Positions 1-64,000 of a DNA stretch of 64,000 bases are shown piece after piece (the first letter of the stretch is position 1; each line of letters opens with the position of its first letter). The translations under genes were made by a program, and so were the position numbers. Where the stretch lies: the NCBI RefSeq assembly GCF_011046735.1, contig NZ_CP049258.1:4172001-4236000 (forward strand). The letters run 5' to 3'. Below the pieces are notes generated by a model. The model made no database searches. It was not told the origin of the DNA and saw nothing but the letters and a program-made list of their open reading frames with translations. Origin of the DNA: Nordella sp. HKS 07. Its GTDB lineage: Bacteria; Pseudomonadota; Alphaproteobacteria; Rhizobiales; Aestuariivirgaceae.

Positions 1-117
1 GGTATCGAGACAGGCAGGTTCGGGCGCTTGCGTAGCGCCGATCGCGCCGGGACGCATGTCGTCCGCCCCGAGCGCGAGCTCGATCTCGCGGCGCGCGAGG
101 CGGAGGGGCTGTCATGA
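1..117 (+). CDS. C-terminal end of an upstream gene (partial)
   Basis: Frame 1 is open from the window edge to a TGA at 115-117 and encodes the last 38 residues of a protein, ending AREAEGLS. The stop overlaps the ATG of the SGNH hydrolase gene in an ATGA arrangement, as at the next gene borders of this polysaccharide cluster, so it is probably the preceding gene of the same operon. The tail is Arg/Glu-rich and matches no family I can name. Function is unknown; the call rests on the open frame and the overlapping stop/start. Confidence 0.5.
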   Translation, partial: GIETGRFGRLRSADRAGTHVVRPERELDLAAREAEGLS

Positions 118-764
118 AGCATATCGCCACGATCCTGCTGGTGGTTCTGATGACCGTGCCCGCGACGGCGCGGCAGGGAGAAGCCATGAAGATCGTGACA
201 TTCGGCACCAGCCTCACGGCGCGGGGTGGCTGGCAGGAGCCGCTGCGCCGCAGCTTGAGCGCCTGCCGGGACGGCGAGGTGACCATCGTCAATCTGGCGA
301 AGAGCGGCATGGCATCCGATTGGGGCCTGACTCAAGTGGACAAGATCCTGGCCGAGCGTCCCGATGTCGTGCTGGTCGAATTCGCCGTCAATGATGCGGC
401 GCTCAACCGGTTTGTCTCGCTGAGCGAGAGCGGCGCCAATATGGAGGCCATCGTGACGCGCCTGAAAGCGGGCGAGAGCCGACCCGCCGTCTATGTGATG
501 GCGATGTCGCCGGTTTCCGGCCTGCGCGGCATGACCCGCCCCTTCCTTGCTGACTATGAAGAGCTGCATGCCGAGATCGCGCGCCGGGTGGATTTCGGAT
601 TCATCGATCACCGTCCGGCCTGGGCAGCGCTTTCCACTGACGAGATCGCGACCGCGATCGCGGACGGCGTCCATCCCGATCCCGAGACGGCGGGCCGCGT
701 GATGCTGCCGGGGCTGATGCGCGCCTTGGCCGGATCAGATTGCCAGGCCGCGAGAACGGAGTGA
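114..764 (+). CDS. Secreted SGNH/GDSL-family hydrolase of the polysaccharide cluster
   Basis: The 216-residue protein starts with a signal peptide (about residues 1-20, ending near TARQG). It has an SGNH-type block I FGTSLT with the nucleophilic Ser, an Asn block in FAVNDAALN, and a C-terminal DGVHPD block carrying the Asp-x-x-His pair. SGNH enzymes are esterases or lipases; in exopolysaccharide clusters they usually remove or transfer acetyl or other acyl groups on the sugar chain, which is my inference here. The start is backed by GGAGGGG at 102-108. The gene overlaps its neighbours on both sides, so it is translationally coupled. Confidence 0.8.
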   Translation: MKHIATILLVVLMTVPATARQGEAMKIVTFGTSLTARGGWQEPLRRSLSACRDGEVTIVNLAKSGMASDWGLTQVDKILAERPDVVLVEFAVNDAALNRFVSLSESGANMEAIVTRLKAGESRPAVYVMAMSPVSGLRGMTRPFLADYEELHAEIARRVDFGFIDHRPAWAALSTDEIATAIADGVHPDPETAGRVMLPGLMRALAGSDCQAARTE

Positions 765-1642
765 TGGACATGAGCATTGCCGCCGTCATTCCCGTCAAAA
801 ACCGGCCCGCGCTGATCGTCCAGGCGATCGGGAGCTGCCTGGCGCAAAGCCGTGCGCCGGACGAGATCATCGTCGTGGACGACGGCTCGGACGATGCGAC
901 GCCCGAGATCGTGGCCGATTTGGCGCGGAAGGAAAGCCGCATCAAGCTCGTCCGTCGTTCATCGAGCGGTGGCGCCGCCGCGGCCCGCAACGAGGGCGCC
1001 GCCCATGCCTCCGCAAGCTGGCTTGCTTTCCTCGATTCGGACGACCGCTGGCATACCGATAAGCTCGAAAGCCAGCTGGCTTTGGCGCGGCAGATTCCGC
1101 AGGCGCCGGCGATATTCTGCGGCATCCGCTATGCCTACGAGATGCGCAAGGCTCGCATCGGCATTCCCAAGCCCATCGTCAGCCATGCCGATCTCGCCGT
1201 CTCCAACGTCCTCGCCTCGACCTCGGCTGCCTTCGTACGCCGGAGCAGGTTCGAGGAGGTCCAGGGCTTCGATGCGGGACTTCCCAATTGCGAGGATTGG
1301 GATTTGTGGTTGAAGCTGGCGAAGCTCGGCCCGCTGCCCGTCGTCCAGGCGCCGCTCGTCGAATATACATTCGAGGCGACCAACAAGCTGTCGCGTGATG
1401 TGGTGAGGCTTTTGCGCGGGCATGAGCTGGTCTTCGCCCGGATCGCGGCGGAATGCGGCTCGGGACGTCTGTCGGCGCTGCATGATCTCAAGCGCGCCGA
1501 GCTTCACATCAGAGTGACCGGCGAAGCGATGAAAGCCATGTGGCTGATCAAATCGGCGCTGCTGCGCCAGCCCTCCGGCGAGGTCATGCGCCGCGCCCTT
1601 CACCTCATGGGCCTGATGACCGTGCATGGAGCGCGCCTTTGA
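764..1642 (+). CDS. Family 2 glycosyltransferase
   Basis: This 292-residue cytosolic GT-A enzyme opens with a GT2 nucleotide-binding core: VIPVKNRPALI near the N-terminus, IIVVDDGSDDAT, then a metal-binding block LDSDDRW (DxD type). A later NCEDWDLWLKLA block fits the acceptor/catalytic ED-W motif of bacterial polysaccharide GT2 enzymes. It should add one sugar of the repeat unit to the lipid-linked intermediate at the inner membrane; donor and acceptor cannot be read. The ATG at 764 shares one base with the stop of the SGNH gene. An ATG six bases later is an equally possible start. Confidence 0.85.
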   Translation: MDMSIAAVIPVKNRPALIVQAIGSCLAQSRAPDEIIVVDDGSDDATPEIVADLARKESRIKLVRRSSSGGAAAARNEGAAHASASWLAFLDSDDRWHTDKLESQLALARQIPQAPAIFCGIRYAYEMRKARIGIPKPIVSHADLAVSNVLASTSAAFVRRSRFEEVQGFDAGLPNCEDWDLWLKLAKLGPLPVVQAPLVEYTFEATNKLSRDVVRLLRGHELVFARIAAECGSGRLSALHDLKRAELHIRVTGEAMKAMWLIKSALLRQPSGEVMRRALHLMGLMTVHGARL

Positions 1643-1680
1643 GGAGGGCGCCTCGACAGCCATGGTGGTCCAATTTCGGC

Positions 1681-2922
1681 ATGCTCGACCTGCTGCTGAT
1701 TGCTTATGTCTTCGTGACGCAGCTCAGCATCCGCCGCCTGACCGGCAGCGAGAAGCTCGCGACCGATCCGGCGAAGCTCGATCTGTCGAACATCACCAAG
1801 ATCGGTCTGTGGGTCTTCGGGCTTCTCTTCGCCGCCTGGCTGCTGCGCCGGCATGCCGGCTGGCTGCTGCGCCCGCCCATGCGCTATGTGCTTATCTTCT
1901 TCGCGTGGATTTTCGTTACCGCGCTTTATTCGCCCGAACCCTTCAAGTCGCTGATCATGGCCGCGAGCCTGCTCTCGGTCTTCTTCGTCTTTTTCGCTTA
2001 TGCCGAAGCGCGTGGGCTGCCCGTGCTGTTCGACCGGCTGATCCAGATTCAGACCGTCTTCCTGGCACTGTCGATCCTCCTGTTCTTCGCCGTGCCATCG
2101 GTGTCCCGCATGCTGGCCTGGGACGGCTCCGTCGGCAGCCGCATGACCGGGCTTGGCGGCCATCCCAATCAGACCGGCGTGCTGGCGAGCTTCATCCTCG
2201 TGGCGCTCTATGCGCGCTGCGACAGCGGCAATTTCTCGCGCCTGTTCAAGGTGTTCGCCGTGCTCGTGGCGCTCGCCGCGCTGGTGCTCACCCAAAGCCG
2301 CACATCTCTGATCGCGGCGGGGGTCGGCTGCGCCACCTTCTTCCTGCTCAAAAACCGCTGGAACGCGGCGCTCATCCCCATTCTTCTCTGCCTGCTGGCC
2401 GCAGCGGCGCTCGTCATCAGCCTCGACAGCCAGATCCTCGCAATGTTCGCCCGCTCAGGCGATGCCGATGAGTTGCTCACCGGCACCGGCCGCAGCTTCA
2501 TCTGGGAACTGTCCTGGAGCCTCATCCAGCGGGCGCCGGTGTTCGGCTATGGCTTCAACTCGACCTACAGCATCTTCATGGAAGAAGCCTATCTGCTGGC
2601 GGGCGACGTTGGCATCTACATTTTCCCGCATTCGCACAATCTCTTCCTGCAGCTCCTGCTCTATGGCGGGGTGATCGCGCTGGCGCTCTTCACGCTGCTG
2701 ATCGCTTCGATCCTGCGCATCGCCGTCGTCGCGCGCGACCCGCGCATCGCGGCCTTTCTCGCCTTCTATCTTTCCTTCTCGATGACCGAATCCGCCGGCT
2801 TCTTCCAATATGCCGACAACATGATCCCCATATTGGCGCTCGCCGTGGCGGCAGCGCAATTCGCCGTCGTGCCCGTACGCCAAGCTTTCCGCATCAACCA
2901 TCCGGCGGAGGCCTTGCCATGA
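1681..2922 (+). CDS. O-antigen ligase / Wzy-like polysaccharide polymerase
   Basis: A roughly 413-residue integral membrane protein with ten or more hydrophobic segments. It has Wzy/WaaL-family features: a GLGGHPNQTG block, the short segment TQSRTSL, a large periplasmic loop (about residues 285-330), and HSHNLFLQLLLYGG near the end. Such proteins polymerise or ligate undecaprenyl-linked repeat units on the periplasmic face. The start is uncertain. ATG 1681 leads straight into the first membrane helix, but a GAGGAGGG at 1641-1648 lies far upstream, and an in-frame TTG at 1639 would overlap the glycosyltransferase stop. The gene overlaps the flippase gene by ATGA. Confidence 0.8.
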   Translation: MLDLLLIAYVFVTQLSIRRLTGSEKLATDPAKLDLSNITKIGLWVFGLLFAAWLLRRHAGWLLRPPMRYVLIFFAWIFVTALYSPEPFKSLIMAASLLSVFFVFFAYAEARGLPVLFDRLIQIQTVFLALSILLFFAVPSVSRMLAWDGSVGSRMTGLGGHPNQTGVLASFILVALYARCDSGNFSRLFKVFAVLVALAALVLTQSRTSLIAAGVGCATFFLLKNRWNAALIPILLCLLAAAALVISLDSQILAMFARSGDADELLTGTGRSFIWELSWSLIQRAPVFGYGFNSTYSIFMEEAYLLAGDVGIYIFPHSHNLFLQLLLYGGVIALALFTLLIASILRIAVVARDPRIAAFLAFYLSFSMTESAGFFQYADNMIPILALAVAAAQFAVVPVRQAFRINHPAEALP

Positions 2923-4388
2923 AACGATCGCTCAAATCGGGCTCGGTGCTGGCGATCGCCAATCTTGCGGAGATGGCCTTCCCCTTCATCCGCAATATCC
3001 TGCTGGCGCGGTTGCTCTCGCCGCATGATTTCGGCGTGGCGATCTCTCTCGCCATGATCAGTGCCCTGGTCGAGATCGGCTTCGATTTCGGCGTCCCGGT
3101 CTCGGCGGTGCGCTATACCGCAACCGATGATCCGAGGCGCGCATTGGCGACGTTGCATACGCTGCAATTGTCGCGCGCCGCGCTGGTGGGCGTCCTGGTC
3201 ATGGTCATGGCGCCGCTTCTCGCGACCATTTTCAGCTCGCCCGAGGCGACCTATGCCTATGTCGCGGTCGGTGCCTGCGCCATCCTGCGCGGCTTCGGCA
3301 ATCTCGGCGTCAAGCAGGCGATGCGCGACTACCAGTATTGGCGCAATGCCGTCACCATCATCATGACCCAGCTCGCCTGGACCGTGGCCGTCATCATCGC
3401 GGCCCTGGTTTCGCCGGACTATACCGTGATGGCCTGGGGCCTCGCCGCGAGTGTCATGGCCTCCGGCGTTACCTCGCATCTGCTGTCACGCTTTCCCTGG
3501 CGGCTTGGCTGGGACAAGGCCATTGCGGATGAGGCGACAGCCTTCGGCAAGCCGCTGGTGCCGACCGGAATCGTCAATGCCGGCCTGTCGCTCGGCGATC
3601 GCGTCTTCATCGGCTGGGCGCTCGGCACCCAGGCGCTCGCCTTCTACAGCGTCATCTTCGGGACCGCGACCTTGCCGCGTGGCGCCATTCTGCGCTTTCT
3701 CACCAATCTCTTCGTGTCGGCTTTCGTCAACCGGCCGCCGGACCATCCCTCGGTCAGGAAGAACTGCGCGCGCTGGACGCTGGTTCTCTCCTGCGTCGCC
3801 TTCCTGTATGCCATGGGCTTCATCTTCGCCGGCACGCCGCTGCTGCCCTTGTTGTTCGGTAAGGCCTATGCCGCCTCGTCCTACCTGATGTCGCTGATCG
3901 GGCTCAACCTGTTCGTGAAGTTCCTCTATCAGCTGCCAAGCCCGGTGGCGCTGGCCCAGGGGCGCAGCAAGCTGATGCTCACCTGCACCGTCTTTTCGAT
4001 CCTGGCCCTGGGGGTCGGCGCCGCCGCGGCGCTCATCGAGCCATCGATCGAAGTCTTCGTTCTCGCCCTCACCATGGCGGAGGTGCTGGCAGTCCTGCGT
4101 ATCGCCATGATCTCAGTGAGGACACTCGGCTACTCGGCGGGCCAGGTGACCATGGCGCTGCTCGGACCCATGGCCGCCATCTGCGTCGCGATCGCCGTCA
4201 GCCTCGCTTTCCCGGCGCTGCCGCTTATCGACTGGCTGCTTCTCGGCGGCGCCCTCGCTGCCGCTGGCCTGATCTTCTACGCGCTCATGGCGCATGTCTT
4301 CATCGAGCCGCTGAAGCCAGCTCTGGTGAAGCAAACCCTCTCTGGCTTTCTTAATCGGCGTGCTGTTGCCGCCAGCGAGGAACAATGA
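2919..4388 (+). CDS. Wzx-like lipopolysaccharide/oligosaccharide flippase (MOP superfamily)
   Basis: A 489-residue protein with about twelve to fourteen hydrophobic segments. The N-terminus (AEMAFPFIRNILLARLLSP, then HDFGVA) is typical of polysaccharide-biosynthesis flippases, which often carry ARLLSPxDFG after the first helix. It would flip the lipid-linked repeat unit made by the cytosolic glycosyltransferases to the periplasmic face for the polymerase encoded just upstream. The ATGA overlaps on both sides (2919-2922 and 4385-4388) indicate translational coupling. Nothing looks truncated; the length is normal for RfbX/Wzx-type proteins. Confidence 0.87.
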   Translation: MKRSLKSGSVLAIANLAEMAFPFIRNILLARLLSPHDFGVAISLAMISALVEIGFDFGVPVSAVRYTATDDPRRALATLHTLQLSRAALVGVLVMVMAPLLATIFSSPEATYAYVAVGACAILRGFGNLGVKQAMRDYQYWRNAVTIIMTQLAWTVAVIIAALVSPDYTVMAWGLAASVMASGVTSHLLSRFPWRLGWDKAIADEATAFGKPLVPTGIVNAGLSLGDRVFIGWALGTQALAFYSVIFGTATLPRGAILRFLTNLFVSAFVNRPPDHPSVRKNCARWTLVLSCVAFLYAMGFIFAGTPLLPLLFGKAYAASSYLMSLIGLNLFVKFLYQLPSPVALAQGRSKLMLTCTVFSILALGVGAAAALIEPSIEVFVLALTMAEVLAVLRIAMISVRTLGYSAGQVTMALLGPMAAICVAIAVSLAFPALPLIDWLLLGGALAAAGLIFYALMAHVFIEPLKPALVKQTLSGFLNRRAVAASEEQ

Positions 4389-5230
4389 CCATGCGCATCG
4401 CCTATCTCGTCCTCGCCCATCGCGCTCCCGCTGATCTCGTCGCCTTGCTGGCGAAGCTCAAGGCTCACGGCGAGACCTATCTCCATGTCGATCGCGACGC
4501 GCAGGGCTTCGAGGGCCACTGGGAGGAGCTCGCCCGCTGCGCGACTTTACCGGCGCGGCGCCATTCGGTGAGCTGGGGCGGCTTCTCGGTCGTCGAGGCG
4601 ACACTCGAGCTGATCGAGACGGCGCTCGCCAAGGGTTCGGCCGACTATCTCATGCTGCTGAGCGGCGCCTGCCTGCCGGTCGCCGATCTGACCGGACTCA
4701 ACGACCGGCTGGCGGATGAGCGTGGCGAGTATATCGACATGATGCCTGAAGCCGAAGCACTGGCGCTCGACCGCAAGTCGCGGCTTGCCTTTTACCGCTT
4801 CTACAGCAAGAGCCTGCCGCGTCTGTCTCTTGGCGCCGTCAACCGCCTGTCGCGCCATTTCTGGATGCGTCCCGATTTCGAAGCGGAGTTCGGCGAACCG
4901 CATTTCGGCTCGATGTGGTGGTGCCTGTCGAGGCCTTGTCTCGACTGGGCGATGCGCTTCCGCGCCACCCGTCCACAATACGACAAGCGCTTCCGGCACA
5001 GCGAGACGCCGGATGAATCCTATTTCCAGACTTTGGTGTCGCTCTCGCCCTTCGCTCACAAAGTGCGTGAATCACTCACTTACGTCGACTGGGACAAGGG
5101 GGGCAGCCATCCCAGGATCCTGTCGCGCCAGGATCTGCCGCGCATCGCGGCATCGGGTCAATACTTCGCCCGGAAATTCGACTGGGACCATGATCGCGAT
5201 CTGGTCCGTTCTCTGCTGGATGCTCATTGA
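4385..5230 (+). CDS. GT14 (core-2/I-branching-type) glycosyltransferase
   Basis: A 281-residue soluble protein resembling the Branch family: MRIAYLVLAHRAP at the N-terminus, HVDRDAQGF, then VSWGGFSVVEATLELI and YLMLLSGACLPV. These match the conserved W-G and LSG-x-x-P blocks of GT14 enzymes, a family that includes beta-1,6-N-acetylglucosaminyltransferases and peptide O-xylosyltransferases. A later TPDESYFQTL block fits the conserved acidic motif. It probably adds a branch or xylose/GlcNAc-type sugar to the polysaccharide. The neighbouring GH10 xylanase-family gene, overlapping by one base, makes a xylose-containing polymer plausible but unproven. Confidence 0.8.
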   Translation: MTMRIAYLVLAHRAPADLVALLAKLKAHGETYLHVDRDAQGFEGHWEELARCATLPARRHSVSWGGFSVVEATLELIETALAKGSADYLMLLSGACLPVADLTGLNDRLADERGEYIDMMPEAEALALDRKSRLAFYRFYSKSLPRLSLGAVNRLSRHFWMRPDFEAEFGEPHFGSMWWCLSRPCLDWAMRFRATRPQYDKRFRHSETPDESYFQTLVSLSPFAHKVRESLTYVDWDKGGSHPRILSRQDLPRIAASGQYFARKFDWDHDRDLVRSLLDAH

Positions 5231-6321
5231 TGAATCGACGCCAACTCCTCGCCGCCCTGCCGGGCGCCGCCATGACCGCCCTGCCATTGGTGGCTGAAGC
5301 CCAGACCGTGGAGCGCACCCTGAAGGGCCTCGCCTCCGCTAAGGGACTGCTCTATGGCGCCGCCGTCGCGAACTGGCAGAGCGATCGTGATGCGCTTCTG
5401 CGCCGCACCTTCTCGCGCCAATGCGCCGCCGTCGTGCCGGAATGGGAGATGAAATGGGGCATCATCGAGGGCACGCGCGGCCAGCGCAACTATAGCGCTC
5501 CCGATCGGATCGTGTCCTTCGCCTCGTCGCATCGACTGGCGGTAAGAGGTCACCCGGCGATCTGGCATCGCAATCTGCCGCGCTGGGTGGACGGAGCCCT
5601 GAAGACGGAAGGCGAGACCGTCATCGTGGAGCATATCCGCGATCTCCTGACCCACTATAAGGGAAAGATCACCAGCTGGGACATCGTCAATGAGGCGATC
5701 GAGCCCAAGGACGGCCAACCGGATTCGTTGCGCAATTCGGTCTTTCTGCGCCATCTCGGACCCGACTACATCGCGCGCTGCTTCGAGATCGCAGCGCAAG
5801 CGGATCCGGGCATTCAGGCCTTCTATAATGAATACGGCCTATATCACAACGACGCGCCCGACACGGCGCGCCGCGCCGCGGTTCTCAAGCTGCTGGCGAA
5901 GCTCAAGAGCCAGGGCGCGCCCATCTACGGACTCGGCATCCAGGGCCATCTGACCGTAGGCCGCCCGTTCAATCCTTCGACCTTCGCATCCTTCCTGCGC
6001 GAAGTGGCCGCGCTGGGGCTCAAGATCATGATCACCGAGCTCGATATCGACGATCGCCGTCTCACCCAGACGATCAGTGAGCGTGACCGGCTCGTCGCCG
6101 AGATGGCCACGCAGTTCCTGACTGTCGCCCTCGATGAGCGCGCCGTCGAGGGTCTGCTCACCTGGGGCCTGTCGGACAAATATTCCTGGCTGAATTCGAC
6201 CACGAACCAGACACGCACCGACGGAACGATGAATCGCTGCCTGCCTTATGACGAGAAATTCGACCGGAAGCCCTTCTGGTTCGCATTGGCCGATGCGTTC
6301 AACCGGGCACCCCGGCGATAG
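5230..6321 (+). CDS. GH10 family endo-1,4-beta-xylanase-like glycanase, secreted
   Basis: A 363-residue protein with an N-terminal signal (MNRRQLLAALPGAAM; twin-arginine-like, ending near AEAQ) and a complete GH10 barrel: EWEMKWG, GHPAIWH, SWDIVNEAI with the acid/base Glu at about residue 155, and IMITELDI with the nucleophile Glu at about residue 270. GH10 enzymes hydrolyse beta-1,4-xylan and related chains. The setting inside an exopolysaccharide operon, not a xylan-use locus, suggests it trims or releases the cluster's own polymer, as depolymerases in other exopolysaccharide operons do. ATG 5230 overlaps the previous stop by one base; an in-frame TTG at 5227 is less likely. Confidence 0.9.
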   Translation: MNRRQLLAALPGAAMTALPLVAEAQTVERTLKGLASAKGLLYGAAVANWQSDRDALLRRTFSRQCAAVVPEWEMKWGIIEGTRGQRNYSAPDRIVSFASSHRLAVRGHPAIWHRNLPRWVDGALKTEGETVIVEHIRDLLTHYKGKITSWDIVNEAIEPKDGQPDSLRNSVFLRHLGPDYIARCFEIAAQADPGIQAFYNEYGLYHNDAPDTARRAAVLKLLAKLKSQGAPIYGLGIQGHLTVGRPFNPSTFASFLREVAALGLKIMITELDIDDRRLTQTISERDRLVAEMATQFLTVALDERAVEGLLTWGLSDKYSWLNSTTNQTRTDGTMNRCLPYDEKFDRKPFWFALADAFNRAPRR

Positions 6322-6330
6322 GAGGAAGCC

Positions 6331-8595
6331 ATGATCCGCGAAACCTTCCCCAATCCAGGTCCCTTGCACCGCCGCGAGTCGTCGTCCGCGCCGCCGATCG
6401 ATCTCTATAAGCTGCTCGCCATCGTGCGCCGGCAATGGCGCATCGCGGCGCTGAGCGTCGGCGTCTGCCTGCTGCTCGGCATCCTCTATCTGCTGTTCGC
6501 TACGGCCAAATACACGGCCTCCACCGATATTCTCATCGATCAGGACAGCAGCCGCATCCTCTATCAGGGCTCGGCGCTCGAGCGCACCGTCGAGGACGAA
6601 GCGCGCATATTGAGCCAGGTCGAGGTCCTGGTTTCCGACAAGGTCGGGCTCGCGGTGGTCGACAAGCTCGCGCTCGACAAGGATCCGAAGTTCATGTCCG
6701 CGCCGATGGGGCCATTGCAAATGATGCGCTCCATGCTGCGCGCCGTGACGTCACTGTTCTCATCGCCGGGACCGGCCTCGGAGGAGAACCTGCAACGGCG
6801 CGCCGCCTTGCAGAATCTGCAGCGCAATCTCTCAGTCGAGCGGCTCAACCGCAGCTATGTGCTCAATGTCCGCTTCACCTGGTCGGACCCGGTGCTGGCG
6901 GCCAAGGTCGCCAAGGGCGTCGCCGAAGCCTATCTCGCCGATCAGCTCAACGCGAAATTCGAGGCCACCCGGCTCGCCGGCGGCTGGGCTCAGGAGCGCA
7001 TGAAGGATCTTCAGCGGGAAGCGCTCAAATCCGATCTTGCGGTCCAGAAATTCCGCGCCGATCACGGGTTGATCGCGGCAAGCGGCAAGCTCGTGAGCGA
7101 GCAGCAATTGTCCGAGCTCAACAGCCAGCTCATCCTGGCGCGCACCGAGACGGCGGCAGCAGAGGCCAAATACCAGCGCCTGCAGTCGATCATCGACGGC
7201 GGCCAGCCGGATGCCATTGTCGCCGGCACGCTCGACAGCGCCATCGTCAACGACCTTCGCGCCAAATATCTCGAAGCCTCGCGGCTTGCCGCGGAGATCG
7301 CCGAAAAGACCGGTCCTGACCATGTCCAGGTCAAGCGCCTGCGCAATTCGATGGATGAGTACCGCAAGCTGATCTTCGACGAGCTCGGCCGTATCGCCAA
7401 GAGCTACAGCAGCGAGTATCAGGTGGCGAAGTCGCGCGAGGATGCCTTGCGCAGCATCGTGACCGACGCGACCGGTATCAGCGCCGACGCCAATGAGACG
7501 CTGGTGCAGCTGCGCGAGCTCGAGCGCGAGGCGGAGGCCTACAGGGACCTCTATCAGAAGTTCCTGCAGCGCTATCAGGAGTCGGTACAGCAGGAATCCT
7601 TCCCGGTCACCGAGGCGCGCATCATTTCCGAAGCCGCCGTGCCGCAGGAAACCAGCGGGCCCAAGAAGTCGCTGGTGCTTGCATTGTCCATCTTTCTGGG
7701 GCTGGCGCTCGGCACCGGGCTCGGCACGCTGCAGGAATATCGCGACCGCTTCTTCCGCACCGGTGAGCAGGTGGCGGAAGAGACCGGCATGCCGTTCCTC
7801 GGCCTCGTGCCTCTGGTTCCGGAAGGCAAGGCGGTCACCTCCTATGCCGTCGACCATCCTTTGTCGCATTTCGCCGAGACTTTGCGCAGTGCCAAGATCT
7901 CCGCCGACCTCTCGCTCGGCCGCGAAAAGCCGAAGGTGATCGGCGTCACCTCGGTTTTGCCGGGCGAAGGCAAGTCGACGGTCGCCATCAATTTCGCGCG
8001 TCTCCTCGCCAGCCAGAAGGCGCGCACCCTGATCATCGACGCTGATCTGCGCAATCCCACGCTGACCCGCGCCGTGGCGCCCAATGCGGCAGCCGGCCTT
8101 GCCGAAATCGTCATCGACAAAATCCCGCTTGCGGATCTGCTGTTGTTCGAGGAGCGCACCCGTCTCGCCATGCTGCCGGCGGTGCTGCGCCGCGACGTGC
8201 CTTTGACATCGGAACTGCTGGCGTCGCGCGAAATGGCGGAGCTGCTCGAGGAAGCCAAGGCGTCCTTCGACTATGTCATCCTCGATCTGCCGCCGCTGGC
8301 GCCGGTGGTCGATGTCCGCGCCGTGACGCCCCATGTCGACGGCTTCACCTGCGTGGTCGAATGGGGCCAGACGCCGCGCGCCGTGGTGCAGATGAAGCTC
8401 GAGGCCGATCCGGCGCTCGCTAAGAAATGCCTCGGCATCATCTTGAACAAGGCAAACATGGACAAGATGAAGCTCTATGGCACGGAGGGCATGAGCTATG
8501 GCGATCCGCGCTACTCCGCCTACTTCCGCGAGGCGGCGCCTGCCGAGGCGCCGGGGCAGGGGCTCAAGGCCGCGAAGCTCGCGGCACCCGCCTGA
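6331..8595 (+). CDS. Polysaccharide co-polymerase with BY-kinase domain (Wzc/ExoP type)
   Basis: A 754-residue protein. A first membrane helix (about 38-58) is followed by a Wzz-type periplasmic domain with a long coiled-coil-like stretch (about 220-430). A second helix (about 447-465) follows, then a cytosolic BY-kinase/CpsD ATPase with Walker A LPGEGKST (about 543-550) and Walker A' LIIDADLR (about 567-574). Several Tyr residues near the C-terminus (KLYGT, MSYGD, RYSAY) resemble the autophosphorylated tail. It controls chain length and export, cycling with phosphorylation. AGGAGG lies just upstream of ATG 6331. It is the last gene of the cluster; no outer-membrane Wza-type protein is present in the window. 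Confidence 0.9.
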   Translation: MIRETFPNPGPLHRRESSSAPPIDLYKLLAIVRRQWRIAALSVGVCLLLGILYLLFATAKYTASTDILIDQDSSRILYQGSALERTVEDEARILSQVEVLVSDKVGLAVVDKLALDKDPKFMSAPMGPLQMMRSMLRAVTSLFSSPGPASEENLQRRAALQNLQRNLSVERLNRSYVLNVRFTWSDPVLAAKVAKGVAEAYLADQLNAKFEATRLAGGWAQERMKDLQREALKSDLAVQKFRADHGLIAASGKLVSEQQLSELNSQLILARTETAAAEAKYQRLQSIIDGGQPDAIVAGTLDSAIVNDLRAKYLEASRLAAEIAEKTGPDHVQVKRLRNSMDEYRKLIFDELGRIAKSYSSEYQVAKSREDALRSIVTDATGISADANETLVQLRELEREAEAYRDLYQKFLQRYQESVQQESFPVTEARIISEAAVPQETSGPKKSLVLALSIFLGLALGTGLGTLQEYRDRFFRTGEQVAEETGMPFLGLVPLVPEGKAVTSYAVDHPLSHFAETLRSAKISADLSLGREKPKVIGVTSVLPGEGKSTVAINFARLLASQKARTLIIDADLRNPTLTRAVAPNAAAGLAEIVIDKIPLADLLLFEERTRLAMLPAVLRRDVPLTSELLASREMAELLEEAKASFDYVILDLPPLAPVVDVRAVTPHVDGFTCVVEWGQTPRAVVQMKLEADPALAKKCLGIILNKANMDKMKLYGTEGMSYGDPRYSAYFREAAPAEAPGQGLKAAKLAAPA

Positions 8596-8662
8596 TTAGG
8601 TTGACGCAAGGCCTCCGTTGCCTGCAAAGAGGACCGATCCCAGCCTTGCAGGGCATCAACGC

Positions 8663-9421
8663 ATGCGGAAACTCTACATTATCGGCGTCGGCGCCGGTGA
8701 TCCCGACTACATCACCGTTCAAGCCATCAAGGCGCTGAACGAGGTCGATGTCTTTTTCGTCATCGACAAGGGCGAGGAGAAGGACGATCTCGTGGCGCTG
8801 CGCAAGGAACTGTGCCGCCGCCATATCCAGAACCCGGCCTACCGCATTGTCGAGGCCCGTGATCCCGAGCGCGACCGCACCGCCGCCGCCTATGCCTCGG
8901 CGGTCGAGGACTGGTATGAGAAGCGCGCCCGGATCTTCGAGCGCATGATCGCCGAGGAACTCGACGAGGATGGCCGCGGCGGCTTCCTCGTCTGGGGCGA
9001 TCCGACGCTCTATGACAGCACCATCCGCATCATCGAGCTGATCAAGGCCGGAAAGCGCGTCGCCTTCGACTATGAGGTCATACCGGGCATCAGCAGCGTT
9101 CAGGCTCTGGTCGCCCGGCACAGACTGCCGATCAACCGCATCGGCGAAGCGATCCATGTCACGACTGGCCGCAAGCTCGCCGAGGGATTGCCGCCGGGCA
9201 TCGCCAATGTGGTGGTCATGCTCGACAGCCAGAATGCCTATCGCACCGTCGACCCCGAGGCCGAGATCTATTGGGGCGCCTATATTGGTACGGCGAGTGA
9301 GATCCTGATTTCCGGCAAGGTCGGCGAGGTCGCGGAAATTATCGAGGCGGCCCGAGCCAAGGCGCGTGCCAAGAAGGGTTGGATCATGGACACCTACCTT
9401 CTGAGATTCCCGCAGAAGTAG
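8663..9421 (+). CDS. cobF: Precorrin-6A synthase (deacetylating) CobF
   Basis: A 252-residue tetrapyrrole methylase-fold protein. It has the N-terminal loop IGVGAGDPDYIT, a GDPTLYDST block in place of the usual GDP motif, and PGISSVQALVARH. CobF of the aerobic cobalamin pathway methylates C1 of precorrin-5 with SAM and releases acetate. ATG 8663 was chosen because the glycine-rich loop must lie close to the N-terminus; a TTG at 8618 is possible but has no homology-like sequence. The gene stands alone, 67 bases after the polysaccharide cluster, without other cob genes nearby. Confidence 0.87.
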   Translation: MRKLYIIGVGAGDPDYITVQAIKALNEVDVFFVIDKGEEKDDLVALRKELCRRHIQNPAYRIVEARDPERDRTAAAYASAVEDWYEKRARIFERMIAEELDEDGRGGFLVWGDPTLYDSTIRIIELIKAGKRVAFDYEVIPGISSVQALVARHRLPINRIGEAIHVTTGRKLAEGLPPGIANVVVMLDSQNAYRTVDPEAEIYWGAYIGTASEILISGKVGEVAEIIEAARAKARAKKGWIMDTYLLRFPQK

Positions 9422-9465
9422 CTGGGCACTATTTTAAGTAGAGTTTCGCGATGTTTCCAGAATAC

Positions 9466-9493
9466 TTGACTCCGTAAGTCGGATATCTATTAT
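9466..9493 (+). promoter_or_regulatory. Candidate sigma-70 promoter with a palindrome over the -10 box
   Basis: TTGACT at 9466-9471 and TATTAT at 9488-9493, 16 bases apart, lie upstream of the secreted-protein/exbBD/tonB operon. GGATA-TCTAT-TATCC (9481-9495) forms an inverted repeat across the -10 box and could be an operator. The AT-rich stretch stands out from the GC-rich surroundings. Confidence 0.45.
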
Positions 9494-9550
9494 CCGGCCA
9501 GCCAGGCCCTCAACCCAGCGCGATGCAAGAACTGTTTCCCGTGGGCCTGC

Positions 9551-9979
9551 ATGTATTTAGCGCGCATTCTTACACTTAGCTCAAGTCTGTTGCTGGCCGG
9601 TTTCGCGCTGGTGGCGCCGACCGGTGCGCTGGCCAAGGGCGATCTCGGACTCGAGCTCAACAAGCTCGAGACGGCGGGCGCCGCGTGCCAAGCCTATTTC
9701 CTCATCAATGAGAAAGCCGGCAAGCCGCTCCAGTCGCTGAAGGCCGATCTCATCATCTTCGGCAAGGATGGCGGCATCGCCAAGCGGCTGATCGCCGAGC
9801 TGGGCCCGGTCCGCATGAACAAGACCAGCGTCAAGATCTTCGCCATCGACGTCGCCTGCGCTGACATCGCCGGCGTGCTGCTGAATGACGTCGCGAGCTG
9901 CGCCCCCGATGCGGCACCCGAAGCCTGCCTCGACCGGCTTTCTCTGTCGTCGCGCCTCGACATCCGTTTCTACAAGTGA
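9551..9979 (+). CDS. Small secreted protein of the TonB operon, unknown function
   Basis: A 142-residue protein with a clear signal peptide (about residues 1-28, ending TGALA before KGDLGLELNKLE). The mature part is a small alpha/beta-looking domain with several Cys residues (ACQAYF, VACADIA, SCAPDAAPEACL) that could form disulfides in the periplasm. The ten-base gap to the exbB start puts it in the same operon. I do not recognise the family; from its place ahead of ExbB it may assist or sense TonB energisation. The start ATG 9551 fits the signal peptide, though no strong Shine-Dalgarno is visible. Confidence 0.7.
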   Translation: MYLARILTLSSSLLLAGFALVAPTGALAKGDLGLELNKLETAGAACQAYFLINEKAGKPLQSLKADLIIFGKDGGIAKRLIAELGPVRMNKTSVKIFAIDVACADIAGVLLNDVASCAPDAAPEACLDRLSLSSRLDIRFYK

Positions 9980-9988
9980 GTGCCTGAC

Positions 9989-10639
9989 ATGCAAGGTGGA
10001 GAAATATCTCCGGTCGAGCTCTTCCTGCAGGCGGGTCCTGTCGTCAAAGCCGTCATCGTGATGTTGATCGCCTCGTCGCTGTGGTGCTGGATCATCATCT
10101 TCGAGGCGCTGTGGACGCTCGCCCGCCTGCGCCGCGCCATCAGAAGCGAGGGCAAGGCCAAGGGGCGGATGGGCGAGGTGATCGGCCGGATCTTCGCCGC
10201 CGGGCGCGAGGAAGCCTTCGAGGCGCAGGCCTCGCCCGCCGAATCCGATCGCCGCAGCGCCATTACCGCGGCGATGAAGCGGCAAGCGCAGGAACTTATC
10301 GAAACCAGCCAGCGGGGCCTGCCCAATCTCGCGGTCATCGCCTCGGTCGCGCCCTTTGTCGGACTCTTCGGCACGGTCTGGGGCATCATGACGAGCTTCG
10401 CCGGCATTGCCGCCGCCAAGGATACGAGCCTGGCCGTCGTGGCGCCCGGCATTGCCGAGGCTCTCGCCGCCACGGCGATCGGCCTTGCCGCCGCCATCCC
10501 GGCGGCCTTCGCCTATAACCGGCTGGCGGCCGCTTTCGGTCTCACGGCGCGTTCGCTCAACCGGGTGATCGAGGACTACGGCACCAGGCTTGCCCGCGAG
10601 AACGGTCCCGTCGCTCCGCTACGGAAGAAGATCGCATGA
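9989..10639 (+). CDS. exbB: ExbB/TolQ-type proton channel subunit
   Basis: A 216-residue inner-membrane protein. An N-terminal helix (about 13-35) is followed by a cytosolic stretch and then two helices around [15 protein letters not shown] and [13 protein letters not shown], the hallmark channel helices of MotA/TolQ/ExbB proteins. With ExbD it uses the proton gradient to drive TonB. ATG 9989 gives the usual short N-terminus; a GTG at 9980 would add three residues. Downstream genes follow with ATGA overlaps. ExbB is preferred over TolQ because a TonB-like protein and no tolB or pal gene follows. Confidence 0.87.
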
Positions 10640-11097
10640 GCTTCAATCTGTCCGCCGATCACGACAGTGATGATCTGGCCCCGCTCGCCGAGATCAATGT
10701 CACGCCGATGGTCGATGTCATGCTGGTGCTGCTCATCATTTTCATGGTGGCGGCGCCGATGCTGAGCTCCGGCATGAAGGTAGATCTGCCGCAGGCCAAA
10801 TCCGCTCAGCCGTCCGATCCGCAGAATCCGATCGTGCTGACCATAGGCGCCGACAGCAAGATCACTCTGGGTCCCGACGAGATCGTGCGCGGTGAGCTCG
10901 TTGCGCGCATCAAGGCGATGATGGGTCAGGAAGACCGCATCGTCCATGTGCGCGGCGACCGCACCGCCTCCTATGGCGATATCGTCGCGGTGCTGGATGA
11001 GCTGGCGCTCAACGGCATCACCAAGCTTTCGCTCATCGCCAACAAGGACAAGGCGCCTGAGGCCATAGCCCCCGCGCCCGAGGTCGTGGTGCCATGA
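10636..11097 (+). CDS. exbD: ExbD/TolR-type proton channel subunit
   Basis: A 153-residue protein with a short cytosolic N-terminus, one membrane helix in INVTPMVDVMLVLLIIFMVA (about 22-41) holding the proton-translocating Asp of the family (MVDVMLV), and a periplasmic domain. It pairs with the ExbB protein encoded just upstream, which it overlaps by four bases, and with the TonB encoded downstream, also overlapping by four bases. The periplasmic tail ends in a short Pro/Ala/Val stretch (EVVVP). Confidence 0.9.
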   Translation: MSFNLSADHDSDDLAPLAEINVTPMVDVMLVLLIIFMVAAPMLSSGMKVDLPQAKSAQPSDPQNPIVLTIGADSKITLGPDEIVRGELVARIKAMMGQEDRIVHVRGDRTASYGDIVAVLDELALNGITKLSLIANKDKAPEAIAPAPEVVVP

Positions 11098-12005
11098 AGG
11101 GGGCCGGACTCACCCAGAGCGCACGGTTCGTCTGCATCACCCTGGCGCTCGGCGTCCATGCCGCCGCCGCTGCCGCTTTCATATTGGCGCCCGCGGCCGA
11201 GCCGCCGCCACCGGCGCCGGGCGTCGAGATCGAAATGCTGGCCGAAATCACCAGCGAGGCTGCCGCCGATGTTATGCCGGCGGTGGCGGCTGAGTCAGTC
11301 GTGGCCGAAGCGGCGGCGGAGACCCAGCCGGGCGAGGCCAAATCGGCGATCGGCCAGCTGGTGAATAGTGTGGCGCCTCTGAATATCGAAAAAACGGAAG
11401 TGACGCCTGAGCAGGCGGAAGAGGCCGAGAAGCCGGACCATCAGCCCGAGGCGGTGGAAACACCGGAAGCCAAGCCGACCGAGGAGCCGGTGACGGTCGC
11501 CGCGCTCGAGCCGACCGAGGTCACGGCCGTCGACGTGCCGGTCGAGCTCGAGAAGCCGGTCGTCGAGGCCCCGGAAGCGCCCGCTTTGACGCAGAAGCCA
11601 AAGCCGGCCGCGAAGAAGGTGAAGAAGGTCAAGGCGCAGCAGCGCCGCGGCGCGGTCGCTGGCGCGACACTGACGACGCAGGCCACGCGCAAAGGAGCAT
11701 CGCAGGCGCAGCGCTCCGGGGGCTCACAGGCGAGTTCCAATTATAAGTCGATTGTGTACGGGCGCATCGTTGCTCGGCGTTCCGCCATGACGTCCAAGAT
11801 CCGTAGCAAGCGGACCCACATCGTCTCCATCCGTTTTACGATCGCGCCGAATGGCGCGGTGCGCGCAACCTCAGTGGCGAGGTCATCGGGAGATCCTGCA
11901 TTGGACTCCGATGTCAGAGCGATTGTCGCTTCGATCGACTTTCCGCCGCCGCCGTCCGGCGCCCAGACTCATTGGACCGTCCCCATAAAGCTGGAAAGCC
12001 GATAG
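11094..12005 (+). CDS. tonB: TonB family energy transducer
   Basis: A 303-residue protein with an N-terminal signal-anchor (about 12-34), a long periplasmic spacer rich in Pro, Glu, Ala and Lys (about 35-190), and a C-terminal TonB domain. That domain contains YKSIVYGRIVARR, VSIRFTIAPNGAV, SSGDPALDSDV and WTVPIKLE. It carries proton-motive energy from ExbBD to outer-membrane receptors. No receptor gene is nearby, so the substrate is open. The gene ends four bases before the convergent stop of the polyol dehydrogenase gene, leaving no room for a separate terminator. Confidence 0.87.
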   Translation: MKGAGLTQSARFVCITLALGVHAAAAAAFILAPAAEPPPPAPGVEIEMLAEITSEAAADVMPAVAAESVVAEAAAETQPGEAKSAIGQLVNSVAPLNIEKTEVTPEQAEEAEKPDHQPEAVETPEAKPTEEPVTVAALEPTEVTAVDVPVELEKPVVEAPEAPALTQKPKPAAKKVKKVKAQQRRGAVAGATLTTQATRKGASQAQRSGGSQASSNYKSIVYGRIVARRSAMTSKIRSKRTHIVSIRFTIAPNGAVRATSVARSSGDPALDSDVRAIVASIDFPPPPSGAQTHWTVPIKLESR

Positions 12006-12009
12006 CGAT

Positions 12010-12786
12010 CTACCAGCAGCAATAGCCGCCATCGGCGAGAACGATCGATCCCGTCATCAGGCTCGCCGCGTCGGAAGCGAGGAAATGCACGACGGAGGCG
12101 ATCTCATCGGGCTGTCCGACGCGCCCCATCGGCGTCATTTCGAGCCAGGTCTCGTACATCTCCGGATCTTCCTTGATGCCGAAGGAGGTGAGCGGCGTCT
12201 CGATATAGGTGGGGGCCACCGCATTCACGCGCACACCGCTCTTCGCCCATTCGGCGGCGAGCGAACGCGTCAGGTGATGCACCGCGGCCTTGGACGCGTT
12301 GTAGAAGGATTGCGGCTGCGGCTTGTTGACGATGAAGCCCGACATCGAGCCGATATTCACGATGGAACCCGACTTCTGCTTCAGCATCTGGCGGCCGAAG
12401 GCGCGGCAGCACCAGAACAGGCCGTCGAGATTGACGTCCATGTGGAAGCGCCAATGCTCGTCGCTCGTTTCCTCGGCCTTGACGTCGCTCCGGGCGACGC
12501 CGGCATTGTTCACCAGGATATCGACGCGGCCATGCTGCTTGATGATGTCAGCGGCTACGCGGTCGACGTCCTTCGACTTCGTGACATCGAGTGTCGCGCC
12601 ATGCGCCTTGAGGCCGAGCTTCTTCAACTCGCCGACGCTGGCCTCGACCCGGTCGGCCATCATGTCGGCGACGATTAAGGTGGCGCCCGCTTCGCCAAGC
12701 GCCCGGGCGCAGGCGGCGCCAATCCCCTGGCCGGCGCCCGTCACCACCGCCACCTTGCCGTCGAGCTTCAGTTTTTCCAGATACAC
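12010..12786 (-). CDS. SDR polyol dehydrogenase, galactitol-dehydrogenase-like
   Basis: A 258-residue classical SDR with the NAD(P) motif TGAGQGIG, LVNNAGVA, and the catalytic Ser (NIGSMSG) and Tyr-x-x-x-Lys (YNASK). The stretch GLFWCCRAFGR, the block ETWLEMTPMGRVGQPDEIA and the terminal aromatic ending DGGYCCW strongly recall galactitol dehydrogenase of Rhodobacter sphaeroides (from memory, not searched). It is the last gene of the smo-type operon, where mannitol dehydrogenase mtlK sits in the classical operon. It should oxidise an imported polyol to a ketose. The real substrate is uncertain. Confidence 0.82.
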   Translation of the reverse strand: MYLEKLKLDGKVAVVTGAGQGIGAACARALGEAGATLIVADMMADRVEASVGELKKLGLKAHGATLDVTKSKDVDRVAADIIKQHGRVDILVNNAGVARSDVKAEETSDEHWRFHMDVNLDGLFWCCRAFGRQMLKQKSGSIVNIGSMSGFIVNKPQPQSFYNASKAAVHHLTRSLAAEWAKSGVRVNAVAPTYIETPLTSFGIKEDPEMYETWLEMTPMGRVGQPDEIASVVHFLASDAASLMTGSIVLADGGYCCW

Positions 12787-12799
12787 GGTGCTTGTCCTT

Positions 12800-13570
12800 T
12801 CAACTCATCCATTGTCCGCCATCCACATTGAAGGTCTGCGCCACGACATAGTCGCTTTCCGTGCAAGCGAGGAAAATGGCGCAGCCGACGTGATCCTCGG
12901 GCTTGCCCATGCGCCCATAGGGCACGCCTTCGCCGACCAGCCGCTTCTTTTCGCCCGGCGGCCGGCCTTCATATTTCGCGAACAGCGCGTCGACCTCGTC
13001 CCACATCGGCGTGTCGACCACACCGGGGGCGATGCCGTTGACATTGATCCTGTGCTTGATGAGACCAAGACCCGCCGATTGCGTGAGGCTGATGACCGCC
13101 GCCTTGGAGGCGCAATAGACGGCGACGAGTGCCTCGCCACGCCGTCCGGCCTGCGAAGCCATATTGATGATCTTGCCGCCCTTGCCGCGCCGGATCATGG
13201 CCTTGGCCGCTGCCTGGAGTGTGAACAGCAGCCCCTTCACATTCACGGCGAAGATGCGGTCATAGCTCTTCTCGGTGATCTCCTCGATCGGCGCCAGGTC
13301 GAAGATCGCGGCGTTGTTGACGAGGATATCGATGCCGCCCGCCCTGGCTTCGACGTCTTCGATCATCCGGTTGATCGATTCGACTCTCGTGACGTCGAGA
13401 TGTGCGGCGAAAGCGCCGCCACCGGTATCGCGCGCGGTCGCGCGCGCCGCGTCTTCATCGATGTCGGCGATGCAGACCCTGGCGCCCTCGCGCGCAAAGC
13501 CTTCCGCGATGGCGCGCCCGATGCCGCGGGCGCCGCCGGTGACGATCGCTGTTTTGTGTTCAAGCCGCAT
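12800..13570 (-). CDS. smoS: Sorbitol dehydrogenase SmoS (SDR)
   Basis: A 256-residue SDR with [36 protein letters not shown] and the YCASK catalytic pair, ending VDGGQWMS. These blocks closely follow the known SmoS/PolS L-iditol 2-dehydrogenase sequence of Rhodobacter sphaeroides as I remember it ([17 protein letters not shown] and NVDGG-WMS are shared). It converts D-sorbitol to D-fructose with NAD. The start overlaps the end of the transporter ATPase gene by 11 bases, so uptake and oxidation are coupled in one transcript. Confidence 0.9.
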
Positions 13571-14570
13571 CCCTGATCGTTCTCCCGTTCTGATCGAAAC
13601 GATGGATACGGTTCATTTCAGGCGTAAGCCACACCTTGGCGCCGGGGCCCAGGCCATATTCGCCGGCGGCGCGCACCGTCATCCGGCCGCCATGCGCGCC
13701 ATCGACATGCAGGAAAGTATCGGCGCCGAGATGCTCGGCAAGGGCGATCGTGCCTTCCCAGGCGCCGGATTTGTCGGACAGCGTGATGTGCTCGGGCCTG
13801 ATGCCGATCGTTTGCGCTCCCAGCCGGCCGGCGATATCGCCCGAGATGAAGTTCATCTTGGGGCTTCCGATGAAGCCGGCGACGAACAGTGAATCCGGCT
13901 TGTTATAGAGTTCCAGCGGTGAGCCAACTTGCTCGATATTGCCCTTGTTGAGCACAACGATGCGGTCGGCCATGGTCATGGCTTCCACCTGGTCATGCGT
14001 CACATAGATCATGGTGGCGCCGAGCGCCTGATGGAGCTGCATGATCTCGATGCGCATCTGCACACGCAGCGCCGCGTCAAGATTGGACAGGGGCTCGTCG
14101 AACAGGAAGGCCTTGGGCTGGCGCACGATGGCGCGGCCGATGGCGACGCGCTGACGCTGGCCGCCGGAAAGCTGGCGCGGCTTGCGGTCGAGATAGTCGG
14201 TGAGATTGAGGACCTGTGCCGCCTTGGCGACCTTGGCGTCGATTTCCGACTTGGGCATACCCGCCATCTTGAGCCCGAAGGCGATGTTGTTACGCACACT
14301 CATATGCGGATAGAGCGCATAGGATTGGAAAACCATCGAGAGGCCGCGCTTGGCGGGCGCCAGCTGCGCGGCATTGCTGCCGTCGATGATGATCTCGCCG
14401 GCCGTCACATCCTCGAGCCCGGCGATCAGGCGCAGCAAGGTGGATTTGCCGCAGCCGGAAGGGCCGACAAAGACGACGAACTCGCCGTTCTCGATGGCGA
14501 GGTTGGCACCGGGGATGATGACGACGTCGCCGAAGCGCTTCTGCACGTCTTTCAGAACGATGGTGCCCAT
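13560..14570 (-). CDS. smoK: Polyol ABC transporter ATPase SmoK
   Basis: A 336-residue MalK-type ATPase with Walker [10 protein letters not shown] (about 36-44), signature LSGGQRQR, Walker [13 protein letters not shown], the switch His in [14 protein letters not shown], and a C-terminal OB-type domain (IGIRPEHI). It powers the SmoFG permease. The start [10 protein letters not shown] was chosen because upstream in-frame sequence has no ATPase character; this ATG overlaps the TAA of smoG by one base. The 3' end overlaps smoS. Confidence 0.92.
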
Positions 14571-15400
14571 TATTTGACAGCTCCGAAGGTGAGGCCGCGG
14601 ACAAGTTGCTTCTGGGCGAACCAGCCCAGCACCAGAATGGGGGCGATCGCCATGGTCGAGGCGGCCGAGAGTTTCGCCCAGAACAGACCCTCGGGGCTCG
14701 AATAGGACGCGATGAAGGCGGTCAGGGGTGCTGCCTGAGAGGTGGTGAGATTGAGCGTCCAGAAGGCCTCGTTCCAGGCCAGGATGATATTGAGAAGGAG
14801 TGTGGAGGCGATGCCCGGCACCGCCATGGGCGCCAGCACATAGACGAGTTCCTTCCACAAGGAGGCGCCATCCATACGCGCCGCCTCGAGGATCTCAGGC
14901 GGGATCTCCTTGAAGTAGGTATAGAGCATCCACACGATGATCGGCAGGTTGAGCAGGAACAGCACCGCGATGAGACCGCCGCGCGAATCGAGCAGTCCCA
15001 TGTCGCGGAAGATGAGATAGACCGGGATGAGCGCGCCGACCGGCGGCATCATCTTGGTCGACAGCATCCACATCAGCAGGTCCTTGGTGCGCTTGCCCGG
15101 CGCGAAGGCCATGGCCCAGGCGGCGGGGATCGCGAAGAGGAGTGCGACGAGTGTCGAGCCGATGGACAGGATCAGCGAGTTGGTGACGAAGCGCAGATAG
15201 TTCGAGCGCTCCTGGACGATGCCGTAGTTCTCGGTCGTCCAATGGAAGAACAGGAATTTGGGCGGTGTCGAGAACGCCTCGAGCTCGGTCTTGAAGCTCG
15301 TTATGATCGTCCACAGGATCGGGAAGAAGATGAGGAAGCCGATGGCCCAGGCCAGGGCCGTGGTGATCGTGCGCCTGCGAAGCGATACCGCGCGAGCCAT
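14570..15400 (-). CDS. smoG: Polyol ABC transporter permease SmoG (MalG type)
   Basis: A 276-residue inner-membrane protein with six predicted helices and the EAA loop [20 protein letters not shown], which docks on Smo[23 protein letters not shown] helix-containing N-terminus is typical of the MalG family. The gene lies between smoF (three-base gap) and smoK (one-base overlap). Substrate by context: sorbitol, mannitol or a related hexitol. Confidence 0.9.
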
Positions 15401-15403
15401 AGG

Positions 15404-16267
15404 TCAACCCTCCAGGTTCCGGCCGATCATCCTGATCAGGAAGAAGGCCACGATATTGGCAAGCACCACCGCGACGATGCCGCCCGCCGAGGCGCCGCCG
15501 ACATCGAAATTGAGCAGGCCCTGAAAGTAGACGAGATAGGGCAGGTTGCCGGCCGGTCCGCCGGAGCCGGTGACATAGATTTCGGCGAACACATTGAGCA
15601 GGAAGATCGTCTCGATCAGGATGACGACCGTGATCGGGCGGGCCAGATGCGGCAGTACAATGTAGAAGAAATAGGACAAAGGCGGCGCGCCATCCATCTC
15701 GGCCGCTTCCTTCTGCTCCTCGTCGAGCGACTGGATCGCGGTGAGGAGGATGAGGGTGGCGAAGGGCAGCCATTGCCAGGCCACCATGATGATGACGGCG
15801 GTCAAGGGCGCCTGCGCGAACCAGTCGATGGGCTCGAGCCCGACCCACTTCATGAGCCAGGCGAGAAGCCCCGACACCGGATGCATGAACATGTTCTTCC
15901 AGACGAGCGCGCTCACCGTCGGCATGACGAAGAACGGCGCGATCACCATCAGCCGCACGATGTTGCGCCCGACGATCGCCTGGTCGAGGAGGAGAGCCAG
16001 GAGCGTGCCGCCGATAATGCTGATCGCCAGCACCGCGAAGACAAGCTTCAGTGAATTCCCGATCGCCGCGAAGAAGGCGGGATCGGTCAGAAAGTAGTGG
16101 TAGTTTAAGAGGCCGACGAAGCTCTCATTGCCGGGATCGAGCAGATTATAGCGCAACAGCGAGAACCAGATGGTGAGGCCCAGCGGCACGATCATCCACA
16201 GGAACAGCACGATGACGGAAGGCGCCACGGCCAGTTTCCCGAGCACTCTGGTTTGCTGCGTCGCCAT
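15404..16267 (-). CDS. smoF: Polyol ABC transporter permease SmoF (MalF type)
   Basis: A 287-residue inner-membrane protein with about six helices. Its coupling loop is EAAEMDGAPPLSYFFYIVLP. It lacks the large periplasmic loop of enteric MalF, as usual for this family. It follows the binding-protein gene after a 329-base gap filled with palindromic repeats, and is separated from smoG by only three bases. Together SmoF and SmoG form the heterodimeric channel. Confidence 0.9.
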   Translation of the reverse strand: MATQQTRVLGKLAVAPSVIVLFLWMIVPLGLTIWFSLLRYNLLDPGNESFVGLLNYHYFLTDPAFFAAIGNSLKLVFAVLAISIIGGTLLALLLDQAIVGRNIVRLMVIAPFFVMPTVSALVWKNMFMHPVSGLLAWLMKWVGLEPIDWFAQAPLTAVIIMVAWQWLPFATLILLTAIQSLDEEQKEAAEMDGAPPLSYFFYIVLPHLARPITVVILIETIFLLNVFAEIYVTGSGGPAGNLPYLVYFQGLLNFDVGGASAGGIVAVVLANIVAFFLIRMIGRNLEG

Positions 16268-16300
16268 GCGTTATCTCCCGGTGCGGGTCTCTTCTCCTGT

Positions 16301-16493
16301 TTCCCTTCTCCCGCCTGCGGGAGAAGGTGCCCGAAGGGCGGATGAGGGTGTTGGTTCACCCAAGCCACAGCCCGACTATGTTCGGGTCCTCTTCCTCAAC
16401 TCATCCAAGACTACGACATTATTCGTCAAGCTCCGAGCCAGACCCTCACCCGGCCCTCGGCCACCCTCTCCCGCAGGGCGGGAGTGGGGGAAA
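16301..16493. repeat. Palindromic mosaic repeat in the smoE-smoF gap
   Basis: The gap 16268-16596 holds a composite inverted repeat. Its left part is CTTCTCCCGCCTGCGGGAG, then GGTGCCCGAAGGGCGGATGA. Its right part carries CCCTCACCCGGCCCTCGG and CACCCTCTCCCGC plus GCGGGAG. The two halves can pair with each other, and each also forms local hairpins. The element at 56371-56516 has the same design and near-identical words. It lies directly after the binding-protein gene in the direction of transcription. Nothing else is seen in this gap. Confidence 0.75.
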
Positions 16494-16596
16494 TCTGGGA
16501 GTGCGAGGTCTTATCGATGGGCAACATGCGCTATCGTGAGAGAAAATGACCGCCCGGCGGGGCCGGGCAGCCGAGTTTCGGGAGGAGCCGTCCCGC

Positions 16597-17913
16597 CTAT
16601 TTGATGTAGCCGGCTTTGGTCATTTCGCGCGTCGTCGCGGTCTGCGCTTCGGCGAGCGCATCGTCGGCACTCTTCTCACCGGCAAGTGCTGCCGAGAAGA
16701 TCTGGCCCACAGTCGTGCCGATGCCCTGGAATTCGGGGATGGCGACGAACTGCACGCCGACATAAGGCACGGGCTTGACCGTCGGCTTGGTGGGATCGGC
16801 CGAGTTGATCGAGTCCAGCGTCATCTGGGCGAAGGGCGCCGCCTTGAGATAGTCCGGGTTCTTGTAGAGCGAGGTGCGCGTGCCGGGCGGCACATTGGCC
16901 CAGCCCTCTTTTGCAGCAACGAGGTCGATATAGTGCTTGCCCGTGGCCCAGGCGACGAATTTCTGCGCCGCCTCGGCCTTTTGCGAGCCGGCCGGCACCG
17001 CGAGCGACCAAGCCCACAGCCAGTTGCCGCGCTTGCCGAGGCCGTTATCGGGAGCGAGCGCGAAGCCGACCTTGTCGGCGACCTTCGAGTCCTTCGGATT
17101 GGTCACGAAGGAAGCGGCGACCGTGGCATCGATCCACATGGCGCATTTACCGGCGTTGAAGAGCGCGAGATTCTCGTTGAAGCCGTTGGAAGAAGCGCCC
17201 GGAGGCCCGGCGTCCTTCATCAGGTCGAGATAGAAGGTGAGGGTGTTCTTCCATTCCGGCTGGTCGAATTGCGGCTTCCAGCTCTCGTCGAACCAGCGCG
17301 CGCCGAAGGAATTGGCGGTTGCCGACAGGAAGGCCATGTTCTCGCCCCAGCCGGCCTTGCCGCGCAGGCAAATGCCATAGGTTTCATTCGCCTTGTCGGT
17401 CATCTTGCGCGCCGCATCGGCGATGAATTCCCAGGTCGGCGCGTCCGGCATCTTGAGCCCGGCCTTGTCCATGAGATCGGTGCGGTACATCACCATCGAG
17501 CTCTCGCCGTAGAAGGGCGCCGCATAGAGCTTGCCGTCGAGCGACAGGCCGCCGCGGATCGGCGGCAGGAGGTCGTCGACATCGTAGTCGGCTCCGAGAT
17601 TGTCGAGCGGGACGAGCCAGCCTTTCTTCGCCCAGATCGGAACCTCATATGTGCCGATGGTCAAAACGTCGAACTGGCCACCTTTGGTGGCGATGTCGGT
17701 GGTCACTTTCTGGCGCAGCACATTCTCCTCGAGCGTCACCCATTCGAGCGAGATGTCGGGATTGGCCTTGGTGAAATCCTCGGTCATCCCCTGCATGCGG
17801 ATCATGTCGCCATTATTGACGGTGGCAATGGTGAGCTTGGTTTCGGCCAGCGCCGTGCTGGCGAGCGCTGCGGCTGCGAAGGCGCCGAGAAGGCCGGTGA
17901 AGATGGCTTTCAT
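16597..17913 (-). CDS. smoE: Polyol ABC transporter substrate-binding protein SmoE
   Basis: A 438-residue periplasmic protein with a signal peptide (about 1-23, ending ALA-ETKL). The fold is the family 1 extracellular solute-binding type: TIATVNNGDMIRM, then a DVLTIGTYEVPIWAKKGW block, AAPFYGESSMVMYRTDL and AMWIDATVAASF. These resemble sorbitol/mannitol-binding SmoE/MtlE proteins. It is the first structural gene after the regulator. Three copies of an ATTGAGC-type motif precede it, and a palindromic repeat follows it. Confidence 0.9.
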   Translation of the reverse strand: MKAIFTGLLGAFAAAALASTALAETKLTIATVNNGDMIRMQGMTEDFTKANPDISLEWVTLEENVLRQKVTTDIATKGGQFDVLTIGTYEVPIWAKKGWLVPLDNLGADYDVDDLLPPIRGGLSLDGKLYAAPFYGESSMVMYRTDLMDKAGLKMPDAPTWEFIADAARKMTDKANETYGICLRGKAGWGENMAFLSATANSFGARWFDESWKPQFDQPEWKNTLTFYLDLMKDAGPPGASSNGFNENLALFNAGKCAMWIDATVAASFVTNPKDSKVADKVGFALAPDNGLGKRGNWLWAWSLAVPAGSQKAEAAQKFVAWATGKHYIDLVAAKEGWANVPPGTRTSLYKNPDYLKAAPFAQMTLDSINSADPTKPTVKPVPYVGVQFVAIPEFQGIGTTVGQIFSAALAGEKSADDALAEAQTATTREMTKAGYIK

Positions 17914-17935
17914 TGATGTCCTCCCAAGGAACTGA

Positions 17936-17968
17936 ATTGAGCATTTGCTTCTGAATTGAGCATAATCT
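17936..17968. promoter_or_regulatory. Two direct copies of a candidate SmoC operator upstream of smoE
   Basis: ATTGAGCATTTGCT (17936-17949) and ATTGAGCATAATCT (17955-17968) are direct repeats 19 bases apart, immediately upstream of smoE. The same word recurs at 18067-18080 and 19057-19070 and, by eye, in no other promoter of the window. The 19-base step does not equal whole helical turns. Probably the binding sites of the SorC-family regulator. Confidence 0.55.
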
Positions 17969-18066
17969 CAAATTGGATGAGGGCGAAGTCAAGCCGAATT
18001 CCTGTTGCATTGCACAAAAACACTGCAACATCTGCGATAACAGTTTGGTTTTGCTGGAAAAGAAAA

Positions 18067-18080
18067 ATTGAGCGTTTGCT
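18067..18080. promoter_or_regulatory. Third candidate SmoC operator copy
   Basis: ATTGAGCGTTTGCT at 18067-18080 differs from the copy at 17936 by one base. It lies between the smoC stop and the smoE promoter region, on the distal side of an AT-rich stretch (18000-18066) that probably holds the smoE promoter. Confidence 0.5.
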
Positions 18081-18082
18081 AT

Positions 18083-19036
18083 TTATTCCAGCAAAAGCTC
18101 GGCCATTTTCTCGTTGGTTATAAGACCGTTGATCAATTTCCCACGCAGCGCGCCTTTGATCGCCTTGAGTCGCGGGATGGCCATGCCGACGCCGATCATC
18201 CGGCGCGTCGCCGGCTGTTCGAGCGGCACGCTAAGCACGCGGTCATTGGTGAGCCCGTCGATGAGCTTGCCATTGGCGTCATAGGCCCAGCCGATGATCT
18301 CGCCGACGGCGCCTGCGCGGATGAGCGCGCGGATCTCGTCGGCCTTGACGAAACCGTCGCGCAGCAATGCGGCATCATCATCGATGGTGCCGATGCCGAC
18401 AAAGGTGACGTCCGCCTGGCGCGCCAGTTCCGTCACATTGCGCAAGGGCTTTTGCGCCAGCAGCAGTGATTTCTCGTGCACGGTGGTGGCGATCACCGGC
18501 AGCGGCATGGGATAATGCGGCGCCTTGGCCCGGTCGCCGATGCGGCTGACCACATCGAACAGCGTCGCCGAGCCGTCGGGCGCGATATTGCCGACGAGCG
18601 ACACGACCTTGTGCTGCGGGCAGTCCATGGGGGTGAGCTGCTCGACCATGGCGCGCAGCATGCGTCCCGTTCCCATGGCGACGATCACCGGATGCTGCGA
18701 GACGAGATAGCGCTCGAGCTCGGCGGCGGCCGCTTCCGCCACGCCGAGCGTCGTCGAGGCGGATTCGGGATCGCTCGGCACGACCTCGCAGAAATCGATC
18801 GCATAGGCCTGCTTCAGCTGTTCCGACAATTCGAGGCAATGGCCGATCGGATGATCGAGCCGGACCTTGATCAGCTTCTCGCTGACGGCGAGCGAGACCA
18901 GCCTTTGCGCCGTCTGCCGGGATACGCCAAGCTTGCGGGCGATCTCGTCCTGGGTATTGCCGGCGATGTAATAGAGCCAGCCCGCCCGGGCTGCCTCGTC
19001 GAGCCTGTCCGCCTCTGAATCCGGTTTACGCGCCAA
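18083..19036 (-). CDS. smoC: SorC/DeoR-type transcriptional regulator SmoC
   Basis: A 317-residue regulator. The N-terminal helix-turn-helix (about 20-60) reads NTQDEIARKLGVSRQTAQRL, and the rest is a sugar-phosphate-sensing SorC domain (VVSLVGNIAPDGSATLFDVV, FVGIGTIDDDAALL). SorC proteins respond to phosphorylated sugars or polyols and usually activate or repress the adjacent catabolic operon. It sits just upstream of smoE in the same direction, as in rhizobial smo loci. Candidate operators lie before its own start and between it and smoE, suggesting autoregulation. Confidence 0.87.
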   Translation of the reverse strand: MARKPDSEADRLDEAARAGWLYYIAGNTQDEIARKLGVSRQTAQRLVSLAVSEKLIKVRLDHPIGHCLELSEQLKQAYAIDFCEVVPSDPESASTTLGVAEAAAAELERYLVSQHPVIVAMGTGRMLRAMVEQLTPMDCPQHKVVSLVGNIAPDGSATLFDVVSRIGDRAKAPHYPMPLPVIATTVHEKSLLLAQKPLRNVTELARQADVTFVGIGTIDDDAALLRDGFVKADEIRALIRAGAVGEIIGWAYDANGKLIDGLTNDRVLSVPLEQPATRRMIGVGMAIPRLKAIKGALRGKLINGLITNEKMAELLLE

Positions 19037-19056
19037 GCGTCCTGTCCTTTGTTGTC

Positions 19057-19070
19057 GATGAGCATTTGCA
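19057..19070. promoter_or_regulatory. Candidate SmoC operator upstream of smoC
   Basis: GATGAGCATTTGCA at 19057-19070 shares the TGAGCATTTGC core with the site at 17936-17949. It lies about 20 bases upstream of the smoC start, where a bound regulator could control its own gene. Confidence 0.45.
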
Positions 19071-19103
19071 TATCGGCGCGAAAATGGGAACCCTCTGCCA
19101 ACC

Positions 19104-19249
19104 CGTCATCCCGGCGTAAGCCGCTATCGGATTCACACATCTTGTGTCGGGTGCGCTTATACCCTCTCCCCCACCGGGGGAGAGGGGATCGCTCAATAGC
19201 CGTCTCAATACGATGTGTGAATACGCCAGCGGCGAGAACCGGGATGACG
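19104..19249. repeat. Nested 146-base palindromic element (MITE-like)
   Basis: Outer arms CGTCATCCCGG (19104-19114) and CCGGGATGACG (19239-19249) are perfect inverted copies. Inside them, ATTCACACAT (19131-19140) mirrors ATGTGTGAAT (19213-19222). The centre is an 11-bp stem CCCTCTCCCCC / GGGGGAGAGGG (19162-19186). It lies between the end of the Ugp-type operon and smoC and could end transcription. The outer arm recurs in the element at 50417-50482. Confidence 0.75.
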
Positions 19250-19259
19250 AACTATTGGG

Positions 19260-20315
19260 TCAAATCACCCTGAGGCCGCTTGACCGGTCGAAGACATGAA
19301 TGTCCTGCGGCTTGGCGATCAGGAATTTGCGATCTCCAGGGGCGAGTTGGGGGCGTTCGAGCGCCAGGAGCGTCACGCGTTCATCAGCGGCGTCGAGCGT
19401 CACTTGCGTGCTCATGCCGAGGGGCTCGACAACGCTGACCGTGGCGGGAAGTCCTTGATCGGCGAAATGCAAATGCTCTGGACGGATGCCGACAGTGATC
19501 TCCTGTCCTTCCTTCAGCGTCGCGAGCGCGGCGAGGGCGAGGACCGTTCCATCGGCGAGACGTGCCGAACCTTGCGTCGCGACGGCATCGAAGAAGTTCA
19601 TCGTCGGCGAGCCGATGAAGCCGGCGACGAAGATATTGGCGGGGTGGTCATAAAGCTCGAGCGGTGGCCCCACCTGCTGGATAATGCCGTCATTCATCAC
19701 CACGATGCGGTTGGCCATGGTCATCGCCTCGACCTGATCATGGGTGACATAGATCGCCGTCGTCTTGAGCGACTGGTGCAGCGCCTTGATCTCGGTACGC
19801 ATGCTGGCGCGCAGCTTGGCGTCGAGATTGGACAGCGGCTCGTCGAAGAGGAACACTTTGGGGTTGCGCACGATGGCGCGGCCCATGGCGACGCGCTGGC
19901 GTTGGCCGCCCGACAGCTGCTTCGGCAGGCGGTCGAGCAAAGCGTTGAGGCCAAGCTTGGCCGAAGCCTCAGCGACGCGCTCGCCGATCATCGTCGCCGG
20001 ACTTTTGCGCAAGTTGAGGCTGAAGGCCATGTTGCGCCGCACGTCCATATGCGGATAGAGCGCATAGGACTGGAACACCATGGCGATGTCGCGGTCCTTG
20101 GGCGCCAGATGGGTCACCGTCCGCTCGCCGATATGGATGTCGCCGCCATTGATCGTCTCGAGCCCGGCAATGCTGCGCAGAAGCGTGGACTTGCCGCAGC
20201 CCGAAGGGCCGACGAGGACGACGAACTCGCCGTCGGCGATGTCGAGATCGATCCCCTCCAGCACCGTGACCGGCCCGAAACTCTTGTGAATATTGCGCAG
20301 CGAGACCGAGGCCAT
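19260..20315 (-). CDS. Sugar ABC transporter ATPase (MalK/UgpC type)
   Basis: A 351-residue ATPase with Walker [10 protein letters not shown] (about 36-44), signature [10 protein letters not shown], Walker [26 protein letters not shown] and a C-terminal regulatory OB domain (TVGIRPEHLHF). It is the last gene of the operon that starts with the GntR regulator at 25540, so its substrate is that of the binding protein at 22323-23600. Three bases separate it from the permease gene upstream. Confidence 0.92.
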   Translation of the reverse strand: MASVSLRNIHKSFGPVTVLEGIDLDIADGEFVVLVGPSGCGKSTLLRSIAGLETINGGDIHIGERTVTHLAPKDRDIAMVFQSYALYPHMDVRRNMAFSLNLRKSPATMIGERVAEASAKLGLNALLDRLPKQLSGGQRQRVAMGRAIVRNPKVFLFDEPLSNLDAKLRASMRTEIKALHQSLKTTAIYVTHDQVEAMTMANRIVVMNDGIIQQVGPPLELYDHPANIFVAGFIGSPTMNFFDAVATQGSARLADGTVLALAALATLKEGQEITVGIRPEHLHFADQGLPATVSVVEPLGMSTQVTLDAADERVTLLALERPQLAPGDRKFLIAKPQDIHVFDRSSGLRVI

Positions 20316-20318
20316 GAT

Positions 20319-21173
20319 CTATCCCTTGACGGCGCCGGCGGTGAGGCCGGTGACCAGATAGCGTTGCAGGAAGAAGAAGAACAGGCAGACCGGGATGAGG
20401 GCCAGCACCGAGGCCGCCATCATCTGCCCCCAGTCGACGGCGAACTTGCCGACAAAGGTGAGAAGCCCGACCGAGAATGTCTTCTGGCTCTCGCTGTTGA
20501 TCAGCATCAGCGCGAAGAGCAGCTCGCTCCACGCAGCGGTGAAGACGAAGGCGACGGTGGCGCCCATGCCGGGCAGCGTCAGGGGCAGGATCACCCTTCT
20601 CAGCGCCTCGAAGCGCGTGCAGCCGTCGATCATCGCCGCCTCTTCGAGGTCTTTCGGCACGCCGTCGAGGAAGGACTGCATCAGGAAGGTGGCGAAGGCG
20701 ATGTTGAAGGCGGTGTAGATGATGATCAGGCCATAGAGGTTATCGGTGAGGCCGAGCTGGCCCATGATCCGGTAGATCGGCGGAATGACCATCACCAGCG
20801 GGAAGGTCTGGGTGAGGAGCAGGATGAGGCTCACCAGCGCCTTGCCGCGGAAGCGGAAGCGCGACAATGCATAGCCGGCGAAGGAGGCGACCGCGGTGAC
20901 GATGATGGCCGTCGTCACCGAGACCAGAATGCTGTTGAGGAAATAACGTGGGAAGTCGCTCGCCTTGAGCACGCTTGTGTAATTGGCGAGGGTCATGCGG
21001 CTCGGCCATAGCCGGATACCTTCGCTGTAGAGTAGGTCCTGCGGCGTGACCGAAATCTTGATCGTCCAGTAGATCGGAAGCAGCGCGAAGACGACATAGC
21101 AGGCGACGGCGCCATAAAGGCCGATCTGTCCGAATACGCGCTGGAGAAGGGATTGTCCGGGCATGTCAGACAT
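20319..21173 (-). CDS. Sugar ABC transporter permease (MalG/UgpE type)
   Basis: A 284-residue protein with six predicted helices and the coupling loop EEAAMIDGCTRFEALRRVILP. The ATG at 21173 lies within the end of the preceding permease gene (8-base overlap). A second in-frame ATG nine bases later could also serve. It forms the translocation pore with the MalF-type partner. Confidence 0.9.
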   Translation of the reverse strand: MSDMPGQSLLQRVFGQIGLYGAVACYVVFALLPIYWTIKISVTPQDLLYSEGIRLWPSRMTLANYTSVLKASDFPRYFLNSILVSVTTAIIVTAVASFAGYALSRFRFRGKALVSLILLLTQTFPLVMVIPPIYRIMGQLGLTDNLYGLIIIYTAFNIAFATFLMQSFLDGVPKDLEEAAMIDGCTRFEALRRVILPLTLPGMGATVAFVFTAAWSELLFALMLINSESQKTFSVGLLTFVGKFAVDWGQMMAASVLALIPVCLFFFFLQRYLVTGLTAGAVKG

Positions 21174-22080
21174 CCCTCAACAGAACGCGCCGTATCTGGA
21201 TGACGATCAGCGCATAGACGATGAGGAGGACGAGCAGGAGCACGGCGATCGCCGAGGCATAGCCCTTGTCGAGCGACTTGAAGGCCGAGACATAGATATA
21301 GGTGGCGATGGTGTTGGTGGAACCGGCCGGTCCGCCCGCTGTCATGACATAGATGAGATCGGCAAAGGTGGCGATCCACACGGTGCGCAGCATGACCGTG
21401 ATGGCGATGGTGGGCGCGAGGAAGGGCAGCGTCACCTTGGTGAATTGCTGCCAGGCGGTGGCGCCGTCGATGGCCGCCGCCTCATAGAGCTCGGCGGGGA
21501 TCGATTTGCGTGCTGCGAGCAGCGTGATCGCGAAGAAGGGGATGCCGAACCACACATTGGCGATGATCGGCCCCCACATGGCGGTCGCCGGATCGGCGAG
21601 GATGGTGACGGGCTCCGACTGGAGGCCGATGGCGTGGAATATATGCGGCAAGGGCCCGATCATCGGATTGAACAGCCATGCCCAGGTGAGGCCGGTGAGA
21701 AAGATCGGCACCGCCCAGGGCAGGAAGACGAGACCCTGGACGAGGCGGCGGCCGTGGAAGGGCTGGTTGAGGAGCAGCGCGAGGCCAAGGCCCAGGAAGA
21801 ACTGCAGGACGAGGCTCGCCACCGTCCACCACAGCGTATTGACGAGCGCGCCATGCAGCACCGGATCGACCAGCATGGCCCGATACTGATCGAGGCCGAC
21901 GAATTCCGAGCGGAAGGCGGAGAATTTGCGGAAGGAATAGCTGATGCCGATGATCAGCGGCACGATGAGAACGGTGAAGATCAGGATTAGCGCCGGGCTG
22001 AGATAGAGCCAGGGCTCCAGCCAGCGGCGCCTGTCCGCTTCGCGTTGCAAGGCCAGATTGTCTGCGGCGATGGCGGTCAT
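21166..22080 (-). CDS. Sugar ABC transporter permease (MalF/UgpA type)
   Basis: A 304-residue protein. The start MTAIAADNLALQ precedes a WLYLSPALILIFTVLIVPL first helix. The coupling loop is EAAAIDGATAWQQFTKVTLP. A longer frame upstream runs through a palindromic repeat and is Pro/Arg-rich, so it is not taken as coding. The gap to the binding-protein gene holds that repeat. Confidence 0.9.
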   Translation of the reverse strand: MTAIAADNLALQREADRRRWLEPWLYLSPALILIFTVLIVPLIIGISYSFRKFSAFRSEFVGLDQYRAMLVDPVLHGALVNTLWWTVASLVLQFFLGLGLALLLNQPFHGRRLVQGLVFLPWAVPIFLTGLTWAWLFNPMIGPLPHIFHAIGLQSEPVTILADPATAMWGPIIANVWFGIPFFAITLLAARKSIPAELYEAAAIDGATAWQQFTKVTLPFLAPTIAITVMLRTVWIATFADLIYVMTAGGPAGSTNTIATYIYVSAFKSLDKGYASAIAVLLLVLLIVYALIVIQIRRVLLRDV

Positions 22081-22083
22081 TGA

Positions 22084-22320
22084 TTTTACCCTCGCCCTGC
22101 AAGCGAAGCGCAGCGGGGAGAGGGGAGGGGCCCGACGCGAAGCGGCGGGAAGGGTGAGGGGCATGGGCGTCGACGATTATCCTCGTCACGCATTCTCGCT
22201 CTTCCTTGTTCCGAATCTTCAATCTTTGACATCGATGAAAATCACGCCGATGCCCCTCACCCTCCCATTGCTTCGCAATGGGGCCCTCCCTCTCCCCGCT
22301 GAAGCGGGGAGAGGGCGAGA
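22084..22320. repeat. Palindromic mosaic repeat after the binding-protein gene
   Basis: AGGGTGAGGGGCAT (22151-22164) and ATGCCCCTCACCCT (22250-22263) are perfect 14-base inverted arms. A second hairpin, CCCTCTCCCCGC (22288-22299) and GCGGGGAGAGGG (22304-22315) with loop TGAA, lies right after the binding-protein stop. Related words (GCGGGGAGAGGGGAGGGG) occur at the other end. It occupies the whole gap 22081-22322; no gene is seen there. Confidence 0.75.
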
Positions 22321-22322
22321 GA

Positions 22323-23600
22323 CTACTTGTTCTTCTCCATCCACTTCTTCTGCTCGCCGGTGAGGAACGTCGCCCATTCGTCGGCGACTTCCTTCGGCGA
22401 GCGCTTGGCGAGCAGGATTTCCTGGAAGCCGGTCGGCACCATGGAATCATAGAACACGCCCAGATTCTCGAGATGTGTCGGTGGCGTCACGAAGACATAT
22501 TTGTCCGGGTTCGACAGCTCCTCGAACCAGCCCTTGAACTGCTCGGTCTTGAAATGCGCGTCCTGGTCGGCGCCATTGTGGATCGGCAGCACGCCCACCA
22601 CCTTGGCCCATTCGAGATTCTGCTTGTTGTTGGACAGGAACTCGATGACTTTCCAGGCGTCCTTCTTGACCGGGCTGTCGGCGAACATTGACCAGCCGGC
22701 ATAGCCCAGCGTCGGATAGGACTTGCCATTGGGTCCGGTCGGCATCGGCGCGACGGCGAAATCATCCGCCTTCATCTTCTCGGCGATGCCGATCAACGCA
22801 TCCGGATCCTGGTCGAGCATGGCGCAGGTGCCGGTGTAGAAGCCGGTGACGATTTCATTGAAGCCCCAGCTGACGCTGTCCTTCGGCACCCAGCCGTTCT
22901 TGTACATATCCTGCAGCATCTGCAGTCCCTTGACCGAGCCTTCCTCGTTGAAGGTCGAGGTGCCGTCTTCGTTGAAGAAGCCGGGCTTGCCGTCCATGAT
23001 GTTCATGAACATCTGGATGCCGCCGAAGGCGCCGGGGCCGCCTCTCAGGCAATAGCCGTATTTGCCGTTACCGAGGGCCGCGATCTTCTGCGCCGCCGCG
23101 GTGAACTCGTCGATCGTCTTCGGCGCTTCGGTGAGACCCGCTTCGGCGAACAGCTTCTTATTCCAGAACATCGCGCGGGCGTAATAGCCGTAGGGAATCA
23201 TATATTGCGTGTTCTTGACCGTGGAGCCGAACTGCTTGGCGCGGTCGCCCAATGTCGACAACTCGGCCCAGTCCTTCATATAGGGGCCAAGATCCTCGAG
23301 CTGGCCGTTATTGCCGTAGAGACCCATCCAGCGTTCCGGCATCTCGACGATATCCGGCGTCTCGCCCGCCTGCACCATGCTCAGGAATTTCTCGAAGGCC
23401 TGGCCCCAGGGGAGCGATACGATCTCGACCTTGATATCGGGGTTGGCCTTCTCGAATTCGTCGAGCTCCTTGCGCAGGAATTCGGTGCGTTGCGGGCTGG
23501 TGATCACTTCCACCAGCTGCACCTTGGTCTCGGCTGAAGCCGCGCTGCTCAAGGCCGCGATGGCGGCGCCGAGCAGAATGCCTTGCAGGTATTTCTTCAT
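22323..23600 (-). CDS. Sugar-type ABC transporter substrate-binding protein (family 1)
   Basis: A 425-residue periplasmic protein with a signal peptide (MKKYLQGILLGAAIAALSSA, cleaved near ASA-ETK). A family 1 binding-protein fold follows: FEKANPDIKVEIVSLPWGQA, PDIVEMPERWMGLYGNNG, then MIPYGYYARAMFWNKKLF. This family binds oligosaccharides, polyols or glycerol-3-phosphate-like ligands. The operon partner is a trans-sulfuration-type PLP enzyme, so an unusual sulfur- or amino-acid-containing ligand is possible. ATG 23600 was chosen because it starts the signal peptide. Confidence 0.9.
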   Translation of the reverse strand: MKKYLQGILLGAAIAALSSAASAETKVQLVEVITSPQRTEFLRKELDEFEKANPDIKVEIVSLPWGQAFEKFLSMVQAGETPDIVEMPERWMGLYGNNGQLEDLGPYMKDWAELSTLGDRAKQFGSTVKNTQYMIPYGYYARAMFWNKKLFAEAGLTEAPKTIDEFTAAAQKIAALGNGKYGYCLRGGPGAFGGIQMFMNIMDGKPGFFNEDGTSTFNEEGSVKGLQMLQDMYKNGWVPKDSVSWGFNEIVTGFYTGTCAMLDQDPDALIGIAEKMKADDFAVAPMPTGPNGKSYPTLGYAGWSMFADSPVKKDAWKVIEFLSNNKQNLEWAKVVGVLPIHNGADQDAHFKTEQFKGWFEELSNPDKYVFVTPPTHLENLGVFYDSMVPTGFQEILLAKRSPKEVADEWATFLTGEQKKWMEKNK

Positions 23601-23625
23601 GCTTCTCCTCCCTTGTCGACGTGGT

Positions 23626-24822
23626 TCAAGTCTTGATGCTTTTTGCCAGGGCATTCTCCAGATCGGCCCACAGCATGTCGGGATCTTCCAATCCGACATG
23701 CAGCCTTATGGCGCGCGGGCTGACCTTGAAGCGGTCGAATGAATTGACGCCGGGTGTCTGGGCGAGCGAGGCCGCCACCGGCACGATGAGGCTTTCATGC
23801 CCGCCCCAGCTCACGCCCAGGCGGAAGAACTTGAGCAGATCGGCGAAGCGCGGAATATCGATCGCCTCATCGACCTCGAAAGTGAAGAGGCCTGTGAAGC
23901 CCGAGAGCGTGGCCCGGCCGGGATGGTTGGAATAGACCGGGTGATGGATCTTTGTGACATGGGCGTGTGCGCGCAGGCGCTCGGCGATGAGGAGCGTGCT
24001 GTCCATGTGGCGCTTGAGCCGGAAGGGCAAGGTGCGCAGGCCCCGGACCAGGAGGAAGGCTTCGAGTGGGGAGAGCTTGGCGCCAAGGAAAGGATGGGTG
24101 AGCTCGTTGATGCGCGCGATAAGCGCCTTGGAGCCCGCTACGACACCCGCCACCGTGTCGCTGTGGCCGCCGATATATTTCGAGGCCGAGTGCAGCACGA
24201 GATCAACGCCATGGGTGATCGGCTTCTGGAAGATGGGTGTCGCCCAGGAATTGTCGATGACCGTGGTGATGCCTTGGGCGCGGGCCGCCTTGGCGAGGCG
24301 CGTTATGTCCTGGAGCTCGAAGACCATGGAAGACGGACTTTCGAGATAGAGAAGCTTCGCACCTGGCAGCGCCGCCTCGACCGCTTCGGCATCCGAGCCG
24401 TCGACATAGTCGACCCTTACGCCGAGGCGCGGCAGCAGCTTTTCGAAGAAGCGATAGGCATCGCCATAGCAATGACGCACCGCCACGATGCGGTCGCCGG
24501 CGCCGACGATCGACAGGACGGTGGCGCTGATCGCCGCCATCCCGGAGGAGAAGCCGCGCGCCGCTTCGGCGCCTTCGAGCTCGGCGATGCGCCGCTCGAA
24601 ATCATGAACCGTCGGATTGCCGACGCGGCTGTAGATATAGCCTTGCCCTTCGCCGGCGAAGGTCTTCTGCATTTCGGCGAAGTCCTTGAAGGTGAAGAGC
24701 GAGGTCTGGTAGATCGGGCCGACCACCGGATCATGGACATGCGGCGCGTCGTCGGTGAGGATCAGCGACGCCGCTTCGATGGCGGCCCTGGCGGCATCCG
24801 TGATCCGGGTTTCATGCTTCAC
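23626..24822 (-). CDS. Cys/Met metabolism PLP-dependent enzyme (trans-sulfuration family)
   Basis: A 398-residue fold-type I PLP enzyme with YSRVGNPTVHDFERRIAELE, GFSSGMAAISA, the PLP Asp region VIDNSWATP (about 188-196) and the Schiff-base Lys in HSASKYIGGHSD (about 215). The family covers cystathionine gamma-synthase, gamma- and beta-lyases and methionine gamma-lyase; which reaction applies cannot be fixed by eye. GTG 24822 is chosen because GAGG lies upstream of it; GTG 24846 would add eight residues. It overlaps the GntR gene by 11 bases and is followed after 25 bases by the sugar-binding-protein gene, so it clearly belongs to the transport operon. Confidence 0.87.
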   Translation of the reverse strand: MKHETRITDAARAAIEAASLILTDDAPHVHDPVVGPIYQTSLFTFKDFAEMQKTFAGEGQGYIYSRVGNPTVHDFERRIAELEGAEAARGFSSGMAAISATVLSIVGAGDRIVAVRHCYGDAYRFFEKLLPRLGVRVDYVDGSDAEAVEAALPGAKLLYLESPSSMVFELQDITRLAKAARAQGITTVIDNSWATPIFQKPITHGVDLVLHSASKYIGGHSDTVAGVVAGSKALIARINELTHPFLGAKLSPLEAFLLVRGLRTLPFRLKRHMDSTLLIAERLRAHAHVTKIHHPVYSNHPGRATLSGFTGLFTFEVDEAIDIPRFADLLKFFRLGVSWGGHESLIVPVAASLAQTPGVNSFDRFKVSPRAIRLHVGLEDPDMLWADLENALAKSIKT

Positions 24823-25540
24823 CGGGATAGGCCTCACGGATTTCACTGCCGACGCTGTCGATGATCTTCAGCGCTTCGGCGCGCGCGGTGGCGGGATCGC
24901 GCCGGGCGATGGCGTCGAACATGGTGCGGTGGAAGGGAAAGGACGCTTCCGCGAAATTCGGGATCTGCAGCGGGTTCTCCCAGAACTGATGCACGAGGTC
25001 GCGCATCGACTGGACGATCTGGGTGAAGAGAGGATTGCCCGTCGCCTCGATGATCGACTGGTGATATTCCCAGTCCTCTTCCGATGAATTGCCGACGGCG
25101 TGGGCGGCTTCCATGCGGTCGAGCGCCTTCTCGATTGTCGCGATGCGGTCGGCTGAAGCGGAAGCCGCGCAGATCGCGGCAGCCTCGCCTTCGAGCGCGC
25201 GGCGCACCTGAAGGCCATGCAGCAGGTCCTTCACATTGGACGAACGGCTGAGCACCAGCGGCACATGCACGATATTGCGGCCGACCGCCTTGCGCAGATA
25301 AACGCCCGAGCCTTTGCGCATTTCGACAATGCCGAGCGCTTCCCAGCGTTTGAGCGCCTCGCGCACGGTGGGGCGGCTGACCTGCAGCCGCTCGCACAGC
25401 ATCCGTTCGGAAGGGAGCTTGTCGCCGGGCTCGATCCGGGCCTCCTCCACATAGGCGGCAAGGGCATCGATCACAGCGGAATCAAGGGTTTGGCTCTTGA
25501 CCGGGCTGAGAAGGCCGGAATTTGACGGCTTTGATTTCAC
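24812..25540 (-). CDS. GntR/FadR-family regulator
   Basis: A 242-residue protein. Its N-terminal winged helix contains KLPSERMLCERLQVSRPTVR and the wing MRKGSGVYLRK, and the C-terminal FCD-type helical domain contains EDWEYHQSIIEATGNPL and FHRTMFDAIARRDPATARAE. These bind small organic or amino-acid effectors. GTG 25540 with GGAGG at 25545-25549 is a good start. It heads the operon with the PLP enzyme and the sugar importer. A palindrome upstream (25570-25586) may be its operator. Confidence 0.88.
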   Translation of the reverse strand: MKSKPSNSGLLSPVKSQTLDSAVIDALAAYVEEARIEPGDKLPSERMLCERLQVSRPTVREALKRWEALGIVEMRKGSGVYLRKAVGRNIVHVPLVLSRSSNVKDLLHGLQVRRALEGEAAAICAASASADRIATIEKALDRMEAAHAVGNSSEEDWEYHQSIIEATGNPLFTQIVQSMRDLVHQFWENPLQIPNFAEASFPFHRTMFDAIARRDPATARAEALKIIDSVGSEIREAYPGEA

Positions 25541-25569
25541 GGATCCTCCCTGAATCCCGACGTCTAAGC

Positions 25570-25586
25570 GGTCAGGCTGTCAGACC
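25570..25586. promoter_or_regulatory. Candidate GntR operator
   Basis: GGTCAGGCTGTCAGACC is an imperfect 17-base palindrome (GGTC/GACC ends) about 30 bases upstream of the GntR gene start. Its GGTC...GACC form resembles the GGT...ACC sites of FadR-type GntR proteins. A TTGACT on the minus strand (25592-25597) could be a -35 box. Confidence 0.35.
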
Positions 25587-25642
25587 AGTTCAGTCAAGCC
25601 TGGGTTGCGGAAGGAGTCAACCCCTATCACATGGAGAGCGCC

Positions 25643-26631
25643 TCATTGGTTCGCCGGTGTTCGTCCGTAGAGCAGCAGCATGGCGACGATGACCACGCCA
25701 TAGATGATCTGCCGCCCGGCTTCCGGCATCTGCATGACCGACAGGATGGACTGCAGCAGCGTGATCAGGATGACGCCGGCGACGGTGCCCAGATAGGAGC
25801 CGCGTCCGCCGAGGATCGAGGTGCCGCCCAGCACCACGGCGGCGATCGAAGGCAGGAGATAGGTGTCGCCCATCGACTGCGCCGCCTTGGATGCATAGCC
25901 CGCCAGCAGCACGCCGCCAAAGGCGCTCAAGCCCCCGAGACGACGAAGGCGATTAACACGACGCGGCGCGTGTCGACGCCCGACAGATAGGCGGCGCGCT
26001 CGCGGTTGCCGATCGCGTAGACGCTGCGGCCGAAGGTCGTGCGGGTCAAGGCGAAGACCGCCGCGGCGCCGATCAGCGCCCAGATGATCACCGCATTGGG
26101 CACGCCCGGCACGAGGAAGCCCGTCGCGATGTAGCGCATCGCAGTTGTAGCTGAATCCTGGGGCGAGAAGCCGCCGGTATAGACGACCATCAGCCCTTGC
26201 GCGACCGCGTTGGTGGCGAGCGTGATGATCATCGATGGGATACGCAGATAGGCGACGCCGACGCCATTGGTCAGGCCGATCGCCATGCCGCACAGGATGC
26301 CGAAGGGAATGGCGAGCGCCTCGCCGACATGCCCGAAAGCGGCGGCGGCACAGGCCATCATGCCGCCGACGGCCACCGACCAGGGCACCGACAGGTCGAT
26401 CTGGCCGAGCAGGATGACGATCATCATGCCGGTGGCGATGACGCCCAGAAACGAGGCCACCTTCAATTGCTGCAGAAGGTATTCGACCGACAGGAAGCTC
26501 GTCGAATAGATGCTGCCCACGGCGAGCAGCAGCAGGATACAGCCGAAAGCGGTGGCGACCGCCGGATCGATGCGGCGAATGAATTTCGGCAGGCGGCGCT
26601 CCATCCCGCGTTCTCCAGTGATATCGCTCAT
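25643..26631 (-). pseudogene. Rbs-type sugar ABC permease with a single-base frameshift
   Basis: The gene starts at ATG 26631 (MSDITGERGMERR), overlapping the upstream permease stop by ATGA. It runs as a normal permease through DLSVPWSVAVGG and AIGNRERAAYLSGVDTRRVV to IAFVVSG. It then hits TGA at 25927. The missing remainder continues in another frame as LSAFGGVLLAGYASKA, then AAVVLGGTSILGGRGSYLG, and ends GRTPANQ at 25643. One extra base in the C5 run at 25932-25936 would restore SGGLSAFGGV and a 329-residue protein, a normal family length. It may be a disabled gene or a sequencing error in a homopolymer. Confidence 0.85.
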
Positions 26632-27608
26632 CCGAACCACTCCAGCCGATTGCGGACACGGAACAGGCCGAAGGCGCCGAGGCTGACGGCGATCAGCAAT
26701 ACTACGCCCTGGAACAGCGGCTGCCATAGGGGGTCGAAATCGAAGACGAAGAGGAGATCGCCGATGGTGCGGAAGGCGAAAGCGCCGAAGATCGCGCCGA
26801 TGACGCTGCCCTTGCCGCCGAAGAGCGATACGCCGCCCAGCACCACGGCGGCGATGGAGAAGAGCGTATAGGCATTGCCGCTCGCATAAGCGGCCTCGCC
26901 CGTATAGGTGAAGAAGGTGAGAAAAAGGCCGCCGATCGAGGCGAGCAGGCCGGCGAGCGCATAGGCCAGGAATTTCGCCCGGCGTATCGGCATGCCGGAC
27001 ATATAGGCCGCGGGTTCGGACGAGCCTGCGGCATAGGCGGCGCGGCCCAGCACCGAACGGCTGAACGGCACCCAGACCACCAGCACCACGGCAGCGAGAG
27101 CCACGAGGCTCGCAGGCACAACGCCAAACAACTTGCCGGTCAAGGCATCGGCCAGAACCTCATTCACCGAGCCGCCTGGATAGGGCCGCAGCAGCAGAGC
27201 GATCCCGAAATAGGCGGCCCCGGTGGCGATGGTGGCGACGATCGGCTGCAGCCGGCCATAAATCACGATCAGCCCGTTGAGGATGCCGCAGGCGAGGCCA
27301 GAGCCCAGCACCGCGATCACGCCCAGCGTGGTTGCGCCGGCACCGCCGACGACAAGCCAGGAGGCGAGGCAGTTGGTGAGGATGAAGATCATGCCGACGG
27401 AGAGATCGATGCCGGCGGTGATCACCACCAGCGTCTGCGCCATCGCGACGAAGGCGAGGAGCACGCTCTTATTGGCGGCGGTCTGCACCACATTGGCAGT
27501 GAAGCCCGCCGGATGATTGGAGACATAGATAGCAAACATGACGGCGAAGATGCCGATTGCCATCAAGGTCTGGCGCTGCTCGGCCAGCCAGAAACGCCAT
27601 TCCTTCAT
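26628..27608 (-). CDS. Sugar ABC transporter permease (RbsC/XylH type)
   Basis: A 326-residue membrane protein with about ten hydrophobic segments. The BPD_transp_2-family blocks are FVAMAQTLVVITAGIDLSVG, GLACGILNGLIV, and late in the protein FSIAAVVLGGVSLFGGKGS. It pairs with the second, frameshifted permease encoded just downstream; the two genes overlap by four bases. The ATPase gene upstream also overlaps by four bases. Confidence 0.9.
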   Translation of the reverse strand: MKEWRFWLAEQRQTLMAIGIFAVMFAIYVSNHPAGFTANVVQTAANKSVLLAFVAMAQTLVVITAGIDLSVGMIFILTNCLASWLVVGGAGATTLGVIAVLGSGLACGILNGLIVIYGRLQPIVATIATGAAYFGIALLLRPYPGGSVNEVLADALTGKLFGVVPASLVALAAVVLVVWVPFSRSVLGRAAYAAGSSEPAAYMSGMPIRRAKFLAYALAGLLASIGGLFLTFFTYTGEAAYASGNAYTLFSIAAVVLGGVSLFGGKGSVIGAIFGAFAFRTIGDLLFVFDFDPLWQPLFQGVVLLIAVSLGAFGLFRVRNRLEWFG

Positions 27609-29158
27609 GTGCGGACCTCCTTCATCCGCGCCTGATCGACATTGAGGGCGCTGGCGACCAAAGCACGCTCAGTGAGCCTGTCGCCCGAGAGCTCGTTGAT
27701 GATGCTGCCATCGTAGAGGACGAGCACGCGGTCGCAGCAGCCGATCAACTCGTCATAGTCGGTCGAATAGAACAGGATAGCCGCGCCTTGATCGGCGAGC
27801 CGGCGCAGCAGCGCATAGAGCTCCTGCTTGGTGCCGACGTCGATGCCGCGGGTGGGATCGTTGAGCAGGATCAGGCGCGGACTGCGCATCAGCCATTTGG
27901 CGATGACGACCTTCTGCTGATTGCCGCCCGACAGCGCGCCGACCGGGATGTCGAGTCCGGCGGTCTTGATGGTGAGCAGGCGCACCATCTCGTCGATGAG
28001 CTCCTCCTCCTTGTCGCGGTCGATGATGCCGCGGCGCGCCACGCGATCGAGCGCGGCGAAGGAGAGGTTCTCGCGCACCGTCATCGGCAGCATGAGACCC
28101 TCGGTCTTGCGGTCCTCCGGAATGAGCGCCATGCCGATACTCCGGTCGCAGGCTTTGGAGGGACTGGCGATGGATTTGGGCTTGCCATCGATGAGGATCT
28201 CTCCCGTGGTGCCACGCAGAACGCCGAACAGAGCGAGCAGCAGATCGCGCTGGCCCTGGCCGTCGAGACCGCCCAGGCCGACGACCTCGCCTTCGCCGAC
28301 AGTCAGCGAGATGTTGCGCAGGCGATCATCCCAACCGAGATCGCGGCATTCGAGCACCGGCGGTTCAGGACGGGAAACATGCACGGGCTTCGGGGGAAAG
28401 ACATTCTTGTATTCGCGTCCGATCATCATCTCGACCACTTCGGTCTCGCTGCGGGTGCCGGCCTTGTAAGTCGCGACATTGCGGCCGTTGCGGAAGACTG
28501 TGCATTCATCGGCGAGCTCGGCGATCTCATGCATGCGATGCGAGATATAGAGGAGCGCCATGCCCTCCGAGCGGAATCTCTTCAGGACGGCGAAGATCTT
28601 GGCGACGTCGCCGGCCGTCAAGGCCGAGGTCGCCTCGTCGAGGATCAGAATGCGGGGCTTCCGGGCGAGGGCCTTGGCGATCTCCACCATCTGGCGGCGC
28701 GACAGCGGCAGATCCTTCACCAGGGTGCGCGGATGGATATCATCGGCGCCGGCACGCGCCAGCGCGTCGCCGGCGATGACGCGCTGCGCCTGGCGGTCGA
28801 TCATGCCGAAACGGCGCGGCGGATTGGAGATGCAGATATTGTCGGCGACGCTGAGATCCGGGATCAGCGACAGCTCCTGGAAAACACAGGCGATGCCGGA
28901 AGAGGCGGCGTCGGCGGGTGACGCGAAACTCACCTCGCGGCCCTCGAGTAGGAGGCGGCCTTCATCGGACGCCACGACGCCGGCCATGATCTTGATAAGC
29001 GTCGATTTGCCGGCGCCATTCTCCCCGAGAATGCCGTGGATGCGGCCGGGCATGACGGTGAGCTCGGCTTTTTCAAGCGCACGCACGCCGCCATAATATT
29101 TGGAGATCCCCGACATGCTGAACAGCGGGGGCGCCGTCGCGGTTTCCTGACTGGTCAT
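27605..29158 (-). CDS. Sugar ABC transporter ATPase, double domain (RbsA/XylG type)
   Basis: A 517-residue protein with two ATPase domains. The first has GENGAGKST, the signature LPLSRRQMVEIAKAL and Walker B ILILDEATSAL, where Ala replaces the usual Pro. The second has a degenerate P-loop (GLGGLDGQGQRDLLL), as normal in this family, then LSGGNQQKVVIAKWLM and LLNDPTRGIDVGTK. ATG 29158 is preferred over a TTG five codons upstream because GGAAGG precedes it. A perfect 12-bp hairpin separates it from the binding-protein gene. Confidence 0.92.
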   Translation of the reverse strand: MTSQETATAPPLFSMSGISKYYGGVRALEKAELTVMPGRIHGILGENGAGKSTLIKIMAGVVASDEGRLLLEGREVSFASPADAASSGIACVFQELSLIPDLSVADNICISNPPRRFGMIDRQAQRVIAGDALARAGADDIHPRTLVKDLPLSRRQMVEIAKALARKPRILILDEATSALTAGDVAKIFAVLKRFRSEGMALLYISHRMHEIAELADECTVFRNGRNVATYKAGTRSETEVVEMMIGREYKNVFPPKPVHVSRPEPPVLECRDLGWDDRLRNISLTVGEGEVVGLGGLDGQGQRDLLLALFGVLRGTTGEILIDGKPKSIASPSKACDRSIGMALIPEDRKTEGLMLPMTVRENLSFAALDRVARRGIIDRDKEEELIDEMVRLLTIKTAGLDIPVGALSGGNQQKVVIAKWLMRSPRLILLNDPTRGIDVGTKQELYALLRRLADQGAAILFYSTDYDELIGCCDRVLVLYDGSIINELSGDRLTERALVASALNVDQARMKEVRT

Positions 29159-29181
29159 GGGACCTTCCAGCAATCGGAATC

Positions 29182-29212
29182 CTGCGCCGCGGCATGCAAA
29201 GCCGCGGCGCAG
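29182..29212. terminator. Intercistronic hairpin after the sugar-binding-protein gene
   Basis: CTGCGCCGCGGC (29182-29193) and GCCGCGGCGCAG (29201-29212) form a perfect 12-bp stem with a 7-base loop, 10 bases past the binding-protein stop and before the ATPase start. No T-run follows, so it more likely stabilises the upstream message or causes partial termination than acts as a full terminator. Confidence 0.6.
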
Positions 29213-29221
29213 AGACGAGCT

Positions 29222-30358
29222 TTACTGATTCTCTTTCGTCTGTCCCATGATTTCCTGGGCGGAGAAATTGATCCCGCAGGTGGGGAAGGAATTGCCGACG
29301 AAGAAGTTATCCGACTGGTCCGGGAAGAAGTCCTGGCCTTCCTTGAAGTTCGGATCCTCGACGATGGCGAGCGGCAGCTTGACCGACTGCGGCACGACCT
29401 CGCCTTCAAGTGCGGCGATGGCCGTCTTGATCGCCACCGCCACCTGGGCAGGGCCCGTGCCGGCGGACGAGCATTTCAGGCCTTCGCCGGCGAATTTGGC
29501 GCAGAATTTGCGGAAGCCGTTCTCGGTCTCGCCGCCGAAGGGCACGAAGGGATGCTTGGCGTCGATCATCGCCTGCACGACGCCGGTGTCGCCGCCCTGC
29601 GCGGTGATGCCGTCGAACTTCTTGTGCACGGCGATCGCGTCGGCAGTCGCCTTCTGGGCGGTCGGGTCGTCCCATTTGCCAAGCACTTCGACGACTTCCC
29701 ACTTCTTGCCGGTGGCATCGAGCGTCTCATGGATGCCGTTGTGGCGGTCGGTGTCGACCGAGGTGCCGGCGACGCCGCGCACTTCAAGGACCTTGCCGCC
29801 ATCGGGCAGATGCTTGGCGAGCCAGTTCGCCCACAGGACGCCCAGGCCCTTCTGATCGACATTCACATTGATCGCATCCTGGGTGTCGAGGATGTTGTCG
29901 AAGGCGACGAGGATGACGCCGGCATCCTTGGCGCGCTTGATGACGGGAGCGAAGGCGGTTGGGTTCTGGGCGTTGACGACGATCGCGTCATAGCCCGAGT
30001 CGATGAAGTTGTTGATCGCCGAGATCTGTGCCGGCACGTCCTCGCCGGTCGAAACGACCTTGAATTCCTTCAGCTTGGCGGCGACATCGGGCTGCGCCGC
30101 ATAGGCTTTAGCGGTCTGGATCATCTGGATGCGCCAGGTATTGGCGATATAGCCGTTGGCCAGCGCGATGCGGTAGGGCCCTTCCTTCTTCGGATATTTG
30201 AAGAACTTGGTTTCGGCCGTCCAGGGTACGAAGCAATTGGCATCCGCGCTTGGACCGGCGACGACCTCTTGCGCCCAACTGGTGCTGCTGAAGCTCAAGC
30301 CGAGAGAGAATGCCCCGGCAACGGAAACAAGGCACGCCCGTTTCACTAGCGAGTTCAT
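29222..30358 (-). CDS. Sugar-binding protein of the Rbs-type importer
   Basis: A 378-residue periplasmic binding protein with a signal peptide (about 1-29, ending SWA-QEVV). A RbsB/Peripla_BP_4-type fold follows: YRIALANGYIANTWRIQMIQ, DVPAQISAINNFIDSGYDAI, VLVAFDN-like VILVAFDNILDT, and FDGITAQGGDTGVVQAMI. It is longer than RbsB and belongs to the branch with a short N-terminal extension. The ligand is unknown; a sugar is likely from the transporter type. It is first in the operon, transcribed away from the LacI regulator. Confidence 0.88.
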   Translation of the reverse strand: MNSLVKRACLVSVAGAFSLGLSFSSTSWAQEVVAGPSADANCFVPWTAETKFFKYPKKEGPYRIALANGYIANTWRIQMIQTAKAYAAQPDVAAKLKEFKVVSTGEDVPAQISAINNFIDSGYDAIVVNAQNPTAFAPVIKRAKDAGVILVAFDNILDTQDAINVNVDQKGLGVLWANWLAKHLPDGGKVLEVRGVAGTSVDTDRHNGIHETLDATGKKWEVVEVLGKWDDPTAQKATADAIAVHKKFDGITAQGGDTGVVQAMIDAKHPFVPFGGETENGFRKFCAKFAGEGLKCSSAGTGPAQVAVAIKTAIAALEGEVVPQSVKLPLAIVEDPNFKEGQDFFPDQSDNFFVGNSFPTCGINFSAQEIMGQTKENQ

Positions 30359-30497
30359 GGATGAGTCCTCCCATACGCCATTTTTGAGTTGGCTGATCGA
30401 TGCATGCCGGAGGAGGTCGCCATTTTCAGCGAAGCACTTGAAGAATAAGCCGAAAAGGCTATTCCATCCGATGAAGCAGGTTGAGAGTATTATATGA

Positions 30498-30511
30498 TGA
30501 AAGCGCTGTCA
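30498..30511. promoter_or_regulatory. Candidate LacI-family operator
   Basis: TGAAAGCGCTGTCA is a near-perfect 14-base palindrome with the AGCGCT centre typical of LacI-family sites. It lies in the divergent region between the binding-protein gene (start 30358) and the lacI-type gene (start 30558). The region 30430-30550 is clearly AT-richer than its surroundings and should hold both promoters. Confidence 0.55.
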
Positions 30512-30557
30512 AATGAAGCTACGCTAGGTTAATAATATAGTTGAAGGGAGGACGGAT

Positions 30558-31613
30558 ATGCCGCGTAAACAGCGCCGGCCGCGTAGTAAATTGTCGGATG
30601 TCGCCGCGCGTGCCGGGGTGAGCGCGGTGACGGTGTCGCGCGCATTGCGCCGGCCGGAAATGGTCTCACCGCAGTTGCGCGAGCGTATCGATGCGGCGAT
30701 CAGGGATCTGGCCTATATTCCCAATCGCGCCGCCAGCATACTGGCGTCCTCGCGGTCAAATGTCATCGGCGTCGTGGTTTCATCCCTCACCAACGGCGTC
30801 TTCGCCGATTATCTGCGGGCGCTGCACGATATGTTCCAGCCGGCGGGCTTCCAGGTCATGGTGCTGAACAGCCGGTATTCGCCGCTTGAGGAAGAAAAAG
30901 CGATCGTGACTTTGCTGGGCCAGCGGCCCGAGGCGCTGATCCTCGCCGATGTCGACCAGACACCCTACGCGCGCGAGCTGCTCGAGCATGCCGGCATCCC
31001 GATCGTCCAGACCATGGGGCTTACCGACACGCCTATCGATATCAATATCGGCATATCGCAGTATGAGGCCGGCGGTCTCGCGACCCGGCATCTCATTGAC
31101 CTGGGTCATCGCCGCATCGGCACACTCGCGGCGCGTCTCGATTCACGTACGCGCAACCGCGTCGCCGGCTATACCGATGCAATGAAGGCGGCGGGATATT
31201 TTGATGAGACCCTGCTGGAGCTGAGCCCGCGGCCCTCCACGGTGCGCCAGGGCGGCGAGCTCTTTTCCGTCCTGCTTGCCCGCCGTCCCGATCTCGAGGC
31301 TGTGTTCTGCGCCAATGACGATCTGGCGCTGGGGGCGCTGTTCGAATGCGCGCGCCGTGGTGTCAAGGTGCCGGAGGAGATGTCGGTCGTCGGCTTCAAC
31401 GATCTCGAATTCGCGGCCAGCTCCTGTCCCGCTTTGACGACGATCGCCGTGCCGCGCCACGAGATGGGGCGTCTCAGCGCCGAGATCGTGCTGGAGATCA
31501 CGCGCGGCTCGGGTATGCGGCCGAAAAAGACACGCATCGACCTCGGCTTCAAGCTTGCTTTGCGCGGTTCGACCATGGCCGCGGCAGCCGCTGTGCAATC
31601 TCACTTATGGTGA
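30558..31613 (+). CDS. LacI-family transcriptional repressor
   Basis: A 351-residue regulator with the LacI headpiece KLSDVAARAGVSAVTVSRAL and the hinge helix region YIPNRAASILASSRS. A periplasmic-binding-like core follows: NVIGVVVSSLTNGVFADYLR, DLGHRRIGTLAAR, FCANDDLALGALFECARRG, VVGFNDLEFA. It resembles the gluconate repressor branch. GGGAGG at 30546-30551 precedes the ATG. It is divergent from the Rbs-type operon and likely represses it through the palindrome at 30498-30511. Confidence 0.9.
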   Translation: MPRKQRRPRSKLSDVAARAGVSAVTVSRALRRPEMVSPQLRERIDAAIRDLAYIPNRAASILASSRSNVIGVVVSSLTNGVFADYLRALHDMFQPAGFQVMVLNSRYSPLEEEKAIVTLLGQRPEALILADVDQTPYARELLEHAGIPIVQTMGLTDTPIDINIGISQYEAGGLATRHLIDLGHRRIGTLAARLDSRTRNRVAGYTDAMKAAGYFDETLLELSPRPSTVRQGGELFSVLLARRPDLEAVFCANDDLALGALFECARRGVKVPEEMSVVGFNDLEFAASSCPALTTIAVPRHEMGRLSAEIVLEITRGSGMRPKKTRIDLGFKLALRGSTMAAAAAVQSHLW

Positions 31614-31999
31614 GTCGATCCGCGCGGGCCGGGCGTCGCTCGTGTTGCAGCACATGATTGCATTGAAACGCCAGAAACCGGTATCCACTTCTTCTGATCA
31701 CGCGCCAAGGCCGAAGGCTTCGCGCGTCGCGGCGCTGATGTCGGCCACATACTCCTTGAACTGGATCTCGCCCTTTTCCGGCGTAGCTCCTTTCGCCGTC
31801 GCGAGAATGCCGGTCTGCGTGCTCATCTCCTTGGTTCTGGGCGCCGTTCTGTGTTTTGGCGCGACCGGAGACTTCCATGTTTACTGGCTTCAACAAATAT
31901 CGATGTGGTGTAGATAGGTTTGATACGTCGAGGATGTCGGAAATGGAGGGCGATTTTGAAGCGGCGAGCATCGAGCAGGAAGTGTGAGCGGACATTGAG
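31614..31999. other. Gap between the LacI and LysR genes
   Basis: This 386-base gap holds a diverged palindrome (about 31650-31700) with words such as CGCCAGAAACCGGTATCCAC and GATCA. It resembles a degraded copy of the AAGCGGTTTTCCG-type repeat seen at 41297-41342. It also holds a possible 42-codon gene on the minus strand (31698-31826). The last 100 bases are AT-richer and probably contain the LysR promoter. Confidence 0.5.
31698..31826 (-). CDS. Possible small protein of 42 residues
   Basis: A minus-strand frame starts MSTQTGILATAKGA and ends SAATREAFGLGA. Its composition (Ala, Thr, Glu, Lys and an amphipathic FKEYVADISAATRE stretch) looks protein-like. AAGGAG touches the ATG directly, which is too close for an ideal ribosome site. 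The stop lies inside a degraded palindromic repeat, so this may instead be the remnant of a longer gene. I recognise no family. Confidence 0.3.
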   Translation of the reverse strand: MSTQTGILATAKGATPEKGEIQFKEYVADISAATREAFGLGA

Positions 32000-32953
32000 A
32001 TGAGCTGGCCGCACCGTATCTTTGCCGGACAATTCACCGATTTCGAGCTGAAGCTCCTGCGCGTCTTCCGCGCCGTCGCCGATTGCGGTGGCTTCTCGGC
32101 GGCCGAAGCCGAGATCGGCCTCACCAAATCGGCGATCAGCAAGCATGTGAGCGATCTCGAGATTCGTCTCGGTGTCAGGCTGTGCGAGCGCGGCCGCAGC
32201 GGCTTCGCCCTGACCGAGGAGGGCAAAGTCGTCTATGAAGCGATTTCGCAGCTTCTCGTATCGCTTGAGGAATTCCGCTCGCGCATCAACGCCTTCCATT
32301 CCGAACTGATCGGTGAATTCTACATCGGCTTCATCGACACGCTGGTCACCAATGAGACGGCGCCACTGCGTGAGATCCTGTCCGATTATTCCAAGGCCAA
32401 TCCGGCGGTGCGTCTCAACATGATGATCGGCTCGGCAAGCGAGATCGACCGCGCCGTCGATGAGCGGCGGCTTCATATCGGCGTCTCGGTAGCCGACGAG
32501 CGGCCGTCAGGGGCGCTCATCACGCCCTTGGCGGTGGAACGCAGCCTGCTCTATTGCGGCGCAGGCCATGAGGCTTTCGCCCTTTCCGACGCCGACCTGA
32601 CCGATGAGCGCCTCGCGCAGTACAAGCTGGTCCAGCACGGCTATTCGCTGGCCGAGAACCGCGCCTTCGAGGAAATGGGGCTCAAATCCGCCGCCACATC
32701 GCATCAGACCGAGGGCGTGCTCTTCCTGGTGCTCGCCGGCACCCATCTGGGGTTCCTGCCGACACATTATGCCGGCGCCTGGGAAGCACGCGGAATGATC
32801 CGTCCCATCCGTCCGGCAGAGATCGCCAAGGAAACGAAGATCGTCGTCAAGGCGCATCGTGCCTCCCTCGCCAATCCGATGGTGCGCAGCTTCCTGTCGA
32901 TGGTGAAGGCGAGCAAGCCGGAAGCTAAAGCCCGGCCACCGGCCGGCCGATGA
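32000..32953 (+). CDS. LysR-family regulator of cassette A
   Basis: A 317-residue LysR protein with the winged helix LKLLRVFRAVADCGGFSAAE, then LTKSAISKHVSDLEIRLGVR and GFALTEEGKVV, followed by a substrate-binding domain (ELIGEFYIGFIDTLVTNE; HLGFLPTHYA). It is divergent in layout from the metabolic genes, and its last 29 bases overlap the convergent deacylase gene. The cassette B regulator at 57792 has the same unusual N-terminal wording (LLRVF-AV--CGGF-AA), so the two are paralogues. It probably senses the imported compound. Confidence 0.88.
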   Translation: MSWPHRIFAGQFTDFELKLLRVFRAVADCGGFSAAEAEIGLTKSAISKHVSDLEIRLGVRLCERGRSGFALTEEGKVVYEAISQLLVSLEEFRSRINAFHSELIGEFYIGFIDTLVTNETAPLREILSDYSKANPAVRLNMMIGSASEIDRAVDERRLHIGVSVADERPSGALITPLAVERSLLYCGAGHEAFALSDADLTDERLAQYKLVQHGYSLAENRAFEEMGLKSAATSHQTEGVLFLVLAGTHLGFLPTHYAGAWEARGMIRPIRPAEIAKETKIVVKAHRASLANPMVRSFLSMVKASKPEAKARPPAGR

Positions 32954-33926
32954 TATAGAGCCAGTCGCCGGCGGCCGAGCGCGCCAAGGACCGGCACGCC
33001 ATCACCACGCCGCCAGACCGGCTATGAAGAAGCACGGGATCGTCGCCCGGCCGGTCCGGACGATGAAGACGCCCGACCGGGGCACCCGCTTCGATCCGCG
33101 TGCCGAGCAGCGCCAGTGGCTCGAATAGTCCCTCCGTTTGGGCGATCACATAGCAATCATCAAGCCGGACATCGATGAGTTCGGGCTCGACGACTTTGAA
33201 TGGCGAAGCTGACGGTGTAATGCCGAGATGATCGAGGAGGCGCGTGAGCCCCGTCCGGCACAGGTCCAAAGCAACCGGCGTGACTTCCGCCGATCCGCCA
33301 TATTCCCCGCTGATGCCGATGACCTTCCGACGCAGCATCGCCGCATCAATGCCCACCTCGACGCCCATGGTCTTGGCGCCGAACAGCATGCAATGGCGCG
33401 CCCCGAAGGCCCGCGCCAGGTCGAGCCGGCACCGGTCCTCTTCGACTTCACCGGTCACGACGAACAGCGTCGACGGCAGGAAATGCAATATGGCCCCGCC
33501 GCAATGGAAATCGGCGGCATAGTCGGCGCGGCCATAGAGTTCGGACTCAACGAAGAAAGCGAGCCGGCTGGTGAAGGAACCGTCGGCTCGCCCGGGAAAG
33601 GCGCGGTTGAGATTGAGCCCGTCGATGGGGGTACTTCGCACACCTGCTTCACAGGCGGGGCCATTCACCCGCGGGAGGATGATGACCCGGCCCCTGAGGC
33701 TCCCGATGTCTAGGCTTCGCGCCAGCTCCGACAACGCGATCTGGCCTTCATATTCATCGCCATGAACACCCGCGGTGAGAACCAGGGTCGGGCCCTCGCC
33801 TTGCGCCAGGCAGTAGATCGGCGTGGTGATGAGACGCTCCTCGCCATTGGCCAGGAGAGCCGGAAGGCTCACCCGGCCCGATTGCCTGCCAGGCGCATCG
33901 AGATCGATGTCGATGGACGCGCGCAT
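32925..33926 (-). CDS. AstE/AspA-like zinc deacylase of cassette A
   Basis: A 333-residue succinylglutamate desuccinylase/aspartoacylase-family protein. Zinc-ligand block GVHGDEYEG (His about 55, Glu about 58), a substrate-binding NLNRAFPG, and ADFHCGG with the third ligand His are all present. The C-terminal half has a beta-rich domain (VGRLHRPDRPGDDP). The family removes acyl groups from N-acyl amino acids, including N-acetyl-diaminobutyrate in ectoine breakdown (DoeB/EutE). No ectoine partner genes are present here, so the acyl substrate is open. It lies six bases after the PLP enzyme gene. Confidence 0.85.
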   Translation of the reverse strand: MRASIDIDLDAPGRQSGRVSLPALLANGEERLITTPIYCLAQGEGPTLVLTAGVHGDEYEGQIALSELARSLDIGSLRGRVIILPRVNGPACEAGVRSTPIDGLNLNRAFPGRADGSFTSRLAFFVESELYGRADYAADFHCGGAILHFLPSTLFVVTGEVEEDRCRLDLARAFGARHCMLFGAKTMGVEVGIDAAMLRRKVIGISGEYGGSAEVTPVALDLCRTGLTRLLDHLGITPSASPFKVVEPELIDVRLDDCYVIAQTEGLFEPLALLGTRIEAGAPVGRLHRPDRPGDDPVLLHSRSGGVVMACRSLARSAAGDWLYIIGRPVAGL

Positions 33927-33931
33927 CGGGA

Positions 33932-35068
33932 TCAGAGTGCCGCCTTGATCGAGGCGAGGCCGCGATCGATATCATCCGCATTGTTATAGAGATGCGGTGA
34001 GAAGCGGATGAAGTCGCGGCGCAGAGAGGCTATGACATTGTTCTCCTTGAGGGTGCGGGCGAAATCACGGCTGTTCTTGCCGGGAAAGCGCGCCGCGATG
34101 GTGGCCGAGCGCTCCGCCGCCTTCCTGGGCGAGAGGACTTCGGCGCCGAGCGCCTGCAGTCCCGTCATCAGCCGATCGGCGATCACACGGTTATGAGCGT
34201 GGATCTTTTCGATCGAATGCCCGAGCAGGTAGTTCATCGCTTCGGTGGCACCATATGCAGTGCCATAGGCCATGGTACCGAATTCATAGCGCTTCGCCGT
34301 GTCGGGCAGCTCCAGGCGGTCGGCCTGGAAGTCCCACATATTCTTGTGGCTGCGCCAGCCGACAATGCCAGGCCTGAGCTTCTGGAGCGCTTGTGAGACA
34401 TACATGATGCCGGTGCCGAAGGGGCCGCATAGCCATTTGTAGGTCGAGGCCGCCGCGGCGTCGATGCCGGTCGCGGCCACGTCGATCGGTACTTGACCGG
34501 CCGACTGGGTCACGTCGACGACGCAGATGGCGCCGTGCATGTGAGCCTTGGCCGCGAAACGCGCGAGGTCAAAGGTTTGCCCCGTGCCATATTCCACATG
34601 CGAGAGGCAGACGACAGACGTGCTGTCGTCGATCAGGCTCTCGAGATGGTCGGGATCGATGTAAAGATTGTCGGCACGCGCCCAGCGCATCTCTGCGCCG
34701 GTCGTCTCGGCGACCCGCATCCAGGGATAGACGGTGCTCGGATGCGTCGTGTCTGTCGCGACGATAGTCGTGCCCTTGGGCGGCATGACCGCCCAGGCGA
34801 GCGACTGCATCAGTACCGTCTCGCTGGACGCGGTCGCGATATCGCGGACTTGCGCATTGAAGAGGCGGGCCGCCGCGTCGTTCAGATTGTCGAGGCACTC
34901 GACCTCGTCCTGCTCGTCGAAGGCGATTGTGCCTTCGTCGGCGAGCGCCTGTTGCCAGCGGTTGATCGCGGCCGCCGCACCCTTATGGGTGAGGCCGACG
35001 GAAGCCGCGTCCATATAGACGAAGTTCTCGGCGGGCGGAAAGACATCGATGGTGCCAAGGCGTTGCAT
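33932..35068 (-). CDS. Class V aminotransferase-fold PLP enzyme of cassette A
   Basis: A 378-residue fold-type I PLP protein related to cysteine desulfurases, isopenicillin N epimerase and kynureninase. It has VYMDAASVGL at the N-terminus, THPSTVYPW, SHVEYGTGQTFDL, the PLP Asp in CVVDVTQSAGQVPID (about 185) and the Schiff-base Lys in STYKWLCGPFG (about 211). No desulfurase catalytic-Cys loop can be recognised. The neighbours (importer, RidA, two metallohydrolases) suggest a lyase, epimerase or aminotransferase acting on an imported amino compound. Confidence 0.83.
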   Translation of the reverse strand: MQRLGTIDVFPPAENFVYMDAASVGLTHKGAAAAINRWQQALADEGTIAFDEQDEVECLDNLNDAAARLFNAQVRDIATASSETVLMQSLAWAVMPPKGTTIVATDTTHPSTVYPWMRVAETTGAEMRWARADNLYIDPDHLESLIDDSTSVVCLSHVEYGTGQTFDLARFAAKAHMHGAICVVDVTQSAGQVPIDVAATGIDAAAASTYKWLCGPFGTGIMYVSQALQKLRPGIVGWRSHKNMWDFQADRLELPDTAKRYEFGTMAYGTAYGATEAMNYLLGHSIEKIHAHNRVIADRLMTGLQALGAEVLSPRKAAERSATIAARFPGKNSRDFARTLKENNVIASLRRDFIRFSPHLYNNADDIDRGLASIKAAL

Positions 35069-35095
35069 AGTGACCTCTCTCGGTGATGATGGGGA

Positions 35096-35848
35096 TCAGG
35101 TGGTCCGCTGCTGGGGCAGATGACGATGCCATTTGCTTTCCCAGAATTTGAAGCCGCGATTGATGGCGTAGACGAGCGCCATGTAGAGCAGGGCGGCGAC
35201 GATGAAGCCGTCGAAGGCCAGATAGTACTTGTTGTTGAAGAGGCGCGCGGCGCCGAGAATGTCGATGATGGTGACGGTGCTGGCGATGACGGTCGCATGC
35301 AGCGTGAAGATCACTTCATTCGAGAAAGCGGGTAGGGCACGGCGGAATGCATTGGGCAGGATGATGCGTCGATAGAGGATTACGGGACTCATGCCGCAGG
35401 CCTTGGCCGCCTCGATCTCGCCCTTGGGGACAGTCTCGATGGCACCGCGCAGGATCTCGGTAATGTAGGCGGTAGAGCAGAGCGTGAAGGAGATGAAGGC
35501 GCACCACCAGGCCTCGCGCAGGATGTTCCAGAGGAAGGAGTCCCTGATGAAGGAAAATTGCGCGGCGCCATAATAAAGAAGATAGAGCTGCACCAGCAGC
35601 GGCGTGCCACGGAACAGATAGGTGTAAGCGAAGAGAACCGGGTTCACGACCGCCACGCGGCTGGCCCGGGCGATGGCGAGCGGGACGGCGAAGAGGCAGG
35701 CAAGCGCCAGAGGCCCCGCCAGCAGGATGAGCGTATTGCGTACGCCAAGCAGGAACAGGTCCGCATGCTGGGCCGCCAGCATGAAATCGACCGGCGAATA
35801 GGTCTCGCTGAACTCGGTCAGGATATTCAAGAGGTTCTGGCCGCTCAT
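35096..35848 (-). CDS. Polar amino acid-type ABC permease (HisM type), cassette A
   Basis: A 250-residue membrane protein with about five helices. It has the family blocks YLFRGTPLLVQLYLLYYG, TAYITEILRGAIETVPKGEIE and the coupling loop EAAKACGMSPVILYRRIILP. It overlaps the partner permease gene by four bases. It ends 27 bases before the PLP enzyme gene on the same strand. Confidence 0.9.
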   Translation of the reverse strand: MSGQNLLNILTEFSETYSPVDFMLAAQHADLFLLGVRNTLILLAGPLALACLFAVPLAIARASRVAVVNPVLFAYTYLFRGTPLLVQLYLLYYGAAQFSFIRDSFLWNILREAWWCAFISFTLCSTAYITEILRGAIETVPKGEIEAAKACGMSPVILYRRIILPNAFRRALPAFSNEVIFTLHATVIASTVTIIDILGAARLFNNKYYLAFDGFIVAALLYMALVYAINRGFKFWESKWHRHLPQQRTT

Positions 35849-36543
35849 GCCTGCCGCTCCGCTCGGACATGCGCGCTATAGCGCCGGTCGAGCCAGCGAA
35901 GACCCAGATCGGAAATCGCCGTCATGATCAGATAGGTCAGAAGTACGACGAACATGAAGGTGAAGGGCATGCGCGTCGCCTTGCCGGCGGCATAGCCATT
36001 ATAGACGAGGTCTTCGAGGCCGATTACTGAGACAAGCGCCGTCGTCTTCATTAGGGTGAGCCAGATATTGGTGAAACTCGGCAGTGCGTGGCGTACCAGC
36101 TGCGGCCAGATGATCCGGTGGAACAAGGTGAACCGGCTCATGCCACTGGCGAGGCCGGCTTCCACTTGGCCGCGCGGAATGGCGAGCGCGGCGCCTCTGA
36201 ACGTCTCGGTCATATAGGAGCCGAAGATGAAGCCGATGGCGAGCACGCCGGCGGTAAACGCATCGAGCTCGATGTGACGCCAGAGGCCGGTGATGGCGCC
36301 CAGCTTGTTGAGCGCCATCTGGCCGCCGAAATAGAGCAGCAGCATCAAGACGAGGTCGGGCACGCCGCGGATGAGGGTCGTATAGAGTCCGGCAATCCGG
36401 CGCGCCGCGCGCGAGCCTGAGAGTTTGGCCCAGGCGCCGAGCAGTCCGAGGATGACGGCGACCGACAGCGACAGAAGGCTGAGGGCCACCGTAATCCGGA
36501 TGCCGGAGAGGACGAAAGGCGAATATGTGACCACGGCATCCAT
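35845..36543 (-). CDS. Polar amino acid-type ABC permease (HisQ type), cassette A
   Basis: A 232-residue membrane protein with TLIRGVPDLVLMLLLYFGGQ, GSYMTETFRGAALAIPRGQV and the coupling loop EAGLASGMSRFTLFHRIIWP. It forms a heterodimer with the HisM-type protein. It begins 21 bases after the frameshifted binding-protein gene. Confidence 0.9.
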   Translation of the reverse strand: MDAVVTYSPFVLSGIRITVALSLLSLSVAVILGLLGAWAKLSGSRAARRIAGLYTTLIRGVPDLVLMLLLYFGGQMALNKLGAITGLWRHIELDAFTAGVLAIGFIFGSYMTETFRGAALAIPRGQVEAGLASGMSRFTLFHRIIWPQLVRHALPSFTNIWLTLMKTTALVSVIGLEDLVYNGYAAGKATRMPFTFMFVVLLTYLIMTAISDLGLRWLDRRYSAHVRAERQA

Positions 36544-36564
36544 GGATCGAGATCGTCGCAGGAC

Positions 36565-37336
36565 TTATTCGCCGTAGATATCGTACTGGAAGTACTTCTT
36601 CATGATCGCGTCATAGGTGCCGTCGGCACGGAGCTCGGCGATCGCCTTGTTGAACTCGTCGCGCAGCGCCGAGTCTTCCTTGCGCATGCCGATGCCGACG
36701 CCTTCGCCGAAGCATTCGCGGTCAGTGAATATCTCGGAAACGAATTCCATGTCCTTGCCGCGTTCGGTCTTGAGCAGGCCGAAATCGACCCCAATGGAGT
36801 CGGAGAGGATGGCGTCGACGCGGCCCGACCTCGAGGTCGAGATAGAGCGAGTCCGCCGTCTCATAGACGCGCACCGTTGCCTGGGGGAATGCCTTTTCGA
36901 GATAGCATTGGGTGACGCCCGGAATGGTGCCGATCACCTTACCGCCGAGCGCCTTGTCGGCGGTGTCGAGCTTGGTGCCCTTGCGCGACACGAAGACGCC
37001 GCCGGTGTGGTAATATTTGTTGGTGAAATCGATCTTCTTCTTTCTTTCTTCGGTGATCGCCATCGACGCGAAGATGCCATCAAATTTGTTGGCGAGCAGA
37101 CCGGGGATCATGCCGTCCCAATCCTGCGCCTGGAACTCGCATGTGCGCTTGATCTTCGCACACAGCGCCATGCCGAGATCGATCTCGAAGCCCACGAGCG
37201 ACCCGTCCGCAGCGCGCTCATTAAAGGGCGGATAGGCGCCTTCGGTGGCAAAGCGAATAGTTTCATCCGCTTGCACGGAGCTTACGCCCGCCATCAGCAT
37301 GATGGCGCTCGCCAGCATGAGCATGTGTTTCTTCAT
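36565..37336 (-). pseudogene. Amino acid-type substrate-binding protein of cassette A, frameshifted
   Basis: It starts at ATG 37336 with a signal peptide (about 1-23, ending VQA-DETI). The SBP_bac_3 fold follows: IRFATEGAYPPFNERAADG, LVGFEIDLGMALCAKI, WDGMIPGLLANKFDGIFASM. After ETADSLYLDLE the frame is lost. The rest (SGRVDAILSDSIGVDFGLL ... KKYFQYDIYGE) continues in the next frame to TAA at 36565. Removing one C at 36829-36830 joins both parts into a 256-residue protein of normal length. The total of 772 bases is one more than a multiple of three. It is either a true inactivating insertion or a sequencing error. Confidence 0.87.
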
Positions 37337-37365
37337 CGTCCGTCTCCTCCGTTATTAGTTCAGCT

Positions 37366-38175
37366 TCAATGCCGCGCCCGCGCCAGGAAGCGCTCGAAAT
37401 GGGGCGAGGTGGGATTTGTCATCACGCTTTCGGGAGTGCCTTGCTCCTCGATCTCACCTTCGCGCAGGAAGACGACTCGGTTGGACGCCTCCCGGGCGAA
37501 AGCGATCTCATGCGTGACGACGATCATCGTGCGGCCTTCTTCGGCGAGCGCCCGGATGATGTTCAGGACCTCGCCGACGAGCTCTGGATCGAGCGCCGAG
37601 GTCGGCTCGTCGAACAGCATGATCTCGGGCTCCATGGCGAGCGCGCGGGCAATGGCGCCGCGTTGCTGCTGTCCGCCCGACAGGAAAGCCGGATAATAGG
37701 TCTTGCGGTCATTGAGCCCGACCTTGGCGAGAAGCGCCTCGGCCCGTTCGATGGCTTCCTTGCGGCCGAGGCCCAGGACATGGATGGGCCCCTCGATGAC
37801 ATTCTCGAGCAGTGTCATATGGGACCACAGGTTGAAGCTCTGGAAGACCATGGCCAGTCGGGCGCGCATCGCTTCGATCTGCCTGCGGTCCGCCGGCTCC
37901 TGCTGGCCAGTGGATGACGCCCTTGTCCGGATCGTCTCGCCGTTGAGGGCGATGGTGCCCTGGCTTGGCGTTTCGAGGAAGTTGATGCAGCGCAGGAAGG
38001 TGCTCTTGCCCGAGCCGCTGGCGCCCAGAATGGCGATGACGTCGTGCTGATGGGCATCGAGCGAGACGCCCTTGAGGACCTCAAGCGCTCCGAAGGATTT
38101 GTGCAGGTCTCGGATCTCGAGTTTGGCCCGACCTTGCCCCGGTTCCGTCTGGTTGTGATCGAACACGTCCCGCAT
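37366..38175 (-). CDS. Polar amino acid-type ABC ATPase (HisP type), cassette A
   Basis: A 269-residue ATPase with Walker A GASGSGKST, a Q-loop in MVFQSFNLWSHMTLLENV, signature LSGGQQQRGAIARALA, Walker B IMLFDEPTSALDPE and the switch VVTHEIAFAREAS. ATG 38175 is used; a GTG at 38184 is possible and neither has a well-spaced ribosome site. It is first in the ABC part of the cassette A operon and divergent from the RidA gene. Confidence 0.9.
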   Translation of the reverse strand: MRDVFDHNQTEPGQGRAKLEIRDLHKSFGALEVLKGVSLDAHQHDVIAILGASGSGKSTFLRCINFLETPSQGTIALNGETIRTRASSTGQQEPADRRQIEAMRARLAMVFQSFNLWSHMTLLENVIEGPIHVLGLGRKEAIERAEALLAKVGLNDRKTYYPAFLSGGQQQRGAIARALAMEPEIMLFDEPTSALDPELVGEVLNIIRALAEEGRTMIVVTHEIAFAREASNRVVFLREGEIEEQGTPESVMTNPTSPHFERFLARARH

Positions 38176-38323
38176 GCCTTCCACGTAAAGTCGGGAGTAT
38201 GCTCGGCCGGGACGGGGCGCCGGTCGTTCGCAAAACCGTCAACTGAAGTTTCCTCAAATGAGAGCTTTCCGGGGACCGGCCTGAGAGACTGTGCGGCCAT
38301 CAATCACGCGAAGAGGAGCGATC

Positions 38324-38698
38324 ATGGTCAAGCACGTCATTTCGGGTCCGGGCATGGAGGGGCTGCCTCTATCGGAAGCGGTCCGCGCCGGCGATTTCAT
38401 CTTCATCTCCGGCATGGTCGGCTTTGGTCCAGATGGCCGGATCGTCGAGGGCGGTGTCGCCGCCGAGACCGACCGCATCATGGCCGATGCCGCTGATCTC
38501 CTGAAACGTGCCGGCGCTTCGCTGGCCGACATTGTCAAGGTAAGCATCTGCCTGACGGACGCCAATGACTTCGCCGCCTTCAACGAAGCATACGCCAGGT
38601 ACTTCCGCAAGGATCCGCCGGCGCGTGTCAGCCTGGTGGCCGACCTCACCATCGATGCGCGTGTGGAAATGGATTTCGTCGCCTATACTGGAAAATAA
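38324..38698 (+). CDS. RidA-family enamine/imine deaminase, cassette A
   Basis: A 124-residue YjgF/YER057c/UK114 protein. It has EGLPLSEAVRAGDFIFISG at the N-terminus, the GGVAAET block, the conserved Arg in DPPARVSLV (about 101) and ARVEMDFVAY near the end. RidA proteins hydrolyse reactive 2-aminoacrylate-type enamines or imines made by PLP enzymes, which suits the class V enzyme in this cassette. AGAGGAG at 38311-38317 sets the start. Its stop overlaps the start of the M20 gene by one base. The cassette B protein at 61079 aligns to it without gaps in the core. Confidence 0.9.
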   Translation: MVKHVISGPGMEGLPLSEAVRAGDFIFISGMVGFGPDGRIVEGGVAAETDRIMADAADLLKRAGASLADIVKVSICLTDANDFAAFNEAYARYFRKDPPARVSLVADLTIDARVEMDFVAYTGK

Positions 38699-39945
38699 TG
38701 GAGGAAAAAGGCGGCGCGATCATGCGGGATGAGACGGCTTTTGCGGATCTGTTCGCCGATTTGCGCAGCCTCGCCACCTATGGCGGCGAAACGGGAGGCG
38801 GGGTCAGCCGCACCGCTTTCTCAAAGTCGTTCAATGAGGCGCAAGTCTGGCTGGCCGTCAGGATGACCGAGGCCGGACTCCAAGTACACATCGACGCGGC
38901 CGGCAATCTCATCGGCCGCTACGGGCCGCCGGGACCCGCCATTATCTGCGCCTCCCATATCGACAGCGTCCCACATGGCGGCCGTTTCGATGGCGCCTTG
39001 GGCGTTCTCTCGGGTCTCGCCGCATTCCGCGCGCTCAAGACCGAAGGGCACTCATTCGCCCGCGCGCTGGAGATCATCGCCTTCGCCGACGAGGAGGGCG
39101 AGTATTTCAGTCTCTTCGGCTCGCGCGCCATGCTGGGGCTGGTCCATGCCCAGGAGGTCGCAGCCGCGTGCGGCACGCGGGGGATATTCATGGCGGACGC
39201 GATGCGCGAAGGCGGCCTCGATGCTGCCAAGATCAGCGCCGCGCGCCGCCCCGCGTCGGACTTCCACGCCTATCTCGAGCTTCACATCGAGCAGGGGCCG
39301 GTTCTCGAAGAACGTGGCTTCGATCTCGGCATCGTCGAGAATATCGTCGGCATCGAGACGCTTGAAGTAACATTCAACGGAAGGCCCGATCATTCCGGCA
39401 CCACGCCGATGCGCAAGCGCAAGGATGCCATGCGGGCGGCCGTCGCCTATTGCCAGCGCTGCTACGATGAGGCCGACAAGGATGAGGCTTTGCGACTCAA
39501 CTTCGACGACTGGTCGATGACACCGCAGGCGCTGAATGTGGTGGCCGAGCGCGTGAGATTCAGGCAGGAGATCCGGCATCCCGACGCGGCTGCATTGACG
39601 GAGTTCGTCGTAACGGCGGAGCGCATCGCCGCCGAGGCGGCTCAGAACTCAAATGCGACGGCGCAGTTGCGGGTGCTCGCGCGCGACGAGCCTGCGATTC
39701 TGGATGCGAGCATGAGGGCACTGCTGAGGCATTCAGCGGCGGCGCGCGGCGTGAGGTTCCTCGACATGCCATCGGGCGCCGGACATGACGCGCAGCTCTT
39801 TGCGTCGATTTGCCCCACGGGTATGCTGTTTGTACCAAGTATCGACGGCCGCAGCCATTGTCCGGAAGAAATGTCGTCGCCGGAAGCGATCCGAACTGCC
39901 GTAACGGTGCTCTGCGATGCACTGAGAGCGCTCACCTCGGAATAG
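38698..39945 (+). CDS. M20-family amidohydrolase (hydantoinase/carbamoylase type), cassette A
   Basis: A 415-residue zinc hydrolase. It has ASHIDSVPHGGRFDGALGVL with the His and Asp ligands, ADEEGEYF with the bridging Glu, LHIEQGPVLEE, a lid domain (about 210-325) with GRPDHSGTTPMRKRKDA, and PSGAGHDAQ. This is the N-carbamoyl-L-amino acid hydrolase / allantoate amidohydrolase branch, which cleaves carbamoyl or ureido groups and releases an amino acid. Translation is coupled to RidA (TAATG). A later in-frame ATG at 38722 is an alternative start. It is the second deacylating enzyme of the cassette. Confidence 0.88.
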   Translation: MEEKGGAIMRDETAFADLFADLRSLATYGGETGGGVSRTAFSKSFNEAQVWLAVRMTEAGLQVHIDAAGNLIGRYGPPGPAIICASHIDSVPHGGRFDGALGVLSGLAAFRALKTEGHSFARALEIIAFADEEGEYFSLFGSRAMLGLVHAQEVAAACGTRGIFMADAMREGGLDAAKISAARRPASDFHAYLELHIEQGPVLEERGFDLGIVENIVGIETLEVTFNGRPDHSGTTPMRKRKDAMRAAVAYCQRCYDEADKDEALRLNFDDWSMTPQALNVVAERVRFRQEIRHPDAAALTEFVVTAERIAAEAAQNSNATAQLRVLARDEPAILDASMRALLRHSAAARGVRFLDMPSGAGHDAQLFASICPTGMLFVPSIDGRSHCPEEMSSPEAIRTAVTVLCDALRALTSE

Positions 39946-39964
39946 AATTATTCCAATTCGAATT
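39939..39964. promoter_or_regulatory. AT-rich palindromes ahead of the cupredoxin/FTR1 genes
   Basis: GGAATA-GAAT-TATTCC (39939-39954) is a perfect 6-bp inverted repeat across the M20 stop codon. It is followed at once by the self-complementary AATTCGAATT (39955-39964). Such AT-rich dyads are typical of iron-regulator sites (Fur, Irr or RirA class) and the next genes are for iron uptake, but the match to a known box is not exact. Confidence 0.35.
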
Positions 39965-40105
39965 TACAGACGTATACGGATTAAATTTCAGTCATGGAGC
40001 CGACTGCTTCTCGACCTGCGCCGAATAGCCGAGTAGCGTGCTCGGACATCTCGAGCGGGAGTCGTTCTCGCGCCCCATCGGGGAATGGTGGAAGGAAATC
40101 CGACG

Positions 40106-40462
40106 ATGCCGTATCTTCGCCGTGCCCTTTGGCGCGCGCTCCCTCTTTCGATGCTCGTTCTCTCGATCGCCCCTCTGGCTTCTCCATCCGTGCGTGCGGA
40201 TGATCCTTATGAGATCATCCTCAAAGGCAAGGCGTTCTCACCGGACCAGCTCAAGGTTCATGCCGGCAAGACCTTCTTCATCAGGATCAAGAATGAGAAT
40301 GATGCGCCCGCCGAATTCGAATCGAAGGATCTCAAGATCGAGAAGATCGTGACCGGCCACTCGGATATCCTGGCCCGCGTGAAGGCGCTGAAACCCGGCA
40401 CCTATGTGTTCTTCGATGATTATCATGCCGATGAGACGCGTGGCATCATCACCGCCGAATAG
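40106..40462 (+). CDS. Periplasmic cupredoxin-like protein of the iron-uptake pair
   Basis: A 118-residue protein with a signal peptide (about 1-31, ending SVRA-DDPY). A small cupredoxin-type beta domain follows: EIILKGKAFSPDQLKVHAGK, FFIRIKNENDAPAEFESKDL, and PGTYVFFDDYHADETRGII. The EFES and DYHADE segments could supply metal ligands, but a classical Cys-containing type 1 copper site is missing. It resembles the FtrB-type partner of FTR1 permeases, which handles ferrous/ferric iron at the membrane. ATG 40106 with GGAAGG at 40090-40095 is preferred. The FTR1 gene follows after nine bases. Confidence 0.82.
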   Translation: MPYLRRALWRALPLSMLVLSIAPLASPSVRADDPYEIILKGKAFSPDQLKVHAGKTFFIRIKNENDAPAEFESKDLKIEKIVTGHSDILARVKALKPGTYVFFDDYHADETRGIITAE

Positions 40463-40471
40463 AACAGATTT

Positions 40472-41296
40472 ATGCTCGCTGCACTCATCATCGTGTTCCG
40501 CGAGGTCGTCGAAGCGGGCCTCGTCGTCGGCATCGTTCTCGCCGCCACCCGATCGGTCGGCGGCAGTAGACTGTGGACGGCATTTGGCGTCGCCGGCGGT
40601 GTGCTGGGCAGCTGCCTCGTTGCCATATTTGCCGGTGCCATCGCCAATGCTTTTTCCGGTGCTGGCCAGGAACTCTTCAATGCCGCGATCTTGAGTGTCG
40701 CGGTCGTTATGCTCACCTGGCACAATGTATGGATGGCGAGCCACGGCCGCGATCTGGCGAACGAGCTCAGGGCGGCAGGCGAGGCCGTGGCGCGCGGGCG
40801 GAAATCGCTCCTCGCCTTGGCGCTGGTGGTCGGGATTGCGGTACTGCGTGAGGGGGCCGAGATCGTTCTCTTCCTCTATGGCGTTGTCATCACCGATGGC
40901 GGCTCCGGCATCGCGCTCTTACTGGGCGGCTTTGCGGGACTTGCCCTCGGTGTCGGCCTCTCGGCTGTGACCTATCTGGGCCTCTTGCGCATACCGGCGC
41001 GCCATCTGTTCACGAGCGTGATGATCGCCTTCCTGGCCGCAGGCCTTGCGGCGCAGGCCACCTTCTTCCTCGAGCAGGCCGGCCTCGTCGAATTTCTGGG
41101 AGATGCGGTCTGGGATACATCGGCCATACTCTCGGAGAAGAGCCTCCTGGGCCGTGTCCTGCACACGCTCATCGGCTATAGCGACCAGCCGAGCCTTCTG
41201 CAGCTTCTCGTCTATCTCGGCACATTGTTGGCGATTTATCTGCTCACCCGGGCTTTCTCCCCCTCGCAGCGGACACAGATGGCGAGGTCGAATTAA
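40472..41296 (+). CDS. FTR1-family high-affinity iron permease
   Basis: A 274-residue protein with seven hydrophobic segments and two REXXE iron-transport motifs: REVVE (10-14) and REGAE (126-130). Members carry iron across the inner membrane together with a periplasmic partner (EfeO-, P19- or cupredoxin-type) and sometimes a ferredoxin-like membrane protein. Here only the cupredoxin partner is present. It is followed directly by the palindromic repeat at 41297 and then by the IS110 element, so any downstream gene of the operon may have been separated. Confidence 0.9.
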   Translation: MLAALIIVFREVVEAGLVVGIVLAATRSVGGSRLWTAFGVAGGVLGSCLVAIFAGAIANAFSGAGQELFNAAILSVAVVMLTWHNVWMASHGRDLANELRAAGEAVARGRKSLLALALVVGIAVLREGAEIVLFLYGVVITDGGSGIALLLGGFAGLALGVGLSAVTYLGLLRIPARHLFTSVMIAFLAAGLAAQATFFLEQAGLVEFLGDAVWDTSAILSEKSLLGRVLHTLIGYSDQPSLLQLLVYLGTLLAIYLLTRAFSPSQRTQMARSN

Positions 41297-41392
41297 AGCA
41301 TGATCCGGAAAAGTGCGAAGCGGTTTTCCGAAAAGATCATGCCCAAACAAGAAGGCAAAGCGTGATGGCGAATCGCACTAGCCATCACGCTT
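41297..41392. repeat. Two-hairpin intergenic palindrome after the FTR1 gene
   Basis: The first hairpin pairs GCATGATC (41300-41307) with GATCATGC (41335-41342), enclosing CGGAAAA and TTTTCCG around a short loop. The second has a perfect 12-bp stem, AAGCGTGATGGC (41358-41369) and GCCATCACGCTT (41381-41392). The layout is like dispersed palindromic repeats common in rhizobial genomes (from memory). It can serve as terminator for the iron genes. A degraded copy of the first hairpin is at about 31650-31700. Confidence 0.75.
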
Positions 41393-41430
41393 GTCTTATG
41401 ACTTTCTGTGCCCGATGGGCGACAAAGGAA

Positions 41431-41572
41431 CCGCTGGGAGGGAGGTAACGCTCCCTCCTCAGCGGCGAGGGTCGGATCGTCATCACGCAGACCGTTCGAC
41501 GGGTCGAGTTAAAGTTTGATCGGCCCTCGTCTTTTCCATTGGCCTGAACGGATACGCGCAGTGAAGCTGCGC
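41431..41572 (+). ncRNA. Candidate IS110 bridge (guide) RNA region
   Basis: Upstream of the transposase lie three hairpins. A strong 14-bp stem with one bulge runs 41431-41465 (CCGCTG/CAGCGG closing, loop GTAACG). A GACC/GGTC stem-loop spans 41490-41505. A 6-bp stem GCGCAG/CTGCGC with loop TGAAG spans 41556-41572. IS110 elements encode a bridge RNA with two binding loops in this position. The guide sequences cannot be fixed without the target and donor ends. Confidence 0.4.
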
Positions 41573-41596
41573 ATGACAAGCAGAGGCACGGAAAAG

Positions 41597-42532
41597 ATGA
41601 CAGACCATACCATCGGCATCGACATCTCGAAAGACCATCTCGACGCTCACCGGTTGATCGACGGCAAAAGCCGCCGTTTCGTCAACGACAGGAGCGGTCA
41701 CAAAGCCCTCATCGCCTGGATCGGCTGTGATGCCGTGCGCATCGTCTATGAGCCGACCGGCCCCTATCACCGCAAGTTGGAACAGGCTCTGGCGGCGGCT
41801 GATCTGCCGCTCGTGAAGGTCAATCCGCGCCAGGCGCGCCGCTTCTTCGAGGGCGCCGGCCAGCTCGCCAAAACTGACCGGCTGGACGCCGCTATGTTGG
41901 CCACAATGGGATCGCTGCTGGCGATCGCACCGCGCCTGGCGCGCAGCCCGCTGCTCCACGAACTTAAGGATCTCCACATGGCCCGAACGGCCTTGGTGAA
42001 GGACAGGACCGCCGCGAAGAATAGAGCCAAGAGCCTTTCCATGCCTTTGCTCAAGCGCCACAATGGCGAGCGCCTCACGCAGATCGAGCGGCAGATGGAG
42101 GCCATCGAAGCTGAAATCATGCACCGCATCAAGGCCGACCCTGATCTGGCGCGCAGCTTCGCCATTCTCACCTCAATCCCGGGGGTCTCGGATATCACCG
42201 CCTTCCTCCTGATTATTGACATGCCCGAACTCGGTCGGCTCGAAGCCACAGAAGCTGCCGCCCTTGCAGGCCTCGCCCCCATCACACGCCAATCCGGCAC
42301 GTGGCGCGGCCGCGCCTCCATTCGCGGCGGACGCGCCAATCTCCGTCAGGCCCTCTACATGCCGGCCCTCGTCGCAAGCCGCTTCAATCCCGATCTCAGC
42401 GCCAAATACCAACAACTACTAACCGCCGGGAAACCACCAAAAGTCGCCCTAACCGCGCTCATGCGGAAACTCATCGTCCTCGCCAACGCTCTGCTCAAAG
42501 CCAACCGAAAATGGACCTCTAAGCCTGCTTGA
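41597..42532 (+). CDS. IS110-family transposase (DEDD recombinase)
   Basis: A 311-residue protein. The N-terminal RuvC-like DEDD domain has GIDISKDHLDAH (first Asp), IVYEPTGPYH (Glu) and KTDRLDAAML (Asp pair). A coiled middle section (about 145-185) follows. The C-terminal transposase_20 domain has LTSIPGVSDITAFLLI, then LAGLAPITRQSGTWRGR, with the catalytic-Ser region of the family. It appears full length and intact. ATG 41597 starts the DEDD domain; upstream in-frame sequence overlaps the structured RNA region and is not counted. It cuts and joins DNA guided by a bridge RNA. Confidence 0.92.
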   Translation: MTDHTIGIDISKDHLDAHRLIDGKSRRFVNDRSGHKALIAWIGCDAVRIVYEPTGPYHRKLEQALAAADLPLVKVNPRQARRFFEGAGQLAKTDRLDAAMLATMGSLLAIAPRLARSPLLHELKDLHMARTALVKDRTAAKNRAKSLSMPLLKRHNGERLTQIERQMEAIEAEIMHRIKADPDLARSFAILTSIPGVSDITAFLLIIDMPELGRLEATEAAALAGLAPITRQSGTWRGRASIRGGRANLRQALYMPALVASRFNPDLSAKYQQLLTAGKPPKVALTALMRKLIVLANALLKANRKWTSKPA

Positions 42533-42546
42533 CCAAAACGGATACT

Positions 42547-43359
42547 TTAGGCCATGCCGGCCTTGCCGATCCGGATCGGCGCCGTGCCCAGCTTGTCCGA
42601 AAGCTCGCGCGCCGAGGTGGTCAGTGTATCGCGATAGCGCTCGTAATTGCGGGTGGCATCGCCACGCGGCGCGATCAGGCACAAAGTGGCGACGCAGACG
42701 CTTCCGCGCTGGTGGATCGGGGCGGCGAAGCAGTGGGTGAAGTTGTCGGCGACCGAGTCGAAGGAGAAGAACTGCGACGCGCGCGCCTCGGCGACATCGG
42801 CGAGGAACGTCTCCGGCGCGAGCCGGGACTTGTTTGGCAGGATGAAATCCTGCGGCGGAATGAAATTGAGGATTTCCTCATCGCTCATATGCGCGACGAG
42901 CAGGCGGCCGGAAGCGGTCCAGGGAATGGGTGTGCGCTCGCCGACATCGGAGCTGATGCGGAAGGGGCGCATCCCCTCGCACATCATGGCGACGGTATAT
43001 TTGTTGCCGTCGAGCATGCAGAGCTGTGACGTCTCATGCGTCAGCTGCGCCAGATGGTCGAGATAGGCCTTGCATTCGCGCGTGAGATCGAACTGCGTTT
43101 GATAGGCGAGGCCGAGAAAATAGAGCTTGCGGCCGAGAAACACGCGGCCTTCCTTGTCGGCATATTCGAGCATGCCGGAATTCACCAGGAGATCGACAAG
43201 CTCATAGGTCGTCGATTTCGGCGCCGCGATGTCGACGGCGATCTCATTCGGCCGCGCCGGTCGCCGCCGCTTGCGCAGGTAATCGAGGATTTCGACGGCG
43301 CGGTCGAGCCCGCGCATCCGCCGGCCATTTTCGATGTCCCTCACCGTCTCCACGGTCAT
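42547..43359 (-). CDS. IclR-family transcriptional regulator
   Basis: A 270-residue protein. Its N-terminal winged helix has LDRAVEILDYLRKRRRPARP, EIAVDIAAPKSTTYELVDLL and the wing GRVFLGRKLYFLG. The C-terminal effector domain has MLDGNKYTVAMMCEGMRPFR, PWTASGRLLVAHMS and FAAPIHQRGSVCVATLCLI. It is divergent from the sugar importer at 43478-48142 and very likely controls it. ATG 43359 with GTGGAG six bases upstream is preferred over GTG 43371. The IS110 element lies 14 bases from its stop, and the C-terminus is not visibly damaged. Confidence 0.9.
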   Translation of the reverse strand: MTVETVRDIENGRRMRGLDRAVEILDYLRKRRRPARPNEIAVDIAAPKSTTYELVDLLVNSGMLEYADKEGRVFLGRKLYFLGLAYQTQFDLTRECKAYLDHLAQLTHETSQLCMLDGNKYTVAMMCEGMRPFRISSDVGERTPIPWTASGRLLVAHMSDEEILNFIPPQDFILPNKSRLAPETFLADVAEARASQFFSFDSVADNFTHCFAAPIHQRGSVCVATLCLIAPRGDATRNYERYRDTLTTSARELSDKLGTAPIRIGKAGMA

Positions 43360-43421
43360 GGCGTTCTCCACCCCTATTAAGGTCCTATTGCCGGCCCACT
43401 AGGACGGCGATAGCATCGCCC

Positions 43422-43457
43422 TTCCATTATAGCGATAGCTATTCCACTATAATGGAA
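43422..43457. promoter_or_regulatory. Candidate IclR operator, perfect 11-base inverted repeat
   Basis: TTCCATTATAG (43422-43432) and CTATAATGGAA (43447-43457) are exact inverted copies 14 bases apart. The spacer contains another self-complementary ATAGCTAT and a third TTCCA half site. The site lies between the IclR gene and the binding-protein gene. TTCCA/TGGAA arms suit IclR-family operators. Confidence 0.6.
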
Positions 43458-43477
43458 TAATCCCTGGGAGGAAGACA

Positions 43478-44530
43478 ATGAGGAAGTCAATGATGAAAGC
43501 GGCGGTCAGTGCGCTCTGCATTGGCCTGTTCACCTGCATAGGGCTGGTCAGCGAGGCGAGCGCCGCCGCCAAATGCATCAAGGGCGATCGCAAGGCGCCT
43601 TATACCATCGGCTGGGCGAACATCTATTCGGTGCCGACCTGGATGAAGCAGACTGAAGGCACCATCGCCGCCGAGGTCGAGGAGCTGAAGAAGAAGGGGC
43701 TCGTCGACAAGCTCGTCATCACCGACGCGCAGGGTGATGCCAATGTCCAGATCCAGCAGATCCAGTCGATGATCGACGCCGATGTCGACGCTATCATATT
43801 GATCGCGGGCTCCTCCACGGCACCCGCCCGCGTCGTCGCCGATGCCTGCGCCAAGGGCATCGCGGTCATCAATTTCGACAGCCTCGTTGATACCGATGAA
43901 GTGACCGCCAAGATCAACACGGATTCCAATGAATGGGGCGACACCGCCGCAAAATGGCTGATCGATCAGCTGGGCGGCAAAGGCAAGATCCTCGTCCTCA
44001 ACGGTCCAGCCGGCATTTCAGTGAGCGATGACCGCCGCAAGGGCGCCAATGCCGCGCTTGCCGCCAATCCCGGCATCGAGATTCTGGCCGAAACCAACAC
44101 CGCCTATAATGTCGCCCCGGCGCAGGAAGCGGTGACGAGCCTGCTCTTCGCCCATCCGCAGATCGACGGCATCCTGTCGCTCGGTGGCGCACTGTCGGCG
44201 GGTGCCATTCTCGCCATGGACAAGCAGGGCCGGCCCATGGTGCCGATCACCGGCGAGAATGCCCGCCAGTTCCTCGAACTGTGGAAGGACAAGGATCTGA
44301 AATCCTGGGCGACTATGCAGCCGAACTGGCTCGGCGCGCTCGCTACTTACACCGCCGTGCAGGCGCTCGAGGGCAAGGACGTGCCGGCCTTCGTCAAGGT
44401 GCCGCTGCCGATCATCGACAACAGCACCATCGACAGCTATCTCGCCCGCGCCAAGGACTTCCCGGCGGATGGCTATATCTACTCGCCCTATGATCAGAAG
44501 CTTTTCGACGAGTTGCTCGCCGCGAAGTGA
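43478..44530 (+). CDS. Sugar-binding protein of the second Rbs-type importer
   Basis: A 350-residue protein with a signal peptide (about 1-30, ending ASA-AAKC). A Peripla_BP_4-type fold follows: YTIGWANIYSVPTWMKQTEG, GDANVQIQQIQSMIDADVDA, AVINFDSLVDTDE, KILVLNGPAGISVSDDRRKG. GGGAGGAAGACA precedes the ATG. It is first in the operon with one ATPase and two permeases. A palindromic repeat fills the gap to the ATPase gene. The ligand is a sugar-like compound of unknown identity. Confidence 0.9.
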   Translation: MRKSMMKAAVSALCIGLFTCIGLVSEASAAAKCIKGDRKAPYTIGWANIYSVPTWMKQTEGTIAAEVEELKKKGLVDKLVITDAQGDANVQIQQIQSMIDADVDAIILIAGSSTAPARVVADACAKGIAVINFDSLVDTDEVTAKINTDSNEWGDTAAKWLIDQLGGKGKILVLNGPAGISVSDDRRKGANAALAANPGIEILAETNTAYNVAPAQEAVTSLLFAHPQIDGILSLGGALSAGAILAMDKQGRPMVPITGENARQFLELWKDKDLKSWATMQPNWLGALATYTAVQALEGKDVPAFVKVPLPIIDNSTIDSYLARAKDFPADGYIYSPYDQKLFDELLAAK

Positions 44531-44546
44531 TCGGTCATTGTCTTGA

Positions 44547-44675
44547 TATCCTCACGCTGAGGTGCCCGGCGTAGCCGGGCCTCGAAGCGTCCGCCAGGAT
44601 TGGGCGCGAATGCTGAAGCACACCCTTCGAGGCTCCCCCGGCTTAAGACCGGGGTCGCACCTCAGGGTGAGGATA
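44547..44675. repeat. 129-base palindromic repeat between binding-protein and ATPase genes
   Basis: Outer arms TATCCTCACGCTGAGGTGC (44547-44565) and GCACCTCAGGGTGAGGATA (44657-44675) are inverted copies with one mismatch. Inside are CCCGGCGTAGCCGGG, a CTCGAAG/CTTCGAG pair and CCCCGGCTTAAGACCGGGG. It fills most of the gap 44531-44697. Confidence 0.8.
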
Positions 44676-44697
44676 GAGGGTAAGCTTTAGGTCGGGT

Positions 44698-46203
44698 ATG
44701 TCGTCGCAAGCCATCATCAAGGCGCACGGATTGTCGAAGTCGTTCTTCGGCAATCCCGTTCTCCAGAATGTGTCCATCGCTTTGGCGCCCGGACGCATCC
44801 ACGCGTTGCTGGGCGAGAACGGCGCCGGTAAATCCACGCTGATCAATCTGCTGTCGGGGGCGCTCACGCCGGATGGTGGAGAGATCGAGATCGACGGACG
44901 CGCGTTTCACCGGCTTACCCCGTCCGAGGCGCGGCGCGCCGGCATCGCGGTGGTGCAGCAGGAACTGAGTCTGACCAGTGATCTGTCGATTGCCGAGAAT
45001 ATCGGGCTCGGTGCCTATCCGCGCCGCTTCGGCCTGATCGATTACAAGGCCCTGACACAAAAGGCACGCGCGGTCTGCGATCTGGTGGGACTGGAGGAGA
45101 ACCTGGCGACGCCGGTCGGCGATCTGCCGCTCGGCCGCCGTCAGATGGTCGAGATCGCCAAGGCGCTGTTCCGCACGCCCCGCATCCTGGTGCTCGACGA
45201 GCCGACATCGTCGCTCTCTGCCCATGAGGCGCAGACCTTGACGCGCCTTTTGCAGCGGCTGCGCGACGAGGGAACCGCCATTCTCTATATTTCGCACCGC
45301 CTCAATGAGGTGATGCGGCTGTGCGAGCATGTCACCGTGCTCAAGGACGGCAAGGTGACCGCCGACCGCTCGCTGGAGGGCGTCGACGCGGCGGGCCTGG
45401 TTCGCCTCATGGTCGGGCGCGATCCGGGCGACCTCTTCCCACGCTGGACGCCAAGCAAGGATCGCCAGACCATCGTCGAGGTCGCGGGCTTCTCCTCAGG
45501 TCTCCTGCGCGACATCGATCTGGAGATAAAGCGCGGCGAAATTCTCGGCATCGGCGGTCTTGTCGGCCAGGGCCAGGAGGATCTCCTCCTCGGTCTCTAC
45601 GGTGCCTCGCCGGCCGCGGCGCGCCGCGCCGTCTTCAACGGAACTGGAAGCTTGCCGTCATCGGTATCGCGCGCCAACGCGCTGGGTGCTGTCTATGTGC
45701 CGGCCGACCGCAAGCGCGAGGGCCTGCATCTCATTCACAGCATCGGCTGGAACATGATGCTGCCGGGCTTCGGCAAGGCGCGCGTCTTGAGCCGGCGCGA
45801 CCGGGCCGCCGAGCGCAAGCTCGCGACCGAGCTCGCCGACCGCCTCAGCATCAAGGGTGATCTCACCCGCCAGGTCCAGGCCTTGTCTGGCGGCAATCAG
45901 CAGAAAGTCGGGCTCGCCAAATGGATGCCGGCCGATCCGCCGATCCTGCTGCTCAACGATCCGACGCGCGGGGTCGATGTCGAGACCAAGCGCGAGATCT
46001 ATGTCCTGCTCCGCCGCTTCGCCGCCGAGGGCAGAGCCATCGTTCTGTCGAGCTCCGACACGCCCGAGCTCGTGCATCTTTGCGATCGTGTCGCGGTGAT
46101 GCGCGAAGGCGGCATCGCCGCGCTCCTGGAGCGCGATGAGGTGAGCGAGGAAACCATTGTCGCCGCCGCCATGGGAGCGGAAGCCGCGAGGAATGCCGCA
46201 TGA
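44698..46203 (+). CDS. Sugar ABC transporter ATPase, double domain (RbsA type)
   Basis: A 501-residue protein. Domain 1 has GENGAGKST, VVQQELSLTSDLSIAENIGL, LPLGRRQMVEIAKALF and VLDEPTSSL. Domain 2 has the degenerate loop IGGLVGQGQEDLLLGLYG, PADRKREGL, LSGGNQQKVGLAKWM and LLNDPTRGVDVETK. The normal family length and all motifs are kept. It overlaps the first permease gene by ATGA. Confidence 0.92.
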   Translation: MSSQAIIKAHGLSKSFFGNPVLQNVSIALAPGRIHALLGENGAGKSTLINLLSGALTPDGGEIEIDGRAFHRLTPSEARRAGIAVVQQELSLTSDLSIAENIGLGAYPRRFGLIDYKALTQKARAVCDLVGLEENLATPVGDLPLGRRQMVEIAKALFRTPRILVLDEPTSSLSAHEAQTLTRLLQRLRDEGTAILYISHRLNEVMRLCEHVTVLKDGKVTADRSLEGVDAAGLVRLMVGRDPGDLFPRWTPSKDRQTIVEVAGFSSGLLRDIDLEIKRGEILGIGGLVGQGQEDLLLGLYGASPAAARRAVFNGTGSLPSSVSRANALGAVYVPADRKREGLHLIHSIGWNMMLPGFGKARVLSRRDRAAERKLATELADRLSIKGDLTRQVQALSGGNQQKVGLAKWMPADPPILLLNDPTRGVDVETKREIYVLLRRFAAEGRAIVLSSSDTPELVHLCDRVAVMREGGIAALLERDEVSEETIVAAAMGAEAARNAA

Positions 46204-47171
46204 ATGCGATGATCCGCAGCGGCGATACCGCGCTTTACTGGCGGGCGCAGCGCGAGCGCAATCGCGGGCTTCTCGGCCTGTTCGCCGTGGTCGCCGCCTT
46301 CCTGGCGCTCTATGCCTATCTGTTCCCTGGGCTTCTGACCGTCGCCGGCATATCCAAATTCGCGCAAAGCTGGCTGCCTTTGGCGCTCGTCGCCATGGCG
46401 CAGGCCATTCTGATGCTGACCGGCGGCATCAGCCTGGCGATCGGCGCCACCGTCAGCCTAGGCGCCGTGATCGCGGCGACCACCATGACCGGCTATCTTG
46501 GCGTCGCCGGCGGCGTCGTGGCGGTGTCGGCCGCGGGCCTCGCCATCGGTGCTCTCTGCGGCGTCATTGCCATCCGGCTGCGGCTGCCCGCCATCATCGT
46601 GACGCTCGCCGCCGCCTTCATCATCGCCGGCTTGGCGCTCCTCATCCTGCCGCGCCCGGGCGGCGCCATACCGGGCTGGTTCTCCGATCTTCTCGCCGGC
46701 AACACGCCGGCGGCCCTGTTCATCCTTATTTTCATCGCCCTTCTGTGGAAGCTCTATCTCGCCACGCCGTTGGGCTTGAGCCTCTATGCGGCGGGCGAAA
46801 ATCCGGTCGGCGCCTACCGCGCCGGCGTGCCGGTCGATGCGGCGCGGATCGCTGCCTATGCGATCAGTGGGCTGCTCTCGACGCTGGCCGGCCTCTTCAT
46901 TGCCGCCCAGACCGGGTCCGGCGATCCGGTCATCGGCCAAGCCTTCACCCTCAATTCGATCGCTGCCGCCGTTCTGGGCGGCGTCGGCTTTCTCGGCGGG
47001 CGCGGCACGATGCGCGGCGCTATCGCCGGCAGCCTGCTGCTGAGTGTCATGATCAATGTCATGTTCTTCCTAGGGTTCTCGCCGGTCGCGCAGTATGTGG
47101 CGCAAGGCCTGATCATCATCGGGGCGGTGGCCTTGCCGCAGATCACCGCCCGTTTCCGGAGGACGCGATGA
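46200..47171 (+). CDS. Sugar ABC transporter permease (RbsC type), first
   Basis: A 323-residue protein with about nine hydrophobic segments. Its BPD_transp_2 blocks are LPLALVAMAQAILMLTGGIS (then LAIGATVSLGAV), a cytosolic GLSLYAAGENPVGAYRAGV and FTLNSIAAAVLGGVGFLGGR. The ATGA overlaps with the ATPase and the second permease genes show a single coupled transcript. Confidence 0.9.
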   Translation: MNAMIRSGDTALYWRAQRERNRGLLGLFAVVAAFLALYAYLFPGLLTVAGISKFAQSWLPLALVAMAQAILMLTGGISLAIGATVSLGAVIAATTMTGYLGVAGGVVAVSAAGLAIGALCGVIAIRLRLPAIIVTLAAAFIIAGLALLILPRPGGAIPGWFSDLLAGNTPAALFILIFIALLWKLYLATPLGLSLYAAGENPVGAYRAGVPVDAARIAAYAISGLLSTLAGLFIAAQTGSGDPVIGQAFTLNSIAAAVLGGVGFLGGRGTMRGAIAGSLLLSVMINVMFFLGFSPVAQYVAQGLIIIGAVALPQITARFRRTR

Positions 47172-48142
47172 GCGAGCCGCAGAGTTCCCGCTTTCCGGCC
47201 TGGAGCCCGAGATCGCTCCTGCGCAACCGCGCCTTCCTCACGGTGCTCATCGTGGCGCTGGTATGGATCGTCGCCGGCTTCGCCAAGCCGGGCTTCGGCT
47301 CCTATGGCCATCTGCGCTATCTGCTCGAGCTCGCCGCCGTGATCGGCCTCGTCGCCATCGGCCAGACCTATGTGGTGATCGCCGGCGGCATCGATCTCTC
47401 GGTTGGCGCCATCGTCACGGTGAGCGCGGTGGGCGTTCCGCTGGTGGCGCTGTCGGGTGACAGCAGCGGCGTCTTGGCTGTCCTCATCATTCTCGCCGCG
47501 GCCACCTCGATCGGCTTCCTCAATGGTCTTGGTGTCGCCTATCTGCGCATCCACCCGATGATCATGACGCTCGCCATGGCGACTTTCCTGCAAGGCGTTC
47601 TCATTCTCATCGCCGGCGGCACCGCCATTTCGGCGCAGAATCCGGTGCTCGCCTGGCTCGGCAATGCCAGAGTGCTCGGCATTCCGGCCGGCGTTCTGCT
47701 TTGGGCCGTGGTCTCAGCGGCAGCACTCGCCGTCCTCCATGCGACGCCTTTCGGCGCGCGCCTGTTCGCGCTCGGCGCCAACCCGCTGGCAAGCGCGCTG
47801 TCGGGCATCAATGTCCAGGCGACGACCATGGCGGTCTATGCGGTGAGCGGTCTCACCGCCGGGCTTGCCGGCGTGCTCATTCTCGGCATGAACGGCCAGG
47901 GTTATGTTGGGATCGGCGATCCCTATCTGCTCGCCTCGATCGCGGCGGTTGTCCTGGGCGGCACCTCGATTCTCGGCGGATCGGGCTCCTATGCCGGCAC
48001 CATTCCGGGCGCCGTGCTCCTCGTCACCATCACCGCGCTGATCACCGTCGTCAACGCCTCGGCCGGCTGGCGCAGCATTCTCTTCGGCTCGCTCGTCCTG
48101 TTGCTGCTCCTGCTGTCGGGCCGGGAGTCACAGCGACGCTAG
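47168..48142 (+). CDS. Sugar ABC transporter permease (RbsC type), second
   Basis: A 324-residue protein with VIGLVAIGQTYVVIAGGIDL (then SVGAIVTVSAV), GLGVAYLRIHPMIMTLAM, LFALGANPLASALSGI and LASIAAVVLGGTSILGGSGS. It is last in this operon and, unlike the partner at 25643-26631 in the other importer, has an unbroken frame. It ends at the edge of the gene-free stretch 48143-48759. Confidence 0.9.
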   Translation: MSEPQSSRFPAWSPRSLLRNRAFLTVLIVALVWIVAGFAKPGFGSYGHLRYLLELAAVIGLVAIGQTYVVIAGGIDLSVGAIVTVSAVGVPLVALSGDSSGVLAVLIILAAATSIGFLNGLGVAYLRIHPMIMTLAMATFLQGVLILIAGGTAISAQNPVLAWLGNARVLGIPAGVLLWAVVSAAALAVLHATPFGARLFALGANPLASALSGINVQATTMAVYAVSGLTAGLAGVLILGMNGQGYVGIGDPYLLASIAAVVLGGTSILGGSGSYAGTIPGAVLLVTITALITVVNASAGWRSILFGSLVLLLLLLSGRESQRR

Positions 48143-48759
48143 CAAGCCGCCTGATCATCTTCCCGACGCGGCGGTGGGCGCTTGACATCGTGGGCCAGAC
48201 GGCAGGATTGGAAATATCAAGTTAGGAGTTGCGTTCGGACTTCAACAGTAGCCTCTATCCGAACTCCGATAGGATCAACCAAATGGCTCTCGGCCTCCGA
48301 ATAATCTGTGAAATCGTGCAAGCTTTGCTACGCGTGGGGACCAAGAAGGATGAGGGTAATCTCCTCGGGAATGCCGCACAAACCAGCACGGCCTCTGGCG
48401 ATGGAGCTGCGAGTCAATCGCCGGGGACTCCATCACGGCCGGCGAAGATACGGGCCATCCATGGCCGGCCATTGAATGCGGCCGGATCGCGCGCCGTTGA
48501 GCTCGCAACACAATTGGTCTTTGGCGGAGCAGGGACACATCAGCGCCCCGAGAATACAAACAAGGGATTAAGTGATCCCGGAGTTCACATCGATATGGCA
48601 AGAAAGCTCCGCACCAGGAGAAGCAGTTGCCGGAACTTCGCTGCAGAAGGTCCAGCGAAGTCATTGGCAAGGGCGGCCAGACCAAGTCCGCTGTCAGGTG
48701 TCGCCACGTAAATTGCGGAAGCGGGCAGGGCTGATTTCAGGAACTTCGCGTTCAGCACA
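48143..48759. other. Gene-free stretch between two converging transport operons
   Basis: 617 bases with no frame that looks like a real protein. The longest open frames on each strand (48229-48711 and 48275-48685) have Arg/Ser/Pro-rich, low-complexity composition and lack ribosome sites. The sequence is less GC-rich than its flanks, with codon-free words such as AACTCCGATAGGATCAACCA. It lies where the missing ATPase gene of the Pot-type importer would be expected. It may be a deletion scar or decayed mobile DNA. Confidence 0.5.
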
Positions 48760-49557
48760 CTAGTCCCCGATGGCTTCCTTCGGTAGCAGATAGCGTACCG
48801 CGAGCACGCACATCAGGGTGGTGAAAGCGAGGATGAGCGCCACCAGCGCGTTGATGTCGGGCGTGAAGCCGAGCCGCATCATCGCCCAGAGCCGGATCGG
48901 CAGCGTATTGTCGGTCCCAGTCACCAGTATGGTGATCAGCGTTTCGTCGAAGGAGAGCGCGAAGCACAGGACCGCGGCGCCGATGAGGGCGCTCTTGAGA
49001 TTGGGCAGCACGATATAGAAGAAGGTCTGCCAGCTCGAAGCGCCGAGGTCGTAGGAGGCTTCGAGCAGGCTGACGCTCAGCGACTGCAGCCTGACGACGA
49101 TGGTGCGATAGGCGAGCGCCAGCACGAAGATCGTGTGGCCGATGATCACCGTGACGAGCGAGCGTGGAATGTCCGTCTCGCGGAAGAAGATCAGGAGCGA
49201 CAGGCCGATCATGATCGGCGGCATCAGGAACGGCAGGAAGATCACGAACTGCATGAGGTCGCGGCCGAGCGTGGCGCCATTGCGGTAATGGATGGCGAAG
49301 GCGAGGCCGAGCAGCAGCGCGAGGAAAGTCGCCGAAAAGCCGACGATCAGGGTGTTGAGGAAGGCGGTGATGATGCCCTCGTTCCGGGTGAGCGCGGCAT
49401 AGGAGGAGAGCGATGGGCTCGTCCACTGCACGTCGCCGCGCGCGATCTCGAAGAAGGACGACACGATGGGGACGAGCAGCGGCCCGTAGAGCAGAACGAA
49501 GACGAGGGCCGTCAGGACCGAGAGGCCGAGCGAGGCGAGGCGCGAAAGCCGCATCAT
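48760..49557 (-). CDS. Pot-type ABC permease (PotC/MalG-like)
   Basis: A 265-residue protein with six predicted helices: LTALVFVLLYGPLLVPIVSS at the N-terminus, PFLMPPIMIGLSLLIFF, and the coupling loop EASYDLGASSWQTFFYIVLP. These belong to the spermidine/putrescine (PotC) branch. The ATG pair at 49557/49554 overlaps the partner gene's stop. A longer open frame reaching 50199 merely reads through the partner gene in a wrong frame. Confidence 0.9.
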   Translation of the reverse strand: MMRLSRLASLGLSVLTALVFVLLYGPLLVPIVSSFFEIARGDVQWTSPSLSSYAALTRNEGIITAFLNTLIVGFSATFLALLLGLAFAIHYRNGATLGRDLMQFVIFLPFLMPPIMIGLSLLIFFRETDIPRSLVTVIIGHTIFVLALAYRTIVVRLQSLSVSLLEASYDLGASSWQTFFYIVLPNLKSALIGAAVLCFALSFDETLITILVTGTDNTLPIRLWAMMRLGFTPDINALVALILAFTTLMCVLAVRYLLPKEAIGD

Positions 49558-50408
49558 GTGTGCCGCTCGAAGCGCCGGCCGAGGGCAATCACCACGACCA
49601 TCACAGCGGAGAGGATGACGGAGAGCGCTGCCCCGAACGGCCAGTTGAAGGCGGCGCCGAACTGGCTGTAGATGATGCGCCCGAAAGTGAAGCCGTTGGG
49701 ACCGCCGACCATCTGTGGCGTGAGGAAGTCGCCGATGGCGAGCACGAAGACGAAGCTCGCCGCCGTCACCACGCCGGGCAGGCTCAGAGGCAGGATGATC
49801 CGGCAGAAGGTCTGCCAGTTGGACGCGCCGAGATCGGTCGAGGCCTCGATGAGCGGCTTGGGGATGCGCTCGAGCGACAGGAAGATCGGCAGGATGGCGA
49901 AGGGGATGAGCAGCACCGTGAGGGTGAGCAGCACCGCATTGAGGTTGAAGACGAAAAGGGTGAGCGGTTGGTCGACGAGTTGGGCCCAGACAAGGAAGCG
50001 GTTGAGGAAGCCATTGCCGCCGAGGATGCTGCGGATCGCATAGATCTTGATGATGTAGCTCATCAGGAGCGGCACCAGCACCAGCATCAGCAGGATGTAT
50101 TTGCGCCGCCCCGACAGGGTCGCGAGGCGGAAGGCGACCGGGTAGCCGATGAGGGCGGCCAGGACCGCGACGGCGAGGCAGAGGAGGCAGGTCTGCCACA
50201 GCACGGGCACGAAGATCGCATCGGTGAAGAACCGGCTGTAATTGCGCAAGGTGAGATCGTAATGCATCTGGCCGCCCTCGACCCAGAAGAAGCTGTAGGT
50301 CAGGAAGCTCACCAGGGGCGCCACGATGAAGAGGAGGGGAAGCCCATAGGCGATGACCGAGAGGGCGAAACGCCAGCCCTGCGCCTGCCGGTCTCCGACG
50401 AACAACAT
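49554..50408 (-). CDS. Pot-type ABC permease (PotB-like)
   Basis: A 284-residue membrane protein with YGLPLLFIVAPLVSFLTYSF, LLMLVLVPLLMSYIIKIYAI, and the coupling loop EASTDLGASNWQTFCRIILP. This fits PotB/AfuB-type permeases. It lies after the binding-protein gene across a gap with two palindromic elements, and overlaps the PotC-like gene by four bases. Confidence 0.9.
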   Translation of the reverse strand: MLFVGDRQAQGWRFALSVIAYGLPLLFIVAPLVSFLTYSFFWVEGGQMHYDLTLRNYSRFFTDAIFVPVLWQTCLLCLAVAVLAALIGYPVAFRLATLSGRRKYILLMLVLVPLLMSYIIKIYAIRSILGGNGFLNRFLVWAQLVDQPLTLFVFNLNAVLLTLTVLLIPFAILPIFLSLERIPKPLIEASTDLGASNWQTFCRIILPLSLPGVVTAASFVFVLAIGDFLTPQMVGGPNGFTFGRIIYSQFGAAFNWPFGAALSVILSAVMVVVIALGRRFERHT

Positions 50409-50416
50409 GCGCTAGC

Positions 50417-50482
50417 CGTCATCCCGGCGAAAGCCGGGACCAGGATTGGTTTTTGTGGATCCCGGCTTGCGCCGGGATGACG
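50417..50482. repeat. 66-base palindromic repeat
   Basis: CGTCATCCCGGC (50417-50428) and GCCGGGATGACG (50471-50482) are perfect inverted arms enclosing an inner GCCGGGA/TCCCGGC pair. The same arm word bounds the element at 19104-19249. Confidence 0.8.
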
Positions 50483-50520
50483 GGCGGGAGGAGGGGCGAA
50501 GGTTTCGCATGGACGGTACT

Positions 50521-50585
50521 CGCAAGATCGGTGACAGCGGCGGCTGTGCCCGGCGTCAGGACACGAGCCGCCGCCCGATCTTGCG
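50521..50585. terminator. Strong hairpin directly after the Pot-type binding-protein gene
   Basis: CGCAAGATCGG (50521-50531) pairs with CCGATCTTGCG (50575-50585), and GCGGCGGCT (50537-50545) pairs with AGCCGCCGC (50566-50574). This makes a long two-part stem four bases past the binding-protein stop. No U-run is seen, so message protection or partial termination is likely. Confidence 0.6.
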
Positions 50586-50588
50586 ATA

Positions 50589-51623
50589 TTAGGGCTGCGC
50601 CTTGACTTCGTTCCAGAGGTCAGAGCGTTTGGTCGGATCCTCGACGAATTCGAGCCAGACCAGCTTGTCGTTCGGATTGGCGCTGCCGGTCTCGACGACC
50701 GTATTGCCGAAGCCGGTGCGCTCGGAGAGCTGCTCGCCGATCTTCTTCTGCAGCAGGAAATTGACCCAGGCTTCCGCCGCATCCTTGTCCTGGACGCCAT
50801 TGGTCATCGCCCAGGTGTCGAGCCAGGCAAGCGCGCCTTCCTTCGGGTTGACATAGCCGATATCGGCGCCGGCATCCTTCATCGCCTTGACCTGCTGCTG
50901 GCCGTAATTGGCCCAGATGAGCGCCACGTCGTTGCTCTTGTAGAGCTGCAGCGCCTCGTCGGGGGTCGTGTAGAAGCTGAGCACATTCTGCTTGAGCTCG
51001 GAAAGCTTGGCCTTGATCTGGTCCATCTGCTCCGGCGTCAGATGGAACGGATCGGGGAAACCCAGAGTGAGTGCCGTGAAGGAGAAATTGTGCTCGCCAT
51101 TGTCATAGGCGAGCACCTTGCCCTTGTATTTCGGGTCCCAAAGGATGGTGAAGGAGTCGGGCGCCGGCGACACCTTGGCCTTGTCATAGATGATGCCGAT
51201 CGAGTCGAAGCAGAACGGGATGGCATGCACCTTGCCGTCGCGCATGATGCCCCTGATCTGGGCGAGATCCTGGAAGCGCGGCAGGACCTTCTTCTGGTTC
51301 GGCAGCTTGGCGAGATCATGCGGCGTGGTGAGGCCGGCATCGATATAGCGCTGCAGCTGTGCCGTGTTGACGGCGAAGACGTCGAAGTCCTTGCCTTCGC
51401 TGCCCTTGATCTTGGCCCAGATCTCGTCATCGGTGCCGATGAACACGACCTTGGGGCTGATACCGGTCTGCTCCTGGAATTCCTTGATCCAGTCGTCATC
51501 CGCATAACCCTGCCAGGCCATCACCCGAAGCTCGCTGGCGGCGCGCGCCCATGTCGCCCTGAGCAAAGCGGGCGCGGCGACGCCCATCGCGATCACCGCG
51601 CGGCGGTTGAGTTTGATCGTCAT
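50589..51623 (-). CDS. Pot-type ABC substrate-binding protein
   Basis: A 344-residue periplasmic protein with a twin-arginine-like signal (KLNRRAVIAMGVAAPALL, cleaved near ARA-ASEL). A PotD/family 1-type fold follows: LRVMAWQGYADDDWIKEFQE, VFIGTDDEIWAKI, FDVFAVNTAQLQRYIDAG, IPFCFDSIGIIYDKAKV, WANYGQQQV. Ligands of this branch include polyamines, opines and organic acids. ATG 51623 begins the signal; GGGAG lies upstream. It is divergent from the DgoR-like GntR gene, whose product may regulate it. Confidence 0.9.
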   Translation of the reverse strand: MTIKLNRRAVIAMGVAAPALLRATWARAASELRVMAWQGYADDDWIKEFQEQTGISPKVVFIGTDDEIWAKIKGSEGKDFDVFAVNTAQLQRYIDAGLTTPHDLAKLPNQKKVLPRFQDLAQIRGIMRDGKVHAIPFCFDSIGIIYDKAKVSPAPDSFTILWDPKYKGKVLAYDNGEHNFSFTALTLGFPDPFHLTPEQMDQIKAKLSELKQNVLSFYTTPDEALQLYKSNDVALIWANYGQQQVKAMKDAGADIGYVNPKEGALAWLDTWAMTNGVQDKDAAEAWVNFLLQKKIGEQLSERTGFGNTVVETGSANPNDKLVWLEFVEDPTKRSDLWNEVKAQP

Positions 51624-51729
51624 GATGCGTTTCTCCCAGAATATTTTTTCGACGGGAGGGCTTCGGACCGCGAAGGGGCGAGTTTGTCCCGCCGCGTATT
51701 GACGGCCCTTCACCGTCTAATTAAAAGCT

Positions 51730-51743
51730 ATTATATGAATAAT
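51730..51743. promoter_or_regulatory. AT-rich dyad at the GntR gene start
   Basis: ATTAT-ATGA-ATAAT is a perfect 5-bp inverted repeat overlapping the first possible ATG (51735) of the GntR gene. If translation starts at the next in-frame Met (51744), this could be an operator between the two divergent genes. A TTGACG near 51697 may be the -35 box. Confidence 0.3.
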
Positions 51744-52547
51744 ATGAAGAATGCAACGAGCCGCGCTAAACCTCGGAATTCTTTTGCGAATCTCATCGGC
51801 CGGAAGCCGGTAAGAGCAACGGGACTGGCATCCGGCGGCCTTCATTCGACGGTCCTCAACCAGATCGGGCAGCGCATCGTGCGCGGCGACTTCGTGCCGG
51901 GCGATCCGTTGCCCAATGCCGATGACTGGAGCGCCGCCCACGGCGTGAGCCGCACGGTTCTGCGCGAGGTGATCAAGGTTCTCGCCGGCAAGGGCCTCAT
52001 CGAGTCGCGGCCCAAGACCGGCACGCGGGTGCGCCCGCGTTCGCGTTGGAATTTCCTCGATCCCGATGTGCTCGCCTGGCGCTATGCCGCCGCGGGCTCG
52101 GGCGAGGATGTGCGCAGCCTCTTCGAACTGCGCCGCGCCATCGAGCCCATGGCGGCGGCACTTGCCGCCGAGCGCGCCAGTCCTGAGCAGGTGGCCGAGC
52201 TCGAGACGGTGCTCGCCGAGATGGAGGACGCGGCCGACGACAGCGAGCGCTTCGCCGAGCCCGATCTCGTCTACCATCAATCGATCCTGCGCATGACCGG
52301 CAACGAGCTCATCGGTTCGCTCGCCGCCTTGATCGAGACGGCCCTGGTGACAAGCTTCCGCCTGACCAATGATCTGCCCGGCGGACAGCGCCCGTCGGTG
52401 CCGCTCCATCGCGAGGTCGTCCACAAGATCGCGGCGCGCGATACGGAAGGCGCGCGCCGGGCCATGCTCACCTTGATCGACCAGGCCGAGGACGATGTCC
52501 GGCGCATCCTCGCGTCCCGGCAGAGACGTCAAGCCAACGGAGAATAA
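51735..52547 (+). CDS. GntR/FadR-family regulator, DgoR-like
   Basis: A 270-residue protein (or 267 from Met 51744). Its winged helix contains HSTVLNQIGQRIVRGDFVPG, GVSRTVLREVIKVLAGKGL and the wing SRPKTGTRVRPRSRWNFLDP. The C-terminal FCD domain has LVYHQSILRMTGNELIGSL and VPLHREVVHKIAARDTEGA. The WNFLDPDVLAW stretch is characteristic of DgoR-type regulators of sugar-acid use, in line with the dehydratase and sugar dehydrogenase that follow. Frame upstream of 51735 is antisense to the binding-protein gene and not coding. Confidence 0.88.
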   Translation: MNNMKNATSRAKPRNSFANLIGRKPVRATGLASGGLHSTVLNQIGQRIVRGDFVPGDPLPNADDWSAAHGVSRTVLREVIKVLAGKGLIESRPKTGTRVRPRSRWNFLDPDVLAWRYAAAGSGEDVRSLFELRRAIEPMAAALAAERASPEQVAELETVLAEMEDAADDSERFAEPDLVYHQSILRMTGNELIGSLAALIETALVTSFRLTNDLPGGQRPSVPLHREVVHKIAARDTEGARRAMLTLIDQAEDDVRRILASRQRRQANGE

Positions 52548-52551
52548 AAAA

Positions 52552-54279
52552 ATGACGGAGCGGCGTAAGTTGCGGTCGGCTGCCTGGTTCGGCGGCGCCG
52601 GCAAGAATGCCTTCATGCACAGAAGCTGGATGAAGAACCAGGGCCTGCCCGACCATCTGTTCGACGGCCGGCCGGTGATCGGCATCTGCAACACCTGGTC
52701 GGAGCTCACCCCCTGCAATGCCCATTTGCGCGGCATCGCCGAGCATGTGAAGCGCGGCGTCTATGAGGCGGGCGGCATGCCGGTCGAATTCCCGGTGATG
52801 TCGCTCGGCGAATCCAATCTGCGCCCGACCGCCATGCTGTTCCGCAATCTCGCCAGCATGGATGTCGAGGAATCGATCCGCGGCAATCCGATCGACGGCG
52901 TGATCCTGCTGGTCGGCTGCGACAAGACCACGCCGGCTCTGCTGATGGGAGCGGCGAGCTGCAATTTGCCGACTATCGCGGTGTCGGGCGGGCCGATGCT
53001 CAACGGTAATTTCCGTGGCCAGACCATCGGCTCCGGCACGCATGTGTGGAAATTCTACGAGGATGTGAAGGCCGGCCGTATGCCGCTCAACGACTTCCTC
53101 GCCGCCGAGCAGGGCCAGAGCCGGTCGGCCGGAAGCTGCATGACGATGGGCACCGCCTCCACCATGGCCAGCATGGTCGAGGCGCTCGGCATCGGCATGC
53201 CCGACAATGCCGCCATTCCCGCCGTCGATGCGCGCCGCGGCGTGCTCGCCCATCTCGCCGGCCGCCGCATCGTCGAACTCGTCAATGACGACATCATCAT
53301 GTCGGACATCCTGACCCGCGCCGCCTTCGAGAATGCCATCCGGGTGAATGGCGCGATCGGCGGATCGACCAATGCGGTCCTGCATCTGATCGCCATCGCC
53401 CGCCGCATCGGCGTCGATCTCAGCCTGGACGATTGGGACCGGCTCGGCCGCGACGTGCCGACCATCGTCGATCTCATGCCTTCGGGCCGCTTCCTGATGG
53501 AGGACTTCTATTATGCCGGTGGCCTGAGCGCCGTCATGCGGGCTCTGGCGGAAGCCGGGCTCCTTCATGGCGATGTCGTGACCATCTTCGGCAAGACCAT
53601 CGGCGAGATCGTCAGGGACGCGCCGAACTACAATGCGGAGGTGATCCGTCCCTTCGACAAGCCGCTGACCAAGCAGGGCGGCATCGCCATTCTGCGCGGC
53701 AATCTGGCGCCCCAGGGTGCCGTCATCAAGCCGTCGGCCGCGACGCCGGCCTTGATGCAGCACAAGGGCCGCGCCGTCGTCTTCGAGAGTATCGAGCATT
53801 ATCATGCGCGCATTGACGATCCGGCGCTCGATATCGATGTGAATTCGGTGATGGTTTTGAAGAATTGCGGGCCGCGCGGCTATCCCGGCATGGCCGAGGT
53901 CGGCAACATGCCGCTGCCGGCGAAGCTCCTGAAGCAGGGGGTTTCGGACATGGTGCGTATATCCGACGCCCGCATGAGCGGCACGGCCTATGGCACCGTC
54001 GTCCTCCACACGGCGCCGGAAGCGGCGAGCGGCGGCACGCTGGCTTTGGTGCAGGATGGCGATCTGATTGAGCTCGACGTGGCCGGCAGGCGGCTCGAGC
54101 TTTTCGTAGATGAGCCGGAGCTCGCTTCGCGCCGCAAGGCGTGGACGCCACCTGAGCCGCCGTCAGGTGGCGGTTATCAGAGCCTTTATGTCGAACGCGT
54201 GCTGCAGGCCGATCAGGGCTGCGATTTCGACTTCCTGGTCGGCCGGCGCGATGCCGGCGTTCCGCGCCATTCGCATTGA
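52552..54279 (+). CDS. IlvD/Edd-family sugar-acid dehydratase (arabonate/xylonate type)
   Basis: A 575-residue iron-sulfur dehydratase. Three Cys expected to hold the cluster are visible: GICNTWSELTPCN (Cys about 55), VGCDKTTPALLMG (about 123) and RSAGSCMTMGTAST (about 196). IGGSTNAVLHLIAIA and MLNGNFRGQTIGSGT fit the pentonate dehydratase branch, typified by L-arabonate dehydratase of rhizobia. It removes water from an aldonate to give 2-keto-3-deoxy acid. Four bases separate it from the GntR gene, and 13 from the sugar dehydrogenase gene. Whether it prefers L-arabonate, D-xylonate or D-galactonate cannot be told. Confidence 0.88.
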   Translation: MTERRKLRSAAWFGGAGKNAFMHRSWMKNQGLPDHLFDGRPVIGICNTWSELTPCNAHLRGIAEHVKRGVYEAGGMPVEFPVMSLGESNLRPTAMLFRNLASMDVEESIRGNPIDGVILLVGCDKTTPALLMGAASCNLPTIAVSGGPMLNGNFRGQTIGSGTHVWKFYEDVKAGRMPLNDFLAAEQGQSRSAGSCMTMGTASTMASMVEALGIGMPDNAAIPAVDARRGVLAHLAGRRIVELVNDDIIMSDILTRAAFENAIRVNGAIGGSTNAVLHLIAIARRIGVDLSLDDWDRLGRDVPTIVDLMPSGRFLMEDFYYAGGLSAVMRALAEAGLLHGDVVTIFGKTIGEIVRDAPNYNAEVIRPFDKPLTKQGGIAILRGNLAPQGAVIKPSAATPALMQHKGRAVVFESIEHYHARIDDPALDIDVNSVMVLKNCGPRGYPGMAEVGNMPLPAKLLKQGVSDMVRISDARMSGTAYGTVVLHTAPEAASGGTLALVQDGDLIELDVAGRRLELFVDEPELASRRKAWTPPEPPSGGGYQSLYVERVLQADQGCDFDFLVGRRDAGVPRHSH

Positions 54280-54292
54280 AGAGGGTGAGGCT

Positions 54293-55072
54293 ATGTCCGG
54301 TGACATCGAAAACGGTGCCGTCTATCCGAGCCTGAAGGAGCGCAGCGTTTTCATCACCGGCGGCGGCAGCGGCATCGGCGAAAGCCTGGTCGAGCATTTC
54401 TGCGAGCAAGGAAGCCGTGTCGCCTTTATCGATCTGGCCGAGGATGCCTCGCGACGCCTGGTCGCTCGAATCGCCGCCAAGGGCGATCCCGCCCCGCATT
54501 TCATGCAAGGAGACTTGCGCGACATCGAACGCCTGCGCGCCGCGATCGCCGAGGCGGCGGATCGCAACGGCCCGGTCAAGGTCCTGTGCAACAATGCCGG
54601 CAATGACGATCGGCATAAGAGCGAGGATGTGACCGTCGACTATTGGGACGACCGCATGGCGGTGAATGTCCGGCACCAGTTCTTTGCCGCCCAGGCGGTG
54701 CGGCCGCAAATGAAGAAAGCCGGCGGCGGCTCGATCATCAATTTCGGCTCCATCACCTGGCTGGTCGGTGATGGCGATTGCCCGGGCTATGTCACCGCCA
54801 AGGCGGCGATCACCGGCATGACGCGGGCGCTGGCCCGGGAATTCGGCCCCGATCGCATCCGAGTCAACTGCATGCTGCCCGGCTGGGTCATGACCGAGCG
54901 CCAGATGCGCCTGTGGCTGACGCCCGAAGGCGAACGCCAGATCGCCGAGCGCCAATGCCTGCCGGACCGCCTCTATCCGCCCGACATCGCGCGCATGGCC
55001 TTGTTCCTCGCCGCCGATGACAGCCGCATGTGTTCGTCGCAGAACTTCATCGTCGATGGCGGATGGGTCTGA
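54293..55072 (+). CDS. SDR sugar 1-dehydrogenase, Caulobacter XylB-like
   Basis: A 259-residue SDR with FITGGGSGIGESLVEHF, LCNNAGNDDRHKSEDVT, NFGSITWLVG with the catalytic Ser, YVTAK (Tyr and Lys) and VDGGWV at the end. NNAGNDDRHK and the VYPSLKERSVFITGGGSGIG start strongly recall D-xylose 1-dehydrogenase XylB of Caulobacter, as I remember it. It oxidises an aldose to the lactone, feeding the dehydratase upstream. No lactonase is encoded here; the lactone may open on its own or by an enzyme encoded elsewhere. GAGG precedes ATG 54293. Confidence 0.87.
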   Translation: MSGDIENGAVYPSLKERSVFITGGGSGIGESLVEHFCEQGSRVAFIDLAEDASRRLVARIAAKGDPAPHFMQGDLRDIERLRAAIAEAADRNGPVKVLCNNAGNDDRHKSEDVTVDYWDDRMAVNVRHQFFAAQAVRPQMKKAGGGSIINFGSITWLVGDGDCPGYVTAKAAITGMTRALAREFGPDRIRVNCMLPGWVMTERQMRLWLTPEGERQIAERQCLPDRLYPPDIARMALFLAADDSRMCSSQNFIVDGGWV

Positions 55073-55156
55073 GACGGCCTCGTCCAATTAGGACATTCTC
55101 TTCATCTGCCCGCTTCTGCTATTTCTGGGGGGATCCACTAGGAATCGAGCAAGCCG

Positions 55157-56347
55157 ATGAATGACCTGTCCGAGTATGCCAAAGCCGCGGGCATCGATGA
55201 TGCCGAAGTGGCGAAGCTCCTGTCGCAACTTGTGGCGGTGCCGAGCGTCAATATCGCCTTCCGCCAGTCGGGCGACCCGGATGAATGGTTCCATGAGGCA
55301 CGCGTCGGCGCCGCCATCGCCGACTGGCTGCGCGCCGAGGGCATCGACGTCGAGATCGACATGGTGGCGCCCGAACGGCCGAATGTCATCGCCCGCGTCA
55401 AGGGCAGCAAGGGAGCGCCCAGCATGCTCTGGGAAGGCCATCTCGACACGGTGCAGGTGACCGGCATGGCCCAACCCTTCACGCCGCGCGTCGAGAACGG
55501 GCGGCTTTATGGCCGCGGCGCCGTCGACGACAAGGCCTGCCTCGTTGCCTTCATGCTGGCGCTGCGCGATCTCGCCCGTGACCCGCCGCCCGGCGATGTG
55601 ACTTTCCTCGCGGCCTCGGATGAGGAATTCGGCTTCACCGGCATCACCCATCACATGCAGCGTCCCGAGCGCTATGACATGGGCATTGCCGGGGAGCCGA
55701 CCGAGCTGCGCGTGGTCCGGGCCTGCAAAGGCTGCGTGCGCTGGCATGTTGATGTGCTGGGCCGTGCCGCCCATACCGCCAAGCCGCATGAAGGTGTCGA
55801 TGCGGTGAAGGCGGCGCGCAAGCTTCTCGATCTCTTCGAGGAAGAGATGAAGGGGCGCACCGAGAACCATCCGCGGCTCGGTCCGGCGACTTTGACCTGC
55901 ACGCAGTTCGAGGCGGGCGAGGGACCCAACACGGTGCCCTCGCGCACCCGTCTGCGCTTCGACTACCGCTATCTGCCGAGCGAGAGGGGCGCCGAAGTCT
56001 GGAAGAGCTTCAAGGCAATTGCCGATAGTCTCGCCGCCGCAATCTCCGGCCTCCGCGTCGAGACGCATGATCCCTTCATCGACTCGGCGGCGATGGATGT
56101 CGCGGCGGAGGAGACCATCGTCGGTCTCATGTCGCGGGTCTGCGCCCAATATGGCATCGATCCCGAGCCGGAAGGCGTGCCCTATGGCTCGGATTCGACC
56201 AAAATGGTGATGGGCGGCATCCCGACCATCGTCTTCGGTCCGGGCAATATCGTCCAGGCGCATTCGCTCAACGAATATGTCGAGATCGCCCATGTGACCA
56301 AGTCGGCGAGCATGCTCGTAGCAGTGGCTCGATCGGTTCAGGTCTGA
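55157..56347 (+). CDS. M20-family deacylase (ArgE/DapE type), cassette B
   Basis: A 396-residue zinc hydrolase. It has LWEGHLDTVQ (His ligand), GRGAVDDKACLVAFMLA (bridging Asp), ASDEEFGFTG (catalytic Glu pair), a dimerisation lid (about 185-300) with LGRAAHTAKPHEGVDAV, and a late His in VQAHSLNEYV. ArgE/DapE enzymes remove N-acetyl or N-succinyl groups from amino acids. It lies 84 bases after the sugar dehydrogenase gene and faces the SelA-like PLP gene. I group it with cassette B because cassette A also holds an M20 enzyme; it could instead belong to the upstream operon. Confidence 0.85.
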   Translation: MNDLSEYAKAAGIDDAEVAKLLSQLVAVPSVNIAFRQSGDPDEWFHEARVGAAIADWLRAEGIDVEIDMVAPERPNVIARVKGSKGAPSMLWEGHLDTVQVTGMAQPFTPRVENGRLYGRGAVDDKACLVAFMLALRDLARDPPPGDVTFLAASDEEFGFTGITHHMQRPERYDMGIAGEPTELRVVRACKGCVRWHVDVLGRAAHTAKPHEGVDAVKAARKLLDLFEEEMKGRTENHPRLGPATLTCTQFEAGEGPNTVPSRTRLRFDYRYLPSERGAEVWKSFKAIADSLAAAISGLRVETHDPFIDSAAMDVAAEETIVGLMSRVCAQYGIDPEPEGVPYGSDSTKMVMGGIPTIVFGPGNIVQAHSLNEYVEIAHVTKSASMLVAVARSVQV

Positions 56348-56370
56348 TCATTACATCATCCACCCGTACT

Positions 56371-56516
56371 TTCCCCTTCTCCCGCGCGCAGCGTGGGAGA
56401 AGGTGCCCGATAGGGCGGATGAGGGCTCTCTAGTGAGAGCGGCGGAACGTTCTTAGAGCCCTCACCCGGCCTTCGGCCACCCTCTCCCATTGCTCCGCAA
56501 CGGGAGAGGGGGAAAT
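56371..56516. repeat. Palindromic mosaic repeat between converging genes
   Basis: TTCCCCTTCTCCC at the left pairs with GGGAGAGGGGGAA at the right. GATGAGGGCTCT and AGAGCCCTCA pair in the middle, and CACCCTCTCCC with GGGAGAGGG forms a local stem. It has the same design as the element at 16301-16493. It lies between the M20 stop and the SelA-like gene's stop, where it can act as a two-way terminator. Confidence 0.75.
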
Positions 56517-56529
56517 ATTGGGGACAGTT

Positions 56530-57687
56530 CTAGAGGGACAATAGGGCCCGCACCCGCGCGCCGATATGAGCGACCTCGTCATCGGCGAGCACATCCATGA
56601 CGAAGCCGATTTTGTCGCCCTCCTGTATGGCGAGGATTGAGGGGTTCTCCTCTTCGAGCGCGCGCGAGATCTCGCCGGCGGACTTCACCGCCGCTTTCTC
56701 GAAGGTCACCAGCAGGCAATTGACCGGCGCGTCGATGAAGCGCTCGTCCATGGTGAAGCATTTGGGCTCGAGCTTGAGACCTTTGAGGCTGGAGAGCTGT
56801 TCCTTCAGCATCGCGACTTGCTGCTCATAGTGCGCGAAGCGCGCCGCGTGATCCATTGACAGCCATTCCTCCAGCGCCACCAGAACCGCGATCACTGTCT
56901 GCCGGTCCATCTTGAGGGGGCGGCCGAGCTTCAGATACCTGCCGGATTCATAGCGGGTGAAATGCACGTTGCTCACCGCCTCGATAAGGTCTCGCCGGCC
57001 CAATATGAAGCCGCCGGCATTGGGACCGCCGAAATATTTTGCGCTGATGCAGACGAGATCGGCGCCGCGGCGCATGAAGTCGCCCATGACCTGGGTCGGA
57101 TAGTTGAGATAGGCGGCATCGACGATCACCGGAACGCCGCGCGCCTTGGCGATCCGGACGACCTCCTCGAGAGCGAGCGTGCCGGGCTTGCCGTCGAGAT
57201 GGGCGGGGTGGAGGATGGCGGCGGTATCCTTGCCGATCGCCGCTTCGAGCTGATCGGCGCGTGTACCGTTCTTCGAGCCCACTTCAATGAGCCTCGCGCC
57301 GGTCATGCCGACCTGGCGGTCGTATTTGTAGCGATGGCCGGCCTGGATCAGGACTTCGCTCTTCATGCCGGCCGTGTCGGGAAGCTGCTGCGATTTCTCG
57401 CCGTCCGTGCCGGCGAGGCAGGCGGCGGCGCCGAGGAAGATCGCGGCAGCGGCACCCGGCGTGATGCGCGCCGCCTCGACGCCGAGGAGATCGGCGATGC
57501 GCTCACCGGTCTTGTCGAGAAGCTCCGTCATGCGCACGAACTGTCCGTTGAACGTTTCCGCCGCCGCCCATACGCCGGGGCTGAGCCGTGACCCGCCGAG
57601 ATCGGTATAAATACCGCAGGCATTGATCACCGGCCTGATGGCGAGGCGGTCGAAAAAGTCACTTCCGGTCTTCCGGGTTGTTGGCAT
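56530..57687 (-). CDS. SelA/DgaE-like PLP-dependent lyase, cassette B
   Basis: A 385-residue fold-type I PLP enzyme of the SelA-like group that includes D-glucosaminate-6-phosphate ammonia-lyase (DgaE). It has FFDRLAIRPVINACGIYTDL (typical N-terminus), ITPGAAAAIFLGAAACLAG, the PLP Asp in PVIVDAAYLNYP (about 190) and the Schiff-base Lys in ISAKYFGGPNAG (about 217). Such enzymes eliminate ammonia and water from 2-amino-3-hydroxy acids or aminosugar acids to form 2-keto-3-deoxy acids. It is divergent from the cassette B LysR gene. ATG 57687 is used; ATG 57699 is possible. Confidence 0.85.
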   Translation of the reverse strand: MPTTRKTGSDFFDRLAIRPVINACGIYTDLGGSRLSPGVWAAAETFNGQFVRMTELLDKTGERIADLLGVEAARITPGAAAAIFLGAAACLAGTDGEKSQQLPDTAGMKSEVLIQAGHRYKYDRQVGMTGARLIEVGSKNGTRADQLEAAIGKDTAAILHPAHLDGKPGTLALEEVVRIAKARGVPVIVDAAYLNYPTQVMGDFMRRGADLVCISAKYFGGPNAGGFILGRRDLIEAVSNVHFTRYESGRYLKLGRPLKMDRQTVIAVLVALEEWLSMDHAARFAHYEQQVAMLKEQLSSLKGLKLEPKCFTMDERFIDAPVNCLLVTFEKAAVKSAGEISRALEEENPSILAIQEGDKIGFVMDVLADDEVAHIGARVRALLSL

Positions 57688-57791
57688 GGCCGATCTCATA
57701 GTAGTTGACGTAGAGCCGGCAGAATGTGGTTTTGCCGCGGATCAAACATCGAAAACTGCCGAGGTAAACCTCGTGCGATCGGAGAGGGAAG

Positions 57792-58709
57792 ATGCTGGGA
57801 CGGGTGAGCGACGCCGATTTGCGTCTGTTGCGGGTCTTCGCCGCGGTGGTCGAATGCGGCGGGTTTGCCGCAGCCCAGGCGCTGCTGAATGTTTCCGAAT
57901 CCACCATCAGCACCCATATGCATGATCTCGAGACACGCCTGGGTCTGCGCCTGTGTCAGCGCGGGCGCGGCGGCTTCCGGCTGACCGAGGATGGCGAGGC
58001 GGTCTCCCGCGCCGCCGGCGAGCTCTTCGCCTCGCTCGACCGCTTTCAGACCAAGATCGCCACGCGCAAGCGGCAGTTGAACGGGCCACTGGTCATCGGC
58101 ATGCCGGACAATATCATCACCCATCCGGAGTTCCCGCTCTCCGCTGCCCTCGACCGCTTTTATGGCCGTGAGAATGCGGTGCATGTGACGGTGGAAGTCC
58201 TGACCCCGCGTGATCTCGAGCGCGGCGTTCTCGATGGAAAATTGCATCTGGCCATCGCGCCGCGCCATCAGCGGGTGGCGGGATTGCGCTATGAGAAGCT
58301 TCTGTCCGAGATCAATTACTTCTATTGCGGCCGCAAGCACCCGCTCTTCACCCAGACCAGCCGCAAACCATCACTGGCGGAAATCGCCGGCGCCGGGCTC
58401 ATCAGCCGCGGCTATCTCTCCAATTTCGATCAGCGCTTCTTCAAGGATGCGCCGCATCACGCCACCGTTTACAGCATGGAGGCCTCGGCGCTCCTGATCC
58501 TGTCTGGCCGTTTCGGCGGCTTCCTGCCGTCCTATTATGCCCAGCGCTGGGTGGCCGCCGGCGAGATGAGGCCGCTGCGCCCCGATATCCTGGCCTATTC
58601 GCCGGACTTCTTCACCGTCACGCGCAAGGGTGCCGAACTGAGCCTTGCCGCCAAGACTTTCCAAGGCGATCTGCGGGCCGCTTCGGCCGAAATGAAGAAA
58701 GGCAAATAG
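57792..58709 (+). CDS. LysR-family regulator of cassette B
   Basis: A 305-residue LysR protein. Its winged helix reads LRLLRVFAAVVECGGFAAAQ, then LNVSESTISTHMHDLETRLG and RLCQRGRGGFRLTEDGEAV. The sensor domain contains NGPLVIGMPDNIITHPEFPL and SGRFGGFLPSYYAQRW. Wording and spacing parallel the cassette A regulator at 32000 (for example GFLPTHYA against GFLPSYYA). GGAGAGGGAAG precedes the ATG. It lies between the PLP gene on one side and the transport genes on the other, and likely controls both. Confidence 0.9.
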   Translation: MLGRVSDADLRLLRVFAAVVECGGFAAAQALLNVSESTISTHMHDLETRLGLRLCQRGRGGFRLTEDGEAVSRAAGELFASLDRFQTKIATRKRQLNGPLVIGMPDNIITHPEFPLSAALDRFYGRENAVHVTVEVLTPRDLERGVLDGKLHLAIAPRHQRVAGLRYEKLLSEINYFYCGRKHPLFTQTSRKPSLAEIAGAGLISRGYLSNFDQRFFKDAPHHATVYSMEASALLILSGRFGGFLPSYYAQRWVAAGEMRPLRPDILAYSPDFFTVTRKGAELSLAAKTFQGDLRAASAEMKKGK

Positions 58710-58838
58710 ACTGATCGCCCGCGCTTGCTTCGACGGGCGTCGAACCAAACTTCCGCAACTGCTCATATTAACCAGGACCGGTCATCTGGTTTCGTTCGGG
58801 TGTATCGACAAGAAGATCAAGCAATGGGGAGACAAGAT

Positions 58839-59621
58839 ATGCCGGGAATGAAACATCTCGCTTTGGCAGCGGTACTTCTGGCGGCCACCTCGCTCCAGGC
58901 GCTGGCGCAGGAGAAAATCACGGTGGCGACGGAAGCCTCCTTCCCGCCCTTCTCCAAGACGGAAGCCGATGGAACCTATTCGGGCTTCGAGATCGACCTC
59001 GGCAATGAGGTCTGCAAGCGGGCCGGGCTCGATTGCGAATGGGTCAAGCAGGATTTCGACGGCATGATCGCGGCACTGCTCGCCCGTAAATTCAACATGG
59101 TCTTCTCCTCCATGTCGATCAAGCCGGAGCGCGAGAAGGTCGCCGATTTCTCCATTCCCTATTACGCCACCAAATTCGTCTTCTACGGCAAGAAGGGCGC
59201 CTTCAAGGACTTCGCCGCCGATATCAAGGGCAAGCGGGTCGGGGTCTATGCCGGCGCCACACAGGATCAGTATGTCCGCAAGTTCCATGCCGGCGAGCTC
59301 GAGCCGGTGGGTTATGAGAATGCCGACCAGATCCATGCGGATCTCGTGAATGGCCGCATCGATCTCGCTTTCGGCGAGCAATTGCCGGCCAACGAGTTTC
59401 TTGCCTCGCCGCAGGGCCAGGATTTCGAGGTGGCGGGACCGATCATCGATAATCCGGAAGTGCTGGGCCGCGGCGTCGGCGCGATGTTCGCCAAGGGCGA
59501 TCCCTTGAAGGCGAAGGTCGACGAGGCGATCCGCGCGATCTATGCCGATGGCACATTCGACAAGATCGAGCAGAAATGGGTCCCCGGCGCCGATATCCGC
59601 GCCGACAAGCTCTGGCGGTAA
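58839..59621 (+). CDS. Amino acid-type substrate-binding protein of cassette B
   Basis: A 260-residue protein with a signal peptide (about 1-24, ending ALA-QEKI). An SBP_bac_3 fold follows: ITVATEASFPPFSKTEADGT, GFEIDLGNEVCKRAGLDCEW, FDGMIAALLARKFNMVFSSM. The paralogous cassette A protein has the same words (WDGMIPGLLANKFDGIFASM), so the two importers probably take related ligands. Two Cys (CKRAGLDC) are also found in the A copy (CAKIKRTC). ATG 58839 was chosen for its spacing from GGGGAG at 58826-58831; ATG 58824 and 58848 are alternatives. Confidence 0.9.
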   Translation: MPGMKHLALAAVLLAATSLQALAQEKITVATEASFPPFSKTEADGTYSGFEIDLGNEVCKRAGLDCEWVKQDFDGMIAALLARKFNMVFSSMSIKPEREKVADFSIPYYATKFVFYGKKGAFKDFAADIKGKRVGVYAGATQDQYVRKFHAGELEPVGYENADQIHADLVNGRIDLAFGEQLPANEFLASPQGQDFEVAGPIIDNPEVLGRGVGAMFAKGDPLKAKVDEAIRAIYADGTFDKIEQKWVPGADIRADKLWR

Positions 59622-59652
59622 TGCGGATCTGGGGGAGCGCTGTCAGTAGAGC

Positions 59653-60369
59653 ATGGACTGGTCTCTGTTTCTGCCGGGAGCCACGGGCTGGGGAGATGAA
59701 CTCCTCGCCGGCCTGTGGCTGACGCTCAGGCTCGGCCTGACCTCGGTCCTGCTTGGTACTTTTCTCGGCCTTGTCGCGGCACTGGGGGAACTCTCCCGCT
59801 TCCGCGTCCTCGCGCGTGCTCTCACCGCCTATAATGTCGTGATGCGCAGCGTGCCGGAGCTCCTGGTCATCCTGCTGCTCTATTATGGCCTTGCCTTCCT
59901 CCTTATGGCGCTGCTGCGGCCCTTCGGCATCACGAGCTTCATCGAGGTGAGCCCCTTCTGGGCGGGCACGCTGGCCCTCAGCCTCATCCACGCGGCCTAT
60001 GCGAGCGAAGTGTTCCGTGGCGCCTTCCAGGCGATCCCCAAGGGCCAGATCGAAGCCGGCCAGGCTTTCGGCATGAGCCGCTTTCTGGTGTTCCGGCGTA
60101 TCAAATGGCCGGTGGCCTTCCGTCTGTCGCTCGCCGCTCTCGCCAATCTCTTGATGACGACCTTCAAGAACACGCCGTTTGTCTCCGCCATCGGGCTCCA
60201 GGATCTCATCCGTGCCGCCGGCGATGCCGGCCAGAACACCAAGCTCTATTTCCAGTTCTTCATCGCCTCGCTGGCGATTTACCTGATCATCGCCGCGCTG
60301 ATGCAGATCGTCCAGGTGAAGGCCGAGACCTCGCTCTATGCCCATCTGCGGCGCGGATCGTCGTCATGA
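59653..60369 (+). CDS. Polar amino acid-type ABC permease (HisQ type), cassette B
   Basis: A 238-residue membrane protein with VMRSVPELLVILLLYYGLAF, AAYASEVFRGAFQAIPKGQI and the coupling loop EAGQAFGMSRFLVFRRIKWP. It overlaps the partner permease gene by ATGA. No ATPase gene is found in this cassette. Confidence 0.9.
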   Translation: MDWSLFLPGATGWGDELLAGLWLTLRLGLTSVLLGTFLGLVAALGELSRFRVLARALTAYNVVMRSVPELLVILLLYYGLAFLLMALLRPFGITSFIEVSPFWAGTLALSLIHAAYASEVFRGAFQAIPKGQIEAGQAFGMSRFLVFRRIKWPVAFRLSLAALANLLMTTFKNTPFVSAIGLQDLIRAAGDAGQNTKLYFQFFIASLAIYLIIAALMQIVQVKAETSLYAHLRRGSSS

Positions 60370-61076
60370 TGCTCGACTGGGAAACCTTCGTCACTTATGT
60401 GCCCTTGCTGATCCAAGGCGCGGTGACGACGATCGAGCTCACTATGCTGGTCGCCTTGTTCGGCTTCCTCATCGCGCTGCCGGTGGCGCTCGCCCGCAAT
60501 TCGGCATCGCGGGCGGCGAGAGCATTCGCCCAGAGCTTCATCTTCTTCTTTCGCGGCGCGCCCATCCTGGCGGTGCTCTTCCTCCTTTATTACGGACTGC
60601 CGCAGATACCCGGCATCAAGGAGAGCATCCTATGGCACCTGATCGCGCGACCGATGCCGATCGCCGTCCTGGCGCTGTCGCTCAATTCCGCCGGCTTCCT
60701 GGCCGAGATCTTCGCCATCGCCTTGCGCAATGTGGCGGTGGGCGACATCGAGGCGGCGCGCGCCTTCGGATTCGGCCGGGTGCAGACCTTCTTCCGCTTC
60801 GCATTGCCGGGGGCGGCGCGGCTCTGCATCCGCGCCTATGGCAATGAGTTGGTCTTCGTCCTCAAAGGCACGGCCGCGGTCAATTTCATCACCATCACCG
60901 ACCTCATCGGCGCCGCCAATCAGATCTATTTCAACACTTTCGATCCCATCACGCCGCTTCTCGTCGCGGGCGCGATCTATCTCGTCTTTGCACTCCTCAT
61001 CGTCACTTGTATACGCGGGATGGAGCGCCGTCTCTCGCCATGGCTATTTATCGAGACAAAACTGAAGGAAACGTGA
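60366..61076 (+). CDS. Polar amino acid-type ABC permease (HisM type), cassette B
   Basis: A 236-residue membrane protein with FIFFFRGAPILAVLFLLYYG, AGFLAEIFAIALRNVAVGDI and the coupling loop EAARAFGFGRVQTFFRFALP. The loop EAARAFGFG requires a HisP-type ATPase partner, which the cassette lacks; the A cassette ATPase (37366-38175) or an unlinked one may serve. The RidA gene begins two bases after its stop. Confidence 0.9.
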   Translation: MMLDWETFVTYVPLLIQGAVTTIELTMLVALFGFLIALPVALARNSASRAARAFAQSFIFFFRGAPILAVLFLLYYGLPQIPGIKESILWHLIARPMPIAVLALSLNSAGFLAEIFAIALRNVAVGDIEAARAFGFGRVQTFFRFALPGAARLCIRAYGNELVFVLKGTAAVNFITITDLIGAANQIYFNTFDPITPLLVAGAIYLVFALLIVTCIRGMERRLSPWLFIETKLKET

Positions 61077-61078
61077 TC

Positions 61079-61453
61079 ATGAAGCGCCAGACATTCACCT
61101 TGGACAATGCGGAGGGCCTGCCGCTCTCGGATGCGGTGCGCTTCGGCGACATCATCTTCGTTTCCGGCATGGTCGCCTTCGACGACAAGGGGAAAATCGT
61201 CAAAGGCGGCATCGCCGCCGAGACCCGCCAGACCTTCAGGAATATCGAACGCGTCCTCGAGAAGGCCGGCGCCTCGCTGGCCGATGTGCTCAAGGTCAAT
61301 ATCATCCTCACCCATGCCGAGGACTTCGACGCCTTCAATGTTGCCTATCGCGCGCTCTTCCCGAAATCCCCGCCGGCGCGTATTTCCATGGTGGCGGGCC
61401 TCACCATCGAGGCCAGGCTCGAGGTCGACGTCATTGCGGGAGTGAGTTCATGA
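61079..61453 (+). CDS. RidA-family enamine/imine deaminase, cassette B
   Basis: A 124-residue protein with AEGLPLSDAVRFGDIIFVSG, KGGIAAETRQTFRNIERVLE, the conserved Arg in SPPARISMV (about 101) and ARLEVDVIA at the end. It has the same length and Arg position as the A cassette protein and aligns without gaps, so they are paralogues. It should quench the enamine/imine released by the SelA-like lyase. GAAGGAA lies upstream of the ATG. It overlaps the aldolase gene by four bases. Confidence 0.9.
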   Translation: MKRQTFTLDNAEGLPLSDAVRFGDIIFVSGMVAFDDKGKIVKGGIAAETRQTFRNIERVLEKAGASLADVLKVNIILTHAEDFDAFNVAYRALFPKSPPARISMVAGLTIEARLEVDVIAGVSS

Positions 61454-62154
61454 AGCGCGCCTTCTGGCTGCAGACCAACAATCAGCAGGCTTGCGAGATC
61501 GCGCGTCTCGCCGGCTACGACATGGTGGTGTTCGATGGCGAGCATGGCGTCTTCGATGTGGCAGCCCTCGACCGGCTGGTGCCGTTCTGCGCCGGGATCG
61601 GCCTCGAGCCCTTCGTGCGGGTCGGCGAGGCCAGCCGGCCGCAGATCCAGGCGGCGCTCGATATGGGCGCCGTGGGCGTCATCCTTCCGCAGATCGAGGG
61701 CCTCGATCACGCGGCGCGTGTCACCGCTTTCGCCAAATATCCCCCGCTCGGCTCGCGTGGCATCGGCTATAGCCGGACCATGAACTACGACGGCGTCGGC
61801 CCCGATTACATTACGGCCGAGAACGCCAGACGCCTGTGCTATGCGATGATCGAGACGCCGGGTGCATTCGCCGCCATGGAAGAGATCGCCGCCTTGCCTT
61901 GCGTCGACGGGCTTTTCATCGGCCCCGGCGACCTGTCGCTGACCCGCGGCCGCGGCCTTTTCGCAGATACGGCGGCGGACGCGGCCGACCTGAAGCAAGT
62001 GGCGGAGACCGCGCGCAAGGCGGGGAAGCTCTTCGCCGCCGCGGGGCCGACCCGGAACTATTCCAAGCTGGCGGCCGGTCTCGGCGCCAGCTTCGTCACC
62101 GAGGGCGATGAGCTGACCGCCATGATGATCGGCTTCAAGTCCTTGCTGAGTTGA
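61450..62154 (+). CDS. HpcH/HpaI-family aldolase
   Basis: A 234-residue protein of the class II pyruvate-aldolase family. It has GYDMVVFDGEHGVFDV with the catalytic His, GVILPQIEG, the metal Glu in AMIETPGAF and the metal Asp in GLFIGPGDLSLT. These enzymes split 4-hydroxy-2-oxo acids into pyruvate and an aldehyde. Translation is coupled to RidA (ATGA). A SelA-like ammonia-lyase followed by an aldolase recalls the DgaE/DgaF pair of glucosaminate breakdown. Its last 20 bases overlap the convergent deacylase gene. Confidence 0.88.
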   Translation: MKRAFWLQTNNQQACEIARLAGYDMVVFDGEHGVFDVAALDRLVPFCAGIGLEPFVRVGEASRPQIQAALDMGAVGVILPQIEGLDHAARVTAFAKYPPLGSRGIGYSRTMNYDGVGPDYITAENARRLCYAMIETPGAFAAMEEIAALPCVDGLFIGPGDLSLTRGRGLFADTAADAADLKQVAETARKAGKLFAAAGPTRNYSKLAAGLGASFVTEGDELTAMMIGFKSLLS

Positions 62155-63127
62155 TATTGTCGGCCAGATAGAACACCGCATTGCCGGCCTGCTGCCGGCC
62201 CTGGCTCGCCACCGCGACGACCACGCCGAAGGTCGGCGCGTGGATCGGTTCGGCGTCGTTACGGCCTTCTATGTGACCGAGGAGATCGCCTTGCCGGACC
62301 TCCGTGCCGAGATCGACCATAGGCGCGAAGCAGCCGCTGGTCCTGATTGTCACATGATGTTCCGGCCGGCCGAGGAAAAGCAGCTGTGACCGGCTCTGCG
62401 CGGGAGGTGTCGCCTGGTCGCCAGGGACGACGCCGATGAAGCTCAGGAGATTGCGCAAGCCGCGCTCGGCGACGGCGAGCGATTGCGCGCTTACGCGGCC
62501 CGCTCCGCCGAGCTCGGAGGAAATCGCCTTTTTGCCGAGTGCCCGCGCCGCACCCTCCAACGTGCCGCCATGCGGCATATGAGGCGAGGAGGGGACCTCG
62601 TCGAATACGATTGCATAGGGTGCGTCGAAGGCGAGGAGCGGCGCCAGCATGGCGTTGTATTCGGGCGAGGGGAAGCGCGCCTGCACATTGGAGCTCAGCA
62701 CGAATTCATGTGCGTCGCCGCCCGAATGGAGGTCGATCACCCAGTCGACGTGGGGGAGGAGCATCTCTTCGACGAAACCGGCGATGCTCTGCGCGGGCCC
62801 TGAGCCCTTCGGCCGACCATAGAGACGGTTGAGATCGCTGCTGTCGCCAGGGGTGAGCCGCGTGCCGGCCCGGCAGGCAAGGACATTGTGGAAGGGCATG
62901 AGGATGAGCGTGCCCTGGATCTCACCGGCATCGATCGTACGGGCGAGGCGGGTCACGGCGATCTGGCCTTCGAACTCATCGCCATGAGTGCCGCCCACCG
63001 CGAGTACGGCGGGGCCGTCGCCGCGCCGGACAACGGTCAGCGGCAGCGTCAGGTCTTGCGCGAGACGGATATCGAGCCGCCGCGTGCCGGCTTGAGTGAG
63101 ATCGAGCTGATACGGGGAAATATCCAT
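62135..63127 (-). CDS. AstE/AspA-like zinc deacylase of cassette B
   Basis: A 330-residue protein of the succinylglutamate desuccinylase/aspartoacylase family. Zinc-ligand block GGTHGDEFEG (His about 48, Glu about 51), DLNRLYGRPKGS for substrate carboxylate binding, and WVIDLHSGGDAHEF with the third ligand His are all present. It ends with a small beta domain (TFGVVVAVASQGRQQAGN). It parallels the A cassette deacylase at 32925. In both cassettes this gene overlaps a neighbour tail-to-tail. It should remove an acyl group before the PLP step. Confidence 0.87.
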   Translation of the reverse strand: MDISPYQLDLTQAGTRRLDIRLAQDLTLPLTVVRRGDGPAVLAVGGTHGDEFEGQIAVTRLARTIDAGEIQGTLILMPFHNVLACRAGTRLTPGDSSDLNRLYGRPKGSGPAQSIAGFVEEMLLPHVDWVIDLHSGGDAHEFVLSSNVQARFPSPEYNAMLAPLLAFDAPYAIVFDEVPSSPHMPHGGTLEGAARALGKKAISSELGGAGRVSAQSLAVAERGLRNLLSFIGVVPGDQATPPAQSRSQLLFLGRPEHHVTIRTSGCFAPMVDLGTEVRQGDLLGHIEGRNDAEPIHAPTFGVVVAVASQGRQQAGNAVFYLADNINSART

Positions 63128-63318
63128 GGGCTCCTGGCTAGAGAATTGGCTGTTTGTCGAACATGGAGGATTTTTAAAGTGAACATCAGGTCATGTTCTC
63201 ACCCGTCTTGCGAGCAAGGCCCATATTCCTTGGGTCGGGACCGTTTCGGCGATCCACCTGGGCATAGGGGCGCCATGTTGCTGGCATAGTCTGGGAACCT
63301 CCACCGTTGAGGTCTGCG
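63128..63318. other. Divergent promoter region
   Basis: 191 bases between the deacylase gene and the ABC permease gene that run apart. An AT-rich patch at about 63140-63200 (GGATTTTTAAAGTGAACATC) probably holds promoters. No hairpin or clear operator was recognised. Confidence 0.35.
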
Positions 63319-64000
63319 ATGAGCCTCTTCTTCAACGATCGCACCCGCCGCAGCGGTCTTGCGGTGCTGAGCCATGTTCGGGTTCTGCCGAACGGCTACG
63401 ATATTGTCGCCTTCATCCTGGTCATGTCCGGCATCGTGCTGATCGCCCATGGCGCGGTCGAGATGCGCGCGCCGCTCGATCAACTCGCCCGCCAGCCGAT
63501 CGAGCTCGATCCGGCGCGACTTCCCGAATATGCGCTGCGCACCACCTTGCGCATGTTCGCGGCGATGCTCGCGTCGCTGGTTTTCACCTTCATCGTGGCG
63601 ACGCTCGCCGCCAAGAGTCGACGCGCCGAGATGTTCATCATCCCGGCTCTCGACATCCTCCAGTCGGTGCCGGTCCTCGGCTTTCTCACCTTCACTGTCA
63701 CGTTCTTTACCGGCCTGCTTCCCGGCCGGCAGCTTGGCGCGGAATGCGCCGCGATCTTCGCCATTTTCACGGCCCAGGCGTGGAACATGGCCTTCTCCTT
63801 CTATCAGTCGCTGAAGACCGTGCCGCGCGATCTCGACGAGGTGAGTCGCGGCTTCGGCCTCTCCGCCTGGCAGCACTTCTGGCGCCTGGACGCTCCCTTT
63901 GCCACGCCCGGCCTGATCTGGAACATGATGATGTCGATGTCGGGCGGCTGGTTCTTCGTCGTGGCCTCGGAGGCGATCACTGTCGGCGATACGACGGTCG
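63319..64000 (+). CDS. ABC transporter permease, anion/sulfonate type, N-terminal part (runs off the window)
   Basis: An open frame from ATG 63319 to the window end encodes 227 residues: MSLFFNDRTRRSG, then helices around DIVAFILVMSGIVLIAHGAV and FAAMLASLVFTFIVATLAA, LDILQSVPVLGFLTF, and a coupling loop region VPRDLDEVSRGFGLSAWQHF. These match the duplicated permeases of the ABC anion-transport type (COG4986-like, by memory), which are about 550-600 residues long, so less than half is visible. A weak GAGG at 63309-63312 lies upstream. The ligand is unknown. Confidence 0.8.
   Translation, partial: MSLFFNDRTRRSGLAVLSHVRVLPNGYDIVAFILVMSGIVLIAHGAVEMRAPLDQLARQPIELDPARLPEYALRTTLRMFAAMLASLVFTFIVATLAAKSRRAEMFIIPALDILQSVPVLGFLTFTVTFFTGLLPGRQLGAECAAIFAIFTAQAWNMAFSFYQSLKTVPRDLDEVSRGFGLSAWQHFWRLDAPFATPGLIWNMMMSMSGGWFFVVASEAITVGDTTV

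Follow-up and report, generated by a model that had tools for sequence, protein, structure and literature searches.

Two neighbouring cassettes of importer, PLP enzyme and RidA genes as candidates for one catabolic network in Nordella sp. HKS 07

Do two neighbouring gene cassettes with much the same protein families serve one catabolic pathway or two, and which compound would they degrade? The question is raised by the window analysed here, a stretch of 64,000 nucleotides from Nordella sp. HKS 07, in which a preliminary description had recognised cassette A (32000-39945) and cassette B (55157-63127) as paralogs with the same set of families, forming two branches of one scheme. Its families and coordinates were confirmed by Pfam and NCBIfam searches, as was the aldolase that only B had been said to hold. 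The features are:

31701..31925, minus strand: residual pieces of a third cassette lost from this genome (tblastn; blastn to L049)
32000..32953, plus strand: LysR regulator (PF00126 and PF03466)
32925..33926, minus strand: AstE/AspA-type (DoeB-like) metallo-hydrolase (PF24827, 99 bits; DoeB model TIGR02994, 195.7 bits, under the cut-off of 402.7)
33932..35068, minus strand: class V fold-type I PLP enzyme, probable lyase (PF00266, 161.5 bits)
35096..35848, minus strand: HisM-type permease (PF00528; HisM 205.5 bits, under the cut-off of 306)
35845..36543, minus strand: HisQ-type permease (PF00528; HisQ 231.1 bits, under the cut-off of 319)
36568..37336, minus strand: amino-acid binding protein, frameshifted (the intact 256-aa protein of relatives aligns in two frames)
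37366..38184, minus strand: HisP-type ABC ATPase (HisP 364.3 bits, under the cut-off of 466)
38324..38698, plus strand: RidA-family protein, putative imine/enamine deaminase (above the PF01042 threshold with 85 bits; TIGR00004 89 bits, under the cut-off of 106.25; in a clade with RidA-B)
38698..39945, plus strand: M20 amidase of the hydantoinase/carbamoylase type (TIGR01879, 337.8 bits, cut-off 204)
55157..56347, plus strand: M20 deacylase, nearer the ArgE/DapE type (PF01546 and PF07687; nearest models TIGR01892, 189 bits, under its cut-off, and TIGR01910, 182.1 bits, under 217.6)
56530..57699, minus strand: SelA/DgaE-like fold-type I PLP enzyme, probable ammonia-lyase (TIGR01437, 171.1 bits, under the cut-off of 385.3)
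57792..58709, plus strand: LysR regulator of the same subfamily as in A (BLASTP, tree)
58725..59621, plus strand: amino-acid binding protein, family 3 (PF00497, 127.5 bits)
59653..60369, plus strand: HisQ-type permease (PF00528; HisQ 150.3 bits, under the cut-off)
60366..61076, plus strand: ArtM/HisM-type permease (ArtM 141 bits, under the cut-off; scanned as 60360-61076)
61079..61453, plus strand: RidA-family protein (TIGR00004 79.6 bits, under 106.25; alignment, tree)
61450..62154, plus strand: HpcH/HpaI-type aldolase (PF03328 88.3 bits, gathering score 25; HpaI 109.3 and GarL 103.2 bits, under the cut-offs)
62135..63127, minus strand: AstE/AspA-type (DoeB-like) metallo-hydrolase (PF24827, 121.6 bits; TIGR02994, 173 bits, under the same cut-off of 402.7)

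The M20 protein of A was the sole cassette protein to exceed a specific NCBIfam cut-off, that of the subfamily model TIGR01879, and its nearest PDB sequences are N-carbamoyl-L-amino acid hydrolase and allantoate amidohydrolase; the permeases passed the general domain model TIGR01726 only. A binding protein and two permeases are present as described, but the HisP-type ATPase of A and the frameshift in its binding protein had been overlooked. The true start of the binding protein of B probably lies at about 58824-58845. No ATPase was found in B, as that of A had no match at E 0.001 in 48000-64000.

BLASTP comparison of A with B gave 54% for the RidA proteins (126 aa), 43% for the binding proteins (151 aa), 40% and 34% for the permeases, 33% for the LysR regulators (302 aa) and 32% for the AstE-like hydrolases (301 aa). 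Neither the two PLP enzymes nor the two M20 proteins matched each other at E 0.01; the claim of one set of families holds for them at the superfamily level but not at closer range, and the PLP enzymes do come from different subfamilies, as had been stated. The trees proposed as a check of paralogy gave a divided answer. RidA-A and RidA-B fell into one clade with a support of 99/97 (28 rows, after removal of two over-long and two long-branched ones; a first tree lacked two over-long rows), whereas LysR-A and LysR-B belong to one subfamily but are not sisters. LysR-A sits in a clade of nine rows (SH-aLRT 98), every member of which comes from a locus with an A-type PLP enzyme, and LysR-B has five paralogs in its own genome that are closer to it than LysR-A. 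AstE-B was only the fifth match of AstE-A in the genome, AstE-A itself counted, and the two are not nearest paralogs. A simple duplication of one cassette was rejected for LysR and AstE and kept for RidA; judged by these comparisons, A and B appear to be a mosaic and not a duplicated cassette.

Both cassettes were found in the same order in the relatives G001 and G003, with about 75-94% protein identity per gene, and their linkage is therefore more than chance. The co-occurrence check, which had also been proposed, revealed the full gene set in three genomes of this genus only, while parts of it are also present in Mesorhizobium, Rhodobacteraceae and other Alphaproteobacteria. Around the A enzyme, 14 loci at no less than 68% (some truncated at contig ends) contained a LysR of the subfamily (10/14), RidA and a His-type importer (8/14 each), OCD and a hydantoinase-type M20 protein (6/14 each), AstE (5/14, one partial), an arginase-family protein (3/14) and one of the ADI/amidinotransferase type (1/14). 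The Mesorhizobium version encodes an extra PLP protein that scores 252 bits with the GntC model and 224 with that of VioD (cut-offs of 415 and 390.9 not reached) and in which N52 and H250 of the GntC pocket are not conserved; a gene of this type is absent from A and B. More distant relatives of the A enzyme (44-54%, 12 of 23 loci) had no common neighbourhood in the five loci read, bar one gene, and were not used further. A gene of 488-489 aa is common to two of these five. In Roseovarius albus (L062), a SelA-like gene (8631-9755, 60% to that of B) lies directly before a class V gene (10001-11128, 75% to that of A), at a locus with a truncated LysR. Since relatives of both PLP enzymes adjoin there, two PLP enzymes need not mean two branches or two compounds. 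This genome was found via the A enzyme, and the B enzyme was missing at 60% in seven of the eight genomes searched that have the A enzyme, so the link between the two comes from one genome outside the genus.

In the A enzyme, K211 and R355 are invariant (alignment of 17 rows), and cysteines occur only at positions 58, 154, 182 and 214, with none after residue 214. Its predicted model is closest to SufS-type folds, the SufS model gave 133.4 bits (cut-off 475.1) and, since it has no catalytic Cys in the C-terminal loop, cysteine desulfurase and selenocysteine lyase were ruled out. Canavanine gamma-lyase was considered as well. In the B enzyme, whose AlphaFold model is poor (mean pLDDT 56.1), K221 and R235 are conserved and align, by our own count, with Lys-213 and Arg-226 of the PDB chain; the paper on glucosaminate-6-phosphate lyase (DGL) names them Lys-217 and Arg-226 (PMC9529869). 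Leu168 of B aligned with His163 of DGL, and an equivalent of His163 was missing in two alignments, although this comparison hinges on the placement of a one-residue gap. B carries a His167-Leu168 pair, and so do both relatives and Roseovarius. According to the same paper, the H163A variant of DGL sets the enamine free (PMC9529869); with such a release, a co-encoded RidA would have a purpose. Motif positions were looked up via strings read off the same proteins and are no independent test of activity. Phosphorylated glucosaminate is not favoured for B, given a family score of 144.5 bits, far under the cut-off of 600.

The neighbourhood of the LysR subfamily bears on the substrate. Arginase, creatininase or ADI families were near 20 of 32 alphaproteobacterial loci with a LysR of the subfamily and near 0 of 32 control LysR loci; arginase alone was near 15 of the 32 and, counted by taxonomic family, near 9/18 against 0/16. 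ADI alone (p 0.057) and creatininase alone (p 0.12) were not significant within this class. The 32 test regions represent 33 of 37 places outside the Nordella genome, with at most seven candidates scored per genome; four places in G319 and G221 (genus of G092) were left out. The 32 controls were hand-picked among the LysR places listed, mostly from the top, skipping some near contig ends, and the LysR of each falls outside the subfamily, with a profile score of no more than 95 bits where members reach 248 or higher. Outside Alphaproteobacteria, guanidino-acting families were near 2 of 20 LysR loci, a selection from the other-class places, and 0 of 20 control regions, which lay elsewhere in 14 of the same genomes and were not LysR loci (p 0.24). 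Of the other 18 outside-class loci, 13 adjoin genes interpreted as class III aminotransferase or semialdehyde dehydrogenase and one adjoins histidine-degradation genes. A universal guanidino meaning of the subfamily was rejected on the 2/20, but within Alphaproteobacteria it would be a usable marker for loci handling guanidino compounds. No arginase-family gene lies within A or B; as far as gene context can tell, the alphaproteobacterial loci lean to a guanidino or ureido amino acid as substrate, where the preliminary description had thought of N-substituted amino acids or aminosugar acids.

Our preferred reading, to which we give about an even chance, is that A and B are linked operons which serve a single catabolic network and degrade an imported amino acid with an N-substitution, likeliest a basic one whose side group is a guanidino, ureido or acylated amino group; each reaction and the substrate class are what we infer from the gene families. 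HisJQMP-type importers would take the compound up, with B probably borrowing the ATPase of A or another, since only A encodes one of the HisP type. With its binding protein frameshifted, A may be partly broken in this isolate. The carbamoylase-type M20 and the AstE-type metallo-hydrolases would remove ureido or acyl groups. The class V enzyme of A would eliminate a beta or gamma substituent and the SelA-like enzyme of B a beta-hydroxyl, both yielding an enamine/imine that the RidA of each cassette would convert to the 2-oxo acid. The HpcH aldolase of B could then split a 4-hydroxy-2-oxo acid into an aldehyde and pyruvate, and the LysRs of one subfamily would control both cassettes. Import, amide hydrolysis, PLP elimination and imine hydrolysis, as put forward in the preliminary description, follow naturally from these families, but its two branches are not needed in view of Roseovarius. 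An HpcH aldolase together with a SelA-like enzyme fits a sugar-acid substrate equally well. In a narrower and doubtful version, A and B together encode a single, undescribed route for an arginine-like (guanidino) amino acid that is hydroxylated or cyclised; a desulfurase-like class V enzyme without the catalytic Cys and then a SelA-like dehydratase without the protective proton-donor His would each pass a reactive enamine on to a dedicated clade of RidA proteins, and HpcH would release pyruvate and a guanidino-aldehyde. No description of the exact gene set was found among the matches listed in open-licence PubMed Central text.

A tenable, if rather unlikely, alternative is that two independent pathways are neighbours: A for an N-carbamoyl or N-acyl amino acid, B for an N-acylated 2-amino-2-deoxy-aldonic acid resembling N-acetylglucosaminate, which AstE/M20 would deacylate, the SelA-like enzyme and RidA would convert to a 2-keto-3-deoxy acid and HpcH would split into pyruvate and an aldehyde. 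The M20 protein of B is indeed deacetylase-like, and modules that pair a SelA-like enzyme with RidA occur repeatedly where A-type genes are absent, on Aureimonas pAU20c (annotated amidohydrolase/deacetylase), in Mesorhizobium (L179 and L180, with amino-acid importers) and in G002 (L058, whose RidA is row L026_1010 of the RidA tree). The same logic is found in the ong cluster for N-acetylglucosaminate (PMC9537276) and in DgaE/DgaF acting on glucosaminate-6-phosphate (PMC9529869). However, RidA-B belongs to the A-type RidA clade, apart from the RidA of those modules, LysR-B to a subfamily linked with amino and guanidino compounds, and relatives of both PLP enzymes adjoin in Roseovarius.

It is improbable that the island is decaying, with A no longer working in this isolate and present function confined to B plus leftovers. 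The binding-protein gene of A, a single 256-aa ORF in both relatives, is split across two frames with a break near 36826-36832. Moreover, the whole third cassette was deleted with scars left, namely the 3' end of a creatininase-family gene (31701-31913 by protein search, 31708-31828 by DNA search; 62% by tblastn across residues 192-259 of 259) and a fragment of the stretch between LysR2 and PotABCD-like genes (about 31833-31925), with blastn identities to L049 of 88% and 81%, and there is an IS110-type insertion that both relatives lack in their syntenic stretch. Yet the remaining A genes are all full-length open frames, a lone frameshift seen in one assembly may stem from a sequencing error, and the ATPase of A may serve B. 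A variant of ectoine or hydroxyectoine degradation is very improbable and was rejected: the AstE proteins of both cassettes have DoeB as their best model (195.7 and 173 bits), parts of the importer match Ehu models (EhuABCD-like) and the OCD of relatives reaches 287.1 and 288.6 bits to EutC, but all scores are under the cut-offs (402.7, 471.65), His/Arg-type models give the importer parts higher scores, the cassette proteins scanned with Pfam included no M24 (DoeA-type) family, LysR stands in place of EnuR, and PLP enzymes of the class V and SelA-like kinds are not known to belong to that pathway.

The loci offer concrete candidates for two PLP lyases that are accompanied by a small RidA clade of their own, and which enamines RidA meets in catabolism becomes directly testable. 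If the preferred reading is wrong, the loci still are a clear case of catabolic operons built as a mosaic from shared parts.

Among known systems, adjacency of a LysR and its target is familiar from GbuR/gbuA and GpuR/gpuA. The LysR protein GbuR regulates gbuA in Pseudomonas aeruginosa (PMC10926688); this control of an arginase-family ureohydrolase by a LysR is likened to the present system by regulator type, and A and B hold no ureohydrolase. Ectoine utilisation (eut/doe, ehu) shares with the cassettes the DoeB-like AstE, the His-type importer and, in relatives, an EutC-like OCD, but the cassettes have no DoeA-type gene, another regulator, different PLP enzymes and sub-cut-off scores. The ong cluster of Pseudoalteromonas, which serves oxidised chitin (N-acetylglucosaminate), resembles the cassettes in importer, deacetylase, PLP lyase, RidA and entry to 2-keto-3-deoxy acid metabolism, but has a fold-type III PLP enzyme (OngC), a D-aminoacylase-like deacetylase, a kinase and outer-membrane transporters (PMC9537276). 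B likewise has RidA in the operon (Rid-family models, clade); its PLP enzyme is SelA/DgaE-like and not a fold-type III deaminase, AstE/M20 and an HpcH aldolase are encoded, and a D-aminoacylase-type deacetylase and a KDG kinase were absent among the B proteins scanned. DgaE/DgaF are similar to B in that a SelA-like fold-type I lyase is followed by an aldolase, but B differs in its family score (144.5 bits against 600), the missing His163 equivalent, the HpcH-type aldolase and the ABC importer. The Mesorhizobium plasmid island MesoLj113b3 264366-278231 (L033) differs from A in its OCD and GntC/VioD-like PLP protein, with AstE and the ATPase not among its listed genes, but matches A in the PLP enzyme (69%), the importer (60-64%), RidA (58%), LysR (50%) and M20 (35%).

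Cassette A (window 32000-39945) encodes a LysR regulator, an AstE-like hydrolase, a class V PLP enzyme, two His-type permeases, a binding protein, a HisP-type ATPase, a RidA protein and an M20 amidase, and cassette B (55157-63127) encodes an M20 deacylase, a SelA-like PLP enzyme, a LysR regulator, a binding protein, two permeases, a RidA protein, an HpcH aldolase and an AstE-like hydrolase. BLAST comparison of A with B gave identities of 54% for RidA, 43% for the binding proteins (151 aa), 40 and 34% for the permeases, 33% for LysR and 32% for AstE; neither the two PLP enzymes nor the two M20 proteins matched each other at E 0.01. The binding-protein gene of A has a frame change near 36826-36832, the remaining genes of A and B are full open frames, and in two relatives of the same genus (G001 and G003) the binding protein of A is a 256-aa open frame. 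The HisP-like ATPase is present in A and absent from B, but an ATPase-like match of 36-37% was found past the end of B in the own genome and in G003 (L039 1197-1778, L047 1367-1984), adjoined by a separate permease gene at 63307.

The own genome contains 13 RidA-family matches, A included, and therein RidA-A and RidA-B are mutually nearest (54%, next 42%). In a tree of 28 rows, both fall with the RidA proteins beside A-type (class V) PLP enzymes of Mesorhizobium and two alphaproteobacterial MAGs into a clade of 9 (99/97), and the RidA proteins of other SelA-like modules lie outside of it. LysR-B has five paralogs at 37-42% in the own genome and A at 33%, and LysR-A belongs to a nine-row clade (quick tree, SH-aLRT 98) in which every LysR derives from a locus that also encodes an A-type PLP enzyme. 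AstE-A gave eight matches in the own genome with itself first and B fifth; the best paralogs are located elsewhere, and three of the others stand, by reading of their surroundings, in different contexts. The preliminary description had proposed A and B to be paralogous, which the trees support for RidA but not for LysR. Since the RidA proteins are nearest kin whereas LysR and AstE have closer paralogs elsewhere, A and B are, judged from these three families, probably made of common parts and not a single duplicated operon. The gene sets described before are real and the scheme of import, deacylation, PLP elimination and imine hydrolysis is plausible, but an origin as duplicated cassettes does not agree with the kinship of LysR and AstE.

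The window takes up positions 4172001-4236000 of a single contig of 7.18 Mb. Of four genomes of the genus that were searched, G001 and G003 have both cassettes in the same order, their proteins being ~75-94% identical gene by gene. Homologues with at least 87% identity were present in 3 of 60 relatives, own genome counted, for the PLP enzyme of A and likewise for that of B. Among 385 genomes of the class, the enzyme of B was found at E 1e-60 in the own genome only; the enzyme of A was found at E 1e-100 in Roseovarius albus and in one other among 394 genomes of its family. The following features lie between the cassettes:

41516-42532, IS110-type transposase gene (PF01548, PF02371)
43478-55072, sugar-type ABC importer, IlvD/Edd-type dehydratase and SDR
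52495-54279, the IlvD/Edd-type dehydratase

Neither relative has, in its syntenic region, a match to the stretch 41257-42557 around the transposase gene. The region 43478-55072 is mostly syntenic in both and looks like pentose catabolism; its SDR scored 350 bits to D-xylose 1-dehydrogenase (cut-off 400).

Adjoining A in G003 are a second LysR of the subfamily that holds the regulators of both A and B, four genes read as a PotABCD-like importer and two creatininase-family genes (one Pfam-confirmed). The importer and creatininase genes are 97-100% identical in G001 and G003, and the second LysR of each matches LysR-B at 40%. In the own genome, scraps are left at window 31701-31925, namely the end of a creatininase gene and an intergenic piece, and matches of the importer in the window were to other genes at 24-48% only. 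Since the third cassette is kept next to A in G003 and G001 but left as scraps here, these two and the own genome probably descend from an ancestor with three such cassettes, one of which was lost in the own lineage.

With a profile of seven LysRs, 24 of the 289 genomes searched in the class gave subfamily members at E 1e-60. Neighbours were counted within 8 kb, with other LysR loci, chosen by the analyst from the same genomes or related ones, as controls; the loci are not independent, several coming from one genus. Arginase-family genes were present at 15/32 subfamily loci and 0/32 controls (p 3.5e-6) or, counted by taxonomic family, 9/18 and 0/16 (p 0.0009). ADI/DDAH types were found at 4/32 loci (p 0.057; two ADI matches Pfam-checked) and creatininase at 3/32 (p 0.12), each with 0 in controls; any of these occurred at 20/32 loci versus 0/32 controls (p 1.2e-8). 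The subfamily loci showed no enrichment of RidA, AstE, OCD or SelA-like genes (0-1/32). In other classes, guanidino-type genes were found near 2/20 subfamily LysRs and in 0/20 control regions from elsewhere in 14 of the same genomes (p 0.24), and 13 of the 18 loci without such a gene (among L189-L208) have, as read from sequence, class III aminotransferases or semialdehyde dehydrogenases as neighbours, sets that look like the beta-alanine/GABA type. This lack of a significant association outside the class, together with the aminotransferase and dehydrogenase neighbours, suggests that the subfamily more broadly serves omega-amino or guanidino acids. At one of the loci in other classes (L202), histidine-degradation genes, read from sequence, adjoin the LysR. 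Five further subfamily LysRs are encoded at four places of the own genome (L102-L105; G000:C1 1398001-1418000, 3422001-3442000, 3386001-3406000, 1333001-1353000), with arginase-family genes at two, a carbamoylase-type M20 at one and amino-acid-type importers at two. Clusters L109 and L110, partly read from sequence, comprise a subfamily LysR, a creatininase-family gene, an amidohydrolase-like gene, a BMP-type ABC importer and an amidinotransferase-like gene.

The A-type enzyme (at least 68% identity) was found at 14 loci: in the own genome, G001, G003, Roseovarius albus, Oricola indica, Ruegeria halocynthiae, a Rhodobacteraceae MAG, three Mesorhizobium (one plasmid), two alphaproteobacterial MAGs, a Rhodospirillales MAG (contig edge) and genome G484. 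Absences are soft because several loci end at contig ends. A subfamily LysR is present at 10/14 (Roseovarius copy truncated), RidA and a His-type importer at 8/14 each, OCD and a hydantoinase-type M20 at 6/14 each and AstE at 5/14 (Ruegeria copy partial). Less frequent are arginase-family genes (3/14; Pfam identified two, and the third resembles those), GntC/VioD-like PLP enzymes (3/14; one of them scanned, the others 89-92% identical to it), sulfatases (2/14), an ADI/amidinotransferase type (1/14) and a directly adjacent SelA-like gene (1/14; within ~31 kb at 3 more). The ADI-type protein, from G484, scored 24.3 bits (cut-off 22.8), is 61% identical to genes of two loci with subfamily LysR and creatininase, and has arginine:glycine and inosamine-phosphate amidinotransferases among its nearest PDB sequences. 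The sulfatase genes (L178 2334-3761, L065 1078-2676) are mutually 43% identical. In several metagenome assemblies the A-type enzyme or relatives are in two frame-shifted pieces (L065 10001-11130, L071 10001-11136, L077-L079), which may be assembly error or decay. In one gammaproteobacterial and one Anaerolineae MAG, proteins of 488-489 aa are encoded close to distant relatives of the A-type enzyme (L068 5881-7347, L069 5247-6716); one of the two matches class V weakly (21.3 bits, cut-off 21.5).

The A-type gene of Roseovarius albus has a SelA-like gene (60% to that of B) directly before it and a proline-racemase-family gene after it. Among eight A-type genomes searched for the enzyme of B, the 60% match was found in R. 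albus only, three had relatives at 38-39%, and in the other four no match reached E 1e-20. All four genomes in which a B-type enzyme of at least 60% was found (three of the window's genus and Roseovarius) also hold the A-type, a count biased because Roseovarius was reached via the A enzyme. The LysR beside the R. albus pair (L062 7899-8597) has the effector-binding domain PF03466 only; a DNA-binding half was not seen in the open frame found.

The solved sequences closest to the PLP enzyme of A are those of cysteine desulfurases, followed by cystine lyases and kynureninase, and its model (mean pLDDT 76.8) has SufS-type best folds. It lacks cysteine beyond residue 214, and K211 and R355 are shared by all of 17 relatives. 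Beta-substituted alanines are the usual substrates of this enzyme group and, by analogy, a beta-elimination would fit. In the SelA-like enzyme of B, the PLP lysine and carboxylate arginine align with those of the characterised lyase DGL, and the DGL proton donor His163 aligned with Leu168, likewise in G001, G003 and Roseovarius, in a register that hangs on one gap. In DGL, the H163A change is reported to cause enamine release (PMC9529869), with a transient near 293 nm. RidA genes also adjoin those of rhizobial SelA-like proteins in which both histidines are kept, so absence of the histidine cannot alone explain the presence of a RidA. In the Mesorhizobium GntC-like protein, the residues aligned with GntC E9, S25, K219 and R346 (roles after PMC10367076) are conserved and those aligned with N52 and H250 are not, and its best PDB match, the aminotransferase-family entry 3op7, likewise keeps E9 and S25; hydroxyarginine chemistry is therefore a possible lead only.

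Within the Alphaproteobacteria, we lean towards a guanidino substrate. We rate A and B as a variant of the known catabolic operon type "importer plus PLP lyase plus RidA". Beyond the preliminary description, the analysis adds their mosaic origin, the link through Roseovarius, the frameshift, the deletion of a third cassette and, for this class, the guanidino lean.
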